Assembly (NCBI RefSeq): GCF_003797775.2
Contig: NZ_CP060725.1
Span: forward strand, 4,148,001-4,212,000
From: Sphingopyxis sp. OPL5
GTDB lineage: Bacteria > Pseudomonadota > Alphaproteobacteria > Sphingomonadales > Sphingomonadaceae
Direction: 5' to 3'
Length of the DNA stretch: 64,000 nucleotides
The translations under genes were made by a program, and so were the position numbers. Positions 1-64,000 of the stretch are shown in pieces; within the stretch, counting starts at the first letter, position 1, and every line of letters begins with the position of its first letter. The notes under the pieces are model-generated. The model worked only from the letters and a program-made list of their open reading frames with translations. It did no database searches and was not told where the DNA came from.

Positions 1-555
1 CCATCCGGTCCCCCAGATCAGCAACGCCGCGCCGATCACGCCGACCGACCCCAGCATGTCGGCCCACACCTCAAGATAGGCGCCTTTGACGTTGAGGCTG
101 TCATCCTTGCCGCCCGCGAGGATACGCATCGCGAAGAGGTTGACGAGCAGCCCGGCGCTCGCGACCAGCAGCATGCCGAGCGACTGGACCTCGGGCGGCG
201 CGAAGAAACGCTGAACGCCTTCATAAAGGACGAAGCCCGCGACGAGAAACAACAGCACCGCATTGAAGGCCGCGGCGAGGATTTCAAAGCGGCGATAGCC
301 ATAGGTGCGTCGCTTGTCGGCGGGACGCTGGCCGATGCGGATCGCGGCGAGCGCGATCGCCAGCGCCGCCGCGTCGGTGAACATATGCGCGGCGTCGGAC
401 AGCAAGGCGAGGCTGTTGAACAGCCAAGCACCGACCAGTTCGGCGACGAGGAAGATCGAGGTCAGCCCGAGCGCGATCGACAGGCTGCGCGCATTGGCAC
501 CCGCGCCGTGATTGTGCGCGTGCCCCGCCTCGCCATGATCATGCCCTGCGCCCAT
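1..555 (-). CDS. Cation diffusion facilitator (CzcD/ZitB type), 3' end off window
   Basis: Proton-coupled efflux of a divalent metal such as Zn, Cd or Co across the inner membrane. The first 185 residues are visible and the gene runs off the left edge. The N-terminus is histidine-rich (H5, H7, H12, H14, H16), followed by about five hydrophobic segments. The transport site is recognisable as S53-D54, H57-x3-D61 in the second segment and E162-x3-D166 in the fifth; E162 stands where many family members have His. The ATG at 555 is preceded by a GGAG ribosome site. It lies 12 bases downstream of the second transporter gene and is probably co-transcribed from the MerR-type promoter near 1250. Confidence 0.9.
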   Translation of the reverse strand, partial: MGAGHDHGEAGHAHNHGAGANARSLSIALGLTSIFLVAELVGAWLFNSLALLSDAAHMFTDAAALAIALAAIRIGQRPADKRRTYGYRRFEILAAAFNAVLLFLVAGFVLYEGVQRFFAPPEVQSLGMLLVASAGLLVNLFAMRILAGGKDDSLNVKGAYLEVWADMLGSVGVIGAALLIWGTGW

Positions 556-567
556 ATCGCTTCTCCG

Positions 568-1203
568 TCAGGATGCCGCCAGCGCGGCGGCCTGCCGCAA
601 TTCGCCGCGCGCCTGGCGGAAGACTTCAAGGCTGCCCCAGATCGCAAGACTCGCCATGATCGCGGCGACCGCGAGGTCGGGCCAGCCGCGGCCGGTGCCG
701 AACACCCCGAGCGCGGCGGCGAGCACCGCGAGGTTGCCGATCGCGTCGTTGCGCGAGCATATCCACACCGAGCGCATGTTCGCGTCGCCGGTGCGATAAC
801 GATAGAGCATCAGCGCGACGACGACATTGGCGACGAGCGCCGCGCCACCGACGAGGCCCATGGTTTCGGCGTGCGGCGTCGTGCCGCTGACGAAACCCCA
901 GACCGTCGCGCCGAGTACGCCGAGCCCGAAGAGCAGCATCGTCGCGGCCTTGAACAGCGCGGCGCGGGCGCGCCAGGCGAGCGCCATGCCGGCGACGCCG
1001 AGGCTGATCGCATAGTTGGCGGCATCGCCAAGGAAATCGAGCGCGTCGGCCTGAAGCGCGCGCGAGTCCGCCGCGACGCCCGCGACGATCTCGACCGCGA
1101 ACATCGCGGCGTTGATCAGCAGCGCGATCCACAACACGCGCCGCCACTTGGGATCATTGAGCGCGGTCGTGCCGCTTTTGCCGGCACAGCATTGGTCGGC
1201 CAT
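568..1203 (-). CDS. CDF-like cation transporter (short six-TM type)
   Basis: Predicted inner-membrane metal transporter of 211 residues, hydrophobic throughout, with a D-x3-D pattern in the first membrane pair (LQADALDFLGDAANY) and an N-D-x2-G-N pattern in the second half. The N-terminus carries a CC pair that could bind metal. I place the start at the ATG at 1203, which has AAGGAG nine bases upstream. The longer reading from 1236 would begin almost at the predicted transcription start. First gene of an operon with the CDF gene at 1-555, divergent from the MerR regulator. Cation transport is a family-level call and the metal is inferred from the regulator. Confidence 0.8.
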   Translation of the reverse strand: MADQCCAGKSGTTALNDPKWRRVLWIALLINAAMFAVEIVAGVAADSRALQADALDFLGDAANYAISLGVAGMALAWRARAALFKAATMLLFGLGVLGATVWGFVSGTTPHAETMGLVGGAALVANVVVALMLYRYRTGDANMRSVWICSRNDAIGNLAVLAAALGVFGTGRGWPDLAVAAIMASLAIWGSLEVFRQARGELRQAAALAAS

Positions 1204-1245
1204 CTGCCGAATCTCCTTGGGATTTCGAGTCGACATCGACTATGC

Positions 1246-1266
1246 ACCCTGTAGCAACTACAGGGT
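1246..1266. promoter_or_regulatory. MerR-family operator between cation transporter and regulator
   Basis: Perfect inverted repeat with 9-bp arms ACCCTGTAG and CTACAGGGT around CAA. This is the form known for CadR/PbrR operators. On the minus strand it sits between a -35 box TTGACC (1269-1264) and a -10-like CATAGT, giving a 19-20 bp spacer, the over-long spacer typical of promoters that MerR proteins activate by untwisting. It therefore most likely drives the transporter genes on the minus strand and represses or autoregulates the divergent regulator gene at 1273. Confidence 0.9.
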
Positions 1267-1272
1267 CAAGGC

Positions 1273-1686
1273 ATGAAAATCGGCGAACTCGCGCGCACCA
1301 CCGGCGCCAATATCGAGACGATCCGCTATTATGAGCGGATCGGCCTGCTTCCCGAGCCCGACCGCACCGCGGCCAATTATCGCAGCTATGGCGACAAGCA
1401 CCGCTCGCGGCTGGCGTTCGTGCGCCATTCGCGCGAGCTGGGGTTCACGATCGAGGAAATCCGCTCGCTGCTCGACCTGTCGGACCATCCCGAGCGCGAC
1501 TGTTCGGAAGCCGACCGCATCGCCACCGGCCATCTGGAGCAGGTCGAGGCGAAGATCGCACAGCTCGCTACGCTGCGCGACGAATTGGCGCGGATCGTCG
1601 GGCGGTGCCGCGGCGGACTGGCCGGCGATTGCCGGGTGATCGAGGCGCTGGGCGATCATCAGCTGTGCGAAGCCACGCACGCATGA
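1273..1686 (+). CDS. MerR-family metal-responsive regulator (CadR/PbrR-like)
   Basis: Transcription activator of 137 residues. The N-terminal winged helix-turn-helix (residues 1-70, with the R18-Y19-Y20-E21 signature) is followed by a long dimerisation helix and a metal-binding tail. Cysteines C77, C112 and C120 match the Cd/Pb sensor pattern (CadR has C77, C112 and C119), and H129 and C132 extend the tail. Together with the operator at 1246-1266 this points to Cd, Pb or Zn sensing and induction of the divergent transporters. Its TGA overlaps the ATG of the next gene (ATGA). Confidence 0.92.
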
Positions 1687-2021
1687 GCGCGCCGCTGGCG
1701 ACGATCGGCTGGTATGTGCTGGCGGCGCTGGGCGAGATCGGCGGCTGCTTTGCGGTGTGGGCGGTGTTGCGGCTGGACAAGCCGTCCTGGTGGCTGGCGC
1801 CGGGCGCGATCGCCCTCGCCTTTTTCGCTTATGCGCTGACCCGGGTCGAGGCCGAGGCGGCGGGGCGCGCGTTCGCGGCCTATGGCGGCATCTATATCAT
1901 CGCCTCGCTCGTCTGGCTCAGACTGGTCGAAGGGGTGTCGCCCGACCGGTGGGATTTGCTCGGCGGCCTCATCTGCCTCGGCGGCGCGGCGCTGATCCTG
2001 TGGGGTCCGGGGCGCAGCTAG
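1683..2021 (+). CDS. UPF0060/YnfA-family small membrane protein
   Basis: A 112-residue protein with four predicted membrane helices, characteristic of the YnfA/UPF0060 family (small multidrug-resistance-like fold). Family-type segments include [17 protein letters not shown] near the N-terminus and [18 protein letters not shown] near the C-terminus. The start at 1683 overlaps the stop of the MerR gene, so the two are translationally coupled and the protein may belong to the same metal-resistance response. The precise function of the family is not established. A longer reading from 1605 only extends into the MerR coding region and is not supported. Confidence 0.88.
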
Positions 2022-2051
2022 AGCCGATGGGCGGAGCGAAGCGTCATTTTG

Positions 2052-2067
2052 AGTTATATAACTACGT
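2052..2067 (+). promoter_or_regulatory. Island operator, site 1 (AGTTATATAACTACGT)
   Basis: First of seven copies of a 16-bp element with a palindromic AGTTATATAACT core and a conserved ACTA[GA]GT flank (here ACTACGT). It overlaps a good vegetative promoter: -35 TTGAGT at 2049-2054, 17-bp spacer, -10 TTTCTA at 2072-2077. A bound protein should block RNA polymerase. It stands upstream of the five-gene block beginning at 2152. Confidence 0.7.
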
Positions 2068-2151
2068 TTACTTTCTATCGCGATTGACATATTGGCGGGG
2101 GAAAGAGGACAGACGGCCGAAGGTCGCCGGTCACGGGAAAGGACGAATGGC

Positions 2152-2460
2152 ATGGATTTGAAGCCGGGTTCGCGCTGGAAAAGCGCGGTGTGCGACGCGC
2201 AACTGGTGGTCGTGCGGCCGCCGAGCGCGGCGGGCGAACTGCAGTGTGGCGGCGTTCCGGTGCTGCCGATCGACGATGCGAGCGCGCCAAGCGGCGATGT
2301 CAGCGCCGATTTCGCCGAGGGCGTGATGATCGGCAAGCGCTACACCGATGAGGCGAGCGGGATCGAAGTGCTTGGCGCCAAGGCGGGCAAGGGATCGCTG
2401 GCGTTCAATGGTGTCGCGATGTCGATCAAGGGCGCGAAGCCGCTTCCCGCCTCGGACTGA
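2152..2460 (+). CDS. Conserved small protein of unknown function upstream of acyl-CoA synthetase
   Basis: A 102-residue soluble protein I cannot assign. It opens with LKPGSRWKSAVCDAQLVVV, then a CGG motif and a short run of beta-type hydrophobic strands; there is no signal peptide or membrane segment. The two cysteines (in AVCDA and LQCGG) could bind metal or a thiol group, but this is speculative. From memory, small proteins of this look sit next to acyl-CoA synthetases in mycobacteria and sphingomonads. The start at 2152 follows a GGAAAGGA ribosome site. It is separated from the CoA ligase gene by 5 bases, so the two are surely co-transcribed. Confidence 0.7.
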   Translation: MDLKPGSRWKSAVCDAQLVVVRPPSAAGELQCGGVPVLPIDDASAPSGDVSADFAEGVMIGKRYTDEASGIEVLGAKAGKGSLAFNGVAMSIKGAKPLPASD

Positions 2461-2465
2461 CAGAT

Positions 2466-3971
2466 ATGCGCACGCCGCTGCTCCTCGACATTGCCGCCGA
2501 TGCATGCTGCGACCGCCTGGCGGTCGGCGGGCGCGACGGCGGGCTCGATTTCGCCGCCTATCGCGCGCGGGCGAGCCGGGTTGCCGCGTGGCTGGCCGAC
2601 AAGGGCAAGGCGAACACCGCGTTCCTCGGCATGAACGGCGACGCTTTGCCCGTGCTGCTGTTCGCGAGCGGGATGGCGGGGACGCCGTTCGTGCCGCTCA
2701 ACTACCGCCTCGCCGATGGCGATTTGAACAAGCTGGTCGCGCGCACCGCGCCCGCGATGCTGATCGCCGACGACGATATGTTGGCCAGGATCGCGCCGGT
2801 CGAGGGGGTTGAGCTGATCGCGCGAAGCGATTTCGAGGCCGAGTTTTTACGCGGCGACGTACCCGAACCCGTGATGCTGGACGAGGCCGAGAATGATATC
2901 GCGGTGCTGCTGTTCACCAGCGGCACGACCGGCGATCCGAAGGCCGCGGTGCTGCGCCATGGCAATCTGACCTCCTATGTGATGTCGACCGTCGAGTTTC
3001 TCGGCGCCGATGAGGATGAGGCGGCGCTGGTCAGCGTGCCATCTTACCATATCGCGGGCATTTCGGCAATTTTGACCGCAGCCTATGGTGGGCGACGGAT
3101 CGTCTATCTGCCCGCCTTTACCGCCGAGGATTGGGTAACGACGGTGGCGGCGGAGGGCATCACGCATGCGATGGTGGTGCCGACGATGCTCAATCGCATT
3201 CTCGATGTGATGGCGGCGACGGCCGAGACGCTTCCGACGCTACGCGCGCTTTCCTATGGCGGTGGCAAGATGCCCGAGCCGGTGATCGCGCGGGCGCTCT
3301 CAGCCTTGCCGCATGTCGCCTTTGTCAACGCCTATGGGCTGACCGAAACCAGCTCAACGATCGCCTTGCTCGGCGCCGAGGATCATCGCGCGGCCTTCGC
3401 CTCGGACGATCCGGCGGTGCGCCGGCGCATCGCCTCGGTCGGCCAGCCGCTGCCGAGCCTCGAGCTTGAAATCCGGCGCGACGACGGAACTTGCTGCGAC
3501 GTGGGCGAGCATGGCGAAATCCATGTCCGCGGCGAGCAGGTGTCGGGCGAATATCTGCACAAAAAGTCGATCGCCGACGACGGCTGGTTCGCGACCAACG
3601 ACGCCGGCTGGCTCGACGAGGGCGGCTATCTGTTCGTCGAGGGGCGGCTCGACGACGTGATCGTGCGCGGCGGCGAGAATATCTCGCCGGGCGAGATCGA
3701 GGATGTGCTGCGCGGGTTCGACGATATCGCCGACTGCGCGGTGCTCGGCATTCCATGCGTTCAATGGGGCGAGAAGGTGGTGGCGGTGATCGTGTCGCGA
3801 TCGGGCGCGCCCGACACCGCTGCGATGGCGGCAACGATCCGCGCCAAGCTGCGTTCGACCAAGACCCCCGAACAATGGTTTGTGCGCGATGAGCTGCCCT
3901 ATAACGAGACCGGAAAGCTGCTGCGCCGAATCCTCAAGGCCGAACTGGCCGAAGAGGTTTGCGCCGGGTAG
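2466..3971 (+). CDS. Acyl-CoA synthetase (AMP-forming, ANL superfamily)
   Basis: Activates a carboxylic acid to its CoA thioester through an acyl-adenylate, in the cytoplasm. At 501 residues it has all the family landmarks: P-loop TSGTTGDPK (residues 151-159), NAYGLTETS (A5), the GWFATND-to-GRLDDVI hinge region, RGGENISPGEIE (A8) and the C-terminal ETGKLLRR bearing the catalytic lysine. It belongs to the medium-chain/aromatic FadD-type group but the substrate cannot be read off. Second gene of the operon controlled by the site at 2052. A crotonase, a CoA transferase and an amidohydrolase follow, suggesting it primes a ring or branched acid for this module. Confidence 0.93.
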   Translation: MRTPLLLDIAADACCDRLAVGGRDGGLDFAAYRARASRVAAWLADKGKANTAFLGMNGDALPVLLFASGMAGTPFVPLNYRLADGDLNKLVARTAPAMLIADDDMLARIAPVEGVELIARSDFEAEFLRGDVPEPVMLDEAENDIAVLLFTSGTTGDPKAAVLRHGNLTSYVMSTVEFLGADEDEAALVSVPSYHIAGISAILTAAYGGRRIVYLPAFTAEDWVTTVAAEGITHAMVVPTMLNRILDVMAATAETLPTLRALSYGGGKMPEPVIARALSALPHVAFVNAYGLTETSSTIALLGAEDHRAAFASDDPAVRRRIASVGQPLPSLELEIRRDDGTCCDVGEHGEIHVRGEQVSGEYLHKKSIADDGWFATNDAGWLDEGGYLFVEGRLDDVIVRGGENISPGEIEDVLRGFDDIADCAVLGIPCVQWGEKVVAVIVSRSGAPDTAAMAATIRAKLRSTKTPEQWFVRDELPYNETGKLLRRILKAELAEEVCAG

Positions 3972-3980
3972 GACGGCGCG

Positions 3981-4985
3981 ATGACCGCACCCGATTATCA
4001 CGCCGATCATCTTGGGGCCGACCGTCTGTCGGCGCCGGGCGGCGAGCCGGTGTTGGTGGTCGATGCGGCGCGGTGGTCGCGGCCGAAGGCACCGATCCAG
4101 GCGGTGGTGATCGGCGTCGATCGCGAGGGCGCGTTGCCTGCCGTCGTGGTCGACGATTTCGACCTGTTGCTGACTTTGACGAACGACGCGCCGCGGCCGT
4201 GGGTGTCGCTCGACGGGCGCGATGTCGAGGGCCAGGTCGAACGGCTGGCAAGCGCGGTGCGTAGCAATCCGTTGGCGGCAACGATCGCGGCACAGTTGTT
4301 GCGGCTCACGGCGAGAATGCCGCTGGGCGATGCGCTGACGGCCGAATCCCTTGCCTATTCGGCGTTGCTCGGCGGGGCGGAATTCGCCGCCTGGCGCGAA
4401 ACCGCGCTCATCGACGACGGTCCGCCGACGCCCGCCGAACCGGTGATGATTGAGCGCGACGGCGACCGGCTGACTCTGACGCTGAACGACCCCGCCAACC
4501 ATAATGCGATGACCGCCGCGATGCGCGACGCATTGTACGAGGCGCTGGCCAACGCACTCGACGACCCGAGCGCGCCCGATGTGCTGCTGCGGGGCGCGGG
4601 CAAATGCTTCTCGACCGGCGGCGGCCTGTCCGAATTCGGCAGTGCGCGCGACCTGGCGGAGGCGCATCTGGTGCGGACATTGCACAGCTGCGCGCGCGCG
4701 CTCGATGCGCTGGGCGATCGGGGGACGGCGCGGCTGCACGGCGCCTGTGTCGGGTCGGGGATCGAAGTCGCGGCGGCGGCGCATCACCGCATCGCGGCGC
4801 CCGACGCGTGGTTTCAGCTGCCCGAAATCGGCATGGGGCTGATTCCCGGCGCAGGCGGGACCGCGACCGTCGCGCGCGCGATCGGGCGGCATCGGACGCT
4901 GTGGATGCTGCTGTCGGGCAAGCGGGTCGGCGCCAGGATGGCTCTCGACTGGGGGCTCGTGACCGCAATCGAGGACCGTTCGTGA
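3981..4985 (+). CDS. Enoyl-CoA hydratase/isomerase family protein with N-terminal extension
   Basis: Crotonase-fold protein of 334 residues with unusual architecture. Residues 1 to about 150 do not look like crotonase. The crotonase core begins near VMIERDGDRLTLTLNDPANH and ends soon after the LPEIGMGLIPGAGG region, so the usual C-terminal helical domain is short or missing. Both acidic positions used by hydratases are present (GSGIEVA and LPEIG), so water addition to an enoyl-CoA is possible. The stop overlaps the GTG start of the CoA transferase. Hydratase, isomerase or hydrolase cannot be separated from sequence alone. Confidence 0.82.
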   Translation: MTAPDYHADHLGADRLSAPGGEPVLVVDAARWSRPKAPIQAVVIGVDREGALPAVVVDDFDLLLTLTNDAPRPWVSLDGRDVEGQVERLASAVRSNPLAATIAAQLLRLTARMPLGDALTAESLAYSALLGGAEFAAWRETALIDDGPPTPAEPVMIERDGDRLTLTLNDPANHNAMTAAMRDALYEALANALDDPSAPDVLLRGAGKCFSTGGGLSEFGSARDLAEAHLVRTLHSCARALDALGDRGTARLHGACVGSGIEVAAAAHHRIAAPDAWFQLPEIGMGLIPGAGGTATVARAIGRHRTLWMLLSGKRVGARMALDWGLVTAIEDRS

Positions 4986-5947
4986 CCGCGTTGCTCGACG
5001 CCGTGGCGGCGGCGGGCGACCGGCTGGTGGCAGCGTCGGGCAAACGGATCGCCTTCGATCCGCACCGGGCATTGTCGCGGCACGACGATCTGACGCTCGC
5101 GGAGCCGGGCGAGTGGTCGCCGAACCGCCATTGCCGGCTGGTGCCGTGTCGCGATGGGTGGATCGCAGTAACGCTGGCGCGCGACGAGGACCGCGAACTG
5201 GTTCCGGCATGGACGGGAGCAAGGTTTGAGGACGAGCCGTGGGACGCGATCACGGGCTTTGCGGCGGAGCGCGCAGCGGGGGTGGTGGTTACCGGGGCCA
5301 CCGACCTGCATATGCCGGTGGCGCGGGTGGGCGAAGCGGAGCCGCTGGCGATGTCCGACCTCGGGTCCGGCAAGCCGAGCGACGGCATCATCGTCGACCT
5401 GTCGGCGCTGTGGGCGGGTCCCTATTGCGGGGCGCTGCTCGCCGAGGCGGGCTATGCGGTGGTCAAGGTCGAAGCCGCCGAACGCCCCGACCCGACCCGG
5501 CTGCATACGCCGCACCTCGACAAAAGGCTGAACGGCGGCAAGCGACATCTGGTCATGGCTCTCGACGGCCCGGACCTGCTGGCGATGATCGGCGAAGCGC
5601 GCGTTCTGATCACCTCGGCGCGGCCGCACGCGCTGGCGCGACTGGGACTCGATGAGGCGCGGCTGTTTGCGATCAATCCCGACCTGTTGTGGATCGCGAT
5701 CACCGCGCATGGCTGGTCGGGCGATGCCGCGATGCGGGTCGGTTTCGGCGACGATTGCGCGGCGGCGGGCGGGCTGGTGCGGTGGGAGGATGGCCGGCCG
5801 CGGTTCATCGGCGACGCGCTGGCCGATCCGTTGACCGGGCTGACCGCGGCGACGCTGGCGCTGGAGGCGTTGGCGGCGGATGAGTGCGGGTTGCTCGATG
5901 TTTCGCTCGCCCGCACCGCCGCGACTTTCGCCAAGGCGATGGCATGA
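4982..5947 (+). CDS. CaiB/BaiF-type CoA transferase with permuted domain order
   Basis: Predicted transfer of CoA between carboxylic acids. The 321-residue protein begins at GTG 4982, overlapping the upstream stop. The order is odd: residues 1 to about 125 resemble the small module that normally follows the Rossmann part (NRHCRLVPCRDGWIAVTL), while the usual N-terminal motif (IIVDLSALWAGPYCGALLAE, then VVKVEAAERPDPTR) only appears around residue 135. The DALADPLTGL segment probably holds the catalytic aspartate. I recall similar permuted proteins in mycobacteria beside crotonases. Fourth gene of the 2152-7278 block; its ATGA overlap couples it to the amidohydrolase. Confidence 0.8.
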   Translation: MTALLDAVAAAGDRLVAASGKRIAFDPHRALSRHDDLTLAEPGEWSPNRHCRLVPCRDGWIAVTLARDEDRELVPAWTGARFEDEPWDAITGFAAERAAGVVVTGATDLHMPVARVGEAEPLAMSDLGSGKPSDGIIVDLSALWAGPYCGALLAEAGYAVVKVEAAERPDPTRLHTPHLDKRLNGGKRHLVMALDGPDLLAMIGEARVLITSARPHALARLGLDEARLFAINPDLLWIAITAHGWSGDAAMRVGFGDDCAAAGGLVRWEDGRPRFIGDALADPLTGLTAATLALEALAADECGLLDVSLARTAATFAKAMA

Positions 5948-7278
5948 GCGAGCGGTTCGACCTGATTATCCGCAATGCGCGCGCCGCCGATGGGAAGCCG
6001 TGCGCTGTCGCCGTTCGGGATGGATGCATCGCGGCCCTCGGCGCGGCGGTGGATGGCCATGGGCCCGAGATCGACGCCAAGGGGTTGACTTTGGGGTCGG
6101 GCCTGCACGATCATCATCTGCACTTGCTGGCGACCGCGGCGCGGATGGAGTCGGTCGATCTCGCCGATTGCCGAACGGTCGGGGCGGTGGTCGCCAAGCT
6201 GCGCGCCCGCCCCGGGGCACCCGGAACCTGGGTGCGCGCGATCGGCTATGACGAGCGGGTGGCGGGGTTGCCCGACCGGGTCTTGCTCGACGCCTGGCTG
6301 CCCGATCATCCGTTGCGGGTGCAGGATCGGACGGGGGGCTATTGGCTGCTGAACAGCGCGGGCGTCGCGAAGCTCGGCGAACCGCCCTTCCCCGATTGCG
6401 TCGAGCGCGATGCTGATGGGCGAGCGAACGGACGGATCTGGCGCGGCGATGGCTGGCTGCGCGGGCGGATCGGCGGGGCACCGCCGTCGCTTGCGGCGTT
6501 GGGTATGAAGCTGGCCGAGTGGGGCGTGACGGGCGTGACCGACGCGGGCGCGTTGAATGGTCCGGCGGAGGCCGCGCTGCTCGCGGGGGCGATGCCGCAG
6601 CGGCTGGTGATGATGGGGAGCGAGGACCTGCCTGCCGGTGAAGGCTATGCACTCGGCCCGGTGAAGCTGCTGCTCGACGAGAACGACCTGCCGCCGGTCG
6701 AGGCCGTCGCGCGGCGGATTGCGGCGGCACGCGTGCTGGGGCGCAACGTCGCGGCGCATTGCGTGACGCTGGGCGAACTGGTCTTCTATCTGGAAGCACT
6801 GGCTGTTGCGGGGGGGGCGAAGCCCGGCGACCGGATCGAGCATGGCGGGGTGATCGCCGACAGCCTGATCGGCGATATCGCGGCGGCAGGATTGACGGTG
6901 GTGACGCAGCCGAATTTCATTCACGACCGCGGCGATCGCTATCTGTCACAGATGGAGGCGGACGATCTTGGCGATCTCTATAGGCTGGGTTCGCTGACGC
7001 GCGGCGGGGTGCGAGTGCTTGGGGGTTCGGACGCGCCTTATGGCGATGCCAATCCTTGGGTGGCTTTGCGGGCGGCGACCAATCGGCGGACGCGCGGGGG
7101 CGACATCATCGGGGAGAGCGAAGCCGTCGGGCGGGCGGAGGCTTTGGCGCTGTATCAGGGCGCGCTTGCGATCGGGGCTCCAGCGGACCTGATATTGTAT
7201 GACTGGCCCCAGGATATGGGCGCGTTGGGGACTGTTAGTTTGACCATGATCGGCGGCGAGATCGTCTGGCAGCAGTGA
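5944..7278 (+). CDS. Amidohydrolase-3 family metal-dependent hydrolase (YtcJ-like)
   Basis: TIM-barrel metal hydrolase of 444 residues. It has a small N-terminal beta domain, the metal-binding HDHHLH segment at strand 1, a later NVAAHCVTLGE histidine, RIEHGG, and the C-terminal GGSDAPYGDANPW aspartate motif. YtcJ-type members hydrolyse amide or ring C-N bonds, but in a CoA module it could also open a lactone or ring C-C bond; that is inference. The start is the ATG at 5944, overlapping the CoA transferase stop. Last gene of the operon, followed by an inverted repeat. Confidence 0.82.
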   Translation: MSERFDLIIRNARAADGKPCAVAVRDGCIAALGAAVDGHGPEIDAKGLTLGSGLHDHHLHLLATAARMESVDLADCRTVGAVVAKLRARPGAPGTWVRAIGYDERVAGLPDRVLLDAWLPDHPLRVQDRTGGYWLLNSAGVAKLGEPPFPDCVERDADGRANGRIWRGDGWLRGRIGGAPPSLAALGMKLAEWGVTGVTDAGALNGPAEAALLAGAMPQRLVMMGSEDLPAGEGYALGPVKLLLDENDLPPVEAVARRIAAARVLGRNVAAHCVTLGELVFYLEALAVAGGAKPGDRIEHGGVIADSLIGDIAAAGLTVVTQPNFIHDRGDRYLSQMEADDLGDLYRLGSLTRGGVRVLGGSDAPYGDANPWVALRAATNRRTRGGDIIGESEAVGRAEALALYQGALAIGAPADLILYDWPQDMGALGTVSLTMIGGEIVWQQ

Positions 7279-7297
7279 AACCGACCTCTGTCTGGAT

Positions 7298-7380
7298 CGT
7301 CATTGCGAGGAGCGAAGCGACGCGGCAATCCAGAGTAGGCGTAAACCGCCCTGGATTGTTTCGCTGCGCTCGCAATGACG
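7298..7380. repeat. Dispersed inverted repeat (CGTCATTGCGAG type), copy 1
   Basis: 83 bp beginning CGTCATTGCGAG and ending CTCGCAATGACG, with imperfect complementary arms containing GAGCGAAGCGA and CAATCCA. A second, cleaner copy lies at 30458-30535. It stands at the convergent boundary of two operons (stops at 7278 and 7408) and could form a long hairpin that ends or protects transcripts. Such elements are common between sphingomonad genes (general knowledge, not verified here). Confidence 0.85.
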
Positions 7381-7407
7381 ACGTTTATATGTCTGGAACG
7401 CGCTGCT

Positions 7408-8592
7408 TCAATCCCGCACCAGCAGCATCGCCCCCGCGAGCGGGCCGCCCGAGGTTGACGTTGCGCAGACCTGCGGGTCGCCCTTCACCTGCCGCGCCCC
7501 GGCGCGGCCCCACAGCTGGGTGCAGGCTTCGTGGACCGCGCCATAGGCGTGGAGGCGGCCGCCCGACATCGCGCCGCCGCCGGAGTTGACCGGCAGTTCG
7601 CCGCCCAGCGCGATACGGTGGCCGCCGTCGATGAAATCCTTGGCGCCATAACGTTCGCAAAAGCCGAAATTTTCGAGCCAGTTGATCGTGTGGAAGCTGA
7701 ACCCGTCATAAAGCTGCGCGATGTCGACATCAGCTGCCTTGAGGTCGGTGCGGCCCCACATCATCTCGGCAACCTTGGGCTGCGCCTGCGTGTCGAGTTC
7801 GGCCAGTTGGGTCCAACTGTTGCGGTAGCGCATCGACGAGCCGATCGCCTCGATGCGGATCGGCGGATTCTTCAGGTCGCGCGCGACGTCCATGCGCGAG
7901 ACGATGATCGCCGCGGCGCCGTCGATCGGCACGTCGCAGTCGTAGATGCGCAGCGGGGTCGCGATCAGCGGCGACGCGAGATAATCGTCGATGGTGATCG
8001 GGGTCTTGTAGATCGCGTTCGGATTGAGCGCGGCGTTGCGGCGCTGGTTGACCGCGATCTGGCCGACCTGCTCGGGCTTGATGCCGCTTTTGTGGACATA
8101 GAGATTGAAGAATAGCGCCTGCTGGAGTGCGGCCGCGTAAGTGTAATAGGGCGCGTACCAGGCGAAGGGGCCCGCCTGACGCTGCCCCTCGCGGAGCAGC
8201 GAATTGGCGTAGGCGGTCTTGCGCGCCGTCGCTTCGTACATGGTGCGGAAGATCAGGACGTTGCGGCACAGACCCGCGGCGATCGCACCGATCGCGTTGA
8301 ACACCGCGCCATATTGGCCCGGCGCCTCGCCACCGCCGCCGTACCAGCCGACTTCGAGCCGCAGCGCATCCTGCAGCGCCGCGCAGCCGACCGGCGAGAA
8401 GCCCGAGCCGTCGGCTTTTTCGCCAGGCCAGGTCGCTATGCCGTCGATGTCGGCGCGGGTCAGGCCGGCGTCGGCGATCGCTTCGAGCGCGGCATCGACG
8501 GTGAGGCCGAGCGCCGACTTGGTCGCGCCGCGCGAGACTTCGGACATACCGACGCCGGTGATCGCGGTGTTTTTCTCGGCGAAACGGGTCAT
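7408..8592 (-). CDS. Thiolase-like protein (SCP-x/Ltp type), partner of DUF35 protein
   Basis: Thiolase-fold protein of 394 residues. The canonical acylation cysteine region is replaced by a glycine-rich stretch (WYGGGGEAPGQ), so it is unlikely to be a classic thiolase. It keeps a YDGFS tyrosine motif and GGGAMSGGRLHAYG near the C-terminus. In steroid degraders, such proteins (Ltp2) form retro-aldolases with a DUF35 partner; the same is inferred here. Its ATG overlaps the stop of the DUF35 gene (ATGA), so the pair is coupled. Transcription probably starts near 9000 under the element at 9005. Confidence 0.85.
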   Translation of the reverse strand: MTRFAEKNTAITGVGMSEVSRGATKSALGLTVDAALEAIADAGLTRADIDGIATWPGEKADGSGFSPVGCAALQDALRLEVGWYGGGGEAPGQYGAVFNAIGAIAAGLCRNVLIFRTMYEATARKTAYANSLLREGQRQAGPFAWYAPYYTYAAALQQALFFNLYVHKSGIKPEQVGQIAVNQRRNAALNPNAIYKTPITIDDYLASPLIATPLRIYDCDVPIDGAAAIIVSRMDVARDLKNPPIRIEAIGSSMRYRNSWTQLAELDTQAQPKVAEMMWGRTDLKAADVDIAQLYDGFSFHTINWLENFGFCERYGAKDFIDGGHRIALGGELPVNSGGGAMSGGRLHAYGAVHEACTQLWGRAGARQVKGDPQVCATSTSGGPLAGAMLLVRD

Positions 8593-8993
8593 GATTGCAC
8601 CGGACGGAAGAGGGGTATCCACAAATCCTCGGCGGGTTCGAAGACGACCTCGACCTCCATGTCGAAATCGACTGCGTCGGGCGGACATTCGACGATGTTG
8701 CAGGGAATGCGGACATCGTCCTGCTCCGCGATCGCGACCAGCGCGAGGACATAGGGTTCGGTCAGGTCGGGTACCCAAGCCTTGTGATTGACGGTGAAGG
8801 TAACCACCCTGCCCCGTCCCGACACCGCGTGCGGCGCGACGTCGCGGCTCTCGCAGCGCGGGCAGAAAGCCACTGGGGGGTGAACATAATATTCGCAGGC
8901 GGCGCAGCGATGGATCGCGAGCTTGCCGTCGCGGCCCCATATCCAATAGGCCTGATTGTCCCGGTCGATCACCGGCAGCGTTCGCGCAATCAT
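8589..8993 (-). CDS. DUF35 zinc-ribbon/OB-fold protein (ChsH2 C-domain-like)
   Basis: A 134-residue accessory subunit. The N-terminal rubredoxin-like zinc ribbon has C30-x2-C33 and C44-x2-C47, followed by an OB-fold domain starting near VSGRGRVVTFTVNH. DUF35 proteins bind acyl-CoA and assemble with thiolase-like partners, as in the Ltp2-ChsH2 steroid aldolase. Tight overlap with the thiolase-like gene at 7408 supports an obligate complex. The gene is divergent from the amidohydrolase-P450 operon; the 106-bp intergenic region carries both the island operator and a TetR-type palindrome. Confidence 0.9.
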   Translation of the reverse strand: MIARTLPVIDRDNQAYWIWGRDGKLAIHRCAACEYYVHPPVAFCPRCESRDVAPHAVSGRGRVVTFTVNHKAWVPDLTEPYVLALVAIAEQDDVRIPCNIVECPPDAVDFDMEVEVVFEPAEDLWIPLFRPVQS

Positions 8994-9004
8994 GTCTCTC
9001 TCCC

Positions 9005-9020
9005 AGTTATTACACTAGGT
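9005..9020 (+). promoter_or_regulatory. Island operator, site 2 (AGTTATTACACTAGGT)
   Basis: Variant copy of the 16-bp element, with two changes in the core but the intact CACTAGGT flank. It lies 12 bases upstream of the DUF35 start at 8993 and so probably controls the minus-strand DUF35-thiolase pair. The plus-strand promoter of the same intergenic region is covered by a different palindrome at 9034. Confidence 0.6.
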
Positions 9021-9033
9021 CATAAACCAAGAG

Positions 9034-9048
9034 TTGACACATCGTCAA
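9034..9048. promoter_or_regulatory. TetR-type palindrome shared with 20253 (TTGACACATCGTCAA)
   Basis: Inverted repeat with arms TTGACA and CGTCAA around CAT, one base short of perfect. The perfect form TTGACGATACGTCAA stands upstream of the TetR gene at 20299. The left arm doubles as the -35 box (9034-9039) of a plus-strand promoter with a 17-bp spacer ending at 9056, upstream of the amidohydrolase at 9100. The TetR protein at 20299 probably represses this operon as well as its own neighbours. Confidence 0.65.
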
Positions 9049-9099
9049 TTTTTGCGATGATGCGCCCAACGATAAATCAACTGGAAGAGGAGAGTCGCC

Positions 9100-10413
9100 A
9101 TGCAGATGGACGATATGGTGATCATCAGCGTCGACGATCATGCGGTCGAACCCCCCGAGGCTTTTATCCGCCACTATCCCGAGGGCAAGAAGGACCGCGC
9201 GCCGCGCATCGTCCAGGACAATGGCAAGGATATCTGGTCGTGGAACGGCCAGCGTTTTCCCACGATCGGGCTGAACGCCGTCGTCGGCCGCCCGCGCAGC
9301 GAATATGGCATGGAGCCGAGCGCCTTCGCGCAGCTCCGCCCAGGCACCTATGATCCAAAACTCCGCGTCGACGACATGAACGCGAACGGCGTGCTCGCCT
9401 CGCTGAACTTTCCGACGATGCCGAGCTTTGCCGGCGGGACCTTTGTCTCGATGGCGCAGAAGGACCCCGAGGAGGCGCTGCTCGCCTGCCGCGCGTGGAA
9501 CGACTGGCATGTCCAGGAATGGTGCGCGACCGCGCCGGGCCGCTTTATCCCGATGTGCCTGATCCCGATGTGGAACATGGACGACACGCTCGCCGAACTG
9601 AAGCGGATGAGCGACCTCGGCGTCCACGCCGTCAGCTTCTCCGACAACCCGTCGAACATCGGCCTGCCGAGCATCCACAATGAATATTGGGAGCCGTTCT
9701 GGAAGGCGTGCAGCGATTACAAGATGGTGATCAACTGCCATATCGGCACCGGGGCGCGCGCGATGCATCCCTCGCCCGAAAGCCCGATCGACGCATGGAT
9801 CACCGCGATGCCGATCTCGATCGCCAATTCGGCGGCCGACTGGACCTTCGCGAAATTCTGGCAGCGCTACCCCGATCTGCGCATGGCGCTGTCCGAAGGC
9901 GGCATCGGCTGGATCCCTTACTTCCTCGAGCGCGCCGATTTTACGCACGAACATCATCATGAATGGACCTACACCGACTTCAACGGCGAGCGCCCGTCGG
10001 ACCTGTTCAAGCGCCACATCATCTGCTGCTTCATCGACGACCAGTTCGGGGTGAAGAACCTCGAGTATATGAACACCGACATGATCGCCTATGAATGCGA
10101 TTATCCGCATTCGGACACGGTGTGGCCCAATGTCCCCGAATATCTGTGGGCGTCGGTCAACGGGATCGAGAAGGCGACGATCGACAAGATCACCCACCTC
10201 AACGCGATGCGCGAATATAGCTTCGATGCCTTTGCGCTGAACGGCGGGCGCGAAAATTGCACGGTCGCGCACCTGCGCGAGCTGGGCAAGGATGTCGATG
10301 TCAGCCCGCGCCACAATCTGGGCGGTCTGAAGACCGACAGCATGGACGCGATCGGCCAGGCGCGGCGTCCGGTGACGTCGGGCGACATCGAACGCATGTT
10401 CGCGTCGGCCTGA
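9100..10413 (+). CDS. Amidohydrolase-2 family protein (COG2159/ACMSD-like)
   Basis: TIM-barrel metalloenzyme of 437 residues, of the group that decarboxylates or hydrolyses C-C bonds as well as amides. The N-terminal VDDHAVEPPE gives the D-x-H-x2-E-P signature. Further metal-ligand candidates are NCHIGTGARAMH, HEHHHEW and the C-terminal YECDYPHSD. The ATG at 9100 follows GGAAGAGGAGAG. It opens a five-gene operon with a P450, an aldehyde dehydrogenase, a CoA transferase and a Gfo/Idh/MocA protein, spaced by 11-14 bases. The reaction is not predictable; ring cleavage or decarboxylation of a CoA-linked intermediate is the likeliest class. Confidence 0.85.
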   Translation: MQMDDMVIISVDDHAVEPPEAFIRHYPEGKKDRAPRIVQDNGKDIWSWNGQRFPTIGLNAVVGRPRSEYGMEPSAFAQLRPGTYDPKLRVDDMNANGVLASLNFPTMPSFAGGTFVSMAQKDPEEALLACRAWNDWHVQEWCATAPGRFIPMCLIPMWNMDDTLAELKRMSDLGVHAVSFSDNPSNIGLPSIHNEYWEPFWKACSDYKMVINCHIGTGARAMHPSPESPIDAWITAMPISIANSAADWTFAKFWQRYPDLRMALSEGGIGWIPYFLERADFTHEHHHEWTYTDFNGERPSDLFKRHIICCFIDDQFGVKNLEYMNTDMIAYECDYPHSDTVWPNVPEYLWASVNGIEKATIDKITHLNAMREYSFDAFALNGGRENCTVAHLRELGKDVDVSPRHNLGGLKTDSMDAIGQARRPVTSGDIERMFASA

Positions 10414-10425
10414 GCGGAGGATATT

Positions 10426-11703
10426 ATGACCGAGACGACGCTCTCTCGCTGTCCGATCGCGCATGCCCCGGCGGATGCCCCGCCGGTGCCGGCGCATGTC
10501 CCGCCCGAACGGGTGCTCGATACCCGTTTCGCGCAGGGCCAGATCGCCTATGATCTGCCCGATCCCTATCTGCCCGCCGATGTGATGCGCGACCCCGAGG
10601 TGCCGCGTATCCTCTATTATCCGTGGCCGACGAGCGGGCGGCAGCATGGCGCGTGGACGGTATCGCACTATGACGACATCCGCCGCGTCTATGAGGACAA
10701 CGACATCTTCTCGACCGAGGGTGCGGCGCAGTTTCAGGCGCTGGCGGGCGAGACCTTTCCCTCGATCCCGCTCGGCATCGATCCGCCCGACCATGGCCGG
10801 TATCGCCGCTTCCTGAACCCCTGGTTCACCCCGGTCGCGATGAACGACATGGAGCCGAAGATCCGCGCGATCGTCAGCGAGATGATCGACGCCGTGGTCA
10901 AGGACGGCGAGGTCGACATCGCCTATGATTTCGGGCGCATCTACCCGGTCCGCGTCTTCCTGAACCTGATGGGCTTTCCCTTCAGCATGTTCGACCAGTT
11001 CCTCGAATGGGAATATGCGATCCTGCACAACCCCGACATCGGCGCCAAGGCCGAGGCGGTGAAGGGCATCCTCGCTTATCTTCGCGGCTTCATCGCCGAG
11101 AAGCAGGCGAACCCCGACGAGACGCTGGGGAGCTATATCGCCAACGGGTCGATGGACGGCCAGCCGCTGACCCCCGACGAGACGATCGGCATGACCTGGT
11201 TCCTGTGGCTCGGCGGGCTCGACACCGTCGCGTCGACGATCAGCCAGATGTTCCGCCGCATGGCGCTCGACACCGAGCTTCAGGCGCGCATCCGTGCCAA
11301 TCCGGAGATCATCAACAGCGCGGTCGAGGAGTTCCTGCGGGTCCAGCCGCTGGTCAACAGCGGGCGGCGGATCAAGAAGGATTTCACCTGGCACGGCGTC
11401 GACCTGAAAGAAGGCGACTGGATCGCCTGCATCAACAGTTCGGGCAATTTCGACGAAAATCAGTTCGCCCGCCCGCGCGATTTCGATCCCGAGCGCAAGA
11501 ACAACCGCCATTTCACGCTGATCGGCGGAGTGCATATCTGCCTCGGCGCGCATCTGGCGCGGCGCGAGCTGCGCGTGCTGCTGAGTGAATGGCTGACGCG
11601 CGTGCCGCCCTTCCGCCTCAAGCCCGGCGCCGATACCACCGTGATCCCGGGGCTGCTGTCGATCCGCAACCTGCCGATCGTCTGGGACACCGAAACCGCC
11701 TGA
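10426..11703 (+). CDS. Cytochrome P450
   Basis: Soluble bacterial class I-type P450 of 425 residues. The I-helix oxygen-activation motif is GGLDT (263-267), the K-helix E-x2-R is E302-R305, and the heme-binding loop GGVHICLG gives the thiolate ligand C372. Hydroxylation of the substrate skeleton is expected, feeding the adjacent aldehyde dehydrogenase (alcohol to aldehyde to acid) and CoA transferase. No ferredoxin or ferredoxin reductase gene is present in the window, so electrons must come from elsewhere. Second gene of the 9100-15569 operon. Confidence 0.95.
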   Translation: MTETTLSRCPIAHAPADAPPVPAHVPPERVLDTRFAQGQIAYDLPDPYLPADVMRDPEVPRILYYPWPTSGRQHGAWTVSHYDDIRRVYEDNDIFSTEGAAQFQALAGETFPSIPLGIDPPDHGRYRRFLNPWFTPVAMNDMEPKIRAIVSEMIDAVVKDGEVDIAYDFGRIYPVRVFLNLMGFPFSMFDQFLEWEYAILHNPDIGAKAEAVKGILAYLRGFIAEKQANPDETLGSYIANGSMDGQPLTPDETIGMTWFLWLGGLDTVASTISQMFRRMALDTELQARIRANPEIINSAVEEFLRVQPLVNSGRRIKKDFTWHGVDLKEGDWIACINSSGNFDENQFARPRDFDPERKNNRHFTLIGGVHICLGAHLARRELRVLLSEWLTRVPPFRLKPGADTTVIPGLLSIRNLPIVWDTETA

Positions 11704-11716
11704 CAGGAACAAGACC

Positions 11717-13192
11717 ATGGCCTTTTTGAAATATGACGACGCCATTTATGTCGGCGGCGAATGGCAGAAGACCGACCAGCGCGAGGCGGTGATCAACCCC
11801 GCCGACGAAAGCCTGCTCATCGAAGCACCCGTCGGCAGCGCGGCGCAGGTCGACGCCGCGATCGGCGCGGCGCGTGTGGCGTTCGACCAGGGCGACTGGG
11901 CCTATATGCCGGTTGCCCAGCGGCAGGCCATCCTGACGCGCTTCCTCGACGCGCTCGACGCGCGCAAGAGCGCGATCGTCGACATGATCGTTGCCGAAGC
12001 CGGCGCGACGCGGATGCTCGCCGAGTTCCTGCAGTACGGCATCCCGATGAAACATGCCCGGCGGACGATCGAGGTCGCCTCACGCCCCGCCGTCTCGTCG
12101 CTGCCGGTCGAGCTGACCCCCAATGCACAGGGCCGCACGACGCTGGGCACCGGAGTGGTCAGCCGCGAGCCAGTGGGCGTGGTCGCGGCGATCTCGCCGT
12201 ACAACTTCCCCTTCTTTCTCAACATCGGCAAGGTGATCCCGGCGCTTGCGGTCGGCTGCACCGTGGTACTCAAACCCTCACCCTATACGCCTATGCAGGC
12301 GCTCATCCTCGGCGAGATCGCCGACGAGGTCGGGCTGCCCAAGGGCGTGCTAAGCATCGTCACCGGCGATATCGAGACCGGCAAGCTGCTGACCACCGAC
12401 CCGCGCGTCGACCTCGTCCACTTCACGGGGTCGGACAAGGTCGGGGCGATGATCCAGGCGCAAGCGGCGCCGACGCTGAAGCGCATCGTGATGGAGCTTG
12501 GCGGCAAGTCGGCGCTGATCGTGCGCGCCGACGCCGACATCGCAAAAGCCGCAGCGGCGGGGATCATGGGCTTCACCACGCATGGCGGCCAGGGCTGCGC
12601 GCTCACCACGCGCCACATCGTCCACAACAGCGTCCGTCCGCAGTTCGTCGCGGCGATGCAGGCGATGCTCGGGCATCTGAAGATCGGCAATCCGGTCGAC
12701 CCGACCGTCAATTACGGCCCGCTGATCCGCGAAGTCGCGCGCAAACGCACCGAGGATTATGTCGCGATCGCACAGGACGAGGGCGCGACGCTGGTCGCGG
12801 GCGGCAAGCGGCCCGAGGGGCTCGACAAGGGCTATTATTATGAGCCGACGTTGTTCGATGATGTGAAGAACAACAGCCGCCTCGCGCAGGAAGAGGTGTT
12901 CGGGCCGATCGGCGCGGTCATCGGCTATGACGACGACGAAGAGGCGATCGCGATGGCCAATCACAGCGATTTCGGGCTGTCGGGCGCGATCTATTCGGCC
13001 GATGCGGGACAGGCGTACCGCATGGCGCTGAAGCTGCGCACCGGCGGGGTCGGCATCAACGGCGGCGCCGGGACGATGCAGTCCGACGCACCGTTCGGCG
13101 GCATCAAACGCTCGGGCTATGGCCGCGAATATGGCGAAGAGGGCCTCAACGAATTCACCTACCAGAAGGTCATCGGCTTTCACGCCGAATAA
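11717..13192 (+). CDS. NAD(P)-dependent aldehyde dehydrogenase
   Basis: Oxidises an aldehyde to the acid. The 491 residues are full length for the family. Catalytic features are N163 (PYNFP), the nucleotide-binding region near SDKVGAM, the general base E260 (VMELGGKS) and the nucleophile C294 (GGQGCALTTR), in a GQGC rather than the commoner GQxC-x-A context. The placement after the P450 suggests it oxidises a P450-derived alcohol or aldehyde carbon before CoA transfer by the next gene. The ATG at 11717 has AGGAACAAGACC upstream. Confidence 0.94.
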   Translation: MAFLKYDDAIYVGGEWQKTDQREAVINPADESLLIEAPVGSAAQVDAAIGAARVAFDQGDWAYMPVAQRQAILTRFLDALDARKSAIVDMIVAEAGATRMLAEFLQYGIPMKHARRTIEVASRPAVSSLPVELTPNAQGRTTLGTGVVSREPVGVVAAISPYNFPFFLNIGKVIPALAVGCTVVLKPSPYTPMQALILGEIADEVGLPKGVLSIVTGDIETGKLLTTDPRVDLVHFTGSDKVGAMIQAQAAPTLKRIVMELGGKSALIVRADADIAKAAAAGIMGFTTHGGQGCALTTRHIVHNSVRPQFVAAMQAMLGHLKIGNPVDPTVNYGPLIREVARKRTEDYVAIAQDEGATLVAGGKRPEGLDKGYYYEPTLFDDVKNNSRLAQEEVFGPIGAVIGYDDDEEAIAMANHSDFGLSGAIYSADAGQAYRMALKLRTGGVGINGGAGTMQSDAPFGGIKRSGYGREYGEEGLNEFTYQKVIGFHAE

Positions 13193-13203
13193 GGGGATCA
13201 GCC

Positions 13204-14436
13204 ATGACCAAAGTGATGTCCGGCATCCGCGTCCTCGAGGTCGCGCAATTCACCTTCGTTCCGGCGGCGGGCGGGGTGATGACCGACTGGGGCGCCGATG
13301 TGATCAAGATCGAGCATCCGGTGCGCGGCGACGCGCAGCGCGGCATCCAGATGCTGCAGCGGCTGGCGGTTAACCCGCAGCGATCGTCGCTGATGCAACA
13401 TCCCAATCGCGGCAAACGCAGCGTCGGGATCGACATTTCGACCGAGGAAGGCCGCAAACTCCTCTATGAGATCGCGAAGACCTCCGACGTCTTCCTGACC
13501 AACTACCTGCCCTCGGCCAGGCAAAAACTCGGTATCGATATCGAGCATATCCGCGCCGCCAATCCGAACATCATCTATGTCCGCGGCAGCGCCTTTGGCG
13601 ACAAGGGGCCCGAGCGCGACAAGGGCGGGTTCGACAGCACCGCTTACTGGGCGCGCGGCGGGTCCGCGGTGCTGGTAACCCCGAAGGCGCTCGACGGCCC
13701 GCTGACCCAGCCGGGCCCGGCCTATGGCGACACGATCGGCGGTATGAACATCGCGGGCGGCATCGCCGCGGCGCTGTTTCACCGCGAACGCACCGGCGAG
13801 GCGACCGAAGTCGATGTGTCGCTGCTGTCGTCGGGCATCTGGGCGACCGCCTGTTCGGTCGACGTCGCGATGGAACTGGACAAGGACCCGTTCGAGAATC
13901 TGATGCCCGGCGGCGGGCAGTCGGTCGGCACAAACCCCTTCATGGGGGTGTTCAAGACGGCGGACGGCAAGTTCATCAATCTCACCGTGCTGTCGCCCGG
14001 ACCCTATATCGAGGATGTATTCGGCCATCTCGGCATCCCCGAAGCGGCGCTGGACGAACGCTTCTCGACCGCCGAGGCGATCATGGCGAATGCGGCGGAG
14101 GCCTATCCGCTGGTCAAGGCGGCGATCGCGGCGCAGCCTTATGCCTATTGGATCCAGCATCTCAAGACGATGCGCGGGCAATGGGCCGCATACCAGTCGG
14201 TCCATGATGTCGCGAGCGACGAACAGGTGCTGGCCAACGACCTGATCTTCGAAGTCGAGTCCGCAGACGGCGGCGCGCCGATCCGGCTGGTCGCGAACCC
14301 GGTGCAGTTCAATCACGCGGGCGTCGAAAACACGCGCGCGCCCGAGGCGTCCGAGCATACCGAGCTGTTCCTGATGGAACTGGGGCTCGAATGGGACCGG
14401 ATCGAGGACCTGAAAAACAAGAAGGCGATCGCCTGA
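13204..14436 (+). CDS. CaiB/BaiF (class III) CoA transferase
   Basis: Transfers CoA from a donor thioester to an acid. The 410-residue protein has the standard order: IRVLEVAQFTFVPAAGGVMTD at the N-terminus, VIKIEHPVRGDAQR for CoA binding, and the AYGDTIGGMN segment whose D176 aligns with the catalytic aspartate of formyl-CoA transferase. Being fourth in the operon, it most likely activates the acid made by the aldehyde dehydrogenase just upstream (11 bases away). No truncation is seen. The donor and acceptor are unknown. Confidence 0.93.
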   Translation: MTKVMSGIRVLEVAQFTFVPAAGGVMTDWGADVIKIEHPVRGDAQRGIQMLQRLAVNPQRSSLMQHPNRGKRSVGIDISTEEGRKLLYEIAKTSDVFLTNYLPSARQKLGIDIEHIRAANPNIIYVRGSAFGDKGPERDKGGFDSTAYWARGGSAVLVTPKALDGPLTQPGPAYGDTIGGMNIAGGIAAALFHRERTGEATEVDVSLLSSGIWATACSVDVAMELDKDPFENLMPGGGQSVGTNPFMGVFKTADGKFINLTVLSPGPYIEDVFGHLGIPEAALDERFSTAEAIMANAAEAYPLVKAAIAAQPYAYWIQHLKTMRGQWAAYQSVHDVASDEQVLANDLIFEVESADGGAPIRLVANPVQFNHAGVENTRAPEASEHTELFLMELGLEWDRIEDLKNKKAIA

Positions 14437-14450
14437 CCGGCGGGCGCGGC

Positions 14451-15569
14451 ATGGCCTCCCCTCCCCTTCGCGTCGGCATCATCAGCGCCGCCTGGGGCGC
14501 CAAGGCGCACCTCCCGGCTTGGCGCAGCCTCGACGGGATCGAGGTGACCGCGATCTGCACCTCGCGGCCCGAGACGGCGGCGAAGGCGGCGGCGGATTAT
14601 GGCGTGGCGCGGGCGTTCCACGATTTCCGCGAGATGGCCGCCGACCCAGACATCGACATCGTCGATTGCGGCACCCGCCCGCCGCTGCGTTACGATATGG
14701 TGATGGCCGCGCTCGGCGCGGGCAAGCATGTCTATAACGGCATCCCGTTCGCCAAGGACCTGAGCGACGCGCGGGCGATGACCGACGCCTGGCGGAAGGC
14801 CGGGACGGTCGCGGTGGTCGATGCCTTCATGCAGGCGGTGCCGGGGATGGTGCAGATGAAGGCGATGGTCGACGCCGGCTGGCTCGGCGAAGTCTTCGGT
14901 GCCGATATCGCGTTCGAGGTGCCGTTGTTCAGCGCCGCGCAGACCAATGTGCCGGGCTATGTCTGGTTCGCCGATCCCGCCAACGGCGCGAGCGCGGGGC
15001 GCAATTTGGGAAGCCATATGCTGCACCTGCTGGTGCATTTTTTCGGGCCGGTGGCGTCGGTGACGTCCGATATGTCGCTGGCGTTGAAAGAATGGCCGCT
15101 GGACGGCGAGATCATCCGCCCCGAAGTGCCCGACCGGGCGTCGATGCTGCTGCGCCATGCTTCAGGCCTGCCGACGCGGGTCGAGGCGAACTGGGGCAAG
15201 ATCGGCGGCGAGGGGTTCCGCTTTTCGGTCTGGGGGTCGAAGGGACGCCTCGAAGCGCGCGCGCCGGTGTTTCCGATGGCGCATGATACGCGATTGTTCG
15301 GAACGCGCGATGCGGCGCTGGGCACGGCGGCAATGGACGAGATTATGGTCGAGGCGGACTATCGGGCGGTGGCGGGTTGCCATGCGGTGGCCGAGCGCCC
15401 CGAGACCGGGCTGTTCGCGCTCGCGTCGATCTTTGCGGCGATGCGCGATGCGATCAATGGCGAGGGTATGGCGGCGCCCGATTTCGCGCAGGGATTGCAT
15501 GTGCAGGAGGTGGTCGAAGCGGCGGTGCGCGCGAGCGACGAGCGGCGCTGGGTCGATATTCAAGCTTAG
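14451..15569 (+). CDS. Gfo/Idh/MocA-family oxidoreductase
   Basis: NAD(P)-dependent oxidoreductase of 372 residues. The N-terminal Rossmann domain (RVGIISAAWGAKAHLPAWR) carries a degenerate glycine motif: the typical G-x-G-x2-G is replaced by ISAAWGA. The middle AGKHVYNGIPFAKDL corresponds to the family's conserved G-K-H-V-x2-E-K-P segment, with K-P changed to F-A, so the usual catalytic lysine position is shifted or lost. A substrate-binding alpha/beta domain follows. The ATG at 14451 is preferred over an upstream reading at 14391 inside the previous gene. Last gene of the operon, convergent with the thiolase at 15689. Confidence 0.82.
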   Translation: MASPPLRVGIISAAWGAKAHLPAWRSLDGIEVTAICTSRPETAAKAAADYGVARAFHDFREMAADPDIDIVDCGTRPPLRYDMVMAALGAGKHVYNGIPFAKDLSDARAMTDAWRKAGTVAVVDAFMQAVPGMVQMKAMVDAGWLGEVFGADIAFEVPLFSAAQTNVPGYVWFADPANGASAGRNLGSHMLHLLVHFFGPVASVTSDMSLALKEWPLDGEIIRPEVPDRASMLLRHASGLPTRVEANWGKIGGEGFRFSVWGSKGRLEARAPVFPMAHDTRLFGTRDAALGTAAMDEIMVEADYRAVAGCHAVAERPETGLFALASIFAAMRDAINGEGMAAPDFAQGLHVQEVVEAAVRASDERRWVDIQA

Positions 15570-15580
15570 AAAAAGAACCC

Positions 15581-15664
15581 GTGCTCCCGCGAATGGGGGA
15601 GTCCATCACCAGCCGGCGCCACTTTGAACCGACCGGAGATGGGTACCCGCCTTCGCGGGGACAC
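15581..15664. repeat. Imperfect inverted repeat at convergent gene boundary
   Basis: Arms GTGCTCCCGCGAA and TTCGCGGGGACAC (two mismatches) flank about 58 bases between the convergent stops at 15569 and 15689. The CCCGCCTTCGCGGGGACA wording is typical of short intergenic repeats in sphingomonads. It could fold into a hairpin shared by both transcripts. No gene is seen in this stretch. Confidence 0.5.
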
Positions 15665-15688
15665 AGACCCTTTTTCCATCGCTGGATT

Positions 15689-16858
15689 TCAATCCCGCCG
15701 CAGCAGCATCGAGCCCGCGATAAATCCGCCGCCCATGCCGCACGCCGCGACCTTGGCGTCGGCGACCTGACGTCCGTCGGCCTGCCCCCAAAGCTGCATG
15801 CACGCCTCGTGCAGCAACCCGAAGCCGTGCAGCCGCCCGCCCGACAACTGCCCGCCGCCGGTGTTGACCGGGAAGCGCCCGCCGGGGCCGATATTGCCCT
15901 CGGCGATGAAATCCTTCGCTTCGCCATGGCCGCAGAAGCCGAGCGCTTCGAGCCAATAGGGCACGAAGATGCTGAAGCCGTCGTAGAGCGCGAGCATGTC
16001 GACATCGGCGGGCTTCAGGTCGGTGCGTTTCCACATGTCGGCGGCGCTGTCGTGCGCGCCCATCGTTGTGAGGTCGGTCCGCTGGTCCCATGTTTCCTGC
16101 GAACCGAGCGCGGCGCCCATCGCTTCGATCGTCAGCGGCGCCTTGGCGCAATCCTTGGCGGCGTCGGCGGCCGAGACGATCACGACGCAGGCGCCGTCGA
16201 TCGGCACGTCGCAGTCGAACAGGCCGAGCGGCGACGAGATCATGCGGGCGCCGAGATACTCGTCCATCGTCAGCGGGGTGCGCATGACGGCAGAGGGGTT
16301 TTTCTGCGCAAAGGCGCGCTGCCCGGTGGCAACGAGGCCGAGATGCTCGCGGGTCATGCCGAATTCATGGAAATAGCGCTGCGCCATCCAGCCGGCCCAG
16401 TTCGACGCCGACATCGCGTTGGCGGGGACGAGATAGGAGTACCAGCCGCCGAGCCGAGCGCGGCCGGCGCCGGGGATGCTGGCGCGCCGAGTCGCGGTCT
16501 GCGAACTGCTTTCGGTGAGCGCGCGGAAACAGAGGACATGGCGCGCCTGCCCGGTCGCGACCGCCATCGCCGCGACCTGGATGGGCGCCATCTGCGACGG
16601 ACCGTCGGGGACGGCGCTGTGCCAGCGGGTCTTGAGGCCGAGCGCGTTGCGGACTTCTCCGGTGCCGAGCGGCGACATGCCCGGCGAATTGTCGGCCTTG
16701 CCCGGATAGGTCGAGATGCCGTCGATATCGTCCTTGGTGAGGCCCGCACAGTCGAGCGCGCGTTTGACCGCCTCGGCGAGATGGAGGATCGCAGGGCGGT
16801 TCGTCTTGCGGCCGATGTCGGACATGCCGACGCCGGTGATGGCGGCGTTCAGGGTCAT
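15689..16858 (-). CDS. Thiolase-like protein (SCP-x/Ltp type)
   Basis: Second thiolase-like protein of the island, 389 residues. The site of the classic acylating cysteine reads WHSAVPDGPSQMAPIQ, with no cysteine, while YDGFSIF and GGGQLSGGRLHGFG are kept. This fits an aldolase or retro-aldolase of the Ltp2 kind rather than a degradative thiolase. It starts at 16858 inside the stop of the DUF35 gene, forming a coupled pair. Last gene of the minus-strand operon running from 20215; it is the closest relative in the window of the 7408 protein by eye. Confidence 0.85.
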   Translation of the reverse strand: MTLNAAITGVGMSDIGRKTNRPAILHLAEAVKRALDCAGLTKDDIDGISTYPGKADNSPGMSPLGTGEVRNALGLKTRWHSAVPDGPSQMAPIQVAAMAVATGQARHVLCFRALTESSSQTATRRASIPGAGRARLGGWYSYLVPANAMSASNWAGWMAQRYFHEFGMTREHLGLVATGQRAFAQKNPSAVMRTPLTMDEYLGARMISSPLGLFDCDVPIDGACVVIVSAADAAKDCAKAPLTIEAMGAALGSQETWDQRTDLTTMGAHDSAADMWKRTDLKPADVDMLALYDGFSIFVPYWLEALGFCGHGEAKDFIAEGNIGPGGRFPVNTGGGQLSGGRLHGFGLLHEACMQLWGQADGRQVADAKVAACGMGGGFIAGSMLLRRD

Positions 16859-17250
16859 TGCGCGGGCTCCCACTGGGGGAACCAGACATCGTCGACGTTG
16901 GCAAAGGTCACGCGCACGGCCTGCCCTATCCTGACGGTTTCTGGGTCGGTGTTCACCACCTCGGCGGTGACGCGAACGCCCGGGGCGCCGTCGAGATCGA
17001 CCACCGCGAGCGCGAAAGGCACCGGCATATCGGGCATCCATGGCTGGTGGTTCACGGTGTAGGTATAGACGGTACCGGTGCCGGGAACCGTTTTGAATTC
17101 AACCGCTTCGCTCCAGCACTTCGGGCAGACGAGTTGCGGCGGATGGATCGCATGATCGCAATCGCCGCAAAAGGCGATGATGAGTTCGCCTTGCGCGCCG
17201 CCGGTCCAGAAGGCGGTGTTTTCGGGGGTAAGTTCGGGGAGTGGTCGCAT
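16855..17250 (-). CDS. DUF35 zinc-ribbon/OB-fold protein
   Basis: 131 residues: zinc ribbon C28-x2-C31 and C42-x2-C45, then an OB fold (TGTVYTYTVNHQPW onward). Predicted acyl-CoA-binding partner of the thiolase-like protein at 15689. The start at 17250 gives a normal length; a longer reading to 17664 would run back through the SDR gene in another frame. Located 29 bases downstream of the SDR at 17280. Three such DUF35/thiolase pairs exist in the window, each with its own divergent sequence. Confidence 0.9.
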   Translation of the reverse strand: MRPLPELTPENTAFWTGGAQGELIIAFCGDCDHAIHPPQLVCPKCWSEAVEFKTVPGTGTVYTYTVNHQPWMPDMPVPFALAVVDLDGAPGVRVTAEVVNTDPETVRIGQAVRVTFANVDDVWFPQWEPAQ

Positions 17251-17279
17251 CGATTTTCCTGCAAAACGATCTTGGAAGT

Positions 17280-18029
17280 TCAAACCTGGAGCGTGGCACC
17301 GCCGCTGACGCGGAGCGTTTCGCCGGTGACGAAGCTTGCGCCCGGCGACACGAGCCACAGCATCGCCTCGACGATGTCGCGCTCCTCGCCTTCGCGTTGG
17401 ATGATCTGCATCGCCATCACCTGGTCGACCACCGGCTGAGGCAGTTCGGCGCGGATGGTGTCGGTGAAGATCAGTCCCGGCGCGATCGCGTTGACCCGGA
17501 TGCCCTCGGGCGCGAGTTCGTTCGCGAAGGAGACGGTCAGGCCGCGCACCGCGAGCTTCGAGACGCCATAGGCCTTTTGCGCGCCATAGGCCGCCATCGA
17601 GGCGATGTTGATGATCGATGCGCCCTCGCGCCCGGTCATGAAGGGCCGCGCGCCGAGCGTGCAATAGACGACGCCCCAGACATTGACCTCGAACATTTGC
17701 CGCGTGCGTGCGGTACCGAGTTTACCGATGAATTCATTCGCTTCGGCCGAATGGATGCCGGCATTGTTGATCAAGATATCGATGCCGCCATGACGATCGG
17801 CGATGTCGGCCATCGCGGCGTGAACCCCCTCCTCGTCCGCAACATCGACCATGATAGCCTCGGCGCCATGGCCAATTTCGGCGGCCGCCGCCTTTGCCGC
17901 AGCTTCGTCGAGATCGAGTTGCACCACCTGGGCGCCGCGCTCCGCGAGCGCCATGCCGAACGCCTTGCCAAAGCCGCGCCCGCCGCCGGTGATGACGGCG
18001 ACCTTGCCCGTCAGATCATGCACGGTCAC
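17280..18029 (-). CDS. Short-chain dehydrogenase/reductase
   Basis: Classical SDR of 249 residues. It has the cofactor motif TGGGRGFG, NNAGIH, an active-site serine in NIASMAAYG, and Y-x3-K as AYGVSK. The acidic residue after strand 2 (QLDLDE) suggests NAD(H). The coding start is taken as GTG 18029, with GGAG six bases upstream, overlapping the end of the MFS gene; a second GTG lies at 18023. It probably interconverts a hydroxyl and a keto group on the CoA-linked intermediate ahead of the DUF35/thiolase pair downstream. Confidence 0.87.
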   Translation of the reverse strand: MTVHDLTGKVAVITGGGRGFGKAFGMALAERGAQVVQLDLDEAAAKAAAAEIGHGAEAIMVDVADEEGVHAAMADIADRHGGIDILINNAGIHSAEANEFIGKLGTARTRQMFEVNVWGVVYCTLGARPFMTGREGASIINIASMAAYGAQKAYGVSKLAVRGLTVSFANELAPEGIRVNAIAPGLIFTDTIRAELPQPVVDQVMAMQIIQREGEERDIVEAMLWLVSPGASFVTGETLRVSGGATLQV

Positions 18030-19431
18030 GGCCTTCTCCGCCTGCGGCAGCCGCCGTCTTTGGCAGCAGCAATGCGACCAGCACGGCGGCGGTGCACAGC
18101 GCGGCGATGACGATGACGGTGATGTCGTAGGCGAAGGGCGACGGATAGCTTTCCTTGCCACGGCGAGCGATGTCGACGGCCAGCAGCGTGGTCACCATCT
18201 GCGCCCCGATGCCCATGAAGAGCTGGCGGATGACGGTGAGCAGGCCCGAAATCTCGCTGATCCGTTCGGGCGGCGAGGCCTGGGCGATGATCGTCGGGGC
18301 GACCGAGAAGAGCATGGTGGTGCCGAAGCTGATGACGATGAGCTGGACGACGACCTTCCCGAAGCTGTCGATGTCCATGACGAACCAGAGCAGCCAGCCG
18401 GAGACCGTCACGATCCCGCCCGCGATCAGCGCAAAACGTCCACCACCGCGCGCCGCGAGCCAGCCGCCGAGTGGCCCGGCGAAGACCGAGCTGAGGTTCG
18501 ACGGCAGTTTGGCGACGCCCGCGAGCGTCGCGGTGAAACCAAGGCCGGCGAGCGTCCAGAGCGGCGCCTGCATCAGCAGCGAGAAGAAGACGGTGATCTG
18601 GAGTGTGCTCATCGCGACGAGCGCGGTCACCGCGCTGCCGACCGCGATGGTGCGGTCCGAAAAGCTGCGCACCGCGATCAACGGATTCGGGCTGGCGAGG
18701 CTGGCGCGCAACCACCAGAGGGTGAGCAAGATCCCCGCGCCGAGCGCCGCGAGCGGCAGCGGGGCGGCCCAACCCCAGTCCTTGCCCATGGTGAAATAGA
18801 CGAGGACAAGCGCGACACCGGGCGCGAAGGCGAGGCCCGAGAGCCAGTCGACGGGTTGGCTCGCGGCTTGGCGCGGCGAGCGTGGCAAGAGGCCGGCGAT
18901 CGCGACCGCGGAGACGGTGCAGAGGCCCGCGCTGGCGAAGAAGACGCCGTGCCAGCTGAAATTGTCGACGATCACGCCGCCGACGACGAGCCCCGCCGCG
19001 GTGCCGATCGAGGCGCCCGAGATCATCAGCCCGATCGCCATCGGCGCGCGGTCCTTGCCGGCATTTTCGTGGACGAGACCGATGCACAAAGGCAGGATCG
19101 CGCCGGTGACGCCCTGCATCAGGCGCCCCGCGAGGAGCACCGGGAAATTGGTCGACAGCGCGCTGATCAGCGAGCCGACCGCGCCGATGATCAGCACCAC
19201 GACGAGCACCTGCCGCCGCCCGAACAGGTCGCCGAGACGCCCGACGATCGCGGCGATCGCCGCGCCGACGATCAGATAGCCGGTGATCAGCCAGCCGACC
19301 ATCGCGGGGTTGCCGAAATCCTCGATCAGCTTTTTGAGCGCGGCGAGGATCATTGCGGTCTCGAACGAGCCCGTGACCTCGGCGATCCAGAGCGCGCCGA
19401 TGATGAGCGGAAGGTTACGGCGCGGTGTCAC
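18016..19431 (-). CDS. MFS transporter, DHA2-like (14 TM)
   Basis: Inner-membrane permease of 471 residues with about 14 hydrophobic helices. Motif A is GRLGDLFGRRQ between helices 2 and 3, and the R-L-M-Q-G-V-T-G-A segment in helix 4 matches drug:H+ antiporter family 2. It may export an intermediate or import the growth substrate. The start is GTG 19431, one base after the TAG of the upstream SDR, and the 3' end overlaps the next SDR. The tight packing places it inside the 20215-to-15689 operon. Confidence 0.88.
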   Translation of the reverse strand: MTPRRNLPLIIGALWIAEVTGSFETAMILAALKKLIEDFGNPAMVGWLITGYLIVGAAIAAIVGRLGDLFGRRQVLVVVLIIGAVGSLISALSTNFPVLLAGRLMQGVTGAILPLCIGLVHENAGKDRAPMAIGLMISGASIGTAAGLVVGGVIVDNFSWHGVFFASAGLCTVSAVAIAGLLPRSPRQAASQPVDWLSGLAFAPGVALVLVYFTMGKDWGWAAPLPLAALGAGILLTLWWLRASLASPNPLIAVRSFSDRTIAVGSAVTALVAMSTLQITVFFSLLMQAPLWTLAGLGFTATLAGVAKLPSNLSSVFAGPLGGWLAARGGGRFALIAGGIVTVSGWLLWFVMDIDSFGKVVVQLIVISFGTTMLFSVAPTIIAQASPPERISEISGLLTVIRQLFMGIGAQMVTTLLAVDIARRGKESYPSPFAYDITVIVIAALCTAAVLVALLLPKTAAAAGGEGRDRA

Positions 19432-19432
19432 C

Positions 19433-20215
19433 CTAGCCCGCGATCGCCTTGGCGCCCTCGGGCACCCCGACCTGCGCGGCGCGGACCTCGATCAGGTCGA
19501 CGCCGATGTCCGCCGGCAGGCCGATGACCGAGAGCAAAGCCTTTGCCATCGATTCGGGGGTCGCGCCCTCGCCCGTCATCGACGCATGGCCGGTCTCGAC
19601 GATCTTTTTGTAAAAGGCGGCGACGGTTTCCTGCGACCAGCTCTTGCCTCCCGAACCGCCCTTGACCGACCCCGAGCGCAGCACGGTGACGCGAATGTCG
19701 TCGCTGCGCAGTTCGTCGCGGAGGCCATGGCAGAGGGTTTCGACCGCCGCCTTGGTCGCGGCGTAGAGCGCCAGCATCGGGAACGGCATGTTCACCGACT
19801 CGCTGCTGATCGCGATGACCTGACCCTTGGTGGCGCGCAGATGCGGGATCGCGGCGCGGATCAGCCAGGAAACGCCGAGGATGTTGATGTCGATATGGCT
19901 GCGGATCATCTCGTCGCTGCCCGCTTCGAAGGCGAAGGGGTGGAAGATGGCGGCATTGGCAACGACGACATCGATGCGGCCGAAATGGGTGGCCGTCTGC
20001 GCGACGGCGGCGTTCACCGCCTCCGACGAGGCGACATCGCAGGCGATCGGCAGCACCGCATCGCCGAACTCGGCGGCGAGGGTCTCGAACTCCTCCGACG
20101 GACGTGCGAGGCACGCGACCTTCACGCCCGCCGCGACAAGCGCGGCGACGAAATGTCGTCCCATTCCTTTTGACGCGCCGGTTACGACGGCGACCTTGCC
20201 GCTCAGCCCTTCCAT
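19433..20215 (-). CDS. Short-chain dehydrogenase/reductase
   Basis: 260-residue SDR with TGASKGMG cofactor motif, NAAIF in place of NNAG, serine in AISSESVN, and YAATK at the active site. The C-terminal third (residues 185-260) is atypical, lacking the usual IDGG ending; it ends in a VDLIEVRAAQVGVPEG segment, as in some ketoreductase-like SDRs. First gene of the five-gene minus-strand operon. Its promoter region contains the perfect palindrome at 20253, so the divergent TetR regulator most likely represses it. Confidence 0.85.
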   Translation of the reverse strand: MEGLSGKVAVVTGASKGMGRHFVAALVAAGVKVACLARPSEEFETLAAEFGDAVLPIACDVASSEAVNAAVAQTATHFGRIDVVVANAAIFHPFAFEAGSDEMIRSHIDINILGVSWLIRAAIPHLRATKGQVIAISSESVNMPFPMLALYAATKAAVETLCHGLRDELRSDDIRVTVLRSGSVKGGSGGKSWSQETVAAFYKKIVETGHASMTGEGATPESMAKALLSVIGLPADIGVDLIEVRAAQVGVPEGAKAIAG

Positions 20216-20252
20216 CCCGAATCCCCTGATTTTTGGTCTTTTCGTTTCATTT

Positions 20253-20267
20253 TTGACGATACGTCAA
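20253..20267. promoter_or_regulatory. TetR-type palindrome (TTGACGATACGTCAA)
   Basis: Perfect inverted repeat with arms TTGACG and CGTCAA around ATA, midway between the divergent SDR (start 20215) and TetR (start about 20299). A near-identical copy at 9034 precedes the amidohydrolase-P450 operon. The presence beside the TetR gene makes autoregulation by that protein the simplest reading. Confidence 0.75.
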
Positions 20268-20298
20268 TTTTTTGCCATATCGCAACCCCGCTGTTAGG

Positions 20299-20985
20299 AT
20301 GGCGGCAAGATTTCGGGGCAGGATCACCTATTTGACGCAGACACAGGCTATTACGACGGCACCGACCCCGCCCGAGCGCAAGCTCGGCGCAAAGGGGCAG
20401 CGGACACGGCAACAACTGATCGAGGCGACGGTCGACCTGCTCGAAACGCACGGATTGCGCGACGTGTCGGTGGTCGACGTCGCGCGCGCAGCGCAGACGT
20501 CGCCCGCAACCTTCTATGTCTATTTCAAAGGGGTGCCCGAGGTGGTGCTGGCGGCGCTCGAGCATGCGAGCCAGACCTCGCCCGCGCTCGAAGCGGTGAT
20601 CGCGCGCGACTGGCTGGCCCCCGGTGCCGAGGAAGCTGCGGCGGCGTTCGTCGAGGAATATACCGGCATCTGGAATCGCAACCGGACGATCTTCGTCGTG
20701 CGCAACCTCGCGGCCGAGGAGGGCGATGCGCGTTTCTATGAGGCGCGCATGACGCAGGCGCGTCCGATGATGGATGCGATCAGCCAGCAGGTCGTACGCG
20801 CGCAGGCCGCAGGACGGACACCCGCGCACCTGTCGCCGCGGTCGTGCGCGGGCACGGTGCTGATGATCCTCGAGCGCCTGTCGGCGATCGGGCCGATGAG
20901 CAGCCATTCGGACGGTGTCGGCTATGCCGATCTGAAGGCGGCGGCGGCGCATAGCATCGCGATGATGCTGGGCGCGCGGGGGTGA
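20299..20985 (+). CDS. TetR-family transcriptional regulator
   Basis: Repressor of 228 residues as annotated. The N-terminal helix-turn-helix is clear (IEATVDLLETHGLRDVSVVDVA, then TSPATFYVYFKG). The C-terminal ligand domain is all-helical and unassigned. The start is uncertain: ATG 20299 lacks a ribosome site, whereas TTG 20332 has AGGA eight bases upstream and would give a 217-residue protein. It is divergent from the operon at 20215 and shares a palindrome with the promoter at 9034, so it may sense an intermediate common to both operons. Confidence 0.88.
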   Translation: MAARFRGRITYLTQTQAITTAPTPPERKLGAKGQRTRQQLIEATVDLLETHGLRDVSVVDVARAAQTSPATFYVYFKGVPEVVLAALEHASQTSPALEAVIARDWLAPGAEEAAAAFVEEYTGIWNRNRTIFVVRNLAAEEGDARFYEARMTQARPMMDAISQQVVRAQAAGRTPAHLSPRSCAGTVLMILERLSAIGPMSSHSDGVGYADLKAAAAHSIAMMLGARG

Positions 20986-20992
20986 GAGATAT

Positions 20993-21110
20993 TTCCCCTT
21001 CCGCTTGCGGGAGGGGCAGCGAGACTTGCGAGCTTGCTCGCTAGTCGCAGCGGGGAGGGTTGGCGAGGTCACAGGCCCTCCCCTAACCCCTCCCGCAAGC
21101 GGGAGGGGAA
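20993..21110. repeat. Inverted repeat with 24-bp arms
   Basis: Arms at 20993-21016 (TTCCCCTTCCGCTTGCGGGA, then GGGG) and 21087-21110 are complementary with a single mismatch. The loop of about 70 bases is GC-rich. The repeat fills the space between the convergent TetR (stop 20985) and SDR (stop 21113) genes and may act as a bidirectional terminator or a REP-like element. No coding signal is seen inside it. Confidence 0.8.
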
Positions 21111-21112
21111 CA

Positions 21113-21937
21113 TTAGCCCGCCGCTTCCGCGATCATCTTCTGGATGTCGAGTACGCCGGTCGCCAAACCACCCGCGAGGCCCGCGTCGACGGGCAAACAC
21201 ACGCCGCTGATGAAGCTCGCGGCGTCGCTGTTGAGCAGGATCAGCGGCAGCGCCTGTTCCTCGGCGGTCGAATAGCGTCCCTTGGCCTTGGCGAAGGCGC
21301 CGAGCACGGCGTCGCCCGCCACCTTGCGGAATTCACCGAGCATCGGGGTGTCGATCGGGCTGGGCATGGTGCAGTTGATGCGGATGTCGCGACCGATCAG
21401 GTCGGGGGCGCGGACCTGCGTCCAGGTGTTGATCGCTTCCTTGGCGAGGCTGTACGGATCGCCCACTTCCCCGGCACGGTCGAGATACCATTGGCGCGCC
21501 TCGGCGAAATCCTCGATGGCGATGAATTCGCGCAGCAACGGCTGGCGCGTCAGCCATTTCATGCCGCCGAGCGACGAGACCGAGACGATCGCGGCGCCGG
21601 GGTTGAGGTGCGGAATCCATCCCTCGGTCCAGGCGCGGATGCCGAGGAAGTTGACGGTGACGACATCCTCACCGGGGAAGGTCTGCGGCAGGCCCGAGAC
21701 GTTGAAGACGGCGTCGATCTTGCCGCCGATCTTGTCGATACCCGCCGCGATGGCATCGGGGTTCTTGAGGTCGACTTCGGTAAAGCTCGCGAGATTGACC
21801 GGCGAGGGTTTGATGTCGGCGCCATGCACTTCGGCGCCGAGGTCGACGAGCGCGCGCGCGGCGGCTTCGCCGGTGCCCGAGAAGCAGCCCATCACGACGA
21901 CGCGCTTGCCCTTATATCCCAAAATGTCGGTAGCCAT
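21113..21937 (-). CDS. SDR, 3-alpha-hydroxysteroid dehydrogenase/carbonyl reductase-like
   Basis: 274-residue SDR of the 3-alpha-HSD/coniferyl-alcohol dehydrogenase subgroup. The cofactor motif reads MGCFSGTG, the middle lacks NNAG (FNVSGLPQ), serine is in SVSSLGG, and the active site is PYSLAK. The insertion after the serine (WLTRQPLLREFIAIEDFAEA) is typical of this subgroup, which oxidises ring hydroxyls or aryl alcohols. Last gene of the 27189-to-21113 operon, 34 bases after the kinase-like gene. A steroid or terpenoid substrate would fit but is not shown. Confidence 0.85.
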   Translation of the reverse strand: MATDILGYKGKRVVVMGCFSGTGEAAARALVDLGAEVHGADIKPSPVNLASFTEVDLKNPDAIAAGIDKIGGKIDAVFNVSGLPQTFPGEDVVTVNFLGIRAWTEGWIPHLNPGAAIVSVSSLGGMKWLTRQPLLREFIAIEDFAEARQWYLDRAGEVGDPYSLAKEAINTWTQVRAPDLIGRDIRINCTMPSPIDTPMLGEFRKVAGDAVLGAFAKAKGRYSTAEEQALPLILLNSDAASFISGVCLPVDAGLAGGLATGVLDIQKMIAEAAG

Positions 21938-21971
21938 GTCCCAAACCTTTCCTGATTATGTCGGATCGCCG

Positions 21972-23345
21972 CTATGCGAGCGCGGCAAATTTCGTGTTCG
22001 CGAGGCCGCCCATCGCGTCGGCCATCAGCGCCGCCTCGCGCACCTCGTGCGCGTTGCAGAGGATGATCGCGGGAGCGGTGGCGATGGTGCCTGCCGCCAC
22101 GGCGGTGCGAAAGGCCGTCCAGGCGGCGCGATAGTCTTCGAATTCGGCGCCGAGTGTGGCTTCGATTTCCTGCTTCTCGGCCGCGTGAAATCCCGGTTCG
22201 AAACGCTCGATCGCGCGCCACCATTTGATCAGGCGCGCCATGCCCTTGGCCTTTACCGCCGCCTGCTGGTCGGCGAGGCGCGGGACGATGGTGTCACGAA
22301 TATCGTCGAGCGCGATGGCGAAGCTGCGGTCGTGCGATCCCTGCGGCGCGTCGGGCATTGTGACGGACGGCAGCGCAATGCCCGCCGCTTCTGCCAAGGC
22401 GTTCGAGAGGACGCGGCGGTGGATCGTCGAATAGACGAGGTTCATGCCGAGATTGGGCGGCGGCGGCGCGTCGGGATCGTCGTAGCGCGAGCGGCGTGCG
22501 AAGCTGGTCTGGAACAGCAGCCGCCAATAGCGGAGGCGCGGCAGGTCGACTTTGTGGCCGCCTGCGGCCTCATAGGCGGCGAAGGCCTGCGGGAGCGGCA
22601 CGAAGCCCTGAAACAACATGCGCAGCGCGAGCATCGCGAGGTCGGCCATCGGGTCGCCATAATGGACGAGTTCCCAGTCGAGCAGCGCGGTGACGCGGTC
22701 CTCTTCATAGAGGAAATTGCCGGGGCCGGCGTCGCCGTGGACGATCACCGGCGCGGGCATGTCGGCGGGGATATTCGCCTCGAGCCAGTTCAGCGACAGG
22801 TGGATCAGCGGGTCCCAGCCCTTGCCGCCGTTGCCCGCGCGCAGTTCGGCGATGCGGCGGCGGATGAAGACCTCGGCGGGTTCGACCGGGCCCATGCCGT
22901 CGATCGGGTGCGCGGTGACGTCGATGCGGTGGAGCGCGGCGAGCTGCGCCATGAAGTCCTGCGCCAGCGTGTCGCGCTGCGCGGTATCGGCGATCGCGCC
23001 GAAGCGGTCCTTGCCCGGGATCATGCCGCAGACCAGCGCGCGCTGATAGGGGACCGAGGCGTAATAGGGCGCGACGCGGACGCCGGCATCGGCAAGCGGA
23101 CCCGAGAGGGCGCGGAGCACCGCGGCTTCGCGCAGGAAGGCGGCGTCGTCCCCTGCCCCGGCCTTGTGGACGTCGTAGTTCATATAAGCGCTGGCGGTGC
23201 GGCGGTCGGGCCATTGAAGATCGAGTTCGGCGCCCTCGCGCGAGGCGCCGCCGCCGCCGCGTGGGCGAACCGCGACAACGCGCGCGCCGCTGGCGGATTC
23301 GACCGCCGACGCGAGGCCCGGCGGGAGGAGGTCGTGTGGGTTCAT
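21972..23345 (-). CDS. APH-type phosphotransferase family protein (acyl-CoA kinase candidate)
   Basis: 457-residue protein with the aminoglycoside-phosphotransferase kinase fold. The Brenner motif is VIVHGDAGPGNFL, and the metal-binding aspartate is in LLDWELVHYGDPMADL. Homologous domains in ACAD10/11 and bacterial LvaA phosphorylate 4-hydroxyacyl-CoA rather than antibiotics. The neighbours (double CoA transferase, thiolase, SDR) favour that role here. The C-terminal 120 residues are an extra helical region. Its 5' end overlaps the stop of the CoA transferase gene (23342-23345), so the two are translationally coupled. Confidence 0.78.
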   Translation of the reverse strand: MNPHDLLPPGLASAVESASGARVVAVRPRGGGGASREGAELDLQWPDRRTASAYMNYDVHKAGAGDDAAFLREAAVLRALSGPLADAGVRVAPYYASVPYQRALVCGMIPGKDRFGAIADTAQRDTLAQDFMAQLAALHRIDVTAHPIDGMGPVEPAEVFIRRRIAELRAGNGGKGWDPLIHLSLNWLEANIPADMPAPVIVHGDAGPGNFLYEEDRVTALLDWELVHYGDPMADLAMLALRMLFQGFVPLPQAFAAYEAAGGHKVDLPRLRYWRLLFQTSFARRSRYDDPDAPPPPNLGMNLVYSTIHRRVLSNALAEAAGIALPSVTMPDAPQGSHDRSFAIALDDIRDTIVPRLADQQAAVKAKGMARLIKWWRAIERFEPGFHAAEKQEIEATLGAEFEDYRAAWTAFRTAVAAGTIATAPAIILCNAHEVREAALMADAMGGLANTKFAALA

Positions 23346-25534
23346 CCGACGATCTTCGCTTCGCGGAACGCGGCGATCTCTTCGTCCGAATAGCCGATTT
23401 CGCGCAGGATTTCGTCGCTATGCTCGCCGACCGCGGGGCAGCAGCGTTTGAAGACGACAGGGATTTCGCCGAAATTCCAGAAGGCGCCGGGCTGTTCGAC
23501 GATGCCGTAGAGCGGTTGCGGCAGCACCGAGACGAGGTTCAGTTCGCGATTGCGCGGATCGTCGAAGAAGCGGTGCATCGCATTTTCGAAATTGACCGCG
23601 TCGGCGGGGACGCCTGCGGCTTCGAGTGAAGCGAGGAGGTCGTTGGCGGTGCGGTCTTTCGCAGCGGCCGCGAAATCGTCGCCGAGCAGATCGCGCATCG
23701 CGGCTTGCTGGTCGGGCTTGAGCGCGGCGACCGCGACCCATCCGTCGACGCATTCGAAGATGCGGTGGTAAGGCGAAAAGCCGGTCTGGTCGCTGGTGAG
23801 GTGATAGGTTTCGGTGAGTTCGCCGTCGGCGCCGATCAACCGTTCGCCCTGGGTGAAGGCGGCCATGCCGAGCAGCGAGGTCTGCGTCGTATAGCCACGG
23901 CCCGTCGTGCGCCTGGCATAGAGCGAGGCCATGAGTTCGACGAGACAGCTTTGCGCGGTCGAGACGTCCATCGTGCCGGGGCGGTTGAAGATGGGTTTGT
24001 TGCCTTCGCCGCCATTTTCGAATTCCCAGCCGGCGATCGCGTTGAAGATCGAGTCATAGCCGGGCCAGTTGCCGCGCGCGCCGCGCTGGCCATAGGCGCT
24101 GGCATAGTTGAAGGCCACGTCGGGATTGTATTGGCGGATGCCCTCTTCGCTGAGGCCGAGCTTCGCCGCGCCCTTGAAGCGCATATTGTGGTGGACGAGT
24201 TCGGCCCACTGGATCAGCCGTTCGAGGATCGGCTGGGCTTCGGGCTTGGTGAGGTCGAGCGCGAGACTGCGCTTGCTGCGCGCCGCGGCCTGATAATAGC
24301 GGTGCATGAAGCGGATGCGGTCGCCGGTCAGCGCCTCGACCTTGATGACATTGGCGCCCATGTCGCCCATCATCGACGGCCCCATCGGCCCGGCGAGGAA
24401 CATGCCGAGGTCGAGCACGCGGACGCCTTCGAGGACTTCGGCGGGGGCAGCGTTGGAAGCGGGCGCGGGTTTGGCGGTCCATATCGTGTCGCCACCTTCG
24501 CCGAGGCGCGGCGCCGGGCGGCCCTGCGGCAGATCGGCGTCGGTGTGGAACGGGACATTGGGCTGGCGGGTCCGACCGAGGTCGGGGTCGTCGACTTCGA
24601 CGACATAGGCGTTGGCCTCGACGTCGTCGTGGCGGAGCATCTCGCCCATCGGAAAGGCGGGTTCGGCGGCGATGTCGGCGGCGCGAAGGTCGGCGAGCCA
24701 GTTGTCGAGCGGGCGGAGTTTGAAGGCGGCCGCCTGCCCGGCCTCGGTTTCAAGGTCGACGTCGGTCTCGGCCATGACGTCCCACATCGTCGGCATGGTG
24801 GCGTAATCGAACTGGCGGGTCGGATCCATGATCTGGAGCCAGTCGCCGCCCTGGCATTGGAACAGCTGCTGCGAAATCGGGCGGGCGCCGGATGGATAGG
24901 TCAGCGGGTTCGGCATCGGCCCTTCGCTGTTGCGCGCCCAGACGAGCGGCAGCGTCGCGAGGAAGCCCTGGAAGATCGAGGTGTGCGCGGGACCGCCCTG
25001 CCCGGTTTGCAACCGCATGACGAGGCGTGCGAGCAGGCCGGCGGCGGCGAGATGCGCGGCAGACCAGCTGCCTTGCTGGTAACGGTAGACGATCGGGCCG
25101 GGACGATAGCCGTCATTCTCGTACATCGCGCCGACGCGCGCGGCGACGAGCAGTTCGTCGTCGCTGCGTTCGACGTCGGGGTGGTTCGCGGGCGAGCCGG
25201 TGATCGCGGTGACGACGAGATGCGGATGGCGTGCGGCGAGGCTGGCGTCGTCGAGACCGAGCGCCTTGGCGCGCGCAGGGGTGAACTGGTGGAGCAAGGC
25301 GTCGGCGCCGGCGAGGCGGTCGTCGAGCGCGGTCAAGCCTTCGGGCGTATCGAGATCAAGCCCGAGGCTTTTCTTGCCGCGGTTCCAATTGGCGAAGGGC
25401 GCGGTGCCGCGCGCGGGGTCGCCGCCGGGGCGTTCGACCTTGAGGACATCAGCGCCGAGTTCGGACATCATCAACCCGGCGACCTGGACCGCCATGCCCT
25501 CGCCGATCTCGACGATGCGAAGGTCGCCGAGCAT
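23342..25534 (-). CDS. Tandem-domain CaiB/BaiF CoA transferase
   Basis: 730 residues, twice the normal size, containing two CoA-transferase modules. The first starts at LRIVEIGEGMAVQVAGLMMS and the second near residue 363 at VRVLDLGMFLAGPMGPSMMG. In the second half, GTMDVSTAQ supplies a catalytic aspartate. The equivalent stretch in the first half (YRYQQGSWSAAH) lacks one, so only one site may be active, or the halves may form a pseudo-dimer replacing the usual interlocked homodimer. Third gene of the operon headed by the thiolase at 27189, three bases after the DUF35 gene. Confidence 0.88.
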   Translation of the reverse strand: MLGDLRIVEIGEGMAVQVAGLMMSELGADVLKVERPGGDPARGTAPFANWNRGKKSLGLDLDTPEGLTALDDRLAGADALLHQFTPARAKALGLDDASLAARHPHLVVTAITGSPANHPDVERSDDELLVAARVGAMYENDGYRPGPIVYRYQQGSWSAAHLAAAGLLARLVMRLQTGQGGPAHTSIFQGFLATLPLVWARNSEGPMPNPLTYPSGARPISQQLFQCQGGDWLQIMDPTRQFDYATMPTMWDVMAETDVDLETEAGQAAAFKLRPLDNWLADLRAADIAAEPAFPMGEMLRHDDVEANAYVVEVDDPDLGRTRQPNVPFHTDADLPQGRPAPRLGEGGDTIWTAKPAPASNAAPAEVLEGVRVLDLGMFLAGPMGPSMMGDMGANVIKVEALTGDRIRFMHRYYQAAARSKRSLALDLTKPEAQPILERLIQWAELVHHNMRFKGAAKLGLSEEGIRQYNPDVAFNYASAYGQRGARGNWPGYDSIFNAIAGWEFENGGEGNKPIFNRPGTMDVSTAQSCLVELMASLYARRTTGRGYTTQTSLLGMAAFTQGERLIGADGELTETYHLTSDQTGFSPYHRIFECVDGWVAVAALKPDQQAAMRDLLGDDFAAAAKDRTANDLLASLEAAGVPADAVNFENAMHRFFDDPRNRELNLVSVLPQPLYGIVEQPGAFWNFGEIPVVFKRCCPAVGEHSDEILREIGYSDEEIAAFREAKIVG

Positions 25535-25537
25535 CGG

Positions 25538-25966
25538 TCAGGCCTTCTTGAAGTTGGGCAGGACCCAGTCGTCCTGGATCGGGGTCCAGTCGACGGTCAC
25601 CTTCATCCCGATATGGACTTCTTCGGCATCGCAGCCCGAGACGTTCGCATTCAGGCGGGTGCCCGGCGCGCCGTCGAGGTCGACGACGACGGGGACATAG
25701 ACATAATCCTCGCCATTCTTCGGATTCTTGTTGCAGATCGCAAAACTGAACACCGTCGCGGTCCCGGGGAGCGCGGGCCACTCCTTCGCGCGGCTGCCGC
25801 ATTCGGGGCAGATCGCGGTCGGCGGCATGCGGAAATGGCCGCAGTCGCCGCACTGGCACGCGGTGAGCTTATGCTCTTTCGCCGCCTGCCAGAAGGGCTC
25901 GGTATCGGGGTTGGTGGTGATGCGAATCTGGTCGCCGGGAAGCGCGCGGGCGGGGCCATAGGTCAT
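25538..25966 (-). CDS. DUF35 zinc-ribbon/OB-fold protein
   Basis: 142 residues, slightly longer than its two paralogues because of an N-terminal arm. The zinc ribbon uses C39-x2-C42 and C53-x2-C56, with an extra C37. The OB fold begins near PGTATVFSFAICN and contains an insert (NPKNGEDYVYVP). Predicted CoA-binding partner of the thiolase-like protein encoded five bases upstream. It probably forms a thiolase-DUF35 complex acting on substrate handed on by the adjacent CoA transferase. Confidence 0.9.
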   Translation of the reverse strand: MTYGPARALPGDQIRITTNPDTEPFWQAAKEHKLTACQCGDCGHFRMPPTAICPECGSRAKEWPALPGTATVFSFAICNKNPKNGEDYVYVPVVVDLDGAPGTRLNANVSGCDAEEVHIGMKVTVDWTPIQDDWVLPNFKKA

Positions 25967-25971
25967 GAGGG

Positions 25972-27189
25972 TCAGTCCTTGCGCAGGATGAGGCTGGAGA
26001 CGGGGAGCGACGCCGGGCCGCCCGAAACGAGCGCGAATTCGGCGTCCTTGACCTGATTGATCGCGGTGCCGCGCACCTGTTCGACGCCCTCGACGATGTG
26101 GGTCATGCCGATGATATAGGCTTCGTTGAGGTTGCCGCCGTGGGTGTTCACGGGCACGCCGCCATTGACGCCCTTGCCCGTCGCGGGATCGTAGCGCAGC
26201 TTGCCCGACAGGACATAGTCATTGCCCTCGCCCTTTTCGCAAAAGCCATAATCCTCGAGCTGCATCAGCACCATCGGGCTGAAATGATCGTAGATCAGCG
26301 CGACGTCCATGTCCTTCGCGGTCAGGCCCGATTGCGCCCAGACGCGATCGGCGGTGAACTTGTGGCCTGAGCTCGCGAAATGCGGATCGGGCATGCCCAT
26401 CCAGGCGAACGCCCTGCCCCATTCGCGCTGGCCGCCATGCGCGGCGGCGTGGACCACCGCGGGCTTGTGGCGACAGTCCTTGGCACGGTCCATCGTCGTC
26501 GTGATCACCGCGACCGCGCCGTCGGTTTCGAGGCAGAAGTCGAGGCGACGCAGCGGATCGGCGAGCATCACCGAGGCGTCATATTGTTCCTTGGATAGCG
26601 GTTCCTTGCGTACCGCCTTCGGCCGGTTGTGGGTGTTCGCGCGGGTCGCCATCACGACCTCGCCGAACGCGTCCTGCGTCGTGCCGTAGAGGTGCATGTG
26701 GCGGCGCGCGAGGACAGACATCAGATGCCCGGGGCCGACGAGGCCCGAGGGCTGGAGGAAGCTGTTTTCGGGATTGGGCGCCGCCGAGCCGAAGACGACG
26801 CCGAGCCGATGCTGCGGCAATTGCTGCAGCGCCATCAGGGTGACGGTATAGGTGCAATCCTCGTTCATCAGCCCCGCGGTCGCGAGGCCGATCGCGCCAG
26901 GGCAGCCGCCGCCGCCGCTGGTCAGCGTCGCCGACCAGCTGATGTGCGGCATGCCGAGCGTTTCCATCAGGCTGGCGGTGTCGAACTTGTCGAGATAGCC
27001 CGCGCCTGCGGTCGAATAATAAGAGAAGCCGTCGATCTGCTTGTGGCTGATCCCCGCGTCAGCGCAGGCGTTCATGATCGCCTCAGCCGCCATGTCGTTG
27101 ATCGTGCGCGGCCAGCTTTTGCCGCGGACATAATAGTCGGTCGCCCCGACCCCGACGATCGCGCACTTGTCCTGATTCACCCAGGCCAT
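25972..27189 (-). CDS. Thiolase-like protein (SCP-x/Ltp type)
   Basis: Third and most divergent thiolase-like protein, 405 residues. The usual acylation site is replaced by SWSATLTSGGGGCPGA. A cysteine (GGCPG) is nearby but not in the canonical N-x2-C-x-S-G context. YDHFSPM and VNTHGGNLNEAY near the C-terminus replace YDGFS and GGGxxSGG of the other two. Head gene of the operon 27189 to 21113. Its promoter region carries the island operator at 27208, just downstream of a TGGACA-17-TATCCA promoter-like pair on the minus strand. Confidence 0.85.
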   Translation of the reverse strand: MAWVNQDKCAIVGVGATDYYVRGKSWPRTINDMAAEAIMNACADAGISHKQIDGFSYYSTAGAGYLDKFDTASLMETLGMPHISWSATLTSGGGGCPGAIGLATAGLMNEDCTYTVTLMALQQLPQHRLGVVFGSAAPNPENSFLQPSGLVGPGHLMSVLARRHMHLYGTTQDAFGEVVMATRANTHNRPKAVRKEPLSKEQYDASVMLADPLRRLDFCLETDGAVAVITTTMDRAKDCRHKPAVVHAAAHGGQREWGRAFAWMGMPDPHFASSGHKFTADRVWAQSGLTAKDMDVALIYDHFSPMVLMQLEDYGFCEKGEGNDYVLSGKLRYDPATGKGVNGGVPVNTHGGNLNEAYIIGMTHIVEGVEQVRGTAINQVKDAEFALVSGGPASLPVSSLILRKD

Positions 27190-27207
27190 GCTTCTCTCCC
27201 GATTCCC

Positions 27208-27223
27208 AGTTATCTAACTAGGT
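27208..27223 (+). promoter_or_regulatory. Island operator, site 3 (AGTTATCTAACTAGGT)
   Basis: One mismatch from the consensus core and a full ACTAGGT flank. It lies 18 bases upstream of the thiolase-like gene start at 27189, at or just after the predicted transcription start of the minus-strand operon. That position suits a repressor roadblock. Confidence 0.7.
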
Positions 27224-27256
27224 TGGATATGATGCCTAGGCCATATTGTCCAGCCG

Positions 27257-28483
27257 TCAAGCGAAATGGAGTTTGCGATACTTGCCGCGGAAATAGAGCA
27301 AGGGGTCACGACGCGGTTCGAAAATGGCCTTGAGCACGCGCCCGACGAGGAGAAAATGATCGCCGCCGTCGTGCACCGCGTCGCGCGAACATTCGAAGCT
27401 GCTGAGCGACCCGGTGAGCACCGGGGTGCCATATTCACCGACTTCCCATGGCGTGACGCCGAAGCGATCCTCGCCCTTGCCGGCGAAGCGATTCGAGGTC
27501 GGCTGCTGGCCGATCTGGAGCACATTGACCGCGAAGCGTTCGGCGTCGCGGAGGTAGGGCGCGCTGCCGGCATTGTTGGCGATGCAGACGAGCAGCAACG
27601 GCGGGTCGAGCGAGACAGAGGTGAAGCTGTTCGCGGTCAGCCCGATCGGGGTGCCGTCGGGGCACATCGCGGTGACGACGGTGACCCCGGTCGCGAAACA
27701 ACCGAGCGCGTCACGGAAGGTGCGCGCATCGCTGCCGGCGCGAAATTCGGGCGAACCGCGCGGGGCGCGGCGTTCGAGGAAATCGATGAGATAGCCGCCG
27801 AGCGCGTCGGCGCGGTCGTCGGTGACGACGAGCGCGCTATTCTCGACCTCGACGAGTTCGCCGTCGGGAAGCTGGGCGACGAAAGCGGCGGCATCGCCCT
27901 TTGAGACCAGTTCGCTGATCGCACCGCGCACATAGAGCGTCGGCAGCGCGATCTTGGCCGCGACCCCGTCGAGCCGCTCGGCCATCGCCGAGGTGTCGAG
28001 CGTGTCGAACAGGCGGACGTCCCATTGCGCCTGTCCCGGCGCGAGCGTCGCGGCTTCGCGCAGCCGCTCGCCGACGCGCTGCGCCACCTGCGGATCGACA
28101 TGGACGGGCGAGTCGACGAGGACGAGGCCCGAAGCGAGGACCGCAGCGTCGCGTTCGAGCGCGGCGCTGGCGATCCAGCCGCCAAGGGTCGAGGCGACGA
28201 CGACCGGGCGCGTGCCCATCTGCGACAGCACGGCGCGCAGATCCTCGACCAGCGCCTCGAAATCATAGCGCGCGTCCTCGGGCCATTCACTGCCGCCATG
28301 ACCGCGCAGGTCGAGGCTGATGACGCGACGCCCGGCCTGTTCGAGCGAATTCGCAACGCTCGCCCACACCGCGCGCGTTTGCCCGGCGCCGTGGAGCAGC
28401 AGCACCGCCGGGTCATTCTCGGCGCCGATCACCTCGGCTTCGAGCCGAACACCTGCGAAGCCGCGATACTCAACGATGCTCAT
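27257..28483 (-). CDS. Fusion: degenerate alpha/beta hydrolase plus flavin reductase
   Basis: A 408-residue fusion. Residues 1-240 follow the alpha/beta-hydrolase plan (LLLHGAG near 28, DLRGHG near 58), but the triad is not canonical. The nucleophile elbow reads A-S-T-L-G with T99 where Ser is expected, the acid position is E191, and the GHM histidine segment reads S-A-L-V with L218. Residues 252-408 form a flavin reductase/HpaC-like FMN-binding domain (TFRDALGCFATGVTVVTA; LTANSFTSVSLDPPLLL; FAVNVL). It likely supplies reduced flavin to a monooxygenase. The ATG at 28483 overlaps the stop of the GntR gene. No partner oxygenase lies nearby. Confidence 0.85.
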   Translation of the reverse strand: MSIVEYRGFAGVRLEAEVIGAENDPAVLLLHGAGQTRAVWASVANSLEQAGRRVISLDLRGHGGSEWPEDARYDFEALVEDLRAVLSQMGTRPVVVASTLGGWIASAALERDAAVLASGLVLVDSPVHVDPQVAQRVGERLREAATLAPGQAQWDVRLFDTLDTSAMAERLDGVAAKIALPTLYVRGAISELVSKGDAAAFVAQLPDGELVEVENSALVVTDDRADALGGYLIDFLERRAPRGSPEFRAGSDARTFRDALGCFATGVTVVTAMCPDGTPIGLTANSFTSVSLDPPLLLVCIANNAGSAPYLRDAERFAVNVLQIGQQPTSNRFAGKGEDRFGVTPWEVGEYGTPVLTGSLSSFECSRDAVHDGGDHFLLVGRVLKAIFEPRRDPLLYFRGKYRKLHFA

Positions 28484-29202
28484 GCCTGATCCTTCTTTGC
28501 CGCTCCGGTCAGGTGCAGCCATGCGTCGAACTGGTCCGACCGGCGCCGCATCATCAGCCGGGCGATATCGGCATCACCGTCGATGATCGCCGTACACAGG
28601 CTGCGCTGCATGGCGCGCGTGCGTTCGCGCCGGTCAGGATCGGCGTAGAGGTCGCTGCCGCGTTCGTCGAGGCCAAAGCTGTAGCCGATTTCGAGGATCA
28701 GTTCGACGACCGGATTGCCGCTCATGCCCGAGATCAGACGCGCCATTTCGACCTCGGCCGCGATCAATTCGCGCGGCGTGTCTCGGTCGTCGATCGTGGC
28801 GACGAAGGCCTGCAACGCTTCGACATCGGCAACACTGCGGAGCCGCGCGGCGGCGACGGCAGCCTCTTCGGACACCGGACGGGTGACCTGGATGACATGG
28901 CCGAGATGCGCGCCCTTCATCCGCAGGAAGCGCGCGAGCGAATGGATCGCGTCGCGCGCGTCGGGGCGCTCGGCATAATAGCCGCCCTGCGCGCCGCGGC
29001 GGATGCTGATCAGGCGGTCGCGCTCGACGAGCTTCGCGGCCTGGCGGAGCGTCGGGCGGCTGACCCCGAAACGCGCGAGCAGATCGTCTTCGGCGCCGAG
29101 GTGCGTGCCCGGATCGGAGGCAAGGCTGAGATTTGCGAGGTCGCGCGCGGTACGGCTGGCGAGGGTTTCGCCGGGGCGGTGGAGTTCGGAGCTTGTTGCC
29201 AT
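28480..29202 (-). CDS. GntR-family regulator (FCD/FadR subgroup), candidate master regulator
   Basis: 240 residues: winged helix-turn-helix at about 15-85 (LASRTARDLANL; FGVSRPTLRQAAKLVERDRLISIRRGAQGG) and an all-helical effector domain. Several histidines that bind metal in typical FCD domains are missing (VEMARLISGMSGN for the usual D-x2-FH motif), so it may bind acyl-CoA or another ligand without metal, like FadR. It is transcribed divergently from the amidohydrolase at 29321, and the intergenic region holds island operator site 4. By elimination it is the best candidate to bind all seven sites. Coupled to the fusion gene downstream. Confidence 0.88.
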   Translation of the reverse strand: MATSSELHRPGETLASRTARDLANLSLASDPGTHLGAEDDLLARFGVSRPTLRQAAKLVERDRLISIRRGAQGGYYAERPDARDAIHSLARFLRMKGAHLGHVIQVTRPVSEEAAVAAARLRSVADVEALQAFVATIDDRDTPRELIAAEVEMARLISGMSGNPVVELILEIGYSFGLDERGSDLYADPDRRERTRAMQRSLCTAIIDGDADIARLMMRRRSDQFDAWLHLTGAAKKDQA

Positions 29203-29257
29203 AACAGATATCTATTTATTAGCCCTTTGCCGCGATGTCCATCCCAAGAGCCGCTTG

Positions 29258-29273
29258 ACTTATATAACTAGGT
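29258..29273 (+). promoter_or_regulatory. Island operator, site 4 (ACTTATATAACTAGGT)
   Basis: Sits in the spacer of a textbook plus-strand promoter: -35 TTGACT at 29255-29260, 17-bp spacer, -10 TTTAAT at 29278-29283, driving the amidohydrolase at 29321. It is also 56 bases upstream of the GntR start at 29202, so it could mediate autoregulation. Clearest example of operator and promoter overlap among the seven. Confidence 0.75.
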
Positions 29274-29320
29274 ATCTTTTAATGTCGCAAAGACCGATAG
29301 CGAGTCGACAGGAGACTGTG

Positions 29321-30436
29321 ATGAAACCCTTTGTGTTCAGCGCCGACAGCCACATCATGGAACCGGCGGATATCTTCCTCGACGGCCTGCCCGCGTCGCT
29401 CAAGGATCATGCGATCCATGCGCGGATGGAGGGTGAATATCTGGTCACCGGGACCAAGGACAAGATCATCTACCGCCTGCGCGTCGGGCAGCATCGCGAA
29501 AAGCAACTCGGCGATGCGCAGCGCAAGGGCATCCGCGAAATTCCGGGGCGACTCGAGGATATGGAGATGGAGGGGATCGACAGCGAAATCTGTTTCCCCT
29601 CGCTCGGCCTGTGGCTCTATTGCCTCGATAACCCCGAGGCCGAAGCCGCGTCGGCCCGGCTGTACAACGACTGGAACGACAGCTTCCTCGGTGGCCATCC
29701 GAACCGCTTCGTGCGCTGCGGCATGCTGCCGGTGCTCGATTTTTCGAACACGCTGGCCGAACTCGACTATCTGGCGTCGAAAGGTTTTACCGCGGCGATG
29801 CTGCCCGCGGTGACGCCGCCGGGACTGCCCAAATATAACAGCGACGCGTGGGACCCGATCTTTGCCAAGGGGGCAGCGCTCGGCATCGTGTTCGTGATGC
29901 ACACGGGCACGGGCCTCGAAAGCGTGATCGTCGAGCGCGGTCCCGGCGCGGGAATCATCAATTACACCAACCAGATGAACGATGCGCAGCACAGCGCGAT
30001 GTATCTGGTGTCGGGCGGGGTGCTCGACCGCAATCCGGGGGCGAAGGTCGCCTTTATAGAGAGCGGCGCGAGCTGGCTCGTCGCGCTCGCCGAGCGGATG
30101 GACGAGGTGTCGGTGGCGCATGCGAATTTCGTGTTTCCGAAGCTGTCGCGCTCGCCGAGCCAGATCGTCGACGACCAGATCTGGGCGAGCTTCCAGCACG
30201 ACCGCGCGTGCATCGCGTCGGCATCCGCCGGACTGCCGGGGGCGAAGAATGTCATGTGGGGGTCGGACTATCCGCACGCCGAAGGCACCTTCCCGATCAG
30301 CCGCCGGATCATCGACGAGTTGTTCGAGGGCATGGAGGTCAGCGACGAGGTGCGGCGGAACATCCTGGGGCTGAACGCGGCGCGGCTGTTCGGGTTGGAG
30401 CCCAAGGTGGCGACGAGCGAGCGGGTCGCGGCCTGA
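29321..30436 (+). CDS. Amidohydrolase-2 family protein (COG2159/ACMSD-like)
   Basis: 371-residue TIM-barrel enzyme. The N-terminus SADSHIMEPADIF carries the D-x-H-x2-E-P metal motif; later FVMHTGTG and the C-terminal MWGSDYPHAEGTFP supply further histidine and aspartate ligands. It is related to the 9100 gene product but shorter by about 65 residues. The ATG at 29321 is supported by CAGGAG eight bases upstream; an earlier ATG at 29282 falls within the -10 box. It stands alone on the plus strand, bounded downstream by the inverted repeat at 30458. Likely a C-C hydrolase or decarboxylase; the substrate is unknown. Confidence 0.86.
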   Translation: MKPFVFSADSHIMEPADIFLDGLPASLKDHAIHARMEGEYLVTGTKDKIIYRLRVGQHREKQLGDAQRKGIREIPGRLEDMEMEGIDSEICFPSLGLWLYCLDNPEAEAASARLYNDWNDSFLGGHPNRFVRCGMLPVLDFSNTLAELDYLASKGFTAAMLPAVTPPGLPKYNSDAWDPIFAKGAALGIVFVMHTGTGLESVIVERGPGAGIINYTNQMNDAQHSAMYLVSGGVLDRNPGAKVAFIESGASWLVALAERMDEVSVAHANFVFPKLSRSPSQIVDDQIWASFQHDRACIASASAGLPGAKNVMWGSDYPHAEGTFPISRRIIDELFEGMEVSDEVRRNILGLNAARLFGLEPKVATSERVAA

Positions 30437-30457
30437 CGGGCATCGCCCAATTCACTT

Positions 30458-30535
30458 CGTCATTGCGAGCGGAGCGAAGCAATCCAGAGCTGGCCTAAAC
30501 CCGCCTTGGATTGCTTCGCTCCGCTCGCAATGACG
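30458..30535. repeat. Dispersed inverted repeat (CGTCATTGCGAG type), copy 2
   Basis: Perfect 29-bp arms at 30458-30486 and 30507-30535, separated by 20 bases. The left arm starts CGTCATTGCGAGCGGAGCGA. It is related to the copy at 7298-7380 and likewise sits between convergent genes (stops at 30436 and 30549). A very stable hairpin is expected in RNA from either strand, so it probably works as a bidirectional terminator-like element. Confidence 0.9.
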
Positions 30536-30548
30536 AGGCTTTAGAAGC

Positions 30549-31799
30549 TTACTCCGCCAGCGGCTTCGCGGTCCGCCCCGCCATGATCGCCGCGATACCG
30601 CCGACCAGCAGGCAACAGGACAGGATCGCCAGTGACGGCTGCAGCGACAGCTCGCCATAGCCCGGCGTGAAGGCCTTGCTGAGATAGCCGGCGACGGTGC
30701 CGCCCAGCCCGACGCCGGCCAGCCCGATGAACATATTGATCGTCGCCGACATCATCGCGCGCATCTGGACCGGAACCTGCGCGAAGCAGAGCGCGATGAT
30801 CGGGCCGAGGTGGAGCGTCATCATGAACTTCACGACGACGAAACAGGCGAGCGCGACATAGGCGTTGCCCGCGAGCGCGAAGCCGACGCCGAAGGGGAAG
30901 CTGACGAGCAGGCCGATCCCGGCAAACCAGCCATTGAAGCGCGGGTCGGCCTTGCCATAACGGTCGCTGACCCATCCTGCGACGAGATTGCCGATCACCA
31001 GCCCCGCCGCCATCGCACCGCCGAGCCAGAAGCCGGTTTCGGTCTTGTCCATGCCATGGACGCGCTGAAAGAAGGAGGCGCCCCACAGGATGAAGGCGAA
31101 ACCGGTGAGCGGGACCATGCAGAGCAGCAGCCCGACCCAGCGCAGCGAGGTGCTGGCGCCCATGGTGCGGAGGACCTCGCCAAGGCTGGTCTGCGGCGGC
31201 GCCACCGGTTCGACCACACCGCGCCGCCGCGGTTCGGCGGCGAGCAGATAGACAAGCAGGCCAACCCCGATGCCCGGGAGACCGACGATCAGAAACACGG
31301 TGCGCCAGTCATACCATTGCGACAGCCAGCCGGCGAGCGCGAGCCCGCCCGACAGCCCGACGGCATTGGCGGCGAGCATCACCGAGATGATCGTCGTGCG
31401 GCGGTCCTTGGGGAAGATGTCGGTGAGCAGCGACATGCCCGCCGGCCCGGCCCCCGCCTCGGCCGCCGCGAGACCGATGCGCGCGAGCAGCATCTGGACG
31501 AAGCTGTTCGCGAAGGCCGAGAGCGCGGTCGCGGCGCTCCAGATCGAGACGCACACCGCGATGACGAGGCGGCGGTCGCCGCGGTCGGCGTAGCGCGCGA
31601 TCGGGAACGCGGCGATCGCGTAGAAGGCGGCGAAGGCGATGCCGGTGAGCAGCCCGAGCTGGCCATCGTCGAGGCCGAGTTCGACCTTGATGTCGTCCTG
31701 AAACAACGTGAAAACCTGGCGATCGACGTAACTGAGGATCGCGACGATAATGAGCAGGGTCAGCGTGAGGCCGCGGCGGTTGCTGGTTTCCGAAGACAT
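30549..31799 (-). CDS. MFS transporter (sphingomonad spinster/hexuronate-like type)
   Basis: Inner-membrane transporter of 416 residues with 12 predicted helices. Motif A-like sequence ARYADRGDRR follows helix 2, and the N-terminal SYVDRQVFTLFQDDIKVELGL is typical of MFS proteins paired with TonB receptors in sphingomonads. It may carry the substrate across the inner membrane after outer-membrane uptake by the receptor encoded just upstream. The ATG at 31799 has AAAGGAAGAA upstream; the longer 438-residue reading lacks support. A strong terminator lies between it and the receptor gene. Confidence 0.88.
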   Translation of the reverse strand: MSSETSNRRGLTLTLLIIVAILSYVDRQVFTLFQDDIKVELGLDDGQLGLLTGIAFAAFYAIAAFPIARYADRGDRRLVIAVCVSIWSAATALSAFANSFVQMLLARIGLAAAEAGAGPAGMSLLTDIFPKDRRTTIISVMLAANAVGLSGGLALAGWLSQWYDWRTVFLIVGLPGIGVGLLVYLLAAEPRRRGVVEPVAPPQTSLGEVLRTMGASTSLRWVGLLLCMVPLTGFAFILWGASFFQRVHGMDKTETGFWLGGAMAAGLVIGNLVAGWVSDRYGKADPRFNGWFAGIGLLVSFPFGVGFALAGNAYVALACFVVVKFMMTLHLGPIIALCFAQVPVQMRAMMSATINMFIGLAGVGLGGTVAGYLSKAFTPGYGELSLQPSLAILSCCLLVGGIAAIMAGRTAKPLAE

Positions 31800-31841
31800 A
31801 TTCTTCCTTTCGCGGGGGGACGAAGGTCTAAAAATCCCGGG

Positions 31842-31879
31842 CAAAAAAAGAGGGAGGTCCGGCAAGCCGTCCCTCCCCC
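31842..31879 (-). terminator. Rho-independent terminator after TonB receptor gene
   Basis: On the minus strand a hairpin with six-base arms GGGAGG and CCTCCC (plus strand 31852-31857 and 31872-31877), extended by a partial CGGC/GCCG pairing, is followed by seven U residues (plus-strand A run 31843-31849). It lies 28 bases beyond the receptor stop, so it should end most receptor transcripts before the MFS gene, which may need its own promoter. Confidence 0.82.
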
Positions 31880-31906
31880 AATGCTCCTAGGAGCGCCCTG
31901 TGGTCC

Positions 31907-34324
31907 TCAGAATTTGAATGTACCGGTCACGCCGTAGCTGCGCGGTTCGTTGTACGAGGTGCCGATGTAGATGTTGCTCAGCAAAAGCGTGTATTGCTGT
32001 TCCTGATCGCCCGTCAGGTTCTTGCCCCACAGCGCCAGCTCGAAGTTCTTCTCCGGCCCGAAGCTCACCGCGACGCGCGCATTGAGGATGCCGAGCGAGC
32101 CCGACTGCGCAACCGCCGCGACCTGATCGGCCTGAGCCTGCGTCAGCGCGAGGCCGCCGGGTCCGGTCGAGGTGAACATGTTCGTCGGAATGTCGATCTG
32201 CGGCATCTTGCCCTGCCAGGCATAGACGATGTTGGCATCGAGGCCGACGCCGCCGAGATCCTGCTTGAAGTTGGCGCCGACCGAGAATTGCTTCTTGACG
32301 ATGCCGACGAGCAGATAATCCTTTTTGTCGACCGTCACGATCGTCTGGTTCGGCGGGCTGCCGGCCAGCGCCTTGCCCTCGTAGCGCGTATATTTGGGAT
32401 CGGTCAGCGCGCCGTTGGCGAAGATGGTGAAGCCGTCGACGACCTCGAACGAGGTGTCGATCTCGACGCCCCAGGTTTCGGTGTCGGCATTTTCAATCAC
32501 CGTCTGGCTGATGCCGTTCGGTGCGAGCACCGGACTGCGCTGCGCGCCCTTCACGACGTTGTGATAACCCGCGACGTTGAACTTGCCGCGGCCGTCCATG
32601 AAGGTGAGCTTGGCGCCGAGTTCCTGTTCGTAGACCAGTTCGGGTTCGGCCGGGGTCGAGTCCGCGAGCGTCACCGTGCGCAGCTGCATCGCCCCCGAGC
32701 GATAGCCCTTGCTGTGCTTGGCATAGAGCAGGATATCGTCGCTGACGTCATAATCGACGCCGGCGGTATAGGACAGGTTCGAGAAGGTCTTCTGTCGCGA
32801 ACGCAGACAGGGCAGCGCCACCGTCGAGGGCGTGCAGCGCACGAATTCGTCGGTATTGTCGACGACGTCGCCCGTCTGGGTGGTCACGCGCTTGTCGTCG
32901 ATCGAATAGCGCAGGCCGCCGGTCACGCGGAAGCGATCGGTCAGCTTGTAGTTGAGCTGGCCGTACAGCCCGAAGCTGTCGTTATCGAGCGCGCCGGAGA
33001 AGTTCGACCAGCTCGTGCGGCCGACATATTGCGCCGGAACCGTCGGACCGGCGGTAAACTTGCCGTTGAACAGGTTCGAGCGCGACTGGTCGAAGCCGGT
33101 TTCGCGGAAATAGGTCAGGCCGGTCGCGAAGTTCAGCCGGTCGTCCAAGCCCGTTCCGGTGAGCTGCAGTTCGGACGAATATTGCTTCAGGTCCTGCGTG
33201 CCGCCGGTGAAGTGACCGGCGAAGCTCGACCCGTCGAGATCGACAAGATTCTCGCTCTGGATACCACGATAGCCGTTGATCCAGCGCACCTGGCCGAAGC
33301 TCGTGTCGAGAATGAATTTCGCCGAGAAGGTCTGGGTCTTGGTCTTGTTGAAGATGCCGCGCGGGTCGGCGCCGATGACCGCCGAGGGCGGCGTGATCGA
33401 CACCAGGTTCGGGTTGCCGCCGAACTGTGCGCGGTCGGTCGCGGCGATGCCGTCGACGATCGGCTTAGCGGGGCCGAACGCGGCCGGTGCGTTGAAAAAG
33501 AGGTTCTGGCGGGCCGGGCCGTCGATGTCGGTATCATACCATTCGCCCGACAGGATGACCTCGAACGTGTCGGTCGGCTTCCAGCCGAGCTTGAGGCGAC
33601 CGTTGATCGTCTCGCGGCCTTCATATTTCTTGCCGGTGTCGACATCGGTCTTGTAACCGTCGCGCTTCTGATAATAGATCGCGCCGCGGATCGCGAACTC
33701 GTCCGACAGGCCAAGGTTGACGACGGCCTGGCCGGTGCGTTCGTCGAAACGGCCATAGGTCGCGCTGACCTTGCCCGAAACTTCGCCGTAGCGCGGATTG
33801 GCGGTCTGGATCAGCACCGCGCCGGCCGAGGTGTTGCGGCCGAACAGCGTGCCCTGCGGACCCTTGAGCACCTGGACGCTTTCGACGTCGACGAGTTCGG
33901 TGTTCAGGCCATAGGCGCGCGCGATATAGAGTTCGTCGAGATAGGTGCCGACCGACGGTTCGAGCGTCGCGATATTGTCGACCTGGATCTGGCCACGCAT
34001 CGACAGCGTCAGCGCGGTCGGGTTGTTGCCGGCGCCGCGAATGTTGAAGCCGGGGGTGAAGGTCGCGATTTCGTCGACCTTGTTGATGCCCTGCTCGGTG
34101 AGCTTTTCGCCGCTGAATGCGGTGATCGCGATCGGCGTATCCTGAATGTTGGCATCCTGCTTGGTGATGCCGATGACGACGATGGCATCATCGTCATATT
34201 GCGTCTCTTCGGCGGCAGGCTGCGTGGTGGCCTGGGCAAAGGCCGGGGTCGACGACAGGGCAATCGCCGCCAGCGATACCGCGGCGAGCATTCGGGCCGA
34301 ATCGCGCTTCTGCTTGAAAATCAT
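31907..34324 (-). CDS. TonB-dependent outer-membrane receptor
   Basis: Energised outer-membrane uptake of a large or hydrophobic substrate. 805 residues: a basic signal peptide ends near AFAQA, a TonB-box-like DDAIVVIGI follows, then the plug (GVNKVDEIATFTPGFN-like region, GTLFGRNTSAG) and a 22-strand-type barrel ending in the terminal aromatic GTFKF. I choose ATG 34324, which has GGGGAGG nine bases upstream, over 34333, which has none. Island operator site 5 overlaps its predicted -10 box. As the only receptor in the window it is the likely entry point for the island's substrate. Confidence 0.93.
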   Translation of the reverse strand: MIFKQKRDSARMLAAVSLAAIALSSTPAFAQATTQPAAEETQYDDDAIVVIGITKQDANIQDTPIAITAFSGEKLTEQGINKVDEIATFTPGFNIRGAGNNPTALTLSMRGQIQVDNIATLEPSVGTYLDELYIARAYGLNTELVDVESVQVLKGPQGTLFGRNTSAGAVLIQTANPRYGEVSGKVSATYGRFDERTGQAVVNLGLSDEFAIRGAIYYQKRDGYKTDVDTGKKYEGRETINGRLKLGWKPTDTFEVILSGEWYDTDIDGPARQNLFFNAPAAFGPAKPIVDGIAATDRAQFGGNPNLVSITPPSAVIGADPRGIFNKTKTQTFSAKFILDTSFGQVRWINGYRGIQSENLVDLDGSSFAGHFTGGTQDLKQYSSELQLTGTGLDDRLNFATGLTYFRETGFDQSRSNLFNGKFTAGPTVPAQYVGRTSWSNFSGALDNDSFGLYGQLNYKLTDRFRVTGGLRYSIDDKRVTTQTGDVVDNTDEFVRCTPSTVALPCLRSRQKTFSNLSYTAGVDYDVSDDILLYAKHSKGYRSGAMQLRTVTLADSTPAEPELVYEQELGAKLTFMDGRGKFNVAGYHNVVKGAQRSPVLAPNGISQTVIENADTETWGVEIDTSFEVVDGFTIFANGALTDPKYTRYEGKALAGSPPNQTIVTVDKKDYLLVGIVKKQFSVGANFKQDLGGVGLDANIVYAWQGKMPQIDIPTNMFTSTGPGGLALTQAQADQVAAVAQSGSLGILNARVAVSFGPEKNFELALWGKNLTGDQEQQYTLLLSNIYIGTSYNEPRSYGVTGTFKF

Positions 34325-34369
34325 GGTCAACATCCTCCCCGCGAGGCTTCCTGGCGTCCTCGCTTCGTC

Positions 34370-34385
34370 AGTTATATAACTAAGT
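34370..34385 (+). promoter_or_regulatory. Island operator, site 5 (AGTTATATAACTAAGT)
   Basis: Perfect core with the ACTAAGT form of the flank. On the minus strand it coincides with the -10 region (TATATA) of a promoter whose -35 is TTGTCT with a 17-bp spacer, upstream of the TonB receptor gene at 34324. Occupation would directly occlude the promoter. Confidence 0.72.
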
Positions 34386-34443
34386 CTAACACGTCAGACA
34401 AGTGGATTGCGTCACATTGTCACGAAACGCTACGGAAACGGTG

Positions 34444-35463
34444 TCAATCGTGGTTTTTCGGCAACATCGCCGCGAGCGCGGGCACGTCGGCGAGCGCACG
34501 CAGCACATCGTTGAGGTGGGTGCAGCCGATCGTGCCGACGAGCGTGTCGAGCACCGACTGGCGGAATTCGCCGACATTTTGCCCGACCATGCGCGCCGCC
34601 TTCATCGAGGCGCCGGGACATTCGCGAAACGGCAGGATCAACGGCAGCGCCTGCAGCGCGAGCAGGGTGCCGTCGGTCTCGTCGATTTCGGCATAAACGC
34701 GATATTCGTGGATCGCGGTGCGCGTGCCGCCCGGATTGGGGCCGCTGTCCTGGAACCCGGCGTCGACCTTGAGCACGCCCTCGGCGCGCCAGATATCGAT
34801 GCGGCGGGCGCGGCGGGCGAGCGGGCGCCCCTCCTGCACCGGCATGTCGTGCCAGCCGGCGGGGTCGTCGGGGTTGGCGAGCGGGCCGACCTCGGTTGCC
34901 GACTGGTCGCTGTGATCGACACTGCCATCCTCCGACAGCGAACTGCCGCCTTCGGTGAAGCCGGTGCAGATATTGACCATCCGCCCCTTGTTGCCCGCGG
35001 TCGATTTGAGCTTCTGGCTCGCCATGCGGGCGTGCCAGTCGTCGGTCCAGCGCGACCAGATCCACCCCGCGACAAGGCTCGCCCCCGCGAAATCGTCGAG
35101 GACCTGGAACAAAGGCGTGCCGCGCAGGTCGCCGAGCGTCGCCGCCAGCGCCTGGCGGCTCGCGCCCCCTGCCCGCACCCCGACCATGTCCTGCGCGCGC
35201 GCATGGTGGGGAGCGACGTCGATCTCCACGATCTCGCGGATCGGCGAGGTGCGGATGCGGAACTCGCCGCTATCCAGCACAACCGGTTCCCCTTCGAACG
35301 GCGTGAGCAGGTCGCGCGCGCGGCCCGACATGATCCACGGCTGGCCGAAACCGTCGGGCCAGTCCGAGTCGATCGAACTGGTGCGGCGGATCGAACCCGG
35401 ACGGCGGAGCGGCGCCGGACCCGCCGACTGGCGTGCGAAGGGGAATTGCTGGGGTGCGTTCAA
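34444..35463 (-). CDS. DUF2889-containing protein
   Basis: 339-residue protein of a family without known function. The DUF2889 core is recognised by GSIRRTSSIDSDWPDG and SGRARDLLTPF near the N-terminus, an EIVEIDVAPHH segment, and C-terminal CPGASMKAARMVGQNVGEFR. No membrane segment or signal peptide is seen. There is no ATG in a suitable place: the reading starts at TTG 35463, with AGGAA seven bases upstream and ten bases after the preceding SDR stop. Last gene of the eight-gene minus-strand operon from 41998. Its constant company with SDR and CoA genes hints at a catabolic or CoA-linked role. Confidence 0.75.
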   Translation of the reverse strand: MNAPQQFPFARQSAGPAPLRRPGSIRRTSSIDSDWPDGFGQPWIMSGRARDLLTPFEGEPVVLDSGEFRIRTSPIREIVEIDVAPHHARAQDMVGVRAGGASRQALAATLGDLRGTPLFQVLDDFAGASLVAGWIWSRWTDDWHARMASQKLKSTAGNKGRMVNICTGFTEGGSSLSEDGSVDHSDQSATEVGPLANPDDPAGWHDMPVQEGRPLARRARRIDIWRAEGVLKVDAGFQDSGPNPGGTRTAIHEYRVYAEIDETDGTLLALQALPLILPFRECPGASMKAARMVGQNVGEFRQSVLDTLVGTIGCTHLNDVLRALADVPALAAMLPKNHD

Positions 35464-35473
35464 AACGGGATTC

Positions 35474-36268
35474 CTATTTGGGGGGCATGCGGATGGCGCC
35501 GTCGAGGCGTAAGGTCTGGCCATTGAAATAACCGTTGCGCGCGAGTTCGAGCACGAGGCTGCCGAATTCATGCGGATGGCCGAGGCGTTTCGGGAAAGGC
35601 ACCGAGGCGGCGAGGCCTTCGAAGATCGCCGGCGCACGATCCTTGACCGCGAGCATCGGTGGGGTCGCGAAGATGCCGGGCATGATCGAATTGACGCGAA
35701 TGCCGAGGTCCATCAGGTCGCGCGCGAGCGGCAGGACGAGGCCGTTGACGCCGGCCTTGAGCGAACCATAGCCGACCTGCCCGATCTGCGCATCCTGCGC
35801 CGCCGCCGACGCGGTCAACACGATCGCGCCGCGTTCGCCATCGTCGTTGAGCGGATCGGCGTTCGCCATGCCAAGCGCGGCGAGCGACGCGAGGCGGTAG
35901 CTGGCGATGAGAATGCCCTGCGCCGAGAATGCGTAATCGTCGGTCGAATAGCGGACATAGCCGCCGCTGGCCTTGTCAAAGCGGACGGTCTTGCCGCCTT
36001 TCGAGATTTGCGCGCAGTGGACGAGGATACGTTCCTGGCCGTGCGCGGCGCGCGCGGCTTCATAACCCGCGACGACGCTGTCCTCGCTGGTGATGTCGAC
36101 CTTGCAGAAGACGCCGCCGATCGCGTCGGCGACCGCCTTGCCGCCCTCTTCATTGACGTCGAAGATCGCGACCTTGACCCCCTCGCCCGCCAGCGCCTCG
36201 GCGCTCGCGCGGCCGAGGCCCGAGGCTCCGCCCGTCACCACTGCCGCGATATCGTTACCCAGTTTCAT
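35474..36268 (-). CDS. SDR, 3-hydroxyacyl-CoA dehydrogenase type 2 (HSD10)-like
   Basis: 264-residue SDR of the HSD17B10 subgroup. It shows TGGASGLG for cofactor binding, FDVNEEGG with the aspartate favouring NAD, VHCAQIS in place of NNAG, a GYVRYSTDDYAFS insertion, and active-site GYGSLK. HSD10-type enzymes oxidise 3-hydroxyacyl-CoA as well as hydroxysteroids, so this gene is a good candidate for the beta-oxidation dehydrogenase step of the operon. Lies 21 bases downstream of the atypical SDR at 36290. Confidence 0.87.
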   Translation of the reverse strand: MKLGNDIAAVVTGGASGLGRASAEALAGEGVKVAIFDVNEEGGKAVADAIGGVFCKVDITSEDSVVAGYEAARAAHGQERILVHCAQISKGGKTVRFDKASGGYVRYSTDDYAFSAQGILIASYRLASLAALGMANADPLNDDGERGAIVLTASAAAQDAQIGQVGYGSLKAGVNGLVLPLARDLMDLGIRVNSIMPGIFATPPMLAVKDRAPAIFEGLAASVPFPKRLGHPHEFGSLVLELARNGYFNGQTLRLDGAIRMPPK

Positions 36269-36289
36269 GTCGATTCCTTTGATTGCTAA

Positions 36290-37084
36290 TTATTGCAGAA
36301 CTTCGAGATTGCCGCCATCGATCACGAGCACCTGCCCGGTGATGAAGCCGGCGCGGTCCGAGCAGAGGAAGGCGGCGGCCGCCGCCATATCCTCGGGCGT
36401 GCCCATGCGCGGGATCGGATAGGCCGCTGTGCGCTCGGCGATATGCTCGTCATAGGTCTGGCCCTGTGCCTCAGCGATCTTGGTGAAGACCTGCTTGAAC
36501 TGCGGGGTCGCGATGGCGCCGGTGCCGAGCGTGTTGACGGTGATGCCCATCGGGCCGAGTTCGGCCGAGATCGTCTTCGACAGCGCGAGCGCGCCGACGC
36601 GGTACGTGTTCTGCGCCGCGCGCGCGAGCTTGCGGTGCGGCGCCTTGACCGAATTGGTGCCTATGGTGAGGATGCGGCCCCAGCCGCGCGATTGCATATG
36701 CGGGATCACCGCCTGTACCGCCCAGCGGAACGCCATGACATTGTTGGTGTTCGCGGCGGCGAAGGTGTCGTCGTCGACTTCGAGGAACGACCCTTTAGGT
36801 CCGGAATCGACGTTGAAGATCAGGATGTCGGGCGGGCCGAAAGCTTCGGTCGCGGCCTGTACGGCCTGCCCGATGCCGTCCTTGGTCGTGCAGTCGGCGG
36901 AGACGCCGACCGCCTGCCCGCCCGCCACCTGCACCTCGGCGACCGCGGCGTCGATCGTTAATTGCGTGCGCGCCGCGATGACGACACGGCAGCCTTCGCG
37001 CGCGAACTCGTGCGCGCAGCCGAGGCCGATGCCTTTCGAGCCGCCGAAGACGAGCGCGACCTTGCCGGAAATCCCGAGGTCCAT
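36290..37084 (-). CDS. Atypical SDR lacking the Y-x3-K motif
   Basis: 264-residue protein with a normal cofactor loop (GGSKGIG) and VIDGG-type ending, but the catalytic region reads KLARAAQNTYRVGALALSK. Aligned by eye, the tyrosine and lysine positions are occupied by R and N. This is the pattern of the BKR-like subgroup (cd05344 type) whose tetrad is imperfect. NVDSGP replaces NNAG. It may be a reductase with altered chemistry or a non-catalytic partner of the neighbouring SDRs. Its ATG shares a base with the stop of the SDR upstream at 37084. Confidence 0.82.
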   Translation of the reverse strand: MDLGISGKVALVFGGSKGIGLGCAHEFAREGCRVVIAARTQLTIDAAVAEVQVAGGQAVGVSADCTTKDGIGQAVQAATEAFGPPDILIFNVDSGPKGSFLEVDDDTFAAANTNNVMAFRWAVQAVIPHMQSRGWGRILTIGTNSVKAPHRKLARAAQNTYRVGALALSKTISAELGPMGITVNTLGTGAIATPQFKQVFTKIAEAQGQTYDEHIAERTAAYPIPRMGTPEDMAAAAAFLCSDRAGFITGQVLVIDGGNLEVLQ

Positions 37085-37905
37085 CAGGGTGCCTTTCCTT
37101 GCTGGAGCTTGAGCCGCTCCTGCAAAATATCGTTGCGGCCGGGCGAGGCGGCGACGGTCGAGCCGCCGTCCATCTTGATCGTCGTGCCGGTGATATAATC
37201 GGACTTTGCCGAGGCGAGGAACAGGCAGGCGTGGGCGATGTCGGCGGGGGTTCCGGCGCGCCCGACCGGCACCGTCGCACCATAAGCCGCCAGCCCTTCG
37301 TCGCCGAGCACCGATCGCGCCCGGTCGCTGGCGACGAGGCCGGGGTTGATCGCGTTGACGGTGATCCCCTCGCCCACCACATCGCCCGCCGCGGCGCGGA
37401 TGAAGGCGTCGAGCGCCGCCTTGGCCATGCCATAGGCGGTCATGTTGGGGACGACGTTGAAGGTGCCGTTGATCGAGCCGATCGCGATGAAGCGGCCACC
37501 GTCCTGCGCTTTACCCAGATGGGGCCGCGCGGCGTCGAGCAGCCACCAGGCCGCCTTGGCGATGCTGGCGAAGCCCGCTTCGAGCCGTTCGTCGTCGACA
37601 TGGCCGAGGCCGCCGTGCGGAATGTCGGCGGCGGCGTGCACGATGATATCGACGCTGCCGAACGCCTGTGCGGTCGCCTCGACGAGTGCGCGGCAATCGG
37701 CGTGGCGCGCGATGTCGGCGGCGAAGCATTCGGCGATGCCGCCCGCCTTTTCGATCTCGGCCTTCACATCCTGCGCAGAAGACAGGGTACGCGCGCCTAG
37801 CATGACCTCGGCGCCTGCGGCGGCGAACGCCTTGGCGACGCCGCGCCCAACGCCCTTGCCGCCGCCTGTCACGATCACCGATTTTCCGGCGAAGCTCTCG
37901 CTCAT
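37084..37905 (-). CDS. Short-chain dehydrogenase/reductase
   Basis: 273-residue classical SDR: TGGGKGVG, serine in AIGSINGTF, active site AYGMAK, and a KMDGGS ending followed by a 20-residue polar tail (PGRNDILQERLKLQQGK). The second strand reads LGARTLS, without an acidic residue, which suggests NADP(H). The ATG at 37905 overlaps the stop of the DapB-like reductase gene. It belongs to the long minus-strand operon and probably oxidises or reduces a ring or side-chain hydroxyl. Confidence 0.86.
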   Translation of the reverse strand: MSESFAGKSVIVTGGGKGVGRGVAKAFAAAGAEVMLGARTLSSAQDVKAEIEKAGGIAECFAADIARHADCRALVEATAQAFGSVDIIVHAAADIPHGGLGHVDDERLEAGFASIAKAAWWLLDAARPHLGKAQDGGRFIAIGSINGTFNVVPNMTAYGMAKAALDAFIRAAAGDVVGEGITVNAINPGLVASDRARSVLGDEGLAAYGATVPVGRAGTPADIAHACLFLASAKSDYITGTTIKMDGGSTVAASPGRNDILQERLKLQQGKAP

Positions 37906-38975
37906 GCGCTTACTCCTTTTGCGGGGATGCCGCCGAACTGGCGCGGCGGGAACAGCGGGATATCCATCTGGGTCAGCACGCCCGGCGGCGCGGCGCAGAC
38001 GAAGGGTACAGCGTTGACCGCGATCGTCGGCGTCGCCGACGTGCCGCGCGGGCGGTGCAATTCCTCGCTGACCTCGGGCGCCCCTTCGACGAAGATCTTG
38101 TGGGTCACCCCCGCACCTTTCGCGAGCGCCGGCGTTTCCCATTCGGGCGCGGCGGCGTGGTGGAGGCGCAAAATTTTCTCATAGCGGATCATCGGCCGGC
38201 CGAGGCAATGCGCCGAGACGCGCCAGCGGGTCGCGGCGGTCCGCCCGGCGACAACCTCCCCGAAAGCGGCGGTGTCGATGGGATAATCGACCGCGATCGA
38301 ATCCCATTGCTGTTCGATCCGATCGACCGCGAGGCCAAGGAAATCGGCAATGCCCTTGAGCGTCGCGATGTGCCACGACGCGCCGACCTGGCTGGTGAAC
38401 ATCGGCGGCTCGACCGCGGGGTCGCCGTTGAAGCCGTACATCAGCAGCGAGTCGGTGCCGCCATAGCCTTGCACGTCGGACATCTCGACGATGCGCACCG
38501 CGTCGAGCCGCGCGATGGTCGAGAGGATCGCGAAAAGTTGCTGGCCGAAGGCGAAGCCCGGTTCCTCGCCGGTGAGCAGGAAGCTGCTGCCGCCGCGTTC
38601 ACACGCCGCGACGATCGGGTCGACATGGCGCGGGTCGCCGTGCGCCGGATACTGCAAGTCGAAGTGCGAGATGCTGACGACGTTCGTCCCGGCGGCGAGG
38701 AAGGGCAGGATTTCGGCGGTCGCTTCATCGTCACGACCGACGGTGCTGGAAAAATAGACGAGGCAGTCGGCACCGAGCGCGAGCAGCTCGTCGATGTTGG
38801 AGGTCGCAATGACGCCGGTCGGAGCGGTACCCCCGATCTCGCCCGCGTCGCGGCCACGCTTGTCGTCGCCCGAGACATGCAGGCCGACAAGCTCCAGCGC
38901 GGGGTCGCCAATGATCTGGAGCAATCCCTGTTTGCCGAGATAGCCCATGCCCCAGGCGATGACGCGGATCGGCAT
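37902..38975 (-). CDS. Dihydrodipicolinate reductase-like NAD(P) oxidoreductase
   Basis: 357-residue protein with an N-terminal Rossmann fold (VIAWGMGYLGKQGLL gives G-x-G-x2-G) and a DapB-like two-domain layout. It is far longer than true DapB and is not in a lysine context. Homologues in actinobacteria and sphingomonads are annotated as dihydrodipicolinate reductase or 2,4-diaminopentanoate dehydrogenase-like, with unproven roles. Here it sits between a CoA ligase and SDR genes in a catabolic operon, so reduction of an unsaturated or keto intermediate is plausible. Five bases separate it from the CoA ligase gene. Confidence 0.78.
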   Translation of the reverse strand: MPIRVIAWGMGYLGKQGLLQIIGDPALELVGLHVSGDDKRGRDAGEIGGTAPTGVIATSNIDELLALGADCLVYFSSTVGRDDEATAEILPFLAAGTNVVSISHFDLQYPAHGDPRHVDPIVAACERGGSSFLLTGEEPGFAFGQQLFAILSTIARLDAVRIVEMSDVQGYGGTDSLLMYGFNGDPAVEPPMFTSQVGASWHIATLKGIADFLGLAVDRIEQQWDSIAVDYPIDTAAFGEVVAGRTAATRWRVSAHCLGRPMIRYEKILRLHHAAAPEWETPALAKGAGVTHKIFVEGAPEVSEELHRPRGTSATPTIAVNAVPFVCAAPPGVLTQMDIPLFPPRQFGGIPAKGVSA

Positions 38976-38979
38976 CGAC

Positions 38980-40473
38980 CTACCCCTCGAACAACGCGCG
39001 CAGCCCCGGTGCCGATGGTTTCATCGACGGGGTGCGCGGAAAATCGACGACATATTGGATATGGACCGGGACCTGATAGGCGATCAGCCGGTCCTTGAGC
39101 CATGCCTTGAGATCGTCGGCGGGCGGTTCGGCAGCGCCCTCCTTCAGGATGATCGCGGCGGCGGGAACCGAACCGAGGCGGTCGTCGGGGACGCCGACGA
39201 CGGCGGCCTCGCGGATCGCCGGATGGTCATTGAGCGCGCGGACCACATCGTCAGGGTGGATCTTGAAGCCGCCGCGGATGATCGCATTGTCGGCGCGGCC
39301 CTTGATGAAGAGAAAGCCGTCGCTGTCGAGCGCGGCGCGGTCGGTGGTGCGCAGCCATCGCAGGCCGTTGCCGAGTTGCTCGCCTTTGAGTTCGAGCAGG
39401 CCTTCGGTGCCGTGCGGCAATTCCGCGCCGCTGTCGGGATCGACGACACGCGCCGCCATATTGGCGTGAACGCGGCCGACCGCGCCGCGCTTTTCCGCCC
39501 AGTGGCGATGAAAGTCATCGATCGTCCAGCCCGCGATCGCACCGGCGAATTCGGTCGCGCCATAATTGCTGCAGATCGGGATGCCGTAGCGCGCGTAGAA
39601 GGCATCGACCAATTCGGGCGCCAGCGGGGCGGTGCCCGAGATCAGCGACTTGAGGCTCGACAGGTCGGCGGGATCGACATCGGCGTCGAGCAGCATACGC
39701 ACCGCCGAGGGCACGGCGGAAGCGACGGCGGGCCGGTGGCGGCGGACCGCATCGAGCCAGGCGTCGACGCTGAATTTTTCGAGCAGCGCGATCTTGCGCC
39801 CCGCCATCAGCGCGCCGATGCAGCCATAGATGCCGCCGATATGGGTCAGCGGGTTGACCACCATCGTACAGCCCGAACCGAGCCGGGGCGGATCGTCGAA
39901 GCTCTTGCCGCGTTCATATTTGGCGAAGCCGCGGAAGCTCGCGTCGAAGGCGTCGCGGCTCAGCGGCACGCGTTTCGGCGTGCCCGTCGTGCCGCTGGTC
40001 AGCATCTCGATCGCGACGCCAGGCGAGGTCTGGATCGCGGCGCGGATGTCGCGCTGCACCACGCGCACGCCTTCGAGGCGCGGGCCGATCTCGATGATCG
40101 CCGATCCGGCCCGGGTCAGCGCTTCGGCGAGCCCGGGACGGGCGAGATCGGTGGCATCGGCGATGACCACGGGAAGGCGGAGCGTTTCGACGTCGGCGAA
40201 CAGCCTCGCGTCGGGCAGGACCGGATTGAGCGTGACGAGGCAGCGATCGGTCGAGAGCACCGCCGCTGCCGCCGCGACATGGCCGGGACGGTTGCGCAGC
40301 ATCACGCCGACGCGTGCATCCTCGGGCAGGCCCATCGCGCCCAGCGCCTCTTCGATCGCGCCCACATTGTCGGCGATCTGGCGCCAGCTGTAATCGACGC
40401 CCTCGAAATCGATCTGGGTCCGATCGGGTTCGAGCGCCATGATCGCGCGCAGTTTGTCGGTCATCAAGGCCAT
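38980..40473 (-). CDS. Acyl-CoA synthetase (AMP-forming, ANL superfamily)
   Basis: 497 residues with P-loop TSGTTGTPK (159-167), SNYGATEFAG (A5), GRADNAIIRGGFKIHPDDV (A8) and a C-terminal PRTPSMKPSAPGLR region whose lysine is in an unusual context (usually P-R-T-x-T-G-K). It activates an unidentified acid to its CoA ester. Third gene of the operon starting at 41998; its ATG overlaps the stop of the preceding SDR by one base. It is clearly distinct from the CoA ligases at 2466 and 53044. Confidence 0.92.
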   Translation of the reverse strand: MALMTDKLRAIMALEPDRTQIDFEGVDYSWRQIADNVGAIEEALGAMGLPEDARVGVMLRNRPGHVAAAAAVLSTDRCLVTLNPVLPDARLFADVETLRLPVVIADATDLARPGLAEALTRAGSAIIEIGPRLEGVRVVQRDIRAAIQTSPGVAIEMLTSGTTGTPKRVPLSRDAFDASFRGFAKYERGKSFDDPPRLGSGCTMVVNPLTHIGGIYGCIGALMAGRKIALLEKFSVDAWLDAVRRHRPAVASAVPSAVRMLLDADVDPADLSSLKSLISGTAPLAPELVDAFYARYGIPICSNYGATEFAGAIAGWTIDDFHRHWAEKRGAVGRVHANMAARVVDPDSGAELPHGTEGLLELKGEQLGNGLRWLRTTDRAALDSDGFLFIKGRADNAIIRGGFKIHPDDVVRALNDHPAIREAAVVGVPDDRLGSVPAAAIILKEGAAEPPADDLKAWLKDRLIAYQVPVHIQYVVDFPRTPSMKPSAPGLRALFEG

Positions 40474-41237
40474 TACAGCGCGAGTCCCCCGCTCGCTTCG
40501 ATGATCTGGCCGGTGACCCAGCGGGCATCGTCGCCGAGCAGCATCATCACCGCGCCAGCAATGTCCTCGGGCTCGCCGAGGCGGCCCATCGGGGTGTGCT
40601 TCGCGGTCGCCTCGTCCCAGCCGGGCTGGTCGCGCAGCGCGGTGATGAAGTCGGTCGCGACCGCGCCGGGGGCGACGCAGTTGCAGGTGATCTGGCGTTT
40701 CGCCACCGCGAGCGCGGTCGAGAAGGTCAGGCTCTGCACCGCACGCTTGGTCATCGCATAGCTGGCGGCGAAGGGCTGACCGACCTTGCCCGACATCGAC
40801 CCGATGTTGACGATGCGGCCGCCGTCGCGAAGGCGCGACAGCGCCGCCTGCGTCACGAAATGCGGACCCTTGACGTTGACCGCGAACAATTCGTCGAACA
40901 GGTCTTCGCCCGCGCCCTTGAGCGTGCCGTCACGGCCGCTGCGTCCGACGCCGGCGTTGTTGATCAGGAAGTCGAGATTGGGCGCGCCGCCGAACTGCGC
41001 ATCGCAGGCGGTGAACAGTGCCTCGATGCCCGAGAGGGTCGAGACGTCGGCCTGCACCGCAAAGGCCTTGCCACCCGCCGCGACGATCTCCGCTGCAAGG
41101 GCATCGGCGACGTCCTTGCTCCCCGCATAGTTGATCGCGACATGCGCGCCCGCTTGCCCAAGCCGCCGCACGATCGCGGCGCCGATGCCCCGCGAACCGC
41201 CGGTGACGAGCGCGGTCTTTCCGGTAAAATCACTCAT
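40473..41237 (-). CDS. SDR, FabG-like (tandem duplicate 2)
   Basis: 254-residue FabG-type SDR with TGGSRGIG, NNAGVG, serine in NIGSMSG, and SYAMTK at the active site; it ends IEASGGLAL. By eye about two-thirds identical to the neighbour at 41234-41998, with the same length, so the two arose by local duplication. The second strand NYAGSKD suits NADP(H). The ATG at 41237 overlaps the stop of its twin. The pair might handle two stereoisomers or two positions of one substrate. Confidence 0.9.
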   Translation of the reverse strand: MSDFTGKTALVTGGSRGIGAAIVRRLGQAGAHVAINYAGSKDVADALAAEIVAAGGKAFAVQADVSTLSGIEALFTACDAQFGGAPNLDFLINNAGVGRSGRDGTLKGAGEDLFDELFAVNVKGPHFVTQAALSRLRDGGRIVNIGSMSGKVGQPFAASYAMTKRAVQSLTFSTALAVAKRQITCNCVAPGAVATDFITALRDQPGWDEATAKHTPMGRLGEPEDIAGAVMMLLGDDARWVTGQIIEASGGLAL

Positions 41238-41998
41238 AGAAACAATCCTCCGCTGGCTTCGACGATCTGGCCGGTGACCCAATGCGCTTCGTCGCGGCAC
41301 AGCATCATCACCGCGCCGGCGATGTCGTCGGGCACGCCGAGACGCTTCATCGGGGTGAGCTTCGACGTCGCCTCGGCCCAGCCGGGTTTTTCGGACAGCG
41401 TCTTGTTGAATTCGGTATCGACCGCGCCGGGGGCGACGAGGTTGCAGGTGATGCCGCGCGGGCCGACGACGACCGCGGTTGACATGGTCAGGCTCTGCAG
41501 CGCGCGCTTGGTCGCGGCATAGGCGGCGAAGGGCGGCAGCGCCGAACGCCCGCCGAGCGAGCCGATGTTGATGATGCGCCCGCCGTCGCGCAGGCGATCG
41601 AGGCAGAGCTGGGTAATGAAATGCGGCGCCTTCTGGTTCACCGCGATCATGCGGTCGAACAGCTCCTCGCTGCATTTTTTTAGGCTGCCCTCGTCGCCCT
41701 CGCCGCCGACCCCGGCGTTGTTGACGAGGATATCGAGATTGGGCGCCCCGCCGAACGCGGTGTCGCACGCGGCGAGCATCGATGTGATACCCGCCATCGT
41801 CCCGACATCGGCTTGCACCGCAAAGGCCCGGCCGCCGGCCGCGACGATTTCGGCGACGAGCGTTTCGGCGGCGTCCTTGCTGCCGGCATAGTTCACCGCG
41901 ACATGCGCGCCGGCCATGCCGAGTCGGCGCGCGATCGCGGCGCCGATGCCGCGCGATGCGCCGGTGACGAGCGCGGTCTTTCCGCTCAGTTCCGCCAT
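41234..41998 (-). CDS. SDR, FabG-like (tandem duplicate 1)
   Basis: 254 residues: TGASRGIG, NNAGVG, serine in NIGSLGG, AYAATK active site, IVEASGGLFL ending. Head gene of the eight-gene operon 41998 to 34444, divergent from the enoyl-CoA hydratase operon at 42083. The shared intergenic region carries island operator site 6. The differences from its twin concentrate in the 90-150 region, where substrate-facing loops lie. Confidence 0.9.
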   Translation of the reverse strand: MAELSGKTALVTGASRGIGAAIARRLGMAGAHVAVNYAGSKDAAETLVAEIVAAGGRAFAVQADVGTMAGITSMLAACDTAFGGAPNLDILVNNAGVGGEGDEGSLKKCSEELFDRMIAVNQKAPHFITQLCLDRLRDGGRIINIGSLGGRSALPPFAAYAATKRALQSLTMSTAVVVGPRGITCNLVAPGAVDTEFNKTLSEKPGWAEATSKLTPMKRLGVPDDIAGAVMMLCRDEAHWVTGQIVEASGGLFL

Positions 41999-42030
41999 TT
42001 CGTCTCTCCCCATATCGTTCGACGTAATTG

Positions 42031-42046
42031 ACTTAGTTATATATGT
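42031..42046 (-). promoter_or_regulatory. Island operator, site 6 (minus-strand ACATATATAACTAAGT)
   Basis: Copy of the element read on the minus strand, with the ACTAAGT flank. It lies between the divergent SDR (41998) and enoyl-CoA hydratase (42083) genes. A plus-strand -35 TTGACT (42028-42033) overlaps it, though its -10 is poor. One site could therefore control both the eight-gene and the five-gene operon. Confidence 0.68.
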
Positions 42047-42082
42047 CGTGCAAGCCCCGTCGCAAAGAAAATGGGAGCGGGC

Positions 42083-42862
42083 ATGTCCGAATTGATCCTG
42101 AGCGAGCGCGAAGGCGCGCTGCGTATCCTGACGTTGAACCGGCCCGACCGGCACAATGCGATGGACGACGACATGTCGTCGCTGTTCCAGAAGCTGCTCG
42201 GCGAAGCGCTCGACGAAACCGAGTCGAGCGCGATCCTGATCCGCGCCAATGGCAAGAGCTTTTGTTCGGGGCGCGACACCAATGTGCTGGGGCACCGCGC
42301 GCGCGACGAGAGCGATTTCCACTTCGTGCGGCGGCATCAGGAGGGGCGGCTGCGGATGCAGGAATCGACCAAGCCGATCATCGCCGCGGTCAAGGGTGGT
42401 GCAATCGGCGGCGGGTGCGAACTGGCGCTCGCGGCCGATATCCGGATCAGCGACACGACACTGAAAATGGCACTGCCCGAAATCCTGTACGGCGTTTTGC
42501 CCGATACCGGGGGGACGCAGATGATGACCGCGCTGATCGGGCCGTCGCGAACCAAATATATGGTGATGACCGGACAGAAGATCGACGCCGCGACCGCGCT
42601 CGAATGGGGCGCGGTCGATTTTGTCGTCGCGCCTGAGGACCTCGACGCGAAAGCGCTGGAGATGGCGCGCGATATCGCCGCCAAGCCGCCGATCAACCTC
42701 GCGCTGGCGAAGGAGATGATCAATCTGACGCACGGATCGACGATCCGCACCGGCACCCGCGCCGAACTCTACGCGCAAAGCTATTTGTTCAAGACCGAGG
42801 ATTATCAGGAAGCCCGCGCCGCGATCCGCGAGAAGCGCGCGCCGAGCTACAAGGGGAAATAA
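42083..42862 (+). CDS. Enoyl-CoA hydratase/isomerase
   Basis: 259-residue crotonase with both hydratase glutamates in place (GGGCELALAAD and ALPEILYGVLPDTGG) and the oxyanion-loop segment FCSGRDTNVL. It is therefore likely to hydrate a 2-enoyl-CoA. ATG 42083 is chosen because GGGAGCGG precedes it; ATG 42071 is possible but weaker. First gene of the operon with a dienoyl-CoA-reductase-like SDR, a second crotonase and a two-subunit acyl-CoA dehydrogenase, i.e. a complete side-chain or ring beta-oxidation set. Confidence 0.9.
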   Translation: MSELILSEREGALRILTLNRPDRHNAMDDDMSSLFQKLLGEALDETESSAILIRANGKSFCSGRDTNVLGHRARDESDFHFVRRHQEGRLRMQESTKPIIAAVKGGAIGGGCELALAADIRISDTTLKMALPEILYGVLPDTGGTQMMTALIGPSRTKYMVMTGQKIDAATALEWGAVDFVVAPEDLDAKALEMARDIAAKPPINLALAKEMINLTHGSTIRTGTRAELYAQSYLFKTEDYQEARAAIREKRAPSYKGK

Positions 42863-42863
42863 G

Positions 42864-43775
42864 ATGGCCCTCCCTTCCCCTCCTCCGATCGGCGCCAAGG
42901 CGCTGCCCGACGGCACTTATGACGGACAGGTGGTCGCGGTCACCGGCGGCGGCACCGGGCTTGGCAAGGGCATGGCGGTCGAGTTCGCGCGATTGGGCGC
43001 GAAGATCGCGGTGCTGAGCCGCAAGCCCGAGCATCTGGAGGCCGGGCTCGCCGCGATCCGCGACGTCGGTGGCGACGTGATCGCGGTGGCGTGCGACGTG
43101 CGCGATCCCGAGGCGATCGCGGCGGCGTTCGACGAGATCGAGGCGAAGCTGGGGCCGGTCGACGTGCTGATCAACAATGCGGCGGGCAATTTCCCCGCGC
43201 CGGCCGAGGAGATGACCCCGAACGGGTTTCGTACCGTCGTCGATATCGTGCTCAACGGGACCTATAATTGCAGCCGCGAATTCGCGATCCGGCGGCTGGC
43301 GGCGGGGCTGCCGGGGGCGATCCTCAACATCGGGGCGACATATAGCTGGACCGGCGGTCCGGGGACGTCGCATTCGGCGGCGGCGAAGGCTGGGGTGACC
43401 AACCTCACCCAGAGCCTGGCGGTCGAATGGGCGCCCGACGGCATTCGCGTCAACTGCATCGCGCCGGGGCGCTTCCCGCACGACGATCTGCCCGACCATA
43501 TGACGCGCCACCGTGTCGGCGAGCGCGGCGACAATACGATCCCGGGGATGCGCGTCGGCGAAGTCCGCGAATTGGGCTGGGCGGCGACCTTCCTCTGCTC
43601 GCCCTATGCGAGTTATATCAGCGGGCATACGCTGGTGGTCGATGCCGCCAACTGGCTGCGGCGGTCGCTGGTGATGCCCGAGTTCGTGCCGATCCGCGAA
43701 CAGTTCGGCAAGCGCGCGCGAGAGAGCGGGACCGCGCAAGACGCCATCGCGAAAACGCGCGGAGACAAGGCATGA
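42864..43775 (+). CDS. SDR, 2,4-dienoyl-CoA reductase-like
   Basis: 303-residue SDR of the DECR subgroup. The cofactor motif is TGGGTGLG, and the active-site region SHSAAAKAGV (S-A-A-A-K with the tyrosine position altered) is diagnostic of dienoyl-CoA reductases, which use NADPH to remove a double bond. A C-terminal extension with RRSLVMPEFVP is shared with the SDR at 56800. It fits between hydratase and dehydrogenase genes as the enzyme that clears pre-existing unsaturation. Separated from the hydratase gene by one base. Confidence 0.87.
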   Translation: MALPSPPPIGAKALPDGTYDGQVVAVTGGGTGLGKGMAVEFARLGAKIAVLSRKPEHLEAGLAAIRDVGGDVIAVACDVRDPEAIAAAFDEIEAKLGPVDVLINNAAGNFPAPAEEMTPNGFRTVVDIVLNGTYNCSREFAIRRLAAGLPGAILNIGATYSWTGGPGTSHSAAAKAGVTNLTQSLAVEWAPDGIRVNCIAPGRFPHDDLPDHMTRHRVGERGDNTIPGMRVGEVRELGWAATFLCSPYASYISGHTLVVDAANWLRRSLVMPEFVPIREQFGKRARESGTAQDAIAKTRGDKA

Positions 43776-44527
43776 GCGCGGCGCTGGTCCTGCGCGAGGA
43801 TGCAGGCGGCGTGTGCACGCTGACGCTCAACCGGCCCGACAAGCGCAATGCGATCAACCGTGAGCTGTTTCGCGAATTCCGCTCGCATATCCGCGATATC
43901 GAGGCGGGTGTCGGCGATGCCGGGCTGGTGGTGATCACCGGCGCGGGCGATCATTTCTGCGCCGGGCACGATTTGAAATCACCGCCGCACGCCGATGCGC
44001 TTGGCTGGCTGCGGCAGGAGATGCTGATCGTCGAGCGGCTGACCCAGTTGCGCCAGCCGGTGATCGCGAAGATCCGCGGCACTTGCTACACCGGCGGGCT
44101 CGAACTCGCGCTTGCCGCCGATTTCATCGTCTGCGGGACGAGCGCCCGCTTTGCCGACACGCATGGCAAATGGGGCCTCGTCCCCGGCTGGGGGCTGTCG
44201 CAGCGGCTGCCGCGCCGCGTCGGACAGGCAAAGGCACTCGAGATGATGCTGACGTGCCAGCCCTATTCGGGTGAGGATGCCGCCGCGATGGGGCTCGCCA
44301 ATACTTGCGTCGCCGATGAAGCGCTTGACGCGAAGGTGGCCGAACTGGCCGCGCTGATCCTCGGCAATAGCCGACACAGCAATGCCGAGAACAAAAGGCT
44401 GATCTACGACACCGATGGCCTGGCGATCGGGGCGGGCCTCAATCACGAACTGATGCGCAACGCGGGGTTCGACCCGGCGATGCGCAAGAAGGGCGAGCCG
44501 ATCGCCGCCGCGAAGAAGGCGGTCTGA
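43772..44527 (+). CDS. Enoyl-CoA hydratase/isomerase family protein
   Basis: 251-residue crotonase. The first glutamate is present (TGGLELALAAD) but the second acidic position is replaced (ADTHGKWGLVPGWG, H for E), so it may be an isomerase or hydrolase rather than a hydratase. FCAGHDLK provides the oxyanion hole. It overlaps the preceding stop (ATGA), and its own TGA shares a base with the following acyl-CoA dehydrogenase ATG, so three genes are translationally linked. Confidence 0.88.
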   Translation: MSAALVLREDAGGVCTLTLNRPDKRNAINRELFREFRSHIRDIEAGVGDAGLVVITGAGDHFCAGHDLKSPPHADALGWLRQEMLIVERLTQLRQPVIAKIRGTCYTGGLELALAADFIVCGTSARFADTHGKWGLVPGWGLSQRLPRRVGQAKALEMMLTCQPYSGEDAAAMGLANTCVADEALDAKVAELAALILGNSRHSNAENKRLIYDTDGLAIGAGLNHELMRNAGFDPAMRKKGEPIAAAKKAV

Positions 44528-45678
44528 TGGATATCGGCTTCTCCCCCGACGAAACGCGTTTCCGCGAAGAATGTCGCGACTGGCTGCACGCCAATGTGCC
44601 CGCCGAACAGCGTCCGCTGCACGCCGCCGACGCGATCGATTTCGACAAAGCGTGGCAGCGGCAATTGTTCGATGCCGGCTGGGCGGGGATCAACTGGCCC
44701 ACCGAATATGGCGGGCGCGGCCTGTCGATCGTCCAGCAGGTCATCTGGCTCGAGGAATATGCGAAGGCCCATGCGCCGTGGATCGGCGCCAATTTCGTCG
44801 GCATCAACCATGGCGGGCCGACGCTGATCATCAACGCGAGCGAAGACCAGAAAGCCTGGCACCTGCCGCGCATCCTGTCGGGCGAGGCGATCTGGTGTCA
44901 GGGCTTCTCCGAGCCCGGCGCGGGATCGGACCTTGCCGGGATCAAGACGCGCGGGCGGATCGAGGGCGACGAACTGGTCATCAACGGATCGAAGATCTGG
45001 ACGAGCTTCGCGCATGTCGCCGACTGGCAGGAATTGGTGCTGCGTACCGAGGACGGGTCGCGGCGGCACGCCGGCCTCAGCTGGGCGATCTGCGACATGC
45101 ACGCGCCCGGGATCGACGTCCGCCCGATCCGCAAGATGTCGGGGCAGGTCGAGTTCGCGCAGGTCTTCTACGACGATGTTCGTATTCCGCTGGCGAATGT
45201 CGTCGGCGGACTCGGCAACGGGTGGAAAGTGGCGATGTCGACGCTGAGCTTCGAACGCGGCACCGGCTTCATCGCCGACCAGGTCAAGCAGAGCCAGGAA
45301 ATCGCCGACCTGATCGAGGCGGCGCGCGCCAACGGGATGATCAAGGACGACCGTATCGCGCACGAACTGGCGCAGATGCGCGCCGAGGTCGCGGCGCTGC
45401 GCGCGATGACCTATCGTAATATTTCTGAAGTGGTCCGCACCGGACAGCCCGGTCCAGAGGCGTCGCTGATCCGCCTGTTCACCGCCGAACTGGGCCAGCG
45501 GCTCGACCGCATGGCGGTGGCGTTGATGGGACCCGAAATGCTCGATTTCCAATATGGCGACGACAATGCGGTCGGCGACTATCTGCGCGGCTTTGCCGGC
45601 ACGATCGCGGGCGGCAGCGCCCAGATCCAGCGCGACATCATCGGCGAGCGCTTGCTCGGCCTGCCCAAATCGCGATGA
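44527..45678 (+). CDS. Acyl-CoA dehydrogenase, large-type subunit
   Basis: 383-residue flavoprotein with the family signature GFSEPGAGSDLAGIKTRGR and a KIWTSFAHVADW segment, a mid domain, and a C-terminal FAGTIAGGSAQIQRDIIGERLLGL tail. Introduces a C=C bond in an acyl-CoA, passing electrons to ETF. It is paired with a second, shorter acyl-CoA dehydrogenase at 45737, a layout known from the heteromeric FadE/ChsE enzymes of steroid degradation where the two chains share FAD sites. That pairing is inferred from gene order and length. Confidence 0.92.
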   Translation: MDIGFSPDETRFREECRDWLHANVPAEQRPLHAADAIDFDKAWQRQLFDAGWAGINWPTEYGGRGLSIVQQVIWLEEYAKAHAPWIGANFVGINHGGPTLIINASEDQKAWHLPRILSGEAIWCQGFSEPGAGSDLAGIKTRGRIEGDELVINGSKIWTSFAHVADWQELVLRTEDGSRRHAGLSWAICDMHAPGIDVRPIRKMSGQVEFAQVFYDDVRIPLANVVGGLGNGWKVAMSTLSFERGTGFIADQVKQSQEIADLIEAARANGMIKDDRIAHELAQMRAEVAALRAMTYRNISEVVRTGQPGPEASLIRLFTAELGQRLDRMAVALMGPEMLDFQYGDDNAVGDYLRGFAGTIAGGSAQIQRDIIGERLLGLPKSR

Positions 45679-45696
45679 GCGCGCAGCGGGCATCGC

Positions 45697-45716
45697 GCCC
45701 CGGCGCAGGCCGGGGC
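45697..45716. repeat. Short hairpin between dehydrogenase subunit genes
   Basis: Perfect 8-bp arms GCCCCGGC and GCCGGGGC with a four-base loop, within the 58-bp gap separating the two acyl-CoA dehydrogenase genes. The surrounding GGCGCAGGCCGGGGCC wording is that of a common intergenic repeat. No U run follows, so it may tune the subunit ratio or mRNA stability rather than terminate. Confidence 0.6.
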
Positions 45717-45736
45717 CCAGGAACGAAGGACTCCGC

Positions 45737-46681
45737 ATGGACCTGACCCCGAACGACGATCAGGCCGCCTTTGTGGCGGCAACCACCGACTGGTGCCGCG
45801 ACGCGATGCCGCTGGAGCAGGCACGCAGCCGGCCCGCCGATATTTGGGCGCAGCTCGAGGCGATGGGACTGCCGCGCATCACGGCGCCGGAGGCCAATGG
45901 CGGGCTAGCGCTCGATCACGCGACCGAGGCGCTGGTCTTTGCCGAACTCGGCCGCTTTCTGGCACCAGTAGGCCTCCTGTCCTCGGCGGTCGCGAACCGC
46001 TGGTTCGCCGAGCCGTTCGACGGCAAGGTCGCGCTCGCACTGACCGCCCAGGAACCAGAGCCGATCCGGGTGCTCGACCCTGAGAATTCGGCGGCGGTGC
46101 TGATGCTGCAGCCCGGATCGGTGCGCGTGTTCGACATCCCCGACAGCTTTACCGACCTGAATAGCGGACAGCGGCACGTCACCGAACACCGGTCTTCACT
46201 CGACCCCTCGACGATGCAGAGCTGGCAGGAGTGGACGACGACCGCGGTGTGGACCGAGGACGATGTCCGTCCGCCCCTTCACCTGCAATTGCTCGCCGTC
46301 GCCTTCGCGGTCGGCTGCGCCGATGCCGCGCGCGACATGGCCGTCGATTATGCCAAGGTGCGCGAACAGTTCGAGCGCCCGATCGGGTCGTTCCAGGCGA
46401 TCAAGCATATGTGCGCCGACATGGCGGTACGCGCCGCGGTGGCGCGGTCGCAGCTATACTATGCGGCGTGCGCGCTCGACGAAAATGCTGCGGATGCGGT
46501 CTTTCATGTGGCTGCAGCAAAGCGGCTTGCCGATCAGGCGGCGCTCGACAACGGCCGAGCGAATATCCAGGTCCATGGTGGCATCGGCATGACCGACGAG
46601 GCGTCCCCGCACCTCTGCCTCAAGCGCGCGCATCTGCTGCAGTTCATCGCGCCCGCCGATGCGGCGCTCTTGCTCGGCTGA
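45737..46681 (+). CDS. Acyl-CoA dehydrogenase, small-type subunit
   Basis: 314 residues, clearly short of the usual 380-400. The N-terminal helical domain (TPNDDQAAFVAATTDWCRD) is present, the middle beta domain is compressed and lacks the T-E-P-x-A-G-S-D signature, and the C-terminal domain is intact (FERPIGSFQAIKHMCADM; NIQVHGGIGMTDEASPHLCLKRAH). Such a chain cannot build a full active site alone, which supports a heteromer with the 44527 product. ATG 45737 has AAGGA upstream; the longer reading from 45554 overlaps the previous gene. Confidence 0.9.
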   Translation: MDLTPNDDQAAFVAATTDWCRDAMPLEQARSRPADIWAQLEAMGLPRITAPEANGGLALDHATEALVFAELGRFLAPVGLLSSAVANRWFAEPFDGKVALALTAQEPEPIRVLDPENSAAVLMLQPGSVRVFDIPDSFTDLNSGQRHVTEHRSSLDPSTMQSWQEWTTTAVWTEDDVRPPLHLQLLAVAFAVGCADAARDMAVDYAKVREQFERPIGSFQAIKHMCADMAVRAAVARSQLYYAACALDENAADAVFHVAAAKRLADQAALDNGRANIQVHGGIGMTDEASPHLCLKRAHLLQFIAPADAALLLG

Positions 46682-46686
46682 CGATG

Positions 46687-47247
46687 TCAGTCGTCGACAA
46701 TGGCCTGGAACTCGCGCTCCAGCCATTGACGCAGCCGCGGTTCGACGCGGCCGGCGAATTCGGCGAGCGGGAGCTGGTCGCGGTAGGCGAAGAAGCCGAG
46801 CGAGACCATCATGAAACGCGCCGCCTTCACATCGGCATCGCCGCCGCCGAACCAGTCTTTGAGCGGCTCGAACACGCGGTCGCGGAGCAGGCGCTGCGCG
46901 ACCGCGCGCGCCTCGCGGTCGGAGGCGGCGCTGAACATCATCGGCAGCGGGCTGACGCGGTCGTCGTCGTCGGCGAAGCGCGCGACGATCATCTTGCCGA
47001 AGCCTTCCTTGGGCAGATCGGTCATCAGCCGCGTGTTGAGCGCGGCGTCGAGCGCCGCCTCGAACAATTTGAGCTTGCCGCCGAAATAGCGGCTGACGAG
47101 CGACGGGTTGACCCCGGCGCGCGCGGTGATGTCGCGCACGCCCGCTTCGGAAAATCCTTTTTCGGCGAAAATTTGCTGCGCAGCAAAAAGGATCGCCGCT
47201 TTTGTGCGATCGGCATCGCGCGTCGGTGCTTCCATCGTCGTCGTCAT
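46687..47247 (-). CDS. TetR-family transcriptional regulator
   Basis: 186-residue repressor: helix-turn-helix at about 15-60 (AAILFAAQQIFAEKGFSEAG; PSLVSRYFGGKLKLFEAAL) and a TetR C-terminal-like domain. ATG 47247 is used because GGGGAGATGTC precedes it; the longer reading to 47280 would begin inside the operator. It is divergent from the P450 operon at 47310, and the palindrome at 47272 overlaps that operon's promoter, so it is the local repressor. Convergent with the dehydrogenase gene five bases away. Confidence 0.9.
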   Translation of the reverse strand: MTTTMEAPTRDADRTKAAILFAAQQIFAEKGFSEAGVRDITARAGVNPSLVSRYFGGKLKLFEAALDAALNTRLMTDLPKEGFGKMIVARFADDDDRVSPLPMMFSAASDREARAVAQRLLRDRVFEPLKDWFGGGDADVKAARFMMVSLGFFAYRDQLPLAEFAGRVEPRLRQWLEREFQAIVDD

Positions 47248-47259
47248 GACATCTCCCCG

Positions 47260-47288
47260 TTGACTCGTTATGTAAACCATCGTTTACT
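47260..47288 (+). promoter_or_regulatory. P450-operon promoter with TetR operator
   Basis: -35 TTGACT (47260-47265), 17-bp spacer and -10 TTTACT (47283-47288) face the P450 gene at 47310. Across the spacer and -10 lies a palindrome at 47272-47287 with arms GTAAAC and GTTTAC around CATC. It differs from the other two operator types in the window and should be the target of the adjacent TetR protein. Confidence 0.75.
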
Positions 47289-47309
47289 TACGTCAATGGG
47301 AGAGAGAAA

Positions 47310-48497
47310 ATGACCGAGTCGCAGGCTCCGGCGCGTTCGCCGGTCCATGAATTCGATTATATCGCGGACCCCGGCGTTCTGGCCGATTGTCACGCGCGCT
47401 ACTGGGATCTGAAGGAGACCGCACCGCCGGTTTTCTGGACGAGCGCGCATGGCGGCCATTGGGTGTGCAACACCGGCGCGTCGGTGCAGCATGTGGTGCG
47501 GCATCCCGAGATTTTCTCGAGCCGCTATCTGTCGATCCCGCCCAATCCGAACCAGCCGAAGATGATCCCCGAAATGCTCGATCCGCCCGAGCACCGGCCG
47601 TATCGCCAGATGCTGCGGCCCTTTTTCGAATCCAAGGCGATCGAACCGCTCGAGCCGCGCGTGTCGGCATGGACCGACCAGCTTCTCGACGAAGTGGTCA
47701 GCAAGGGCGAATGCGACTTCGTCGAAGCGATCGGATCGCGGCTGCCCGTCGCGGTGTTCATGGAATTGTTCGGCTTTCCGATGGAGAAGTTCGAGGAATT
47801 TCGCGGTCTGGTCACCGGCTTTTTCCACTCGCAGGCCAGCAACGAGGTGCGCAACAATCTGGCGCAGGCGATCGTCGGTCATCTCGCCGAACTGATCCAG
47901 CAGCGCATGGCCGAGCCGCGCGACGACATGATTTCCAAGATCGTCGCGAGCGAGGTCGATGGACGCAAGGTGAATTTCGAGGAGCTGATGTCGATCGGCT
48001 TCCTGATGTTCCTCGCCGGGCTCGACACCGTCACCAACGCGATGAGTTTCGGGATGCGCCACCTCGCGCATGACGAGAAACTGCGCCAGCGCGCCATCGA
48101 CGACCCGGCGGTGATCCCCGACATGGTCGAGGAATTGCTGCGCCGCTACGCCTTTGTCGCGACGCCGCGCTACATCGTCGAGGACACGGTGCTGGAGGGC
48201 GCGCAGCTTCGTGCCGGCGACTGCATCCTCGCGCCGCTGCCGCTCGTCGGCTGGGACGAGGGGCTGACCGAGGATCCGAAGACGGTGTCGGTCGAACGGC
48301 AATTTTATCGCCACGCGGCATTCGGGTCGGGAATCCACACCTGCCTCGGGCTGCACCTCGCGCGGATGGAACTGATCGTCTTCTACCGCGCCTGGTTCGC
48401 GCGCGTCGGCCATTTCCGGCAGGTCGCAAAAGGCGACGAGACGTGCCGTGGCGGTAGCGTGATGGCGCTCGAACATCTGCATCTGGCGTGGGGGTGA
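47310..48497 (+). CDS. Cytochrome P450 (P450cam-like)
   Basis: 395-residue soluble P450: I-helix AGLDT (236-240), K-helix E275-x2-R278, and heme loop FGSGIHTCLG with C345 as thiolate ligand. The overall length and the LDPPEHRPYRQML segment resemble CYP101/CYP111-type terpene hydroxylases. It leads the TetR-controlled operon followed by a VOC protein, an aldehyde dehydrogenase and an SDR, suggesting hydroxylation then oxidation of a methyl or ring carbon. Ferredoxin and reductase genes are absent from the window. Confidence 0.94.
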   Translation: MTESQAPARSPVHEFDYIADPGVLADCHARYWDLKETAPPVFWTSAHGGHWVCNTGASVQHVVRHPEIFSSRYLSIPPNPNQPKMIPEMLDPPEHRPYRQMLRPFFESKAIEPLEPRVSAWTDQLLDEVVSKGECDFVEAIGSRLPVAVFMELFGFPMEKFEEFRGLVTGFFHSQASNEVRNNLAQAIVGHLAELIQQRMAEPRDDMISKIVASEVDGRKVNFEELMSIGFLMFLAGLDTVTNAMSFGMRHLAHDEKLRQRAIDDPAVIPDMVEELLRRYAFVATPRYIVEDTVLEGAQLRAGDCILAPLPLVGWDEGLTEDPKTVSVERQFYRHAAFGSGIHTCLGLHLARMELIVFYRAWFARVGHFRQVAKGDETCRGGSVMALEHLHLAWG

Positions 48498-48502
48498 GCA
48501 AG

Positions 48503-48937
48503 ATGGATCAGGCCCTGCACATGCTGATGGTGCCCGCGGGCGACATGGCGGCGCTGCGTACCTTCTATCTGGACGGCCTCGGCTGGCAGCCATGGGGTCC
48601 CGACAGTCCTGGTTCGCTGATGCTGCGTGCCGGGACGGCGGTGATCGTCTTCGTTCCGCGCGACTATCTGGCGGCCGAAAGCGGCATCGATCTCGCCGCA
48701 GCGCCGCGCGCGGTCAACGCGACCTTCGTCGAGACCAAGGCCGACGTCGACACGCAATTCGCCAGAGCAATCGCCGCCGGCGCCATCGTTACCAGTCCGA
48801 TCCGCGACCGCGATGGCGGCCTCTATTCGGGCTATTTCGCCGACCCCGAGGGCAATGGCTGGGAAATCGTCTGGAGCCCGGTGATGCGTCCGGGTGCCGA
48901 TGGCGGACTCGTCCTCGCCACGCCCGAAACCCACTGA
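48503..48937 (+). CDS. VOC (glyoxalase/bleomycin-resistance) family protein
   Basis: 144-residue protein with two beta-alpha-beta-beta-beta modules of the vicinal oxygen chelate fold: MLMVPAGDMAALRTFYLDGLGW in the first and VNATFVETKADVDTQFARAIAAGA with YFADPEGNGWEIVW in the second. The terminal E in GNGWEI is a usual metal ligand, but the first-strand ligand (normally H or Q) is unclear. It could be a lyase, epimerase or binding protein for a P450 product. ATG 48503 is preferred; GTG 48494 or 48488, overlapping the P450 stop, are alternatives. Confidence 0.8.
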   Translation: MDQALHMLMVPAGDMAALRTFYLDGLGWQPWGPDSPGSLMLRAGTAVIVFVPRDYLAAESGIDLAAAPRAVNATFVETKADVDTQFARAIAAGAIVTSPIRDRDGGLYSGYFADPEGNGWEIVWSPVMRPGADGGLVLATPETH

Positions 48938-48960
48938 ACAACCGAGAAGAGGATATCATC

Positions 48961-50445
48961 ATGGCCAGCGCAGCACCCGCAGTTCACCTGCATCTGGGGC
49001 ACGAACAACGCAGCAGCGGCAGCGGCGGGACGCACCCGCATCTGCATCCCGTTACACAAGTGACGCAAGCCGATATCCCGCTCGCCGGTGCGAAGGAGGT
49101 CGAGGAAGCGGTCGCCAAGGCCGAGGCGGTGCGCGAGTCCTGGCGCCGCACGGCGCCCGAGACGCGGCGCGACATCTTGAACCGGTTGGCCGACCTGCTC
49201 AAGGCGAACAAGGCCGAGCTGGCGCGCATGGCGGCGCTCGACGGCGGCACAACGCTGATGGTCGGCGAGCGCGGGGTCGATACCGCGGTCGGCTGGACGC
49301 GCTATTACGCCGGCTGGTGCGACAAGATGTCGGGCGAGCTGATCTCGACCTTCGATACGCGCGGCGAGCTGTCGTACACGGTGCCCGAACCGATCGGCAT
49401 CGTCGGGATCATCATCACCTGGAACGGGCCGCTGATCTCGCTCGGCATGAAGGTCGTGGCGGCGCTGGCGGCGGGCAATTGCGTGATCTGCAAGCCCGCC
49501 GAATTGACTCCCTTTGCCCCCGAGCTGTTTGCACGGCTATGTGCTGAAGCGGGGGTTCCCGACGGCGTGCTGTCGATCTTTCCGGGGACCGCCGAGGCGG
49601 GCGATGCGATCGTGCGGCACAAGAAGATCCGCAAGATCAGCTTCACCGGCGGTCCGATCACCGCGCGCAAGATCCTCATCGCCTGCGCCGAGGAGATCAA
49701 GCCGTCGGTGATGGAACTCGGCGGCAAGTCGGCGAGCCTCGTCTTCCCCGATTGCGACGTGCAGGCGGCGGCCGAGCGCGCGGTGTTCTGGACCGTCGGC
49801 TGCCTGTCGGGGCAGGGCTGCGCCCTCCCCACGCGTCAGGTCGTCCACGCCGATATCTACGACGATTTCGTTGCGCGGGTGAAAGCGATCATCGGCCAGT
49901 TCAAGGTCGGCGACCCGATGGACCCGACGGTGATGGTCGGACCCGTCATCAACAAGGCGGCGGTCGAGCGGATCACCGGCATGTTCGACCGCGCCAAGGC
50001 CGACGGCGCCGCGACCTTCCTGCTCGGCGGCGGGCGCTGCGGCGGCGAATTCGCCGAGGGCAATTTCATCGAGCCGACGCTGATCGTCGATGCCGATCCA
50101 GACCATGAAATCAGCCAGGTCGAGATTTTCGGCCCGGCAGTGGTGGTGATGAAATTCCACACCGAAGATGAAGCGATCGCGATCGCCAACAACAGCGAAT
50201 ATGGTCTCGCCGCGATGATCCAGTCGAACGATCTGCAGCGCGTGCACCGTCTGTCGGAGCGGCTCAATGCCGGCGGCGTCTATGTCAACGGTGGGTTCCA
50301 GATCAATCCGTACACGCCATTTGGCGGGGTCGGCATTTCGGGCTTTGGCAAGGAAGGCGGCAAGGCGGGGATCGACGAATTCCTGCACTACAAGACGGTG
50401 ACCATCGGCGTCGGCGCGCCGATCTTTCCGAAGCAGGAGGCGTGA
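48961..50445 (+). CDS. NAD(P)-dependent aldehyde dehydrogenase
   Basis: 494 residues with N155, E252 (MELGGKS) and nucleophile C287 (GQGCALPTR), the same GQGCA-type context as the 11717 enzyme. The first 30 residues are a histidine-rich, low-complexity arm (HLHLGHEQ, then THPHLHP) not seen in the other enzyme, possibly metal binding. A full-length reading from ATG 48961 is favoured; the longer frame runs back over the VOC gene. It probably oxidises an aldehyde produced through the P450 at 47310. Confidence 0.93.
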   Translation: MASAAPAVHLHLGHEQRSSGSGGTHPHLHPVTQVTQADIPLAGAKEVEEAVAKAEAVRESWRRTAPETRRDILNRLADLLKANKAELARMAALDGGTTLMVGERGVDTAVGWTRYYAGWCDKMSGELISTFDTRGELSYTVPEPIGIVGIIITWNGPLISLGMKVVAALAAGNCVICKPAELTPFAPELFARLCAEAGVPDGVLSIFPGTAEAGDAIVRHKKIRKISFTGGPITARKILIACAEEIKPSVMELGGKSASLVFPDCDVQAAAERAVFWTVGCLSGQGCALPTRQVVHADIYDDFVARVKAIIGQFKVGDPMDPTVMVGPVINKAAVERITGMFDRAKADGAATFLLGGGRCGGEFAEGNFIEPTLIVDADPDHEISQVEIFGPAVVVMKFHTEDEAIAIANNSEYGLAAMIQSNDLQRVHRLSERLNAGGVYVNGGFQINPYTPFGGVGISGFGKEGGKAGIDEFLHYKTVTIGVGAPIFPKQEA

Positions 50446-50447
50446 CC

Positions 50448-51236
50448 ATGGCCGATTTCACGAACGACCAGTTCCGGCTCGACGGCAAGGTGGCGATCGT
50501 CACCGGCGCCGGCGGGCGCGGGAACAGCATCGGGCGCGCTTATGCAGTGGGCCTCGCCAACGCGGGGGCTAGCGTTGTCGTCGCCGACCTCAACAAGGGA
50601 GGCGCCGAGCGCGTCGCGGGCGAGATCGAAGCGGCAGGCGGCAAGGCGCTGGCAGTGGAAGTCGATATCGCCGACGAGGCGTCGGTCGCGGCAATGATGG
50701 AGGCGACCGCCGCAGCCTTCGGCGGGCTCGATATCCTCGTCAACAACGCTGCGCTGATGGTCGAGGCGGTCGGTACGCTGGCGATTCAGACGAGCATCGC
50801 CGATTTCGACAAATTGATGCGCGTCAATCTGACCGGTGCCTTGATCTGTTCGAAGGCCGCTGTGCCGTTGTTCCAGGCGCGCGGCGGCGGCAAGATCGTC
50901 AACCAGCTGTCGGCGGGCGGCTTCCCCGCGCAGACCACCTACGGGATCAGCAAGGTGGCGTTGCTCGGACTGACGACGACACTGGCGACCGAACTCGGCC
51001 GGATGAACGTCAACGTCAACGCGATCGCGCCGGGGATGACGATGTCCGACGCGGGCAAGGCGCTGACCCCCGAGGAAAGCCCGTTCGTTCAGGCGGCGAT
51101 GGCGCGCGTGGTCAAGCAGCCGCGCGGGCTGCCGGAGGATCTGGTCGGGGCGCTGTTGTTGCTGTGCTCGTCCGCGGGCGACTGGATCACCGGTCAGGCG
51201 CTCAACGTCGATGGCGGGTTCATAATGCGCAATTAG
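50448..51236 (+). CDS. Short-chain dehydrogenase/reductase
   Basis: 262-residue SDR with an extended glycine motif (TGAGGRGNSIG), VADLNKGG with the acidic residue for NAD, NNAALM, QLSAGG around the serine, and TTYGISK. The ending NVDGGFIMRN is normal. ATG 50448 is chosen because AGGAGG lies seven bases upstream; GTG 50442 is in frame. Last gene of the TetR-controlled P450 operon, likely oxidising the alcohol for the aldehyde dehydrogenase. Its last 17 bases overlap the 3' end of the convergent LysR gene. Confidence 0.88.
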   Translation: MADFTNDQFRLDGKVAIVTGAGGRGNSIGRAYAVGLANAGASVVVADLNKGGAERVAGEIEAAGGKALAVEVDIADEASVAAMMEATAAAFGGLDILVNNAALMVEAVGTLAIQTSIADFDKLMRVNLTGALICSKAAVPLFQARGGGKIVNQLSAGGFPAQTTYGISKVALLGLTTTLATELGRMNVNVNAIAPGMTMSDAGKALTPEESPFVQAAMARVVKQPRGLPEDLVGALLLLCSSAGDWITGQALNVDGGFIMRN

Positions 51237-52146
51237 GCTGGGCCGTCTCGATCCAGCGATTGCGAACATGAGTGGCCATCGCGACCGCATAACGTTCGGC
51301 GGTCGGGGTGGGGTAAAGCCGGGCGCGGCGGGCGATGACGATCTGCGCCGACCAGTCGGCGATTTCGGGGATGGCAAGCGTGAGGAGCCGCCCGGCGTCG
51401 ATATGCTCGGCGATGGCCGCTGAAATCGCGAGCAAGACGGCGTCGCTGCGCGCGGTCAGTTCGACCAGCGTCGACACTTGTTCGCAATACACGCTGCCAG
51501 CCTCGGGGCGGCTCGACTGGCGCACGGCCGGCCCCGCATCGAGCGGCACCATCGGCAGATTGGGCGACGCGCGCGGATATGCGGCGATGTCGGCAACCGA
51601 AAGCCGCTTGCGGTCGAGCAGTTCATGCCCCGGGCGTACATGATAACCGATCGGCGCCGTGCCAATCGGTTCGACCGCGATGCTCGGGTGATCGCGCGCC
51701 GCGCGGCCGTCGGCGACGAAGAAGTCGAGATCATCGGACAGCAGGCGGCTGACCAGCCGTTCGACCGGCAGGATATGCACCTGAACCTCGACCGCCTGCG
51801 ACGGTTGCCACACGGCCTGCAGATAATCGGTGAGAAGGCCGGCGAACATCGGGCCGAGGCCGATGCGTACGCGCCCCGTTTCGCCGCGCGACAGCCGCTG
51901 CGCATGCGCCTTCAGCCCTTCCGCCTGCCCAAGCAGCGTGCGCGCTTCTTCGACCACCGCCGAACCCGCCGCCGTGGTGACGACGCCCGTTGCAATGCGT
52001 TCGAACAATTTTAGCCCCAGTTCGCCTTCGAGACTCTGGATGCTGCGGCTGAGCGCGGATTGCGACAGGTGCAGCCGCGCGGCGGCGGCGGTGAAATTGC
52101 CCCAGTCGGCCAAAAACACGGCGTGGCGAAGTCTTCGCAAATCCAT
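51220..52146 (-). CDS. LysR-family transcriptional regulator
   Basis: 308 residues: N-terminal winged helix-turn-helix (LRHAVFLADWGNFTAAAARLHLSQSALSRSIQSLE) and a periplasmic-binding-protein-like effector domain. It is divergent from the sterol desaturase-type gene at 52247, with phased ATGCA half-sites between them, so it most likely activates that gene in response to its substrate. The ATG at 52146 sits at the edge of the first half-site. The 3' end overlaps the SDR gene at 50448 tail to tail. Confidence 0.9.
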   Translation of the reverse strand: MDLRRLRHAVFLADWGNFTAAAARLHLSQSALSRSIQSLEGELGLKLFERIATGVVTTAAGSAVVEEARTLLGQAEGLKAHAQRLSRGETGRVRIGLGPMFAGLLTDYLQAVWQPSQAVEVQVHILPVERLVSRLLSDDLDFFVADGRAARDHPSIAVEPIGTAPIGYHVRPGHELLDRKRLSVADIAAYPRASPNLPMVPLDAGPAVRQSSRPEAGSVYCEQVSTLVELTARSDAVLLAISAAIAEHIDAGRLLTLAIPEIADWSAQIVIARRARLYPTPTAERYAVAMATHVRNRWIETAQPNCAL

Positions 52147-52154
52147 GACCAATC

Positions 52155-52191
52155 ATGCAGTTTATGCATTAAAAATGCAATATCTATGCAT
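52155..52191. promoter_or_regulatory. Phased ATGCA half-sites, probable LysR binding region
   Basis: Four ATGCA elements begin at 52155, 52164, 52175 and 52186, spaced 9, 11 and 11 bases, close to one DNA turn. The central pair forms an inverted repeat TGCATTAAAAATGCA at 52165-52179, a LysR-type T-N-A box. The array lies between the divergent LysR gene and the sterol desaturase-type gene and fits a tetramer bound along one DNA face. Confidence 0.6.
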
Positions 52192-52246
52192 TGGATTTAT
52201 TGCCCGCGTCGTGGGATGGATTGCCGCATCGCAGGGGAGAATATCG

Positions 52247-53047
52247 ATGCAGCCGCAACATTGGACCTTCATATTGATCGCCGCGATATTGGCGATCGAA
52301 CTGGCCACGGGCCGTCACAAGGGCGTCCATCGCAAGCATGATTTCTTCATCATCGGCTCGGTAATTCTCGGCTCGCAGGTGACGCGCATCGGAATGGCGT
52401 GGCTGACGGCATGGATCGTCGGCCTGTTGCTGCCGACAGGCAAAGGCGCGCTTGGCGACGTGCCAATCTGGTCGGGGTTCGTGGGCCTGCTGCTTGTCGC
52501 CGAGTTCGGCCAATATTGGATCCACCGTTCGGCGCATGATACGATCAACCACCCGTGGCTCCACGGCATGCACCGCACCCATCACAGCGCGCCCTATGTC
52601 AATGTCACCTTAATGTGGCGTACCAATCTGGTCTGGCCGCTGGTCCACGCTTATACTTGGGTGGCGGCGCTGGGATTTTACCTCGGCATGACCGGTGCGA
52701 CGACGATATTCTACATCACCATCATGGCGTGGAACGCGATCACTCACAGCGACTGGCGCTGGGACGACGTGATCGCGCGAAAGGTGCCGGGTGGCGCACG
52801 CTTCGTCCGTGCCTTCGAATGGGTGTTCGTGACCCCGCGCATCCACCACACGCATCATGGTTATGGCAAAGACGGCAAGGCCTATCGCAACTTCTGCACG
52901 ATGCTCAGCTTTTATGATCGGATGTTCGGGACGCTGCATGTGCCCGAAGGTCGCCCGTGGCGTTACGGCCTGCCCGGCGGCGAGCATGACTGGTGGCGGC
53001 AATTGCTCTTCCCGCTCGTCCCACTCGGCGAGTCCAGGAAGCGCTAG
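52247..53047 (+). CDS. Sterol desaturase/fatty acid hydroxylase superfamily protein
   Basis: 266-residue integral membrane di-iron oxygenase. Histidine clusters are all present: H93-x3-H97, H106/H109/H112/H113 (HGMHRTHH), H167, and H200-H201-x-H203-H204 (HHTHH), with three to four hydrophobic helices between them. It would hydroxylate or desaturate a hydrophobic substrate at the membrane. ATG 52247 has GGGGAGAATATCG in front; longer readings run through the operator region. Monocistronic, convergent with the CoA ligase at 53044 with a four-base overlap. Confidence 0.87.
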   Translation: MQPQHWTFILIAAILAIELATGRHKGVHRKHDFFIIGSVILGSQVTRIGMAWLTAWIVGLLLPTGKGALGDVPIWSGFVGLLLVAEFGQYWIHRSAHDTINHPWLHGMHRTHHSAPYVNVTLMWRTNLVWPLVHAYTWVAALGFYLGMTGATTIFYITIMAWNAITHSDWRWDDVIARKVPGGARFVRAFEWVFVTPRIHHTHHGYGKDGKAYRNFCTMLSFYDRMFGTLHVPEGRPWRYGLPGGEHDWWRQLLFPLVPLGESRKR

Positions 53048-54555
53048 GCGGTTTCGCGCAACTGGTGCTTCAACACCTTGCCCGAAGCGTTACGCGGCAG
53101 TTCGTCGACAATGCTCAGCCGTTCAGGCGTTTTCTGTTTCGCGATGCCCGACGAAAAGAAATGGTCGCGCACCTCATCGAGCGTCAGCGACCCACCCGGC
53201 GCGAGCACGACGCAAGCGCGCACTACCTCGCCCATGCGGTCGTCGGGTGCGGCGACCACGGCAACGTCGGCGACCGCCGGATGCGCCAACAGCACCGCCT
53301 CGACCTCTTTCGACGAGATATTCTCGCCGCCGCGGATGATGATGTCCTTCTTGCGGTCGGTGATGAGGAGATAGCCGCCCTCGTCGAGGCGGCCGATGTC
53401 GCCGGTGCGGTACCAGCCGCCGGGCAGGAAGGCGGTCTCGTTCAGCGCGGGGTCGAGATAGCCCAGGAAGAGTTCGGGACCGCGGGTACAGATTTCGCCG
53501 TCTTCGCCCGGCGCGACGTCGTGACCGTCGTCGTCGATGAAGCGCATTTCAGAGCCAGCGATCGCGCGGCCCTCGGTATGGAGTTGCTTGTCGAGCGGGT
53601 CGTCGACGACCCCCGAAGTCACCGTCGGATGCTCGCTCGATCCGTAGCAATGATAGACGGCGAGGCCTTGGCGCTGACAGCGCTCGATCAGCGAAGGCGG
53701 CACGGGCGCGGCGCCAACGAGATACTGGCGCAGCGAGGTCAGGTCATAGCCATGGATGTCAGCGGCGGCGATCATGCCCGACAGGTGGAAGGGCGTGCCC
53801 GACGATGAGGTCACCTTGTGGCGGTCGATGAGCTCAGCGGCGAGCGCCGCATCCCACTGGTCCATCAGGATCAGCGGCGTGCCCTGGCAAAGGAAGCGGT
53901 ACATCGACAGCGCGCCCGCGACATGGCCGGGCGGCCAGGGCGAGATCACCGCATCATCGTCGCCGCCGGCCCGCATCGCGCGCATCGTTTCAAGCTCGGC
54001 GAGGAAACCGCGCGCGCTGTGCATCACACCCTTGGGATCAGCGGTGGTGCCCGAGGTATAGACCAGCAGCGCGAGGTCGTTCGCATCGACCGGCACCGGA
54101 TCGGCAATCGGCCCGTCGGCTTCGAGCGCAGCGAAGGCGCGGCCGATGGCGATGTGGCGCTCAAGCGCGGGAAGGTCGCCGCAGTCGGCTACCACCTGCG
54201 CATAATCGACATTTCGGAAGCGGTCGGGCGTGAACAGCCATTTCGCGCCTGACTGGCGCAGGATGAAGCCGAGTTCTTTCGCGCCATAGATGGTGACGAT
54301 CGGCAGCATCACGGCGCCCGCCTGCCCGGAGGCGACCGCGACGACGAGCCATTCGCGCCAGTTGGCGAGCATGCAAGCGATAATGTCGCCGCGGCCGACG
54401 CCCGCCGCTGTCATTCGCGTTCCCATGCGGCGTCCCGCTGCGACGACGTCACTCAGCGTGGTGATGCAGGGCAGACGATCCGAGGCAACGGTCAGCGACG
54501 CGCCGGGCGCCCGCGCCGCGGCGGCGGTCATCGCCTCGATGAAATTCGAACTCAT
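53044..54555 (-). CDS. Acyl-CoA synthetase (AMP-forming, ANL superfamily)
   Basis: 503 residues with P-loop TSGTTADPK (167-175), YHCYGSSEHP (A5), GWYRTGDIGRLDEGGYLLITDRKKDIIIRG split over A7-A8, and C-terminal RNASGKVLKHQL with the catalytic lysine. The GSSEHP motif and general look suggest the cyclohexanecarboxylate/aryl acid CoA-ligase group rather than long-chain FadD. It is cotranscribed with the GntR regulator (ATGA overlap at 54552-54555), so it may be controlled by it. Confidence 0.92.
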   Translation of the reverse strand: MSSNFIEAMTAAAARAPGASLTVASDRLPCITTLSDVVAAGRRMGTRMTAAGVGRGDIIACMLANWREWLVVAVASGQAGAVMLPIVTIYGAKELGFILRQSGAKWLFTPDRFRNVDYAQVVADCGDLPALERHIAIGRAFAALEADGPIADPVPVDANDLALLVYTSGTTADPKGVMHSARGFLAELETMRAMRAGGDDDAVISPWPPGHVAGALSMYRFLCQGTPLILMDQWDAALAAELIDRHKVTSSSGTPFHLSGMIAAADIHGYDLTSLRQYLVGAAPVPPSLIERCQRQGLAVYHCYGSSEHPTVTSGVVDDPLDKQLHTEGRAIAGSEMRFIDDDGHDVAPGEDGEICTRGPELFLGYLDPALNETAFLPGGWYRTGDIGRLDEGGYLLITDRKKDIIIRGGENISSKEVEAVLLAHPAVADVAVVAAPDDRMGEVVRACVVLAPGGSLTLDEVRDHFFSSGIAKQKTPERLSIVDELPRNASGKVLKHQLRETA

Positions 54556-55322
54556 CCGTGCAGGGAGTCGACGGTCCGCTCGCCCTCGCCGCGCGCCGCC
54601 CAGGTGTCGTTGGCGTTGCGCAGGTGGAGCCGCCAGTGCGCGACGGCACCCTCAACGTCGCCGGCCTCGATCATCGTGACCAGTTTCTCGAAAGATTTGA
54701 ACCCCGCGCGCAGGCTCTTGTACTTGTCCTCGGTCGTGCGAGGGTGGCGGCGCTGATAGTCATTCTGATGATGGCGCCCCAGGTTGAGCAGCATGCGGTT
54801 CATCAAGCTCAACGTCTTGTTTCCCGTTGCCTCGACCAGCGTCTGGTGGAAAATCGACACATTGTCGACGAATTCGGCATAGCCTTCATTCTTGAGCATG
54901 TCCTCAAGCTCGGAAAGCGCTTGCCGTAGCCTTGCGAAGCCGGGCGTCTGGCCCTTCGAGGTCGCGAGCCAGCGCACGACGGTCGGCTCGATCGCGAGCC
55001 GCGCGGCATAGAGATCGGCGATCGTCGTCCCCTCGGCCTCAAGCAGGTAGCCGGCGTAACGCGACACGAGTTCGACCGACGGCTGGTGCACCCGCGCACC
55101 GCTGCGCGAACCGCGAACGACGCTGATCAGATTTTCGGCCTCGAGGATACGGAAGGCTTCGCGCAGGGTCGGGCGCGATATGCCGAGGGTAGCCATCAAC
55201 GTGCCCTCGGGTGGCAGCGAGTCGCCTTCTTTCAGCTCACCGCGGACGATCTGGGCCCTGATCTGGTCGGCGACCAGTTCCGACGTCTTCGGAACCCGGA
55301 TGCGCGAATTGCCACTATCCAT
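54552..55322 (-). CDS. GntR-family regulator (FCD subgroup)
   Basis: 256 residues: winged helix-turn-helix (ELVADQIRAQIVRGELKEGD; GISRPTLREAFRILEAENLI) and an FCD domain that retains likely metal-binding histidines (SIFHQTL and HWRLHLRN), unlike the GntR at 28480. ATG 55322 follows AGGAATTTTGCAG. No copy of the island operator is seen in the 109 bases upstream, which makes it a weaker candidate for that regulon. It probably controls its own operon with the CoA ligase gene. Confidence 0.88.
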   Translation of the reverse strand: MDSGNSRIRVPKTSELVADQIRAQIVRGELKEGDSLPPEGTLMATLGISRPTLREAFRILEAENLISVVRGSRSGARVHQPSVELVSRYAGYLLEAEGTTIADLYAARLAIEPTVVRWLATSKGQTPGFARLRQALSELEDMLKNEGYAEFVDNVSIFHQTLVEATGNKTLSLMNRMLLNLGRHHQNDYQRRHPRTTEDKYKSLRAGFKSFEKLVTMIEAGDVEGAVAHWRLHLRNANDTWAARGEGERTVDSLHG

Positions 55323-55431
55323 CTGCAAAATTCCTGCCCCCTGACCCGGTCATTCTATAAGGATGCGTTACTCTAACTGCGTCTTTAGTGGCTTTGGTGC
55401 CAGCCCGCAATGTTGCTGCCATTTCCTCCAT

Positions 55432-56292
55432 TTAGGCGCCGAAAGACAATCCTTCGTTGAGTGTCCATTTGCCGTTTTGCCCGCGCACCCAGCCCGACGA
55501 TGCCCAGGTGCCGCCATCGACGGGCAGCAGGACACCGCTGATATAGCTCGCCATCGCGCTCGACAGGAAGACCGCGGCATCGCCGCACTCCATGTCGACA
55601 CCCTCGCGCCCGAGCGGGATGAGGCGGTTCATCGCATCGACGGCCTCGTCGCTATGCTGTTTCCAGGTCGCCGGATCGACCGGGCCGGCGCGATTGCCCT
55701 GATTGCCCGGGGTGATCGTATGGTCGGGGGCAATGCAGTTGACGCGGATGCCATGGCCCGAGAGTTCGACCGCCATCGATTTGGTGAAGCTGAGCATGCC
55801 CGCCTTGCACGCGGCATAGACGGCAAAGTTCGGCGCGGCGCGGCTCGCCTCGATGCTCGCGACGTTGACGATCGATCCGCCGCGCCCGCCCGCGACCATA
55901 TGCTGCGCCGCGGCTTGGGTGGCGACCAGCATCGACATCAGGTTGATGTCGACATGTTTGCGCATGCTGCGCTCGCTCTGTTCGAGGAAGGGGCGCGCCG
56001 AGACGCCGCCGGCATTGTTGGCGAGAATGTCGAGCCGGCCATATTCGGCGGCGGTGCGGTCGATTGCGGCGCGCAATGCGTCGGCGTCCATGACGTCGCC
56101 GGGGATGGCGAGCGCCTTGCGCCCCGCTTCGCGGACCCGCTCGGCCGCCTCTTCGGCGCGCTCGGGAAAGATGTCGAAGATCGCGATGTCGGCGCCCGCT
56201 TCGGCGAGGCGGATTGCGATGGCACGGCCGATGCCGCCGCCGCCGCCGGTGACGAACGCCGCCTGCCCGTCGAGGCGGATGCGGTCAGTCAT
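55432..56292 (-). CDS. Short-chain dehydrogenase/reductase
   Basis: 286-residue SDR: TGGGGGIG, FDIFPE with the aspartate favouring NAD, NNAGGVS, serine in NVASIEAS, VYAACK at the active site, and a LPVDGG ending with a long tail (TWASSGWVRGQNGKWTLNEG). The extra C-terminus is uncommon for FabG-like enzymes. ATG 56292 overlaps the stop of the degenerate SDR-like gene at 56285. Last of three SDR-type genes in the operon starting at 57681. Confidence 0.88.
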   Translation of the reverse strand: MTDRIRLDGQAAFVTGGGGGIGRAIAIRLAEAGADIAIFDIFPERAEEAAERVREAGRKALAIPGDVMDADALRAAIDRTAAEYGRLDILANNAGGVSARPFLEQSERSMRKHVDINLMSMLVATQAAAQHMVAGGRGGSIVNVASIEASRAAPNFAVYAACKAGMLSFTKSMAVELSGHGIRVNCIAPDHTITPGNQGNRAGPVDPATWKQHSDEAVDAMNRLIPLGREGVDMECGDAAVFLSSAMASYISGVLLPVDGGTWASSGWVRGQNGKWTLNEGLSFGA

Positions 56293-56803
56293 CAAGGGTG
56301 ATGCCCATGACCGCGCCGGTGACATAAGCGGCGTAATCGCTGGCGAGATAGGCAGCGAGCTTTCCGAGCGTGTCGCCGGTCTCGCGCGTGAGAATGCTGT
56401 TCACGCGGATACCGTCGCGCGCCCATTCGACGCCAAGCGTCTTGGTGAGGTTGCCGAGCGCACCCGCGGCGGCGGCATGGTCGGCGCCAAGCGCCTGTTC
56501 GGGGGCGCCGATAAACAGCACTGCCCCGCCCTGCCCGCGAGCGCGACAGGCCTCGGCGAAATCCTTAGCGCCGAGGAAGCGGCGGTCGAGACCGACGTCG
56601 AGGCTGGCGCGCCATTCGGCATGGGTGAGGTCCTGCGCCAGCTTTGTCGCGGGCGGCGGCGCGATATGAACCCAGATATCATGGTCGCCGTCGCTCACCA
56701 GCGTCGCGCCCGCCGCTTGGAAGGCCGCAATGATCGCCGGGCTATCGCCCTCGATCCGTGCGCGTTTGCCCGCCAGCCAACCGCTCATTTCCACCCGCGT
56801 CAT
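56285..56803 (-). CDS. Degenerate, truncated SDR-like protein
   Basis: 172 residues that resemble an SDR only in their second half (HAAAAGALGNLTKTLGVEWARDGIRVNSIL). The N-terminal cofactor motif is gone (GWLAGKRARIEGDSPAIIAAF), the NNAG region is unrecognisable, and tyrosine and lysine of the active site are absent. It is nevertheless an intact frame with start-stop overlaps to both neighbours and a GGGGGTGGAA ribosome site, so it looks maintained rather than decayed. It may be a structural partner of one of the adjacent SDRs, forming a hetero-oligomer. Confidence 0.75.
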   Translation of the reverse strand: MTRVEMSGWLAGKRARIEGDSPAIIAAFQAAGATLVSDGDHDIWVHIAPPPATKLAQDLTHAEWRASLDVGLDRRFLGAKDFAEACRARGQGGAVLFIGAPEQALGADHAAAAGALGNLTKTLGVEWARDGIRVNSILTRETGDTLGKLAAYLASDYAAYVTGAVMGITLDD

Positions 56804-57681
56804 TTCCACCCCCAAGGCCCGTCGGCGCGTTCGCGCGGCGGCACGAAGTCGGGCATCATCAGCGACCGGCGCAAGCTTTCGCCGCCGTCCTGCACGATCA
56901 CCTGCCCGGTCATGTCGCCAAACAGGGGTGTGCAGGTCATCGCCGAAAGCCAGCCGAATTCCCAGATGCTGCCGGTGCGCCCCGCGGGGATCATATTCTG
57001 AAGCGGCTCGATGCCGCCTTCGCGGTTTCCGGCGGTCGAGCTCGCATGCGGGAAAAACCCCGCGGCGATCGCGTTGACCCGGATGCCATAGGGCGCCCAG
57101 TCGGCGGCGAGTTTGCGGGTCATCGTCGCCTGCGCGGTCTTGGCGGCGGCGCTGTGCGCATCGCCGGGAAAGCCGGTCCAGATATATTGGGCGCTGTTGT
57201 TGACGATCGCGCCACCTTTGCCCCGCGCGATGCGGCGGCGGGCAAATTCGGTCGAACAAAGGAAGGTGCCGTCGATCGCGATGCGGGTGACGGCATTCCA
57301 CGCGTTGGGCGAGATATCCTCGGCGAGGACCGGAAAATTGGCGCCGGCATTGTTGGCGAGCAGGCCGATCGGGCCGAGCGCCTCTTCGGCCTCGTCGAAA
57401 GCCGCGGCGACGGCTTCGGGGAGCCGCACGTCGCAGCTCATCGCATGGGCGCGCACGCCAAGCGCCGCGATTTCCGCCGCGCCTTCCCGCGCGCGTTCGA
57501 TACTGCGGCCCATGACCGCGACATTGGCGCCGCCCTGTGCGAAGGCCTTGGCCATCGCGAGCCCCATGCCCGATCCGCCGCCGGTGACGAGCACCGTCTG
57601 ACCCGCGAAGATATCCGCCGGATAGGGCGGTGCGTCGAACGGCGGCGGGGCCGCCACGATATGATGTGCTGGAACCGGCAA
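56800..57681 (-). CDS. SDR, 2,4-dienoyl-CoA reductase-like
   Basis: 293-residue paralogue of the 42864 gene product: cofactor motif TGGGSGMG, NNAGANFP, active-site segment AHSAAAKTAQ, and the C-terminal RRSLMMPDFVPPRE tail. Predicted NADPH-dependent removal of a double bond from an unsaturated acyl-CoA. No ATG suits: TTG 57681 has GGGAG six bases upstream and gives a normal N-terminus. First gene of the operon 57681 to 55432, divergent from the SMP-30 gene with island operator site 7 between them. Confidence 0.84.
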   Translation of the reverse strand: MPVPAHHIVAAPPPFDAPPYPADIFAGQTVLVTGGGSGMGLAMAKAFAQGGANVAVMGRSIERAREGAAEIAALGVRAHAMSCDVRLPEAVAAAFDEAEEALGPIGLLANNAGANFPVLAEDISPNAWNAVTRIAIDGTFLCSTEFARRRIARGKGGAIVNNSAQYIWTGFPGDAHSAAAKTAQATMTRKLAADWAPYGIRVNAIAAGFFPHASSTAGNREGGIEPLQNMIPAGRTGSIWEFGWLSAMTCTPLFGDMTGQVIVQDGGESLRRSLMMPDFVPPRERADGPWGWK

Positions 57682-57730
57682 TTTTCTCTCCCTTCGCGCA
57701 GGGTTGCGCCTCAGCCACGTGCGTGTCAAG

Positions 57731-57746
57731 ACATACATAACTAGGT
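57731..57746 (+). promoter_or_regulatory. Island operator, site 7 (ACATACATAACTAGGT)
   Basis: Most degenerate core of the seven but with the full ATAACTAGGT side. It lies immediately upstream of a plus-strand -10 TATATA (57747-57752) for the SMP-30 gene at 57760, and 50 bases upstream of the divergent SDR gene at 57681. The -35 is not obvious. Confidence 0.62.
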
Positions 57747-57759
57747 TATATAGGAGAGG

Positions 57760-58623
57760 ATGATGGAGATAATCGCGGAAGGTCTCGCCTTTCCCGAAGG
57801 CCCCGTGGTGATGGCCGACGGATCGGTGATCGTCGTCGAACTCGCAGGCGGGCGGATCACGCGCTGCTGGAACGGCCGGACCGAGACGGTCTGCGACATC
57901 GGCGGCGGACCGAACGGCGCGGCGATCGGGCCCGACGGCGCGCTCTATGTCTGCAACAGCGGCGGGCTCGACCTCGTTAAATTCCAGAATGCGCGCGGGG
58001 CCGGGCATGAGGGCCGCATCGAGCGTGTCGACCTGGCGACCGGCCGGTATGAGCGGATTTGCGACAGCTGCGACGGCATCGCGCTCGAAGCGCCGAACGA
58101 CATCGTCTTCGATGCCGAGGGGCGGATATGGTTCACCGACCTCGGCAAGACCCACGACGGCATCCGCACCGCGAGCGGGCTGTTCAGCACGCTGCCCGAC
58201 GGGTCGGACATCGTCGCGATCAACCGCCATGCGGTGTCGTACAACGGCGTCGGCCTGTCGCCCGACGGGCTCCACGTCTATGTCGCCGACACGCACCAGG
58301 CGCGGCTGTGGCGCTATGACCGCAAGGTCGAGCCGCAGCGCCCGGCGTGGGTCGCGACCGCACCCGGCCCCGTCGGGTTCGACAGCCTCGCGGTGACGGC
58401 GGCGGGCAATATCTGCGTCGCGACGCTCTATGACGGCGGCATTTCGACGATCACCCCCGACGGCGCGGTGTCGAAGTTCGCGATCGCGGGCGAACCCTAT
58501 GTCACCAATATCGCCTTCGGCGGCGCGGATATGCGCGATGCCTATATCACGCTGTCGACCACCGGCCGGCTGGTGAAGACACGCTGGGACGAGCCGGGGT
58601 TGGAGTTGTATTATTATGGCTGA
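57760..58623 (+). CDS. SMP-30/gluconolactonase/LRE-like beta-propeller protein
   Basis: 287-residue six-bladed beta-propeller. The metal-binding glutamate is in AFPEGPV, an asparagine in EAPNDIVFD and an aspartate in YVADTHQ, matching the SMP-30 calcium/zinc site. Members are lactonases, so it may hydrolyse a lactone formed by ring oxidation. Start at 57760 (ATG 57763 is an in-frame alternative) after GGAGAGG. Cytoplasmic, as no signal peptide is seen. Its stop overlaps the start of the SnoaL-like gene. Confidence 0.87.
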   Translation: MMEIIAEGLAFPEGPVVMADGSVIVVELAGGRITRCWNGRTETVCDIGGGPNGAAIGPDGALYVCNSGGLDLVKFQNARGAGHEGRIERVDLATGRYERICDSCDGIALEAPNDIVFDAEGRIWFTDLGKTHDGIRTASGLFSTLPDGSDIVAINRHAVSYNGVGLSPDGLHVYVADTHQARLWRYDRKVEPQRPAWVATAPGPVGFDSLAVTAAGNICVATLYDGGISTITPDGAVSKFAIAGEPYVTNIAFGGADMRDAYITLSTTGRLVKTRWDEPGLELYYYG

Positions 58624-59038
58624 TCTTGCCGGTGATCGCGACGCGATCCGCGACCTGCTCGCGCGCTACACCTACAATGGCGACCGCGGGCGGCTGAACG
58701 AAATGACGGCGTGTTTCGCAGCCGACGGCGTGCTCGAATATCTCGGTAAGGCGCCGCAGGGTGCCGCCGCGATCGAGGCTGCACTGTCGTCGGGAACGCG
58801 CGATGCGCGGCTGACCTTCATCCGCCACCATATCACCAACCCGCTGATCGCGGTCAACGGCGATCGCGCGACCGCGCGCAGCTATTTCGCGGTGCACAGC
58901 AATTTCGGGCCCGACCATAGCGGCACCTATGACGACAAGCTGACACGGACCGCCGACGGCTGGCGCTTTGCGCATCGCCGGGTGCGGATCGACTGGCAGG
59001 CCGAAGGGTCGCTGTTCGACTCGATGACGTCGCGCTGA
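58616..59038 (+). CDS. SnoaL/NTF2-like domain protein
   Basis: 140-residue alpha+beta cone-fold protein (IRDLLARYTYNGDRGRLNEMTACFAADGVLEY; later DGWRFAHRRVRIDW), typical of the SnoaL-like polyketide cyclase/ketosteroid isomerase superfamily. Possible acid-base residues are Y and D in the first helix pair (RYTYNGD) and the H-H pair at IRHHITN. It could be an isomerase, dehydratase or hydrolase acting with the lactonase; none can be chosen from sequence. Overlaps the SMP-30 gene by eight bases. Confidence 0.83.
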   Translation: MADLAGDRDAIRDLLARYTYNGDRGRLNEMTACFAADGVLEYLGKAPQGAAAIEAALSSGTRDARLTFIRHHITNPLIAVNGDRATARSYFAVHSNFGPDHSGTYDDKLTRTADGWRFAHRRVRIDWQAEGSLFDSMTSR

Positions 59039-59075
59039 ACCCCAATCGAATTCAACACAGCCGCCTTTGGCATAT

Positions 59076-59110
59076 TGACACCTTAGTGTCATTTTGACAT
59101 CAAAGTGCCA
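59076..59110. promoter_or_regulatory. Two MarR-type operators ahead of the MarR gene
   Basis: Site one, 59076-59091, is perfect: arms TGACAC and GTGTCA around CTTA. Site two, 59095-59110, is TGACAT-CAAA-GTGCCA with two weaker positions and ends on the A of the MarR start codon. Centres are 19 bp apart. Site one overlaps a -35 TTGACA at 59075-59080, so autorepression is expected. Confidence 0.8.
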
Positions 59111-59568
59111 TGTCAGAACGTTTCACCGATTTCGAACGATTCGCCGACGAGGTCGCGCGGCTGCGCGGGCGGATGCGGGCGCTTTTTGCCGACACGCGCG
59201 CCGAGAGCGGGTTGCCCGAGATGGAGCTGATGGTGCTGACCGCGGTAGTGAACGCCGCGGCGCCGCCCACGGTCGCACAGATCGGGCGCAGCCTCGGCCA
59301 TCCGCGCCAGGTGGTGCAACGCGCGGCGAACCGGCTCGCCGAGCTGGGCCTGGCGGCCTTTGCCGACAATCCGGAGCATAAGCGTGCGTCGCTGATCGTT
59401 GCGACCGCGGCCGGGCGGGCCTTGAAGGCGGCCGATCATGAACGTGCGCAGGTGGCAACACGCGCAGTGATGGCGCGGGTCGGCGGCAGCGCCTTCGCCG
59501 ACGCCGCGACGCGGATGCACGCGATCCGAACCGAAATCGAAGCCTATTTGCGGGAGCGCGAGCGATGA
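59110..59568 (+). CDS. MarR-family transcriptional regulator
   Basis: 152-residue winged-helix repressor (MELMVLTAVVNAAAPPTVAQIGRSLGHPRQVVQRAANRLAELG region with the wing at NPEHKRASLIV). Ligands of this family are often aromatic acids or acyl-CoA thioesters. Two palindromes lie across its start, indicating autoregulation and control of the genes that follow: kinase, acyl-CoA dehydrogenase and two SDRs. Its stop overlaps the kinase start (ATGA at 59565-59568). Confidence 0.9.
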   Translation: MSERFTDFERFADEVARLRGRMRALFADTRAESGLPEMELMVLTAVVNAAAPPTVAQIGRSLGHPRQVVQRAANRLAELGLAAFADNPEHKRASLIVATAAGRALKAADHERAQVATRAVMARVGGSAFADAATRMHAIRTEIEAYLRERER

Positions 59569-60632
59569 GCGACGATGTGACGGCGCTGGCCGATCCCGTG
59601 CGGCTGACCGCATGGCTCGACGCCAATATTCCGGCGCTCGGGAACGGGCCGCTGGTGACCCGCAAGATCCATGGCGGGACGTCGAACGTCATCCTGTCGC
59701 TGAATCGCGGCGGCGACACGCTGATCCTGCGCCGCCCGCCAGCGGTGCCGCCGCCGGGGAGCGCAAAGAGCGTGCTGCGCGAGGCGCGGGTACTCACCGC
59801 ATTGAACGGCACCGCTGTCCCCCACCCCGTCTGCCACGGCAGCTGCGCCGACGCCGATGTGATCGGCGCGCCCTTCTATGTCATGGATCTGGTCGAGGGC
59901 TGGCCCGCCGACCTCACCGACGGACGCATCCACGACCGCCCACCCTTCGACAAGCCGCCGCATGCGCGCGAAGTGCCCTTCGCGATGGTCGACGGGCTGA
60001 TCGCGCTCGCCAATGTCGATTATAAGGCCGTCGGTCTCGAAGATTTCGGACGCCCCGACAATTTCCTCGAACGGCAGGTCGACCGCTGGGAAGGCCAGAT
60101 CAAGAGCTACAAGCAGCTCTATGATTTCGAATGGCGCGAGCTGCCCGGTTTTGCGCTCGCGCGCGACTGGCTGCGCGCGAACAAGCCTGCGGATTTCCGC
60201 CCCGGAATCATCCACGGCGATGTCGGAACGCCCAACGCGCTGTTCGCCTTCGACCCGCCGTGCCGGCTGACCGCGCTGATCGACTGGGAGCTGTCGACGA
60301 TCGCCGATCCGCTGCTCGACCTTGCCTGGTTCTGCAACGGCATCCGCGACGATCGTTTCCCCGGCCATGTCCCCGAAAAGGCTCTGTACAATGTCATGGA
60401 CTGGCCGACGCGGCAGGAACTGATGGCGCATTATGCCGCGGGAACCGGGCGCAGCATGGCGAGCTTCGATTATTATCTGATCCTCGCGATGTTCAAGGGC
60501 GGCTGCATCCTCGAATATAAGGTCGCGCAGGCCGCCAAGGGCATTCTCAGCGCCGAGACCGGGCGCTTCTTCGACCGGCTGGTCCGCGGCAATTTCGCCG
60601 AGGCCGAAAAACTCATCCGCCTCATCGGCTAA
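59565..60632 (+). CDS. APH-type phosphotransferase, ACAD10/11 kinase-domain-like
   Basis: 355 residues with the kinase landmarks IHGGTSNVILSL (glycine loop), VLRREARVL-like lysine/glutamate region, GIIHGDVGTPNALF (catalytic D and N) and ALIDWELSTIADPLLDLAW (metal D). The immediately following gene is an acyl-CoA dehydrogenase, reproducing as two genes the kinase-dehydrogenase fusion of ACAD10/ACAD11 and the LvaA/LvaC pair. Those systems phosphorylate 4-hydroxyacyl-CoA and eliminate phosphate to an enoyl-CoA. The same chemistry is a reasoned inference here. Confidence 0.85.
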   Translation: MSDDVTALADPVRLTAWLDANIPALGNGPLVTRKIHGGTSNVILSLNRGGDTLILRRPPAVPPPGSAKSVLREARVLTALNGTAVPHPVCHGSCADADVIGAPFYVMDLVEGWPADLTDGRIHDRPPFDKPPHAREVPFAMVDGLIALANVDYKAVGLEDFGRPDNFLERQVDRWEGQIKSYKQLYDFEWRELPGFALARDWLRANKPADFRPGIIHGDVGTPNALFAFDPPCRLTALIDWELSTIADPLLDLAWFCNGIRDDRFPGHVPEKALYNVMDWPTRQELMAHYAAGTGRSMASFDYYLILAMFKGGCILEYKVAQAAKGILSAETGRFFDRLVRGNFAEAEKLIRLIG

Positions 60633-60646
60633 TCAAGGACAGACGC

Positions 60647-61933
60647 ATGATCGATTTCCGCATCGAACCCGAATTGCAGGCAAAGCTCGACTGGATGTCG
60701 AAATTCGTACGCGACGAATGCGAAGCGATGGACCTGCTCTTCCCCGGCCACGGCGCGCCCTATGACGTCGCGAACAGGGAATCGCGGGCGTATATGAAGC
60801 CGCTGCAGGACCAGGTGAAGGCACAGGGGCTGTGGGGCTGCCACCTCGGCACCGAGCTTGGCGGCCCTGGCTTTGGCCAGCTCACCCTCGCGCTGATGAA
60901 CGAGATTCTCGGGCGGAGTTACTGGGCACCGACGGTGTTCGGCACCGCCGCGCCCGATACCGGCAACAGCGAGATCCTCGCGATGTTCGGGACCGCGGAA
61001 CAGAAGGCGACCTACCTTCAGCCGCTGATGGACGGCACGATCGTCTCGACCTTTTCGATGACCGAGCCGCAGGCGGGTGCCGACCCCAAGGAATTCACCT
61101 GCCGCGCTTGGCAGGAAGGGAATGAATGGGTGATCGAGGGCGAAAAATGGTTCTCGTCGAACGCGCGCTTCGCCGCCTTCCTGATCGTGATGGTGGTGAC
61201 CAACCCCGAAAGCCCGCCCCACGAGCGGATGTCGATGCTGATCGTCCCCACCGACACGCCGGGGGTCGAATTCATCCGTCATTCGCAGACGATGGGCGAC
61301 AGCAAAGGCGAGGATGACGGCACCCACGCCTATATCCGCTACAACAAGGTGCGCGTGCCGCTCGACGCGATGCTCGGCGGGCCGGGCGAAGGCTTCAAGG
61401 TCGCGCAGGCGCGGCTCGGCGGCGGGCGCGTCCATCATGCGATGCGCACCGTCGGCAAATGCCAGCGCGCGATCGACATGATGCTCGAACGCGCGGTGTC
61501 GCGCCGCACGCAGGGCAAGCAGCTCAGCGAGCATCAGTTCGTCCAGGGGGCGATCGCCGATTCGATCATCGAACTCGAACAATTCCGCCTGCTGGTGCTC
61601 AAGACCGCGTGGATCATCGACGAGGTCGAGGCCGGCCGCATGCCGCACGGCGCGTCGCGCACGCACATCGCGATGTGCAAGGTGCAGATGGCGAAGGTCT
61701 ATCGCGACATCATCCAGCGTGCGATCCAGCTCCACGGCAGCCTTGGCATGACGCTCGAACTGCCGCTCGCCGACATGTGGATGGGCCTGCCGAGCATGGC
61801 GCTGGCCGACGGACCGACCGAAGTGCACAAGGTGCAGGTCGCCAAGGCTTATCTGCGGAACGCCACGCCGGCGGCGGGGCTGTTTCCGAGCGAGCATATC
61901 CCGACCCGGCTGGCGGCGATCCGGGCGCGCTAG
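60647..61933 (+). CDS. Acyl-CoA dehydrogenase (ACAD10/11-like)
   Basis: 428-residue flavoprotein: FSMTEPQAGADPKEFTCRA (signature with G-A-D for G-S-D), GEKWFSSNARFAAFLIVM, and the C-terminal RAIQLHGSLGMTLELPLADMWMGL region. The length and these variants match the ACAD11-type group that works with an APH kinase, encoded 14 bases upstream. It would convert a phosphorylated 4-hydroxyacyl-CoA to a 2-enoyl-CoA, or act as an ordinary dehydrogenase. Third gene of the MarR-controlled operon. Confidence 0.9.
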   Translation: MIDFRIEPELQAKLDWMSKFVRDECEAMDLLFPGHGAPYDVANRESRAYMKPLQDQVKAQGLWGCHLGTELGGPGFGQLTLALMNEILGRSYWAPTVFGTAAPDTGNSEILAMFGTAEQKATYLQPLMDGTIVSTFSMTEPQAGADPKEFTCRAWQEGNEWVIEGEKWFSSNARFAAFLIVMVVTNPESPPHERMSMLIVPTDTPGVEFIRHSQTMGDSKGEDDGTHAYIRYNKVRVPLDAMLGGPGEGFKVAQARLGGGRVHHAMRTVGKCQRAIDMMLERAVSRRTQGKQLSEHQFVQGAIADSIIELEQFRLLVLKTAWIIDEVEAGRMPHGASRTHIAMCKVQMAKVYRDIIQRAIQLHGSLGMTLELPLADMWMGLPSMALADGPTEVHKVQVAKAYLRNATPAAGLFPSEHIPTRLAAIRAR

Positions 61934-61938
61934 TCGCG

Positions 61939-62763
61939 ATGCGCGCATCCTTTGCGATCGAGGGGCGGACCGCCTTTGTCACCGGTGGCGGCAGCGGGAT
62001 CGGCCTTGCGATCGGCCGTGCGCTAGCGCGGGAAGGTGCGCGCGTCGCGCTCGCAGACATCGACGGCGGAGCCCTCGAGCGCGAGACGGCGGCGCTGGGC
62101 GACGCGGCGATGGCGGTTGCGCTCGACGTGACCGACCGCGATGCTTGGGCGCGCGCGCGGCAGGCTGTCGAGGCGCGGTTCGGTCCGGTCTCGATCCTCA
62201 TCAACAACGCGGGCATCGGCCCCGATCTCAATCCGCTCGATGCGATGCCCGAAGCGCATTTCGACCGGATCGTCGCGGTCAAGCTGACCGGCACCTATAA
62301 TGGCGTCCGCTGCTTCGTCCCCGCAATGCGCGAGGCAGGTCGCGGCGGCCACGTCGTCAACACCGCGTCGATGGCCGGGCTGATCGCCAGCGCAAAGTTG
62401 GGAGGTTATACCGCGAGCAAATTTGCCGTCGTGGGCCTGAGTGAAGTGCTGCGCGCCGAACTGGAGCCCGAGGGGATCGGCGTTTCGGTGCTCTGTCCCG
62501 GACTGGTGACGACCAACCTCGGCCGAAGCACGGGGCGTGCGCCCCGAGCCGGCGGGATGGACCCGGCCATGGTCGGCGACATGGTCGTTCGCGGCATTCG
62601 CGAAAACCGGCTGCACATCGTGACCCACGGACAGCATCGCGGGCTCGTCGCCGACCGCATGGCGCGGGTAGTCGCCGCCTTTGACGATATTCCAACCGAT
62701 CACCCCGACAGCCGCCCGGCGTCGGATACCCAAAAATATGAGGAACCGAAAAATGACGCCTGA
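61939..62763 (+). CDS. Short-chain dehydrogenase/reductase
   Basis: 274-residue SDR: TGGGSGIG, LADIDGG (NAD-type aspartate), NNAGIG, serine in NTASMAG, active site GYTASK. The C-terminal 60 residues (REN RLHIVTHGQH, then DDIPTDHPDSRPASD) are a longer tail typical of SDRs acting on bulky substrates. ATG 61939, five bases after the dehydrogenase stop, is preferred. Its end overlaps the start of the next SDR by 11 bases. Confidence 0.87.
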   Translation: MRASFAIEGRTAFVTGGGSGIGLAIGRALAREGARVALADIDGGALERETAALGDAAMAVALDVTDRDAWARARQAVEARFGPVSILINNAGIGPDLNPLDAMPEAHFDRIVAVKLTGTYNGVRCFVPAMREAGRGGHVVNTASMAGLIASAKLGGYTASKFAVVGLSEVLRAELEPEGIGVSVLCPGLVTTNLGRSTGRAPRAGGMDPAMVGDMVVRGIRENRLHIVTHGQHRGLVADRMARVVAAFDDIPTDHPDSRPASDTQKYEEPKNDA

Positions 62764-63499
62764 TCCCTTGTTCGATTTCACCGGCAAAGTCGCGCTCGTC
62801 ACCGGCGGATCGCGCGGGTTGGGCTACCGGATGGTCAAGGCGCTGGCCGAACGCGGCGCCGATGTGATCGTGGCGAGCCGCAAGCTCGACAAATGCGAAG
62901 AGGTGGCGGCCGAATGCCGCGCGCTCGGCCGCCGGGCGATGGCGCATTCGGTACATTGCGGACGCTGGGACGAGATCGACGGGCTGATCGCGGCCACTTA
63001 TGCGGAATTCGGCCGTGTCGACATATTGATCAACAACGCCGGCATGTCGCCCGCCTGCCCCAGCCACGAAATGCCGGAAAACCTGTTCGATTCGGTGCTG
63101 AACCTGAATTTCAAGGGGCCGTTCCGGCTCGCGAGCCAGGTCGCGCACCGGATGAGCGAGGGCGATGGCGGCACCATCATCAACATCAGTTCGACCGGCG
63201 CGCTGATGGCGCTGCCGATGGTGATTCCTTATGGGTCGGCGAAGGCGGCGCTCAACGCGATGAGCGTGTCGTTGAGCCGCGAATATGCGCCCAAGGTGCG
63301 GGTGAACACGATCAGCCCCGGACCATTCCTGACCGACATTGCCGAAGCGTGGGACGAGCGGAAGCGCGAGACGCAGCCGGTCGCGCTGAGGCGGCCGGGG
63401 AACCCCGACGAGATCGTGACCGCGGCACTGATGCTCGCGAGCCCGGCGTCGTCGTACACGACGGGGGCGCTGGTGCGAGTGGATGGCGGGCAGCTGTGA
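62753..63499 (+). CDS. Short-chain dehydrogenase/reductase, FabG-like
   Basis: 248-residue SDR with TGGSRGLG, VASRKLDK (basic residue suggesting NADP), NNAGMS, serine in NISSTGA, PYGSAK and VRVDGGQ ending. Probable 3-hydroxyacyl- or ring-hydroxyl dehydrogenase completing the MarR operon (kinase, dehydrogenase, SDR, SDR). ATG 62753 is preceded by GAGGAACCGAAAA and lies within the tail of the previous gene. Followed directly by a 150-bp inverted repeat that probably ends the operon. Confidence 0.88.
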   Translation: MTPDPLFDFTGKVALVTGGSRGLGYRMVKALAERGADVIVASRKLDKCEEVAAECRALGRRAMAHSVHCGRWDEIDGLIAATYAEFGRVDILINNAGMSPACPSHEMPENLFDSVLNLNFKGPFRLASQVAHRMSEGDGGTIINISSTGALMALPMVIPYGSAKAALNAMSVSLSREYAPKVRVNTISPGPFLTDIAEAWDERKRETQPVALRRPGNPDEIVTAALMLASPASSYTTGALVRVDGGQL

Positions 63500-63503
63500 A
63501 TAT

Positions 63504-63653
63504 AATCCTCCCTGTCGCGGAGCGATGGGGAGGTGGCGGCGCGAAGCGCTGACGGAGGGGCCGACGCCCTCGATGTCTGTGCAAGGCCGCGGCCCCTCCA
63601 CCACGCCCTTCGGGCGCGGTCCCCCTCCCCATCGCTTCGCGACGGGGAGGATT
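63504..63653. repeat. Inverted repeat with 30-bp arms
   Basis: Arms at 63504-63533 and 63624-63653 are complementary with two mismatches (left arm begins AATCCTCCCTGTCGCGGAGC). The 90-base centre is GC-rich and holds a further GGAGGGGCC/GGCCCCTCC pairing. It fills the gap between the convergent SDR (63499) and nitronate monooxygenase-like (63665) genes, the same placement as the other long inverted repeats in the window. Confidence 0.82.
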
Positions 63654-63664
63654 TTGCGCAAGGC

Positions 63665-64000
63665 TTACCGGCGAAACCCCGCCAGCCGCTGGTCGACGAT
63701 CGCTTCGGCTTCCGAAATGATCCGGTCGATCAATTCCTGACAGGTCGGAATATCGTGGATCAGCCCCTGGATCATGCCGGCCCAGAAGACGCCCTTCGAC
63801 AGGTCGCCGGTGGTCAGCAGTTCGCGGCCCGCGGTGCCGGCGACCAGTTCCTGCACGTCGCCGAACTTCGCGTCGGGCAAGGCGAGACGGCGGACGACTT
63901 CTTCGCTGACTTCGCTCTTGCCGACGCGCGCGGTGTTCTTGAAGTTGCGGAAGATCAGGAAGCTGCCGCGCTCGTCATTGTCGACATAGGCCTGTTTCAC
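63665..64000 (-). CDS. Nitronate monooxygenase/2-nitropropane dioxygenase-like, C-terminal part
   Basis: Only the last 111 residues are present; the gene runs off the right edge. The visible part (VDNDERGSFLIFRNFKNTARV, VQELVAGTAGRELLTTGDLSKGVFWAGMIQGLIHDIPTCQELI) matches the C-terminal region of FMN-dependent nitronate monooxygenase-family proteins. In catabolic islands these often act as enoyl reductases or oxidases rather than on nitro compounds. No start codon is inside the window. Confidence 0.82.
   Translation of the reverse strand: MKQAYVDNDERGSFLIFRNFKNTARVGKSEVSEEVVRRLALPDAKFGDVQELVAGTAGRELLTTGDLSKGVFWAGMIQGLIHDIPTCQELIDRIISEAEAIVDQRLAGFRR

Follow-up and report, generated by a model that had tools for sequence, protein, structure and literature searches.

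A single Sphingopyxis-type gene island carries a repeated element that appears genuine and specific and that marks one large regulon. The window, meaning the whole stretch of 64,000 nucleotides analysed here (positions 4,148,001 to 4,212,000 of contig NZ_CP060725.1, Sphingopyxis sp. OPL5), had been predicted from its letters to carry a seven-site operator defining an island-wide regulon, with a GntR/FCD-type owner and a layout suggesting repression. Our analysis supports each of these points, and the regulon is larger than had been described. The likely owner of the operator is the product of the gene at 54552..55322 (-), a GntR protein of the FadR/FCD group that is predicted to bind it as a local repressor and to control its own operon as well. 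Owner, operator and target list are now testable for a roughly 80-kb catabolic island. Its gene content suggests a steroid- or isoprenoid-like substrate, because it includes thiolase/ChsH2 pairs, P450s and CoA transferases. No publication on the regulation of the island was found among the literature titles listed.

Operator sites in the window and the genome

All seven sites were found; in order, they differ from the consensus at 1, 3, 1, 0, 0, 0 and 1 positions. The window holds ten consensus matches, three sites matching on the opposite strand too; sequence shuffles gave a mean of 0.04 matches and reached ten in 0 of 100 cases. Site 1 (2052..2076, +) lies in the promoter of the 102-aa ORF/AMP-ligase/ECH/CoA-transferase/amidohydrolase genes (2152-7278, +). 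The weak site 2 (9005..9029, +; three mismatches) is intergenic between two divergent groups, with ChsH2-like/thiolase genes on its left (8993-7408, -) and amidohydrolase-P450-ALDH-CoA-transferase-Gfo/Idh genes on its right (9100-15569, +). Site 3 (27208..27232, +) precedes thiolase/ChsH2/CoA-transferase/APH/SDR genes (27189-21113, -), its centre 31 bp from the gene start. Site 4 (29258..29282, +), spanned by TTGACT-17-TTTAAT, is located between a GntR/FCD gene (29202-28480, -) and an amidohydrolase gene (29321-30436, +), and site 5 (34370..34394, +) precedes the genes for a TonB receptor (34324-31907, -) and an MFS transporter (31799-30549, -). Two further sites separate divergent groups: site 6 (42022..42046, -) stands between an eight-gene SDR/AMP-ligase operon (41998-34444, -) and the ECH/SDR/ECH/ACAD beta-oxidation genes (42071-46681, +), and site 7 (57731..57755, +) between the SDR - SDR-like g073 - SDR - GntR - AMP-ligase operon (57681-53044, -) and SGL/SnoaL/MarR/APH/ACAD/SDR genes (57760-63499, +). 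Pfam annotation covered selected genes out of 118 gene calls. The transcription units counted in the window came to 11, in line with the predicted figure of about ten.

The element had also been described as never lying inside a gene, and this description holds. The sites at 42031 and 57731 fall within the automatic gene calls g058 and g074, and reading the frames demonstrated that both calls are wrong: the true starts are those of an SDR gene at 41998 (-) and of a TTG-start SDR gene at 57681-56800 (-). The latter (56800..57681, -), identified by frame reading and a Pfam SDR match, is the first gene of the operon that holds the 54552 regulator; the aligned place of its TTG start is ATG in the relatives L088-L093.

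A scan of the 4.68-Mb genome at up to one mismatch returned 11 places, ten of which are concentrated within 4150052-4227957 (78 kb, 1.7% of the genome), whereas the reversed-pattern control gave no match. A generic promoter element would be spread evenly over unrelated promoters, which is not the distribution observed. The single place outside, at 1695828, precedes a TonB receptor gene. At up to three mismatches the genome gave 35 matches against 44 for the control, so the evidence for the site at 9005 is purely positional. The 78-kb stretch of sites extends beyond the window, with four further sites just outside it (64662, 71931, 75933 and 79942 in window numbering). In total, the stretch contains 11 sites, the weak one at 9005 included, and eight of them lie between divergent genes; about 19 transcription units are therefore covered, comprising some, not all, of the island genes. 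The sites are thus gathered at functionally linked promoters, are rare elsewhere and, across genomes, co-occur with one regulator, the pattern expected of a single regulon.

Architecture of the operator

The 16-bp unit originally proposed proved too short. A weight matrix from 33 sites, trained on sites picked with the original pattern, extends conservation to about position 22 to 25 and gives about TATATAACTARGTTATATA. The 16-mer lies within a longer operator with nested symmetry, close to TATATAAC-N3-GTTATATA. With respect to the symmetry register, the weight matrix favours centre 13, whereas the mismatch count slightly favours centre 6.5 (4.8 vs 5.3); a 16-bp palindrome ACYTA-N6-TARGT (centre 8.5) was set aside, the 33-site matrix preferring centre 13. 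Part of the right arm of the centre-13 symmetry may be a -10 box. At the operon-promoter site of Sphingopyxis and two neighbours, a TGTCAA flank and a following GTTATA appear in 17 of 17 aligned rows; these rows were selected for matching the motif with three mismatches or fewer, so that only the flanking blocks count as independent evidence.

At up to three mismatches genome-wide, TATAACTRGGTTATA gave 16 matches against 61 for its control and was thus no better for searching, and a looser pattern gave 46 against 71. The TATAACTRGGTTATA scan showed the core before a paralogue gene at 1590073-1590804, and one of its matches, at 3389554, lies at the end of a gene. A literature text search with four motif strings returned no bacterial-operator title among the matches listed.

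The probable owner of the operator

The 256-aa product of 54552..55322 (-) is a NanR-like GntR/FCD regulator, and Pfam, its NanR matches and co-occurrence point to it as the operator owner. It matches GntR at 65.0 bits (cut-off 27) and FCD at 71.0 bits (24.3), with the winged helix N-terminal and FCD C-terminal as in the FadR/FCD subfamily. An AlphaFold2 model (pLDDT 87.6, pTM 0.72) consists of a winged helix and a helical domain, and a fold search with this model agrees with GntR/FCD membership, the best PDB fold match being NanR.

Regulators of the 54552 type were found in 11 of 249 family genomes (E<=1e-35), and ten of the 11 belong to the set of 14 motif-positive genomes (Fisher 5e-14 at the level of genomes, 1e-5 at that of genera). 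By this measure the 54552 protein, named second in the original prediction, fits far better than the first candidate, 28480. The type was not found in four motif-positive genomes with one 1-mismatch site each (G133, G190, G201 and G234); the three large genome searches scored no more than 10 to 14 first-look candidates in each genome, and regulator absence is accordingly not absolute. G031 carries a 40% relative of the regulator and no site, and G244 carries five relatives with variant sites only. Co-inheritance of the gene cluster would give the same co-occurrence without binding.

Elsewhere in the class, 384 other genomes were sampled, and none contained an exact match. In two genera, g38 and g73 (seven genomes), sites with up to two mismatches precede the gene of a thiolase 71-72% identical to g101 and also an ACAD-like gene, the GntR gene coming next in five of the seven; in g38 (four genomes) a site also precedes a second thiolase gene. 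Among named relatives, a site with up to two mismatches was present in 27 of 34 scanned loci (26 of 28 at >=49% identity), the very weak loci L122 and L123 being left out, and three shuffles per locus gave 0.00. The Sphingopyxis loci in this set are close relatives, L097 and L098 give the same matches, and L105 is apparently the contig of G056, a genome counted in both sets.

The other island regulators were compared in ten genomes carrying both the motif and a 54552-type regulator, a selection that makes the 10/10 for 54552 itself not independent, unlike the 249-genome comparison. Relatives were present in three genomes for the 28480 GntR, two for TetR 46687, two for MarR 59110, three for TetR 20464 and one for the MarR at 4140579; the counts for 28480 and MarR 4140579 come from the 249-genome searches (limits 1e-25 and 1e-35), and the LysR (51220) and MerR (1273) of the window stood outside the comparison. 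The four besides 28480 also fit the operator worse than 54552.

The 54552 regulator is probably autoregulated, because its gene belongs to the operon whose promoter carries the site at 57731. This site is about 2.4 kb upstream of the gene, at the operon start. In 6 of 51 loci, including that of a 43% paralogue in the same genome, a core site was found no more than 350 bp 5' of the gene for the regulator; the other 45, among them the window's own locus, lack one directly 5' of the gene.

Beyond the sites, their specificity, their position and their co-occurrence with the regulator, all of which were observed directly, we propose that a 54552 dimer, or several dimers as in NanR, would bind AT-rich half-sites GTTATA/TATAAC, mostly arranged as TATATAAC-N3-GTTATATA. 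These half-sites would fall on the -10/-35 region of divergent promoters, where the bound protein would block RNA polymerase; a pathway substrate or CoA-thioester intermediate may release the repressor. One signal would then open about 19 transcription units, with as many as about 67 genes, together with the regulator's own operon; the controlled genes would include those for TonB uptake, ligases, thiolase/ChsH2 pairs, P450, CoA transferases and beta-oxidation enzymes. Some FadR-type regulators both activate and repress. Activation by the 54552 protein from the same element is nevertheless unlikely, since the sites seem to overlap the -10/-35 region rather than lie upstream of it.

Ownership by the 28480 protein (28480..29202, -), as originally favoured, we consider improbable. 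It is also of the GntR/FCD type, and its promoter holds site 4. In G056 a perfect site adjoins a 58% relative, and in G244 a 1-mismatch site and a 45% relative are separated by about 3.3 kb. Against this, only three of the nine family genomes with 28480 relatives (9/249, E<=1e-25) are motif-positive and six lack the motif, a Fisher value of 0.01 compared with 5e-14 for 54552. At the same limit, relatives were not found in seven of the ten genomes with motif and 54552-type regulator, nor were they found in the seven motif-bearing genomes of the two genera; 28480 is only 21% identical to the 54552 protein. Rather than owning the operator, the 28480 protein is probably one of its targets.

A promoter signature, either a -10 region whose spacer is fixed or a site for an alternative sigma factor, would account for the pairing, at several sites, of TGTCAA/TTGAC-like hexamers on the left with TATA[TC]A some 17 bp away on the right, but this reading is very improbable and was set aside given the rarity of the element, its restriction to one island, its placement mostly between divergent genes and its tracking of one regulator. 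Least credible is ownership by the MarR encoded 7 kb ahead of the window (genome 4140579-4141082, -), whose promoter carries ACTTAGACTACTAAGT, resembling the motif, and a palindrome of similar letters, ACTTAG-N4-CTAAGT: only two of nine genomes with this MarR type are motif-positive, and the palindrome (up to two mismatches, a count with no chance control) recurs in the 3.5-kb locus of four of eight MarR relatives, whose genomes (G122, G101, G150 and G074) are not motif-positive. This candidate was dropped on the presence/absence test and the related palindromes near MarR in relatives. The MarR palindrome seems to be a separate operator that merely resembles the element, and the sites at 4141223 and 4143301 would be accounted for in this way too.

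Comparison with known GntR/FCD systems

The 54552 protein shares with the FadR subfamily, as presented by Suvorova et al. 2015 (PMC4494728), its GntR and FCD domains and the placement of sites in divergent intergenic regions. The subfamily consensus operator given there is TKGT-N3-ACMA, with NanR and BioR listed as exceptions; the 33-site matrix does not follow this form, with spacer N3 or N2.

The closest known system is E. coli NanR (GntR/FadR subfamily, FCD), which is the best NCBIfam match (107 bits, below the curated cut-off of 260, so that NanR membership is not assigned) and, as 6on4, both the best PDB sequence match (E 1.5e-13) and the best fold match (E 2.9e-9). NanR and, as proposed, the 54552 protein are local catabolic repressors, both outside the FadR consensus, and the half-site GTTATA resembles the NanR half-site GGTATA (PMC8012715). 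According to the same paper, NanR reads three direct GGTATA repeats, whereas the GTTATA-like half-sites here are partly inverted and overlapping, and its putative base-contacting Arg59 aligns with Gly40 of the 54552 protein. In addition, the annotated island genes are not sialic acid genes. BioR (TTATMKATAA) is likewise a FadR-subfamily exception with an AT-rich TTAT/ATAA site (PMC4494728), but it serves biotin metabolism (PMC4554459), and its operator spacing is unlike the one here.

The position of the helix-turn-helix that PMC4494728 ties to G/C when it is arginine, position 28, is not arginine in 38 of 38 rows, drawn from two overlapping alignments. A distinct FCD subgroup without this arginine may read its own AT-rich code and travel with the island across alphaproteobacterial families as its master switch, with paralogues reading the same core; we offer this broader reading tentatively, for Sphingopyxis, Novosphingobium, Henriciella and a possible Acetobacteraceae case. 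The system also offers a natural test of DNA-specificity change in FCD-group regulators: its operator departs from the consensus of the group, and aligned relatives have a different residue at the position linked to that consensus.

Distribution and gene context of the operator

The original prediction held that a 16-bp element in seven promoter regions defines an island-wide regulon, and this observation proved real and stronger than claimed. All seven named sites (2052, 9005, 27208, 29258, 34370, 42031 and 57731) were found in place; against the given consensus they differ at 1, 3, 1, 0, 0, 0 and 1 positions, respectively, and shuffled windows yielded 0.04 matches on average. The proposed comparison of hits inside and outside the island, run on the whole host genome (4,676,975 bases in one contig, of which the window is 4148001–4212000), returned 11 places with at most one mismatch; 10 of these fell within 4150052–4227957, four of them just past the window's right end, and the reversed-pattern control gave no match in the genome at this threshold. 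With up to three mismatches, the genome held 35 matches versus 44 for the control; because this count is not above the control, what argues for site 9005 is only its divergent-promoter position. Among 384 other genomes sampled from the class, none had an exact match, and 14 of 249 family genomes (G000 included) were motif-positive, carrying at least one match with at most one mismatch.

The regulon set comprised 11 sites, the ten island sites plus 9005. Once gene starts were read from the frames, all 11 were intergenic, in line with the expected promoter-region position: eight lay between divergent genes (9005, 29258, 42031, 57731, 64662, 71931, 75933 and 79942) and three each stood 5' of a single operon (2052, 27208 and 34370). 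Together they cover 19 transcription units, or about 67 genes by gene calls if same-direction neighbours are co-transcribed; the stretches 15689–20985 and 46687–53047 carry no site. Elsewhere in the genome, a single site at 1695828 precedes a TonB receptor gene near homologues of the island's thiolase and SDR genes, a weaker operator-like site at 3646424 also lies 5' of a TonB receptor gene, and a 2-mismatch site at 967600 is intergenic.

Pfam annotation of selected island genes identified a TonB receptor and an MFS transporter, AMP-binding ligases, class III CoA transferases, amidohydrolases, SDRs, enoyl-CoA hydratases, acyl-CoA dehydrogenases, three thiolase/ChsH2-like pairs (one outside the covered units) and two P450s (one inside them). 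At 59565–61933, an APH-type kinase-like gene adjoins an acyl-CoA dehydrogenase gene, a pair reminiscent of split ACAD11-like or Lva hydroxyacyl-CoA systems. The gene at 27257–28483 fuses an alpha/beta hydrolase to an HsaB-like flavin reductase, whose similarity to the NCBIfam model of the steroid enzyme HsaB is partial (159 bits, under the cut-off of 230). By gene content, the island is read as encoding breakdown of a putative steroid- or isoprenoid-like compound.

Probable regulator of the operator

Six island-region regulators were compared by presence and absence: GntR/FCD 54552 (54552–55322, minus strand), GntR/FCD 28480, MarR 4140579 (genome position), TetR 46687, MarR 59110 and TetR 20464. 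Relatives of the 54552 protein (E ≤ 1e-35) occurred in 11 of 249 genomes, 10 of them motif-positive (Fisher 5e-14 by genome, 1e-5 by genus); the sole exception, G031, carries a relative 40% identical. Four motif-positive genomes, each with one 1-mismatch site, yielded no 54552 relative. In each of the three large searches no more than 10 to 14 first-look candidates were scored in any one genome, so a regulator that they did not find is not proven absent. The 28480 protein, originally proposed as the best owner, was found in nine genomes, of which three were motif-positive (Fisher 0.01), and it gives way to the 54552 protein, the best predicted owner of the operator.

MarR 4140579, found in nine genomes of which two were motif-positive (Fisher 0.08), was rejected as owner. 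Its own promoter carries the palindrome ACTTAG-N4-CTAAGT, forms of which (at most 2 mismatches) occurred in the loci of 4 of 8 MarR relatives, a count made without a chance control. This look-alike palindrome lies 5' of leuCD-like and TonB receptor genes at genome 4141223–4143400 (window −6768 to −4600), and the observation also covers loci L080, L081, L083 and L087. The MarR system is the probable owner of sites 4141223 and 4143301, which are not counted in the regulon. As for the other regulators, in the ten genomes that carry the motif together with a 54552-type regulator, TetR 46687 was found in two, MarR 59110 in two and TetR 20464 in three.

The link between the 54552 type and the operator recurs in other genera. 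In g38 (four genomes) and g73 (three), sites precede a thiolase gene orthologous to g101 (71–72% identical) and an ACAD-like gene, with the GntR gene next in 5/7 genomes; g38 has an additional site 5' of another thiolase gene. The regulon in these two genera looks small. Among named genomes, 36 loci of 54552 relatives were collected and 34 were scanned. The nearest are 91–92% identical, which most likely places the window in Sphingopyxis or a close relative. Of the scanned loci, 27 contained a site with two mismatches or fewer (26/28 among loci at least 49% identical), including Sphingopyxis, Sphingorhabdus, Novosphingobium, Henriciella and, with 2 mismatches, an Acetobacteraceae MAG; none was found at this threshold in four Mycobacterium loci (35–37% identity) or in L104, L114 and L116. 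The host genome also encodes a GntR/FCD paralogue (1590073–1590804, 43% identical), and cross-talk with it is possible because its start is preceded, at about 140 bp, by the core TCTAACTAGGTAATA. The G244 genome has five 54552 relatives; one, noted on contig 2, has TTTAACTAGGTTATATAACC about 170 bp 5' of it. This may be a regulator expansion with diverging operators.

Operator architecture and predicted autoregulation

Across 33 distinct sites, positions 8–11 (TAAC), 12–13 (TA) and 15–16 (GT) of the 16-mer are nearly invariant, and conservation runs past it to positions 18–22 (ATA[TC]A). In the weight matrix, symmetry is highest around position 13, as TATATAAC-N3-GTTATATA, and several sites contain a nested second palindrome, AGTTATATAACT, centred at 6.5. 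Mismatch counts over 37 distinct sites are close for the two centres (4.8 at 6.5 and 5.3 at 13, versus about 11.5 at unrelated offsets), and either may set the symmetry register. The right arm may double as the −10 box at rightward promoters; it is poor at the two leftward-only sites, 27208 and 34370.

At 57731 the 16-mer lies between the hexamers TGTCAA and TATATA, spaced 17 bp, and at 29258 TTGACT and TTTAAT, also 17 bp apart, span it; both layouts fit putative promoter blocking. Site 57731 stands at the start of the operon SDR–g073–g072–GntR (54552)–AMP-ligase, whose first gene is a TTG-start SDR gene (57681–56800, minus strand). Of the 16 loci L088–L103, mostly Sphingopyxis by title, 14 have a site with up to 3 mismatches whose distance to the GntR gene is the same, about 2.4 kb; L097 and L098 had none there. 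Six of 51 loci have a core site no more than 350 bp 5' of the GntR gene itself, namely G244, G141, the 43% paralogue of the host genome, one Novosphingobium and two Henriciella. The most likely mechanism is predicted to be repression with autoregulation.

Between operator and SDR start (57700–57709, and in L088–L107) there is also a AGGGTTGCGC block, with GGTTGCGC in 17/17 rows and a minus-strand TTGACA 14 bp away; it is possibly an unusual −10 region or the site of another factor.

Comparison with known GntR/FCD systems

The 54552 protein (256 aa) is GntR+FCD by Pfam, and NanR is its closest counterpart in NCBIfam, PDB sequences and PDB folds, with an NCBIfam score under the NanR cut-off. Its structure model (pLDDT 87.6, pTM 0.72) gave low TM-scores by query among the PDB matches listed (0.34 to 0.61); such values would be expected with a different angle between the two domains. 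The usual metal ligands of the FCD domain include an Asp and a His; here Val and Ser take their places, which might, speculatively, suit a ligand larger than a small carboxylate.

Neither this operator nor its protein subgroup was described in the open-access listings searched. In the excerpted text of PMC4494728, an Arg at HTH position 28 is associated with G/C in the TKGT box; Arg59 of NanR, a putative base-contacting residue in the excerpted text of PMC8012715, aligns with Gly40 of the 54552 protein. Two overlapping alignments, whose rows include the 28480 protein and two from Mycobacterium, had Arg at the Gly40 column in 0/38 rows, with Arg50 kept in 36/38 and Arg54 in 38/38. The missing Arg and the deviating operator would stand as a correlation only. 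Overall, this is a familiar kind of system. Operators of the FadR subfamily follow the consensus TKGT-N3-ACMA, and NanR and BioR are listed as exceptions (PMC4494728, excerpt); the island operator would, by its sequence, be a further one.
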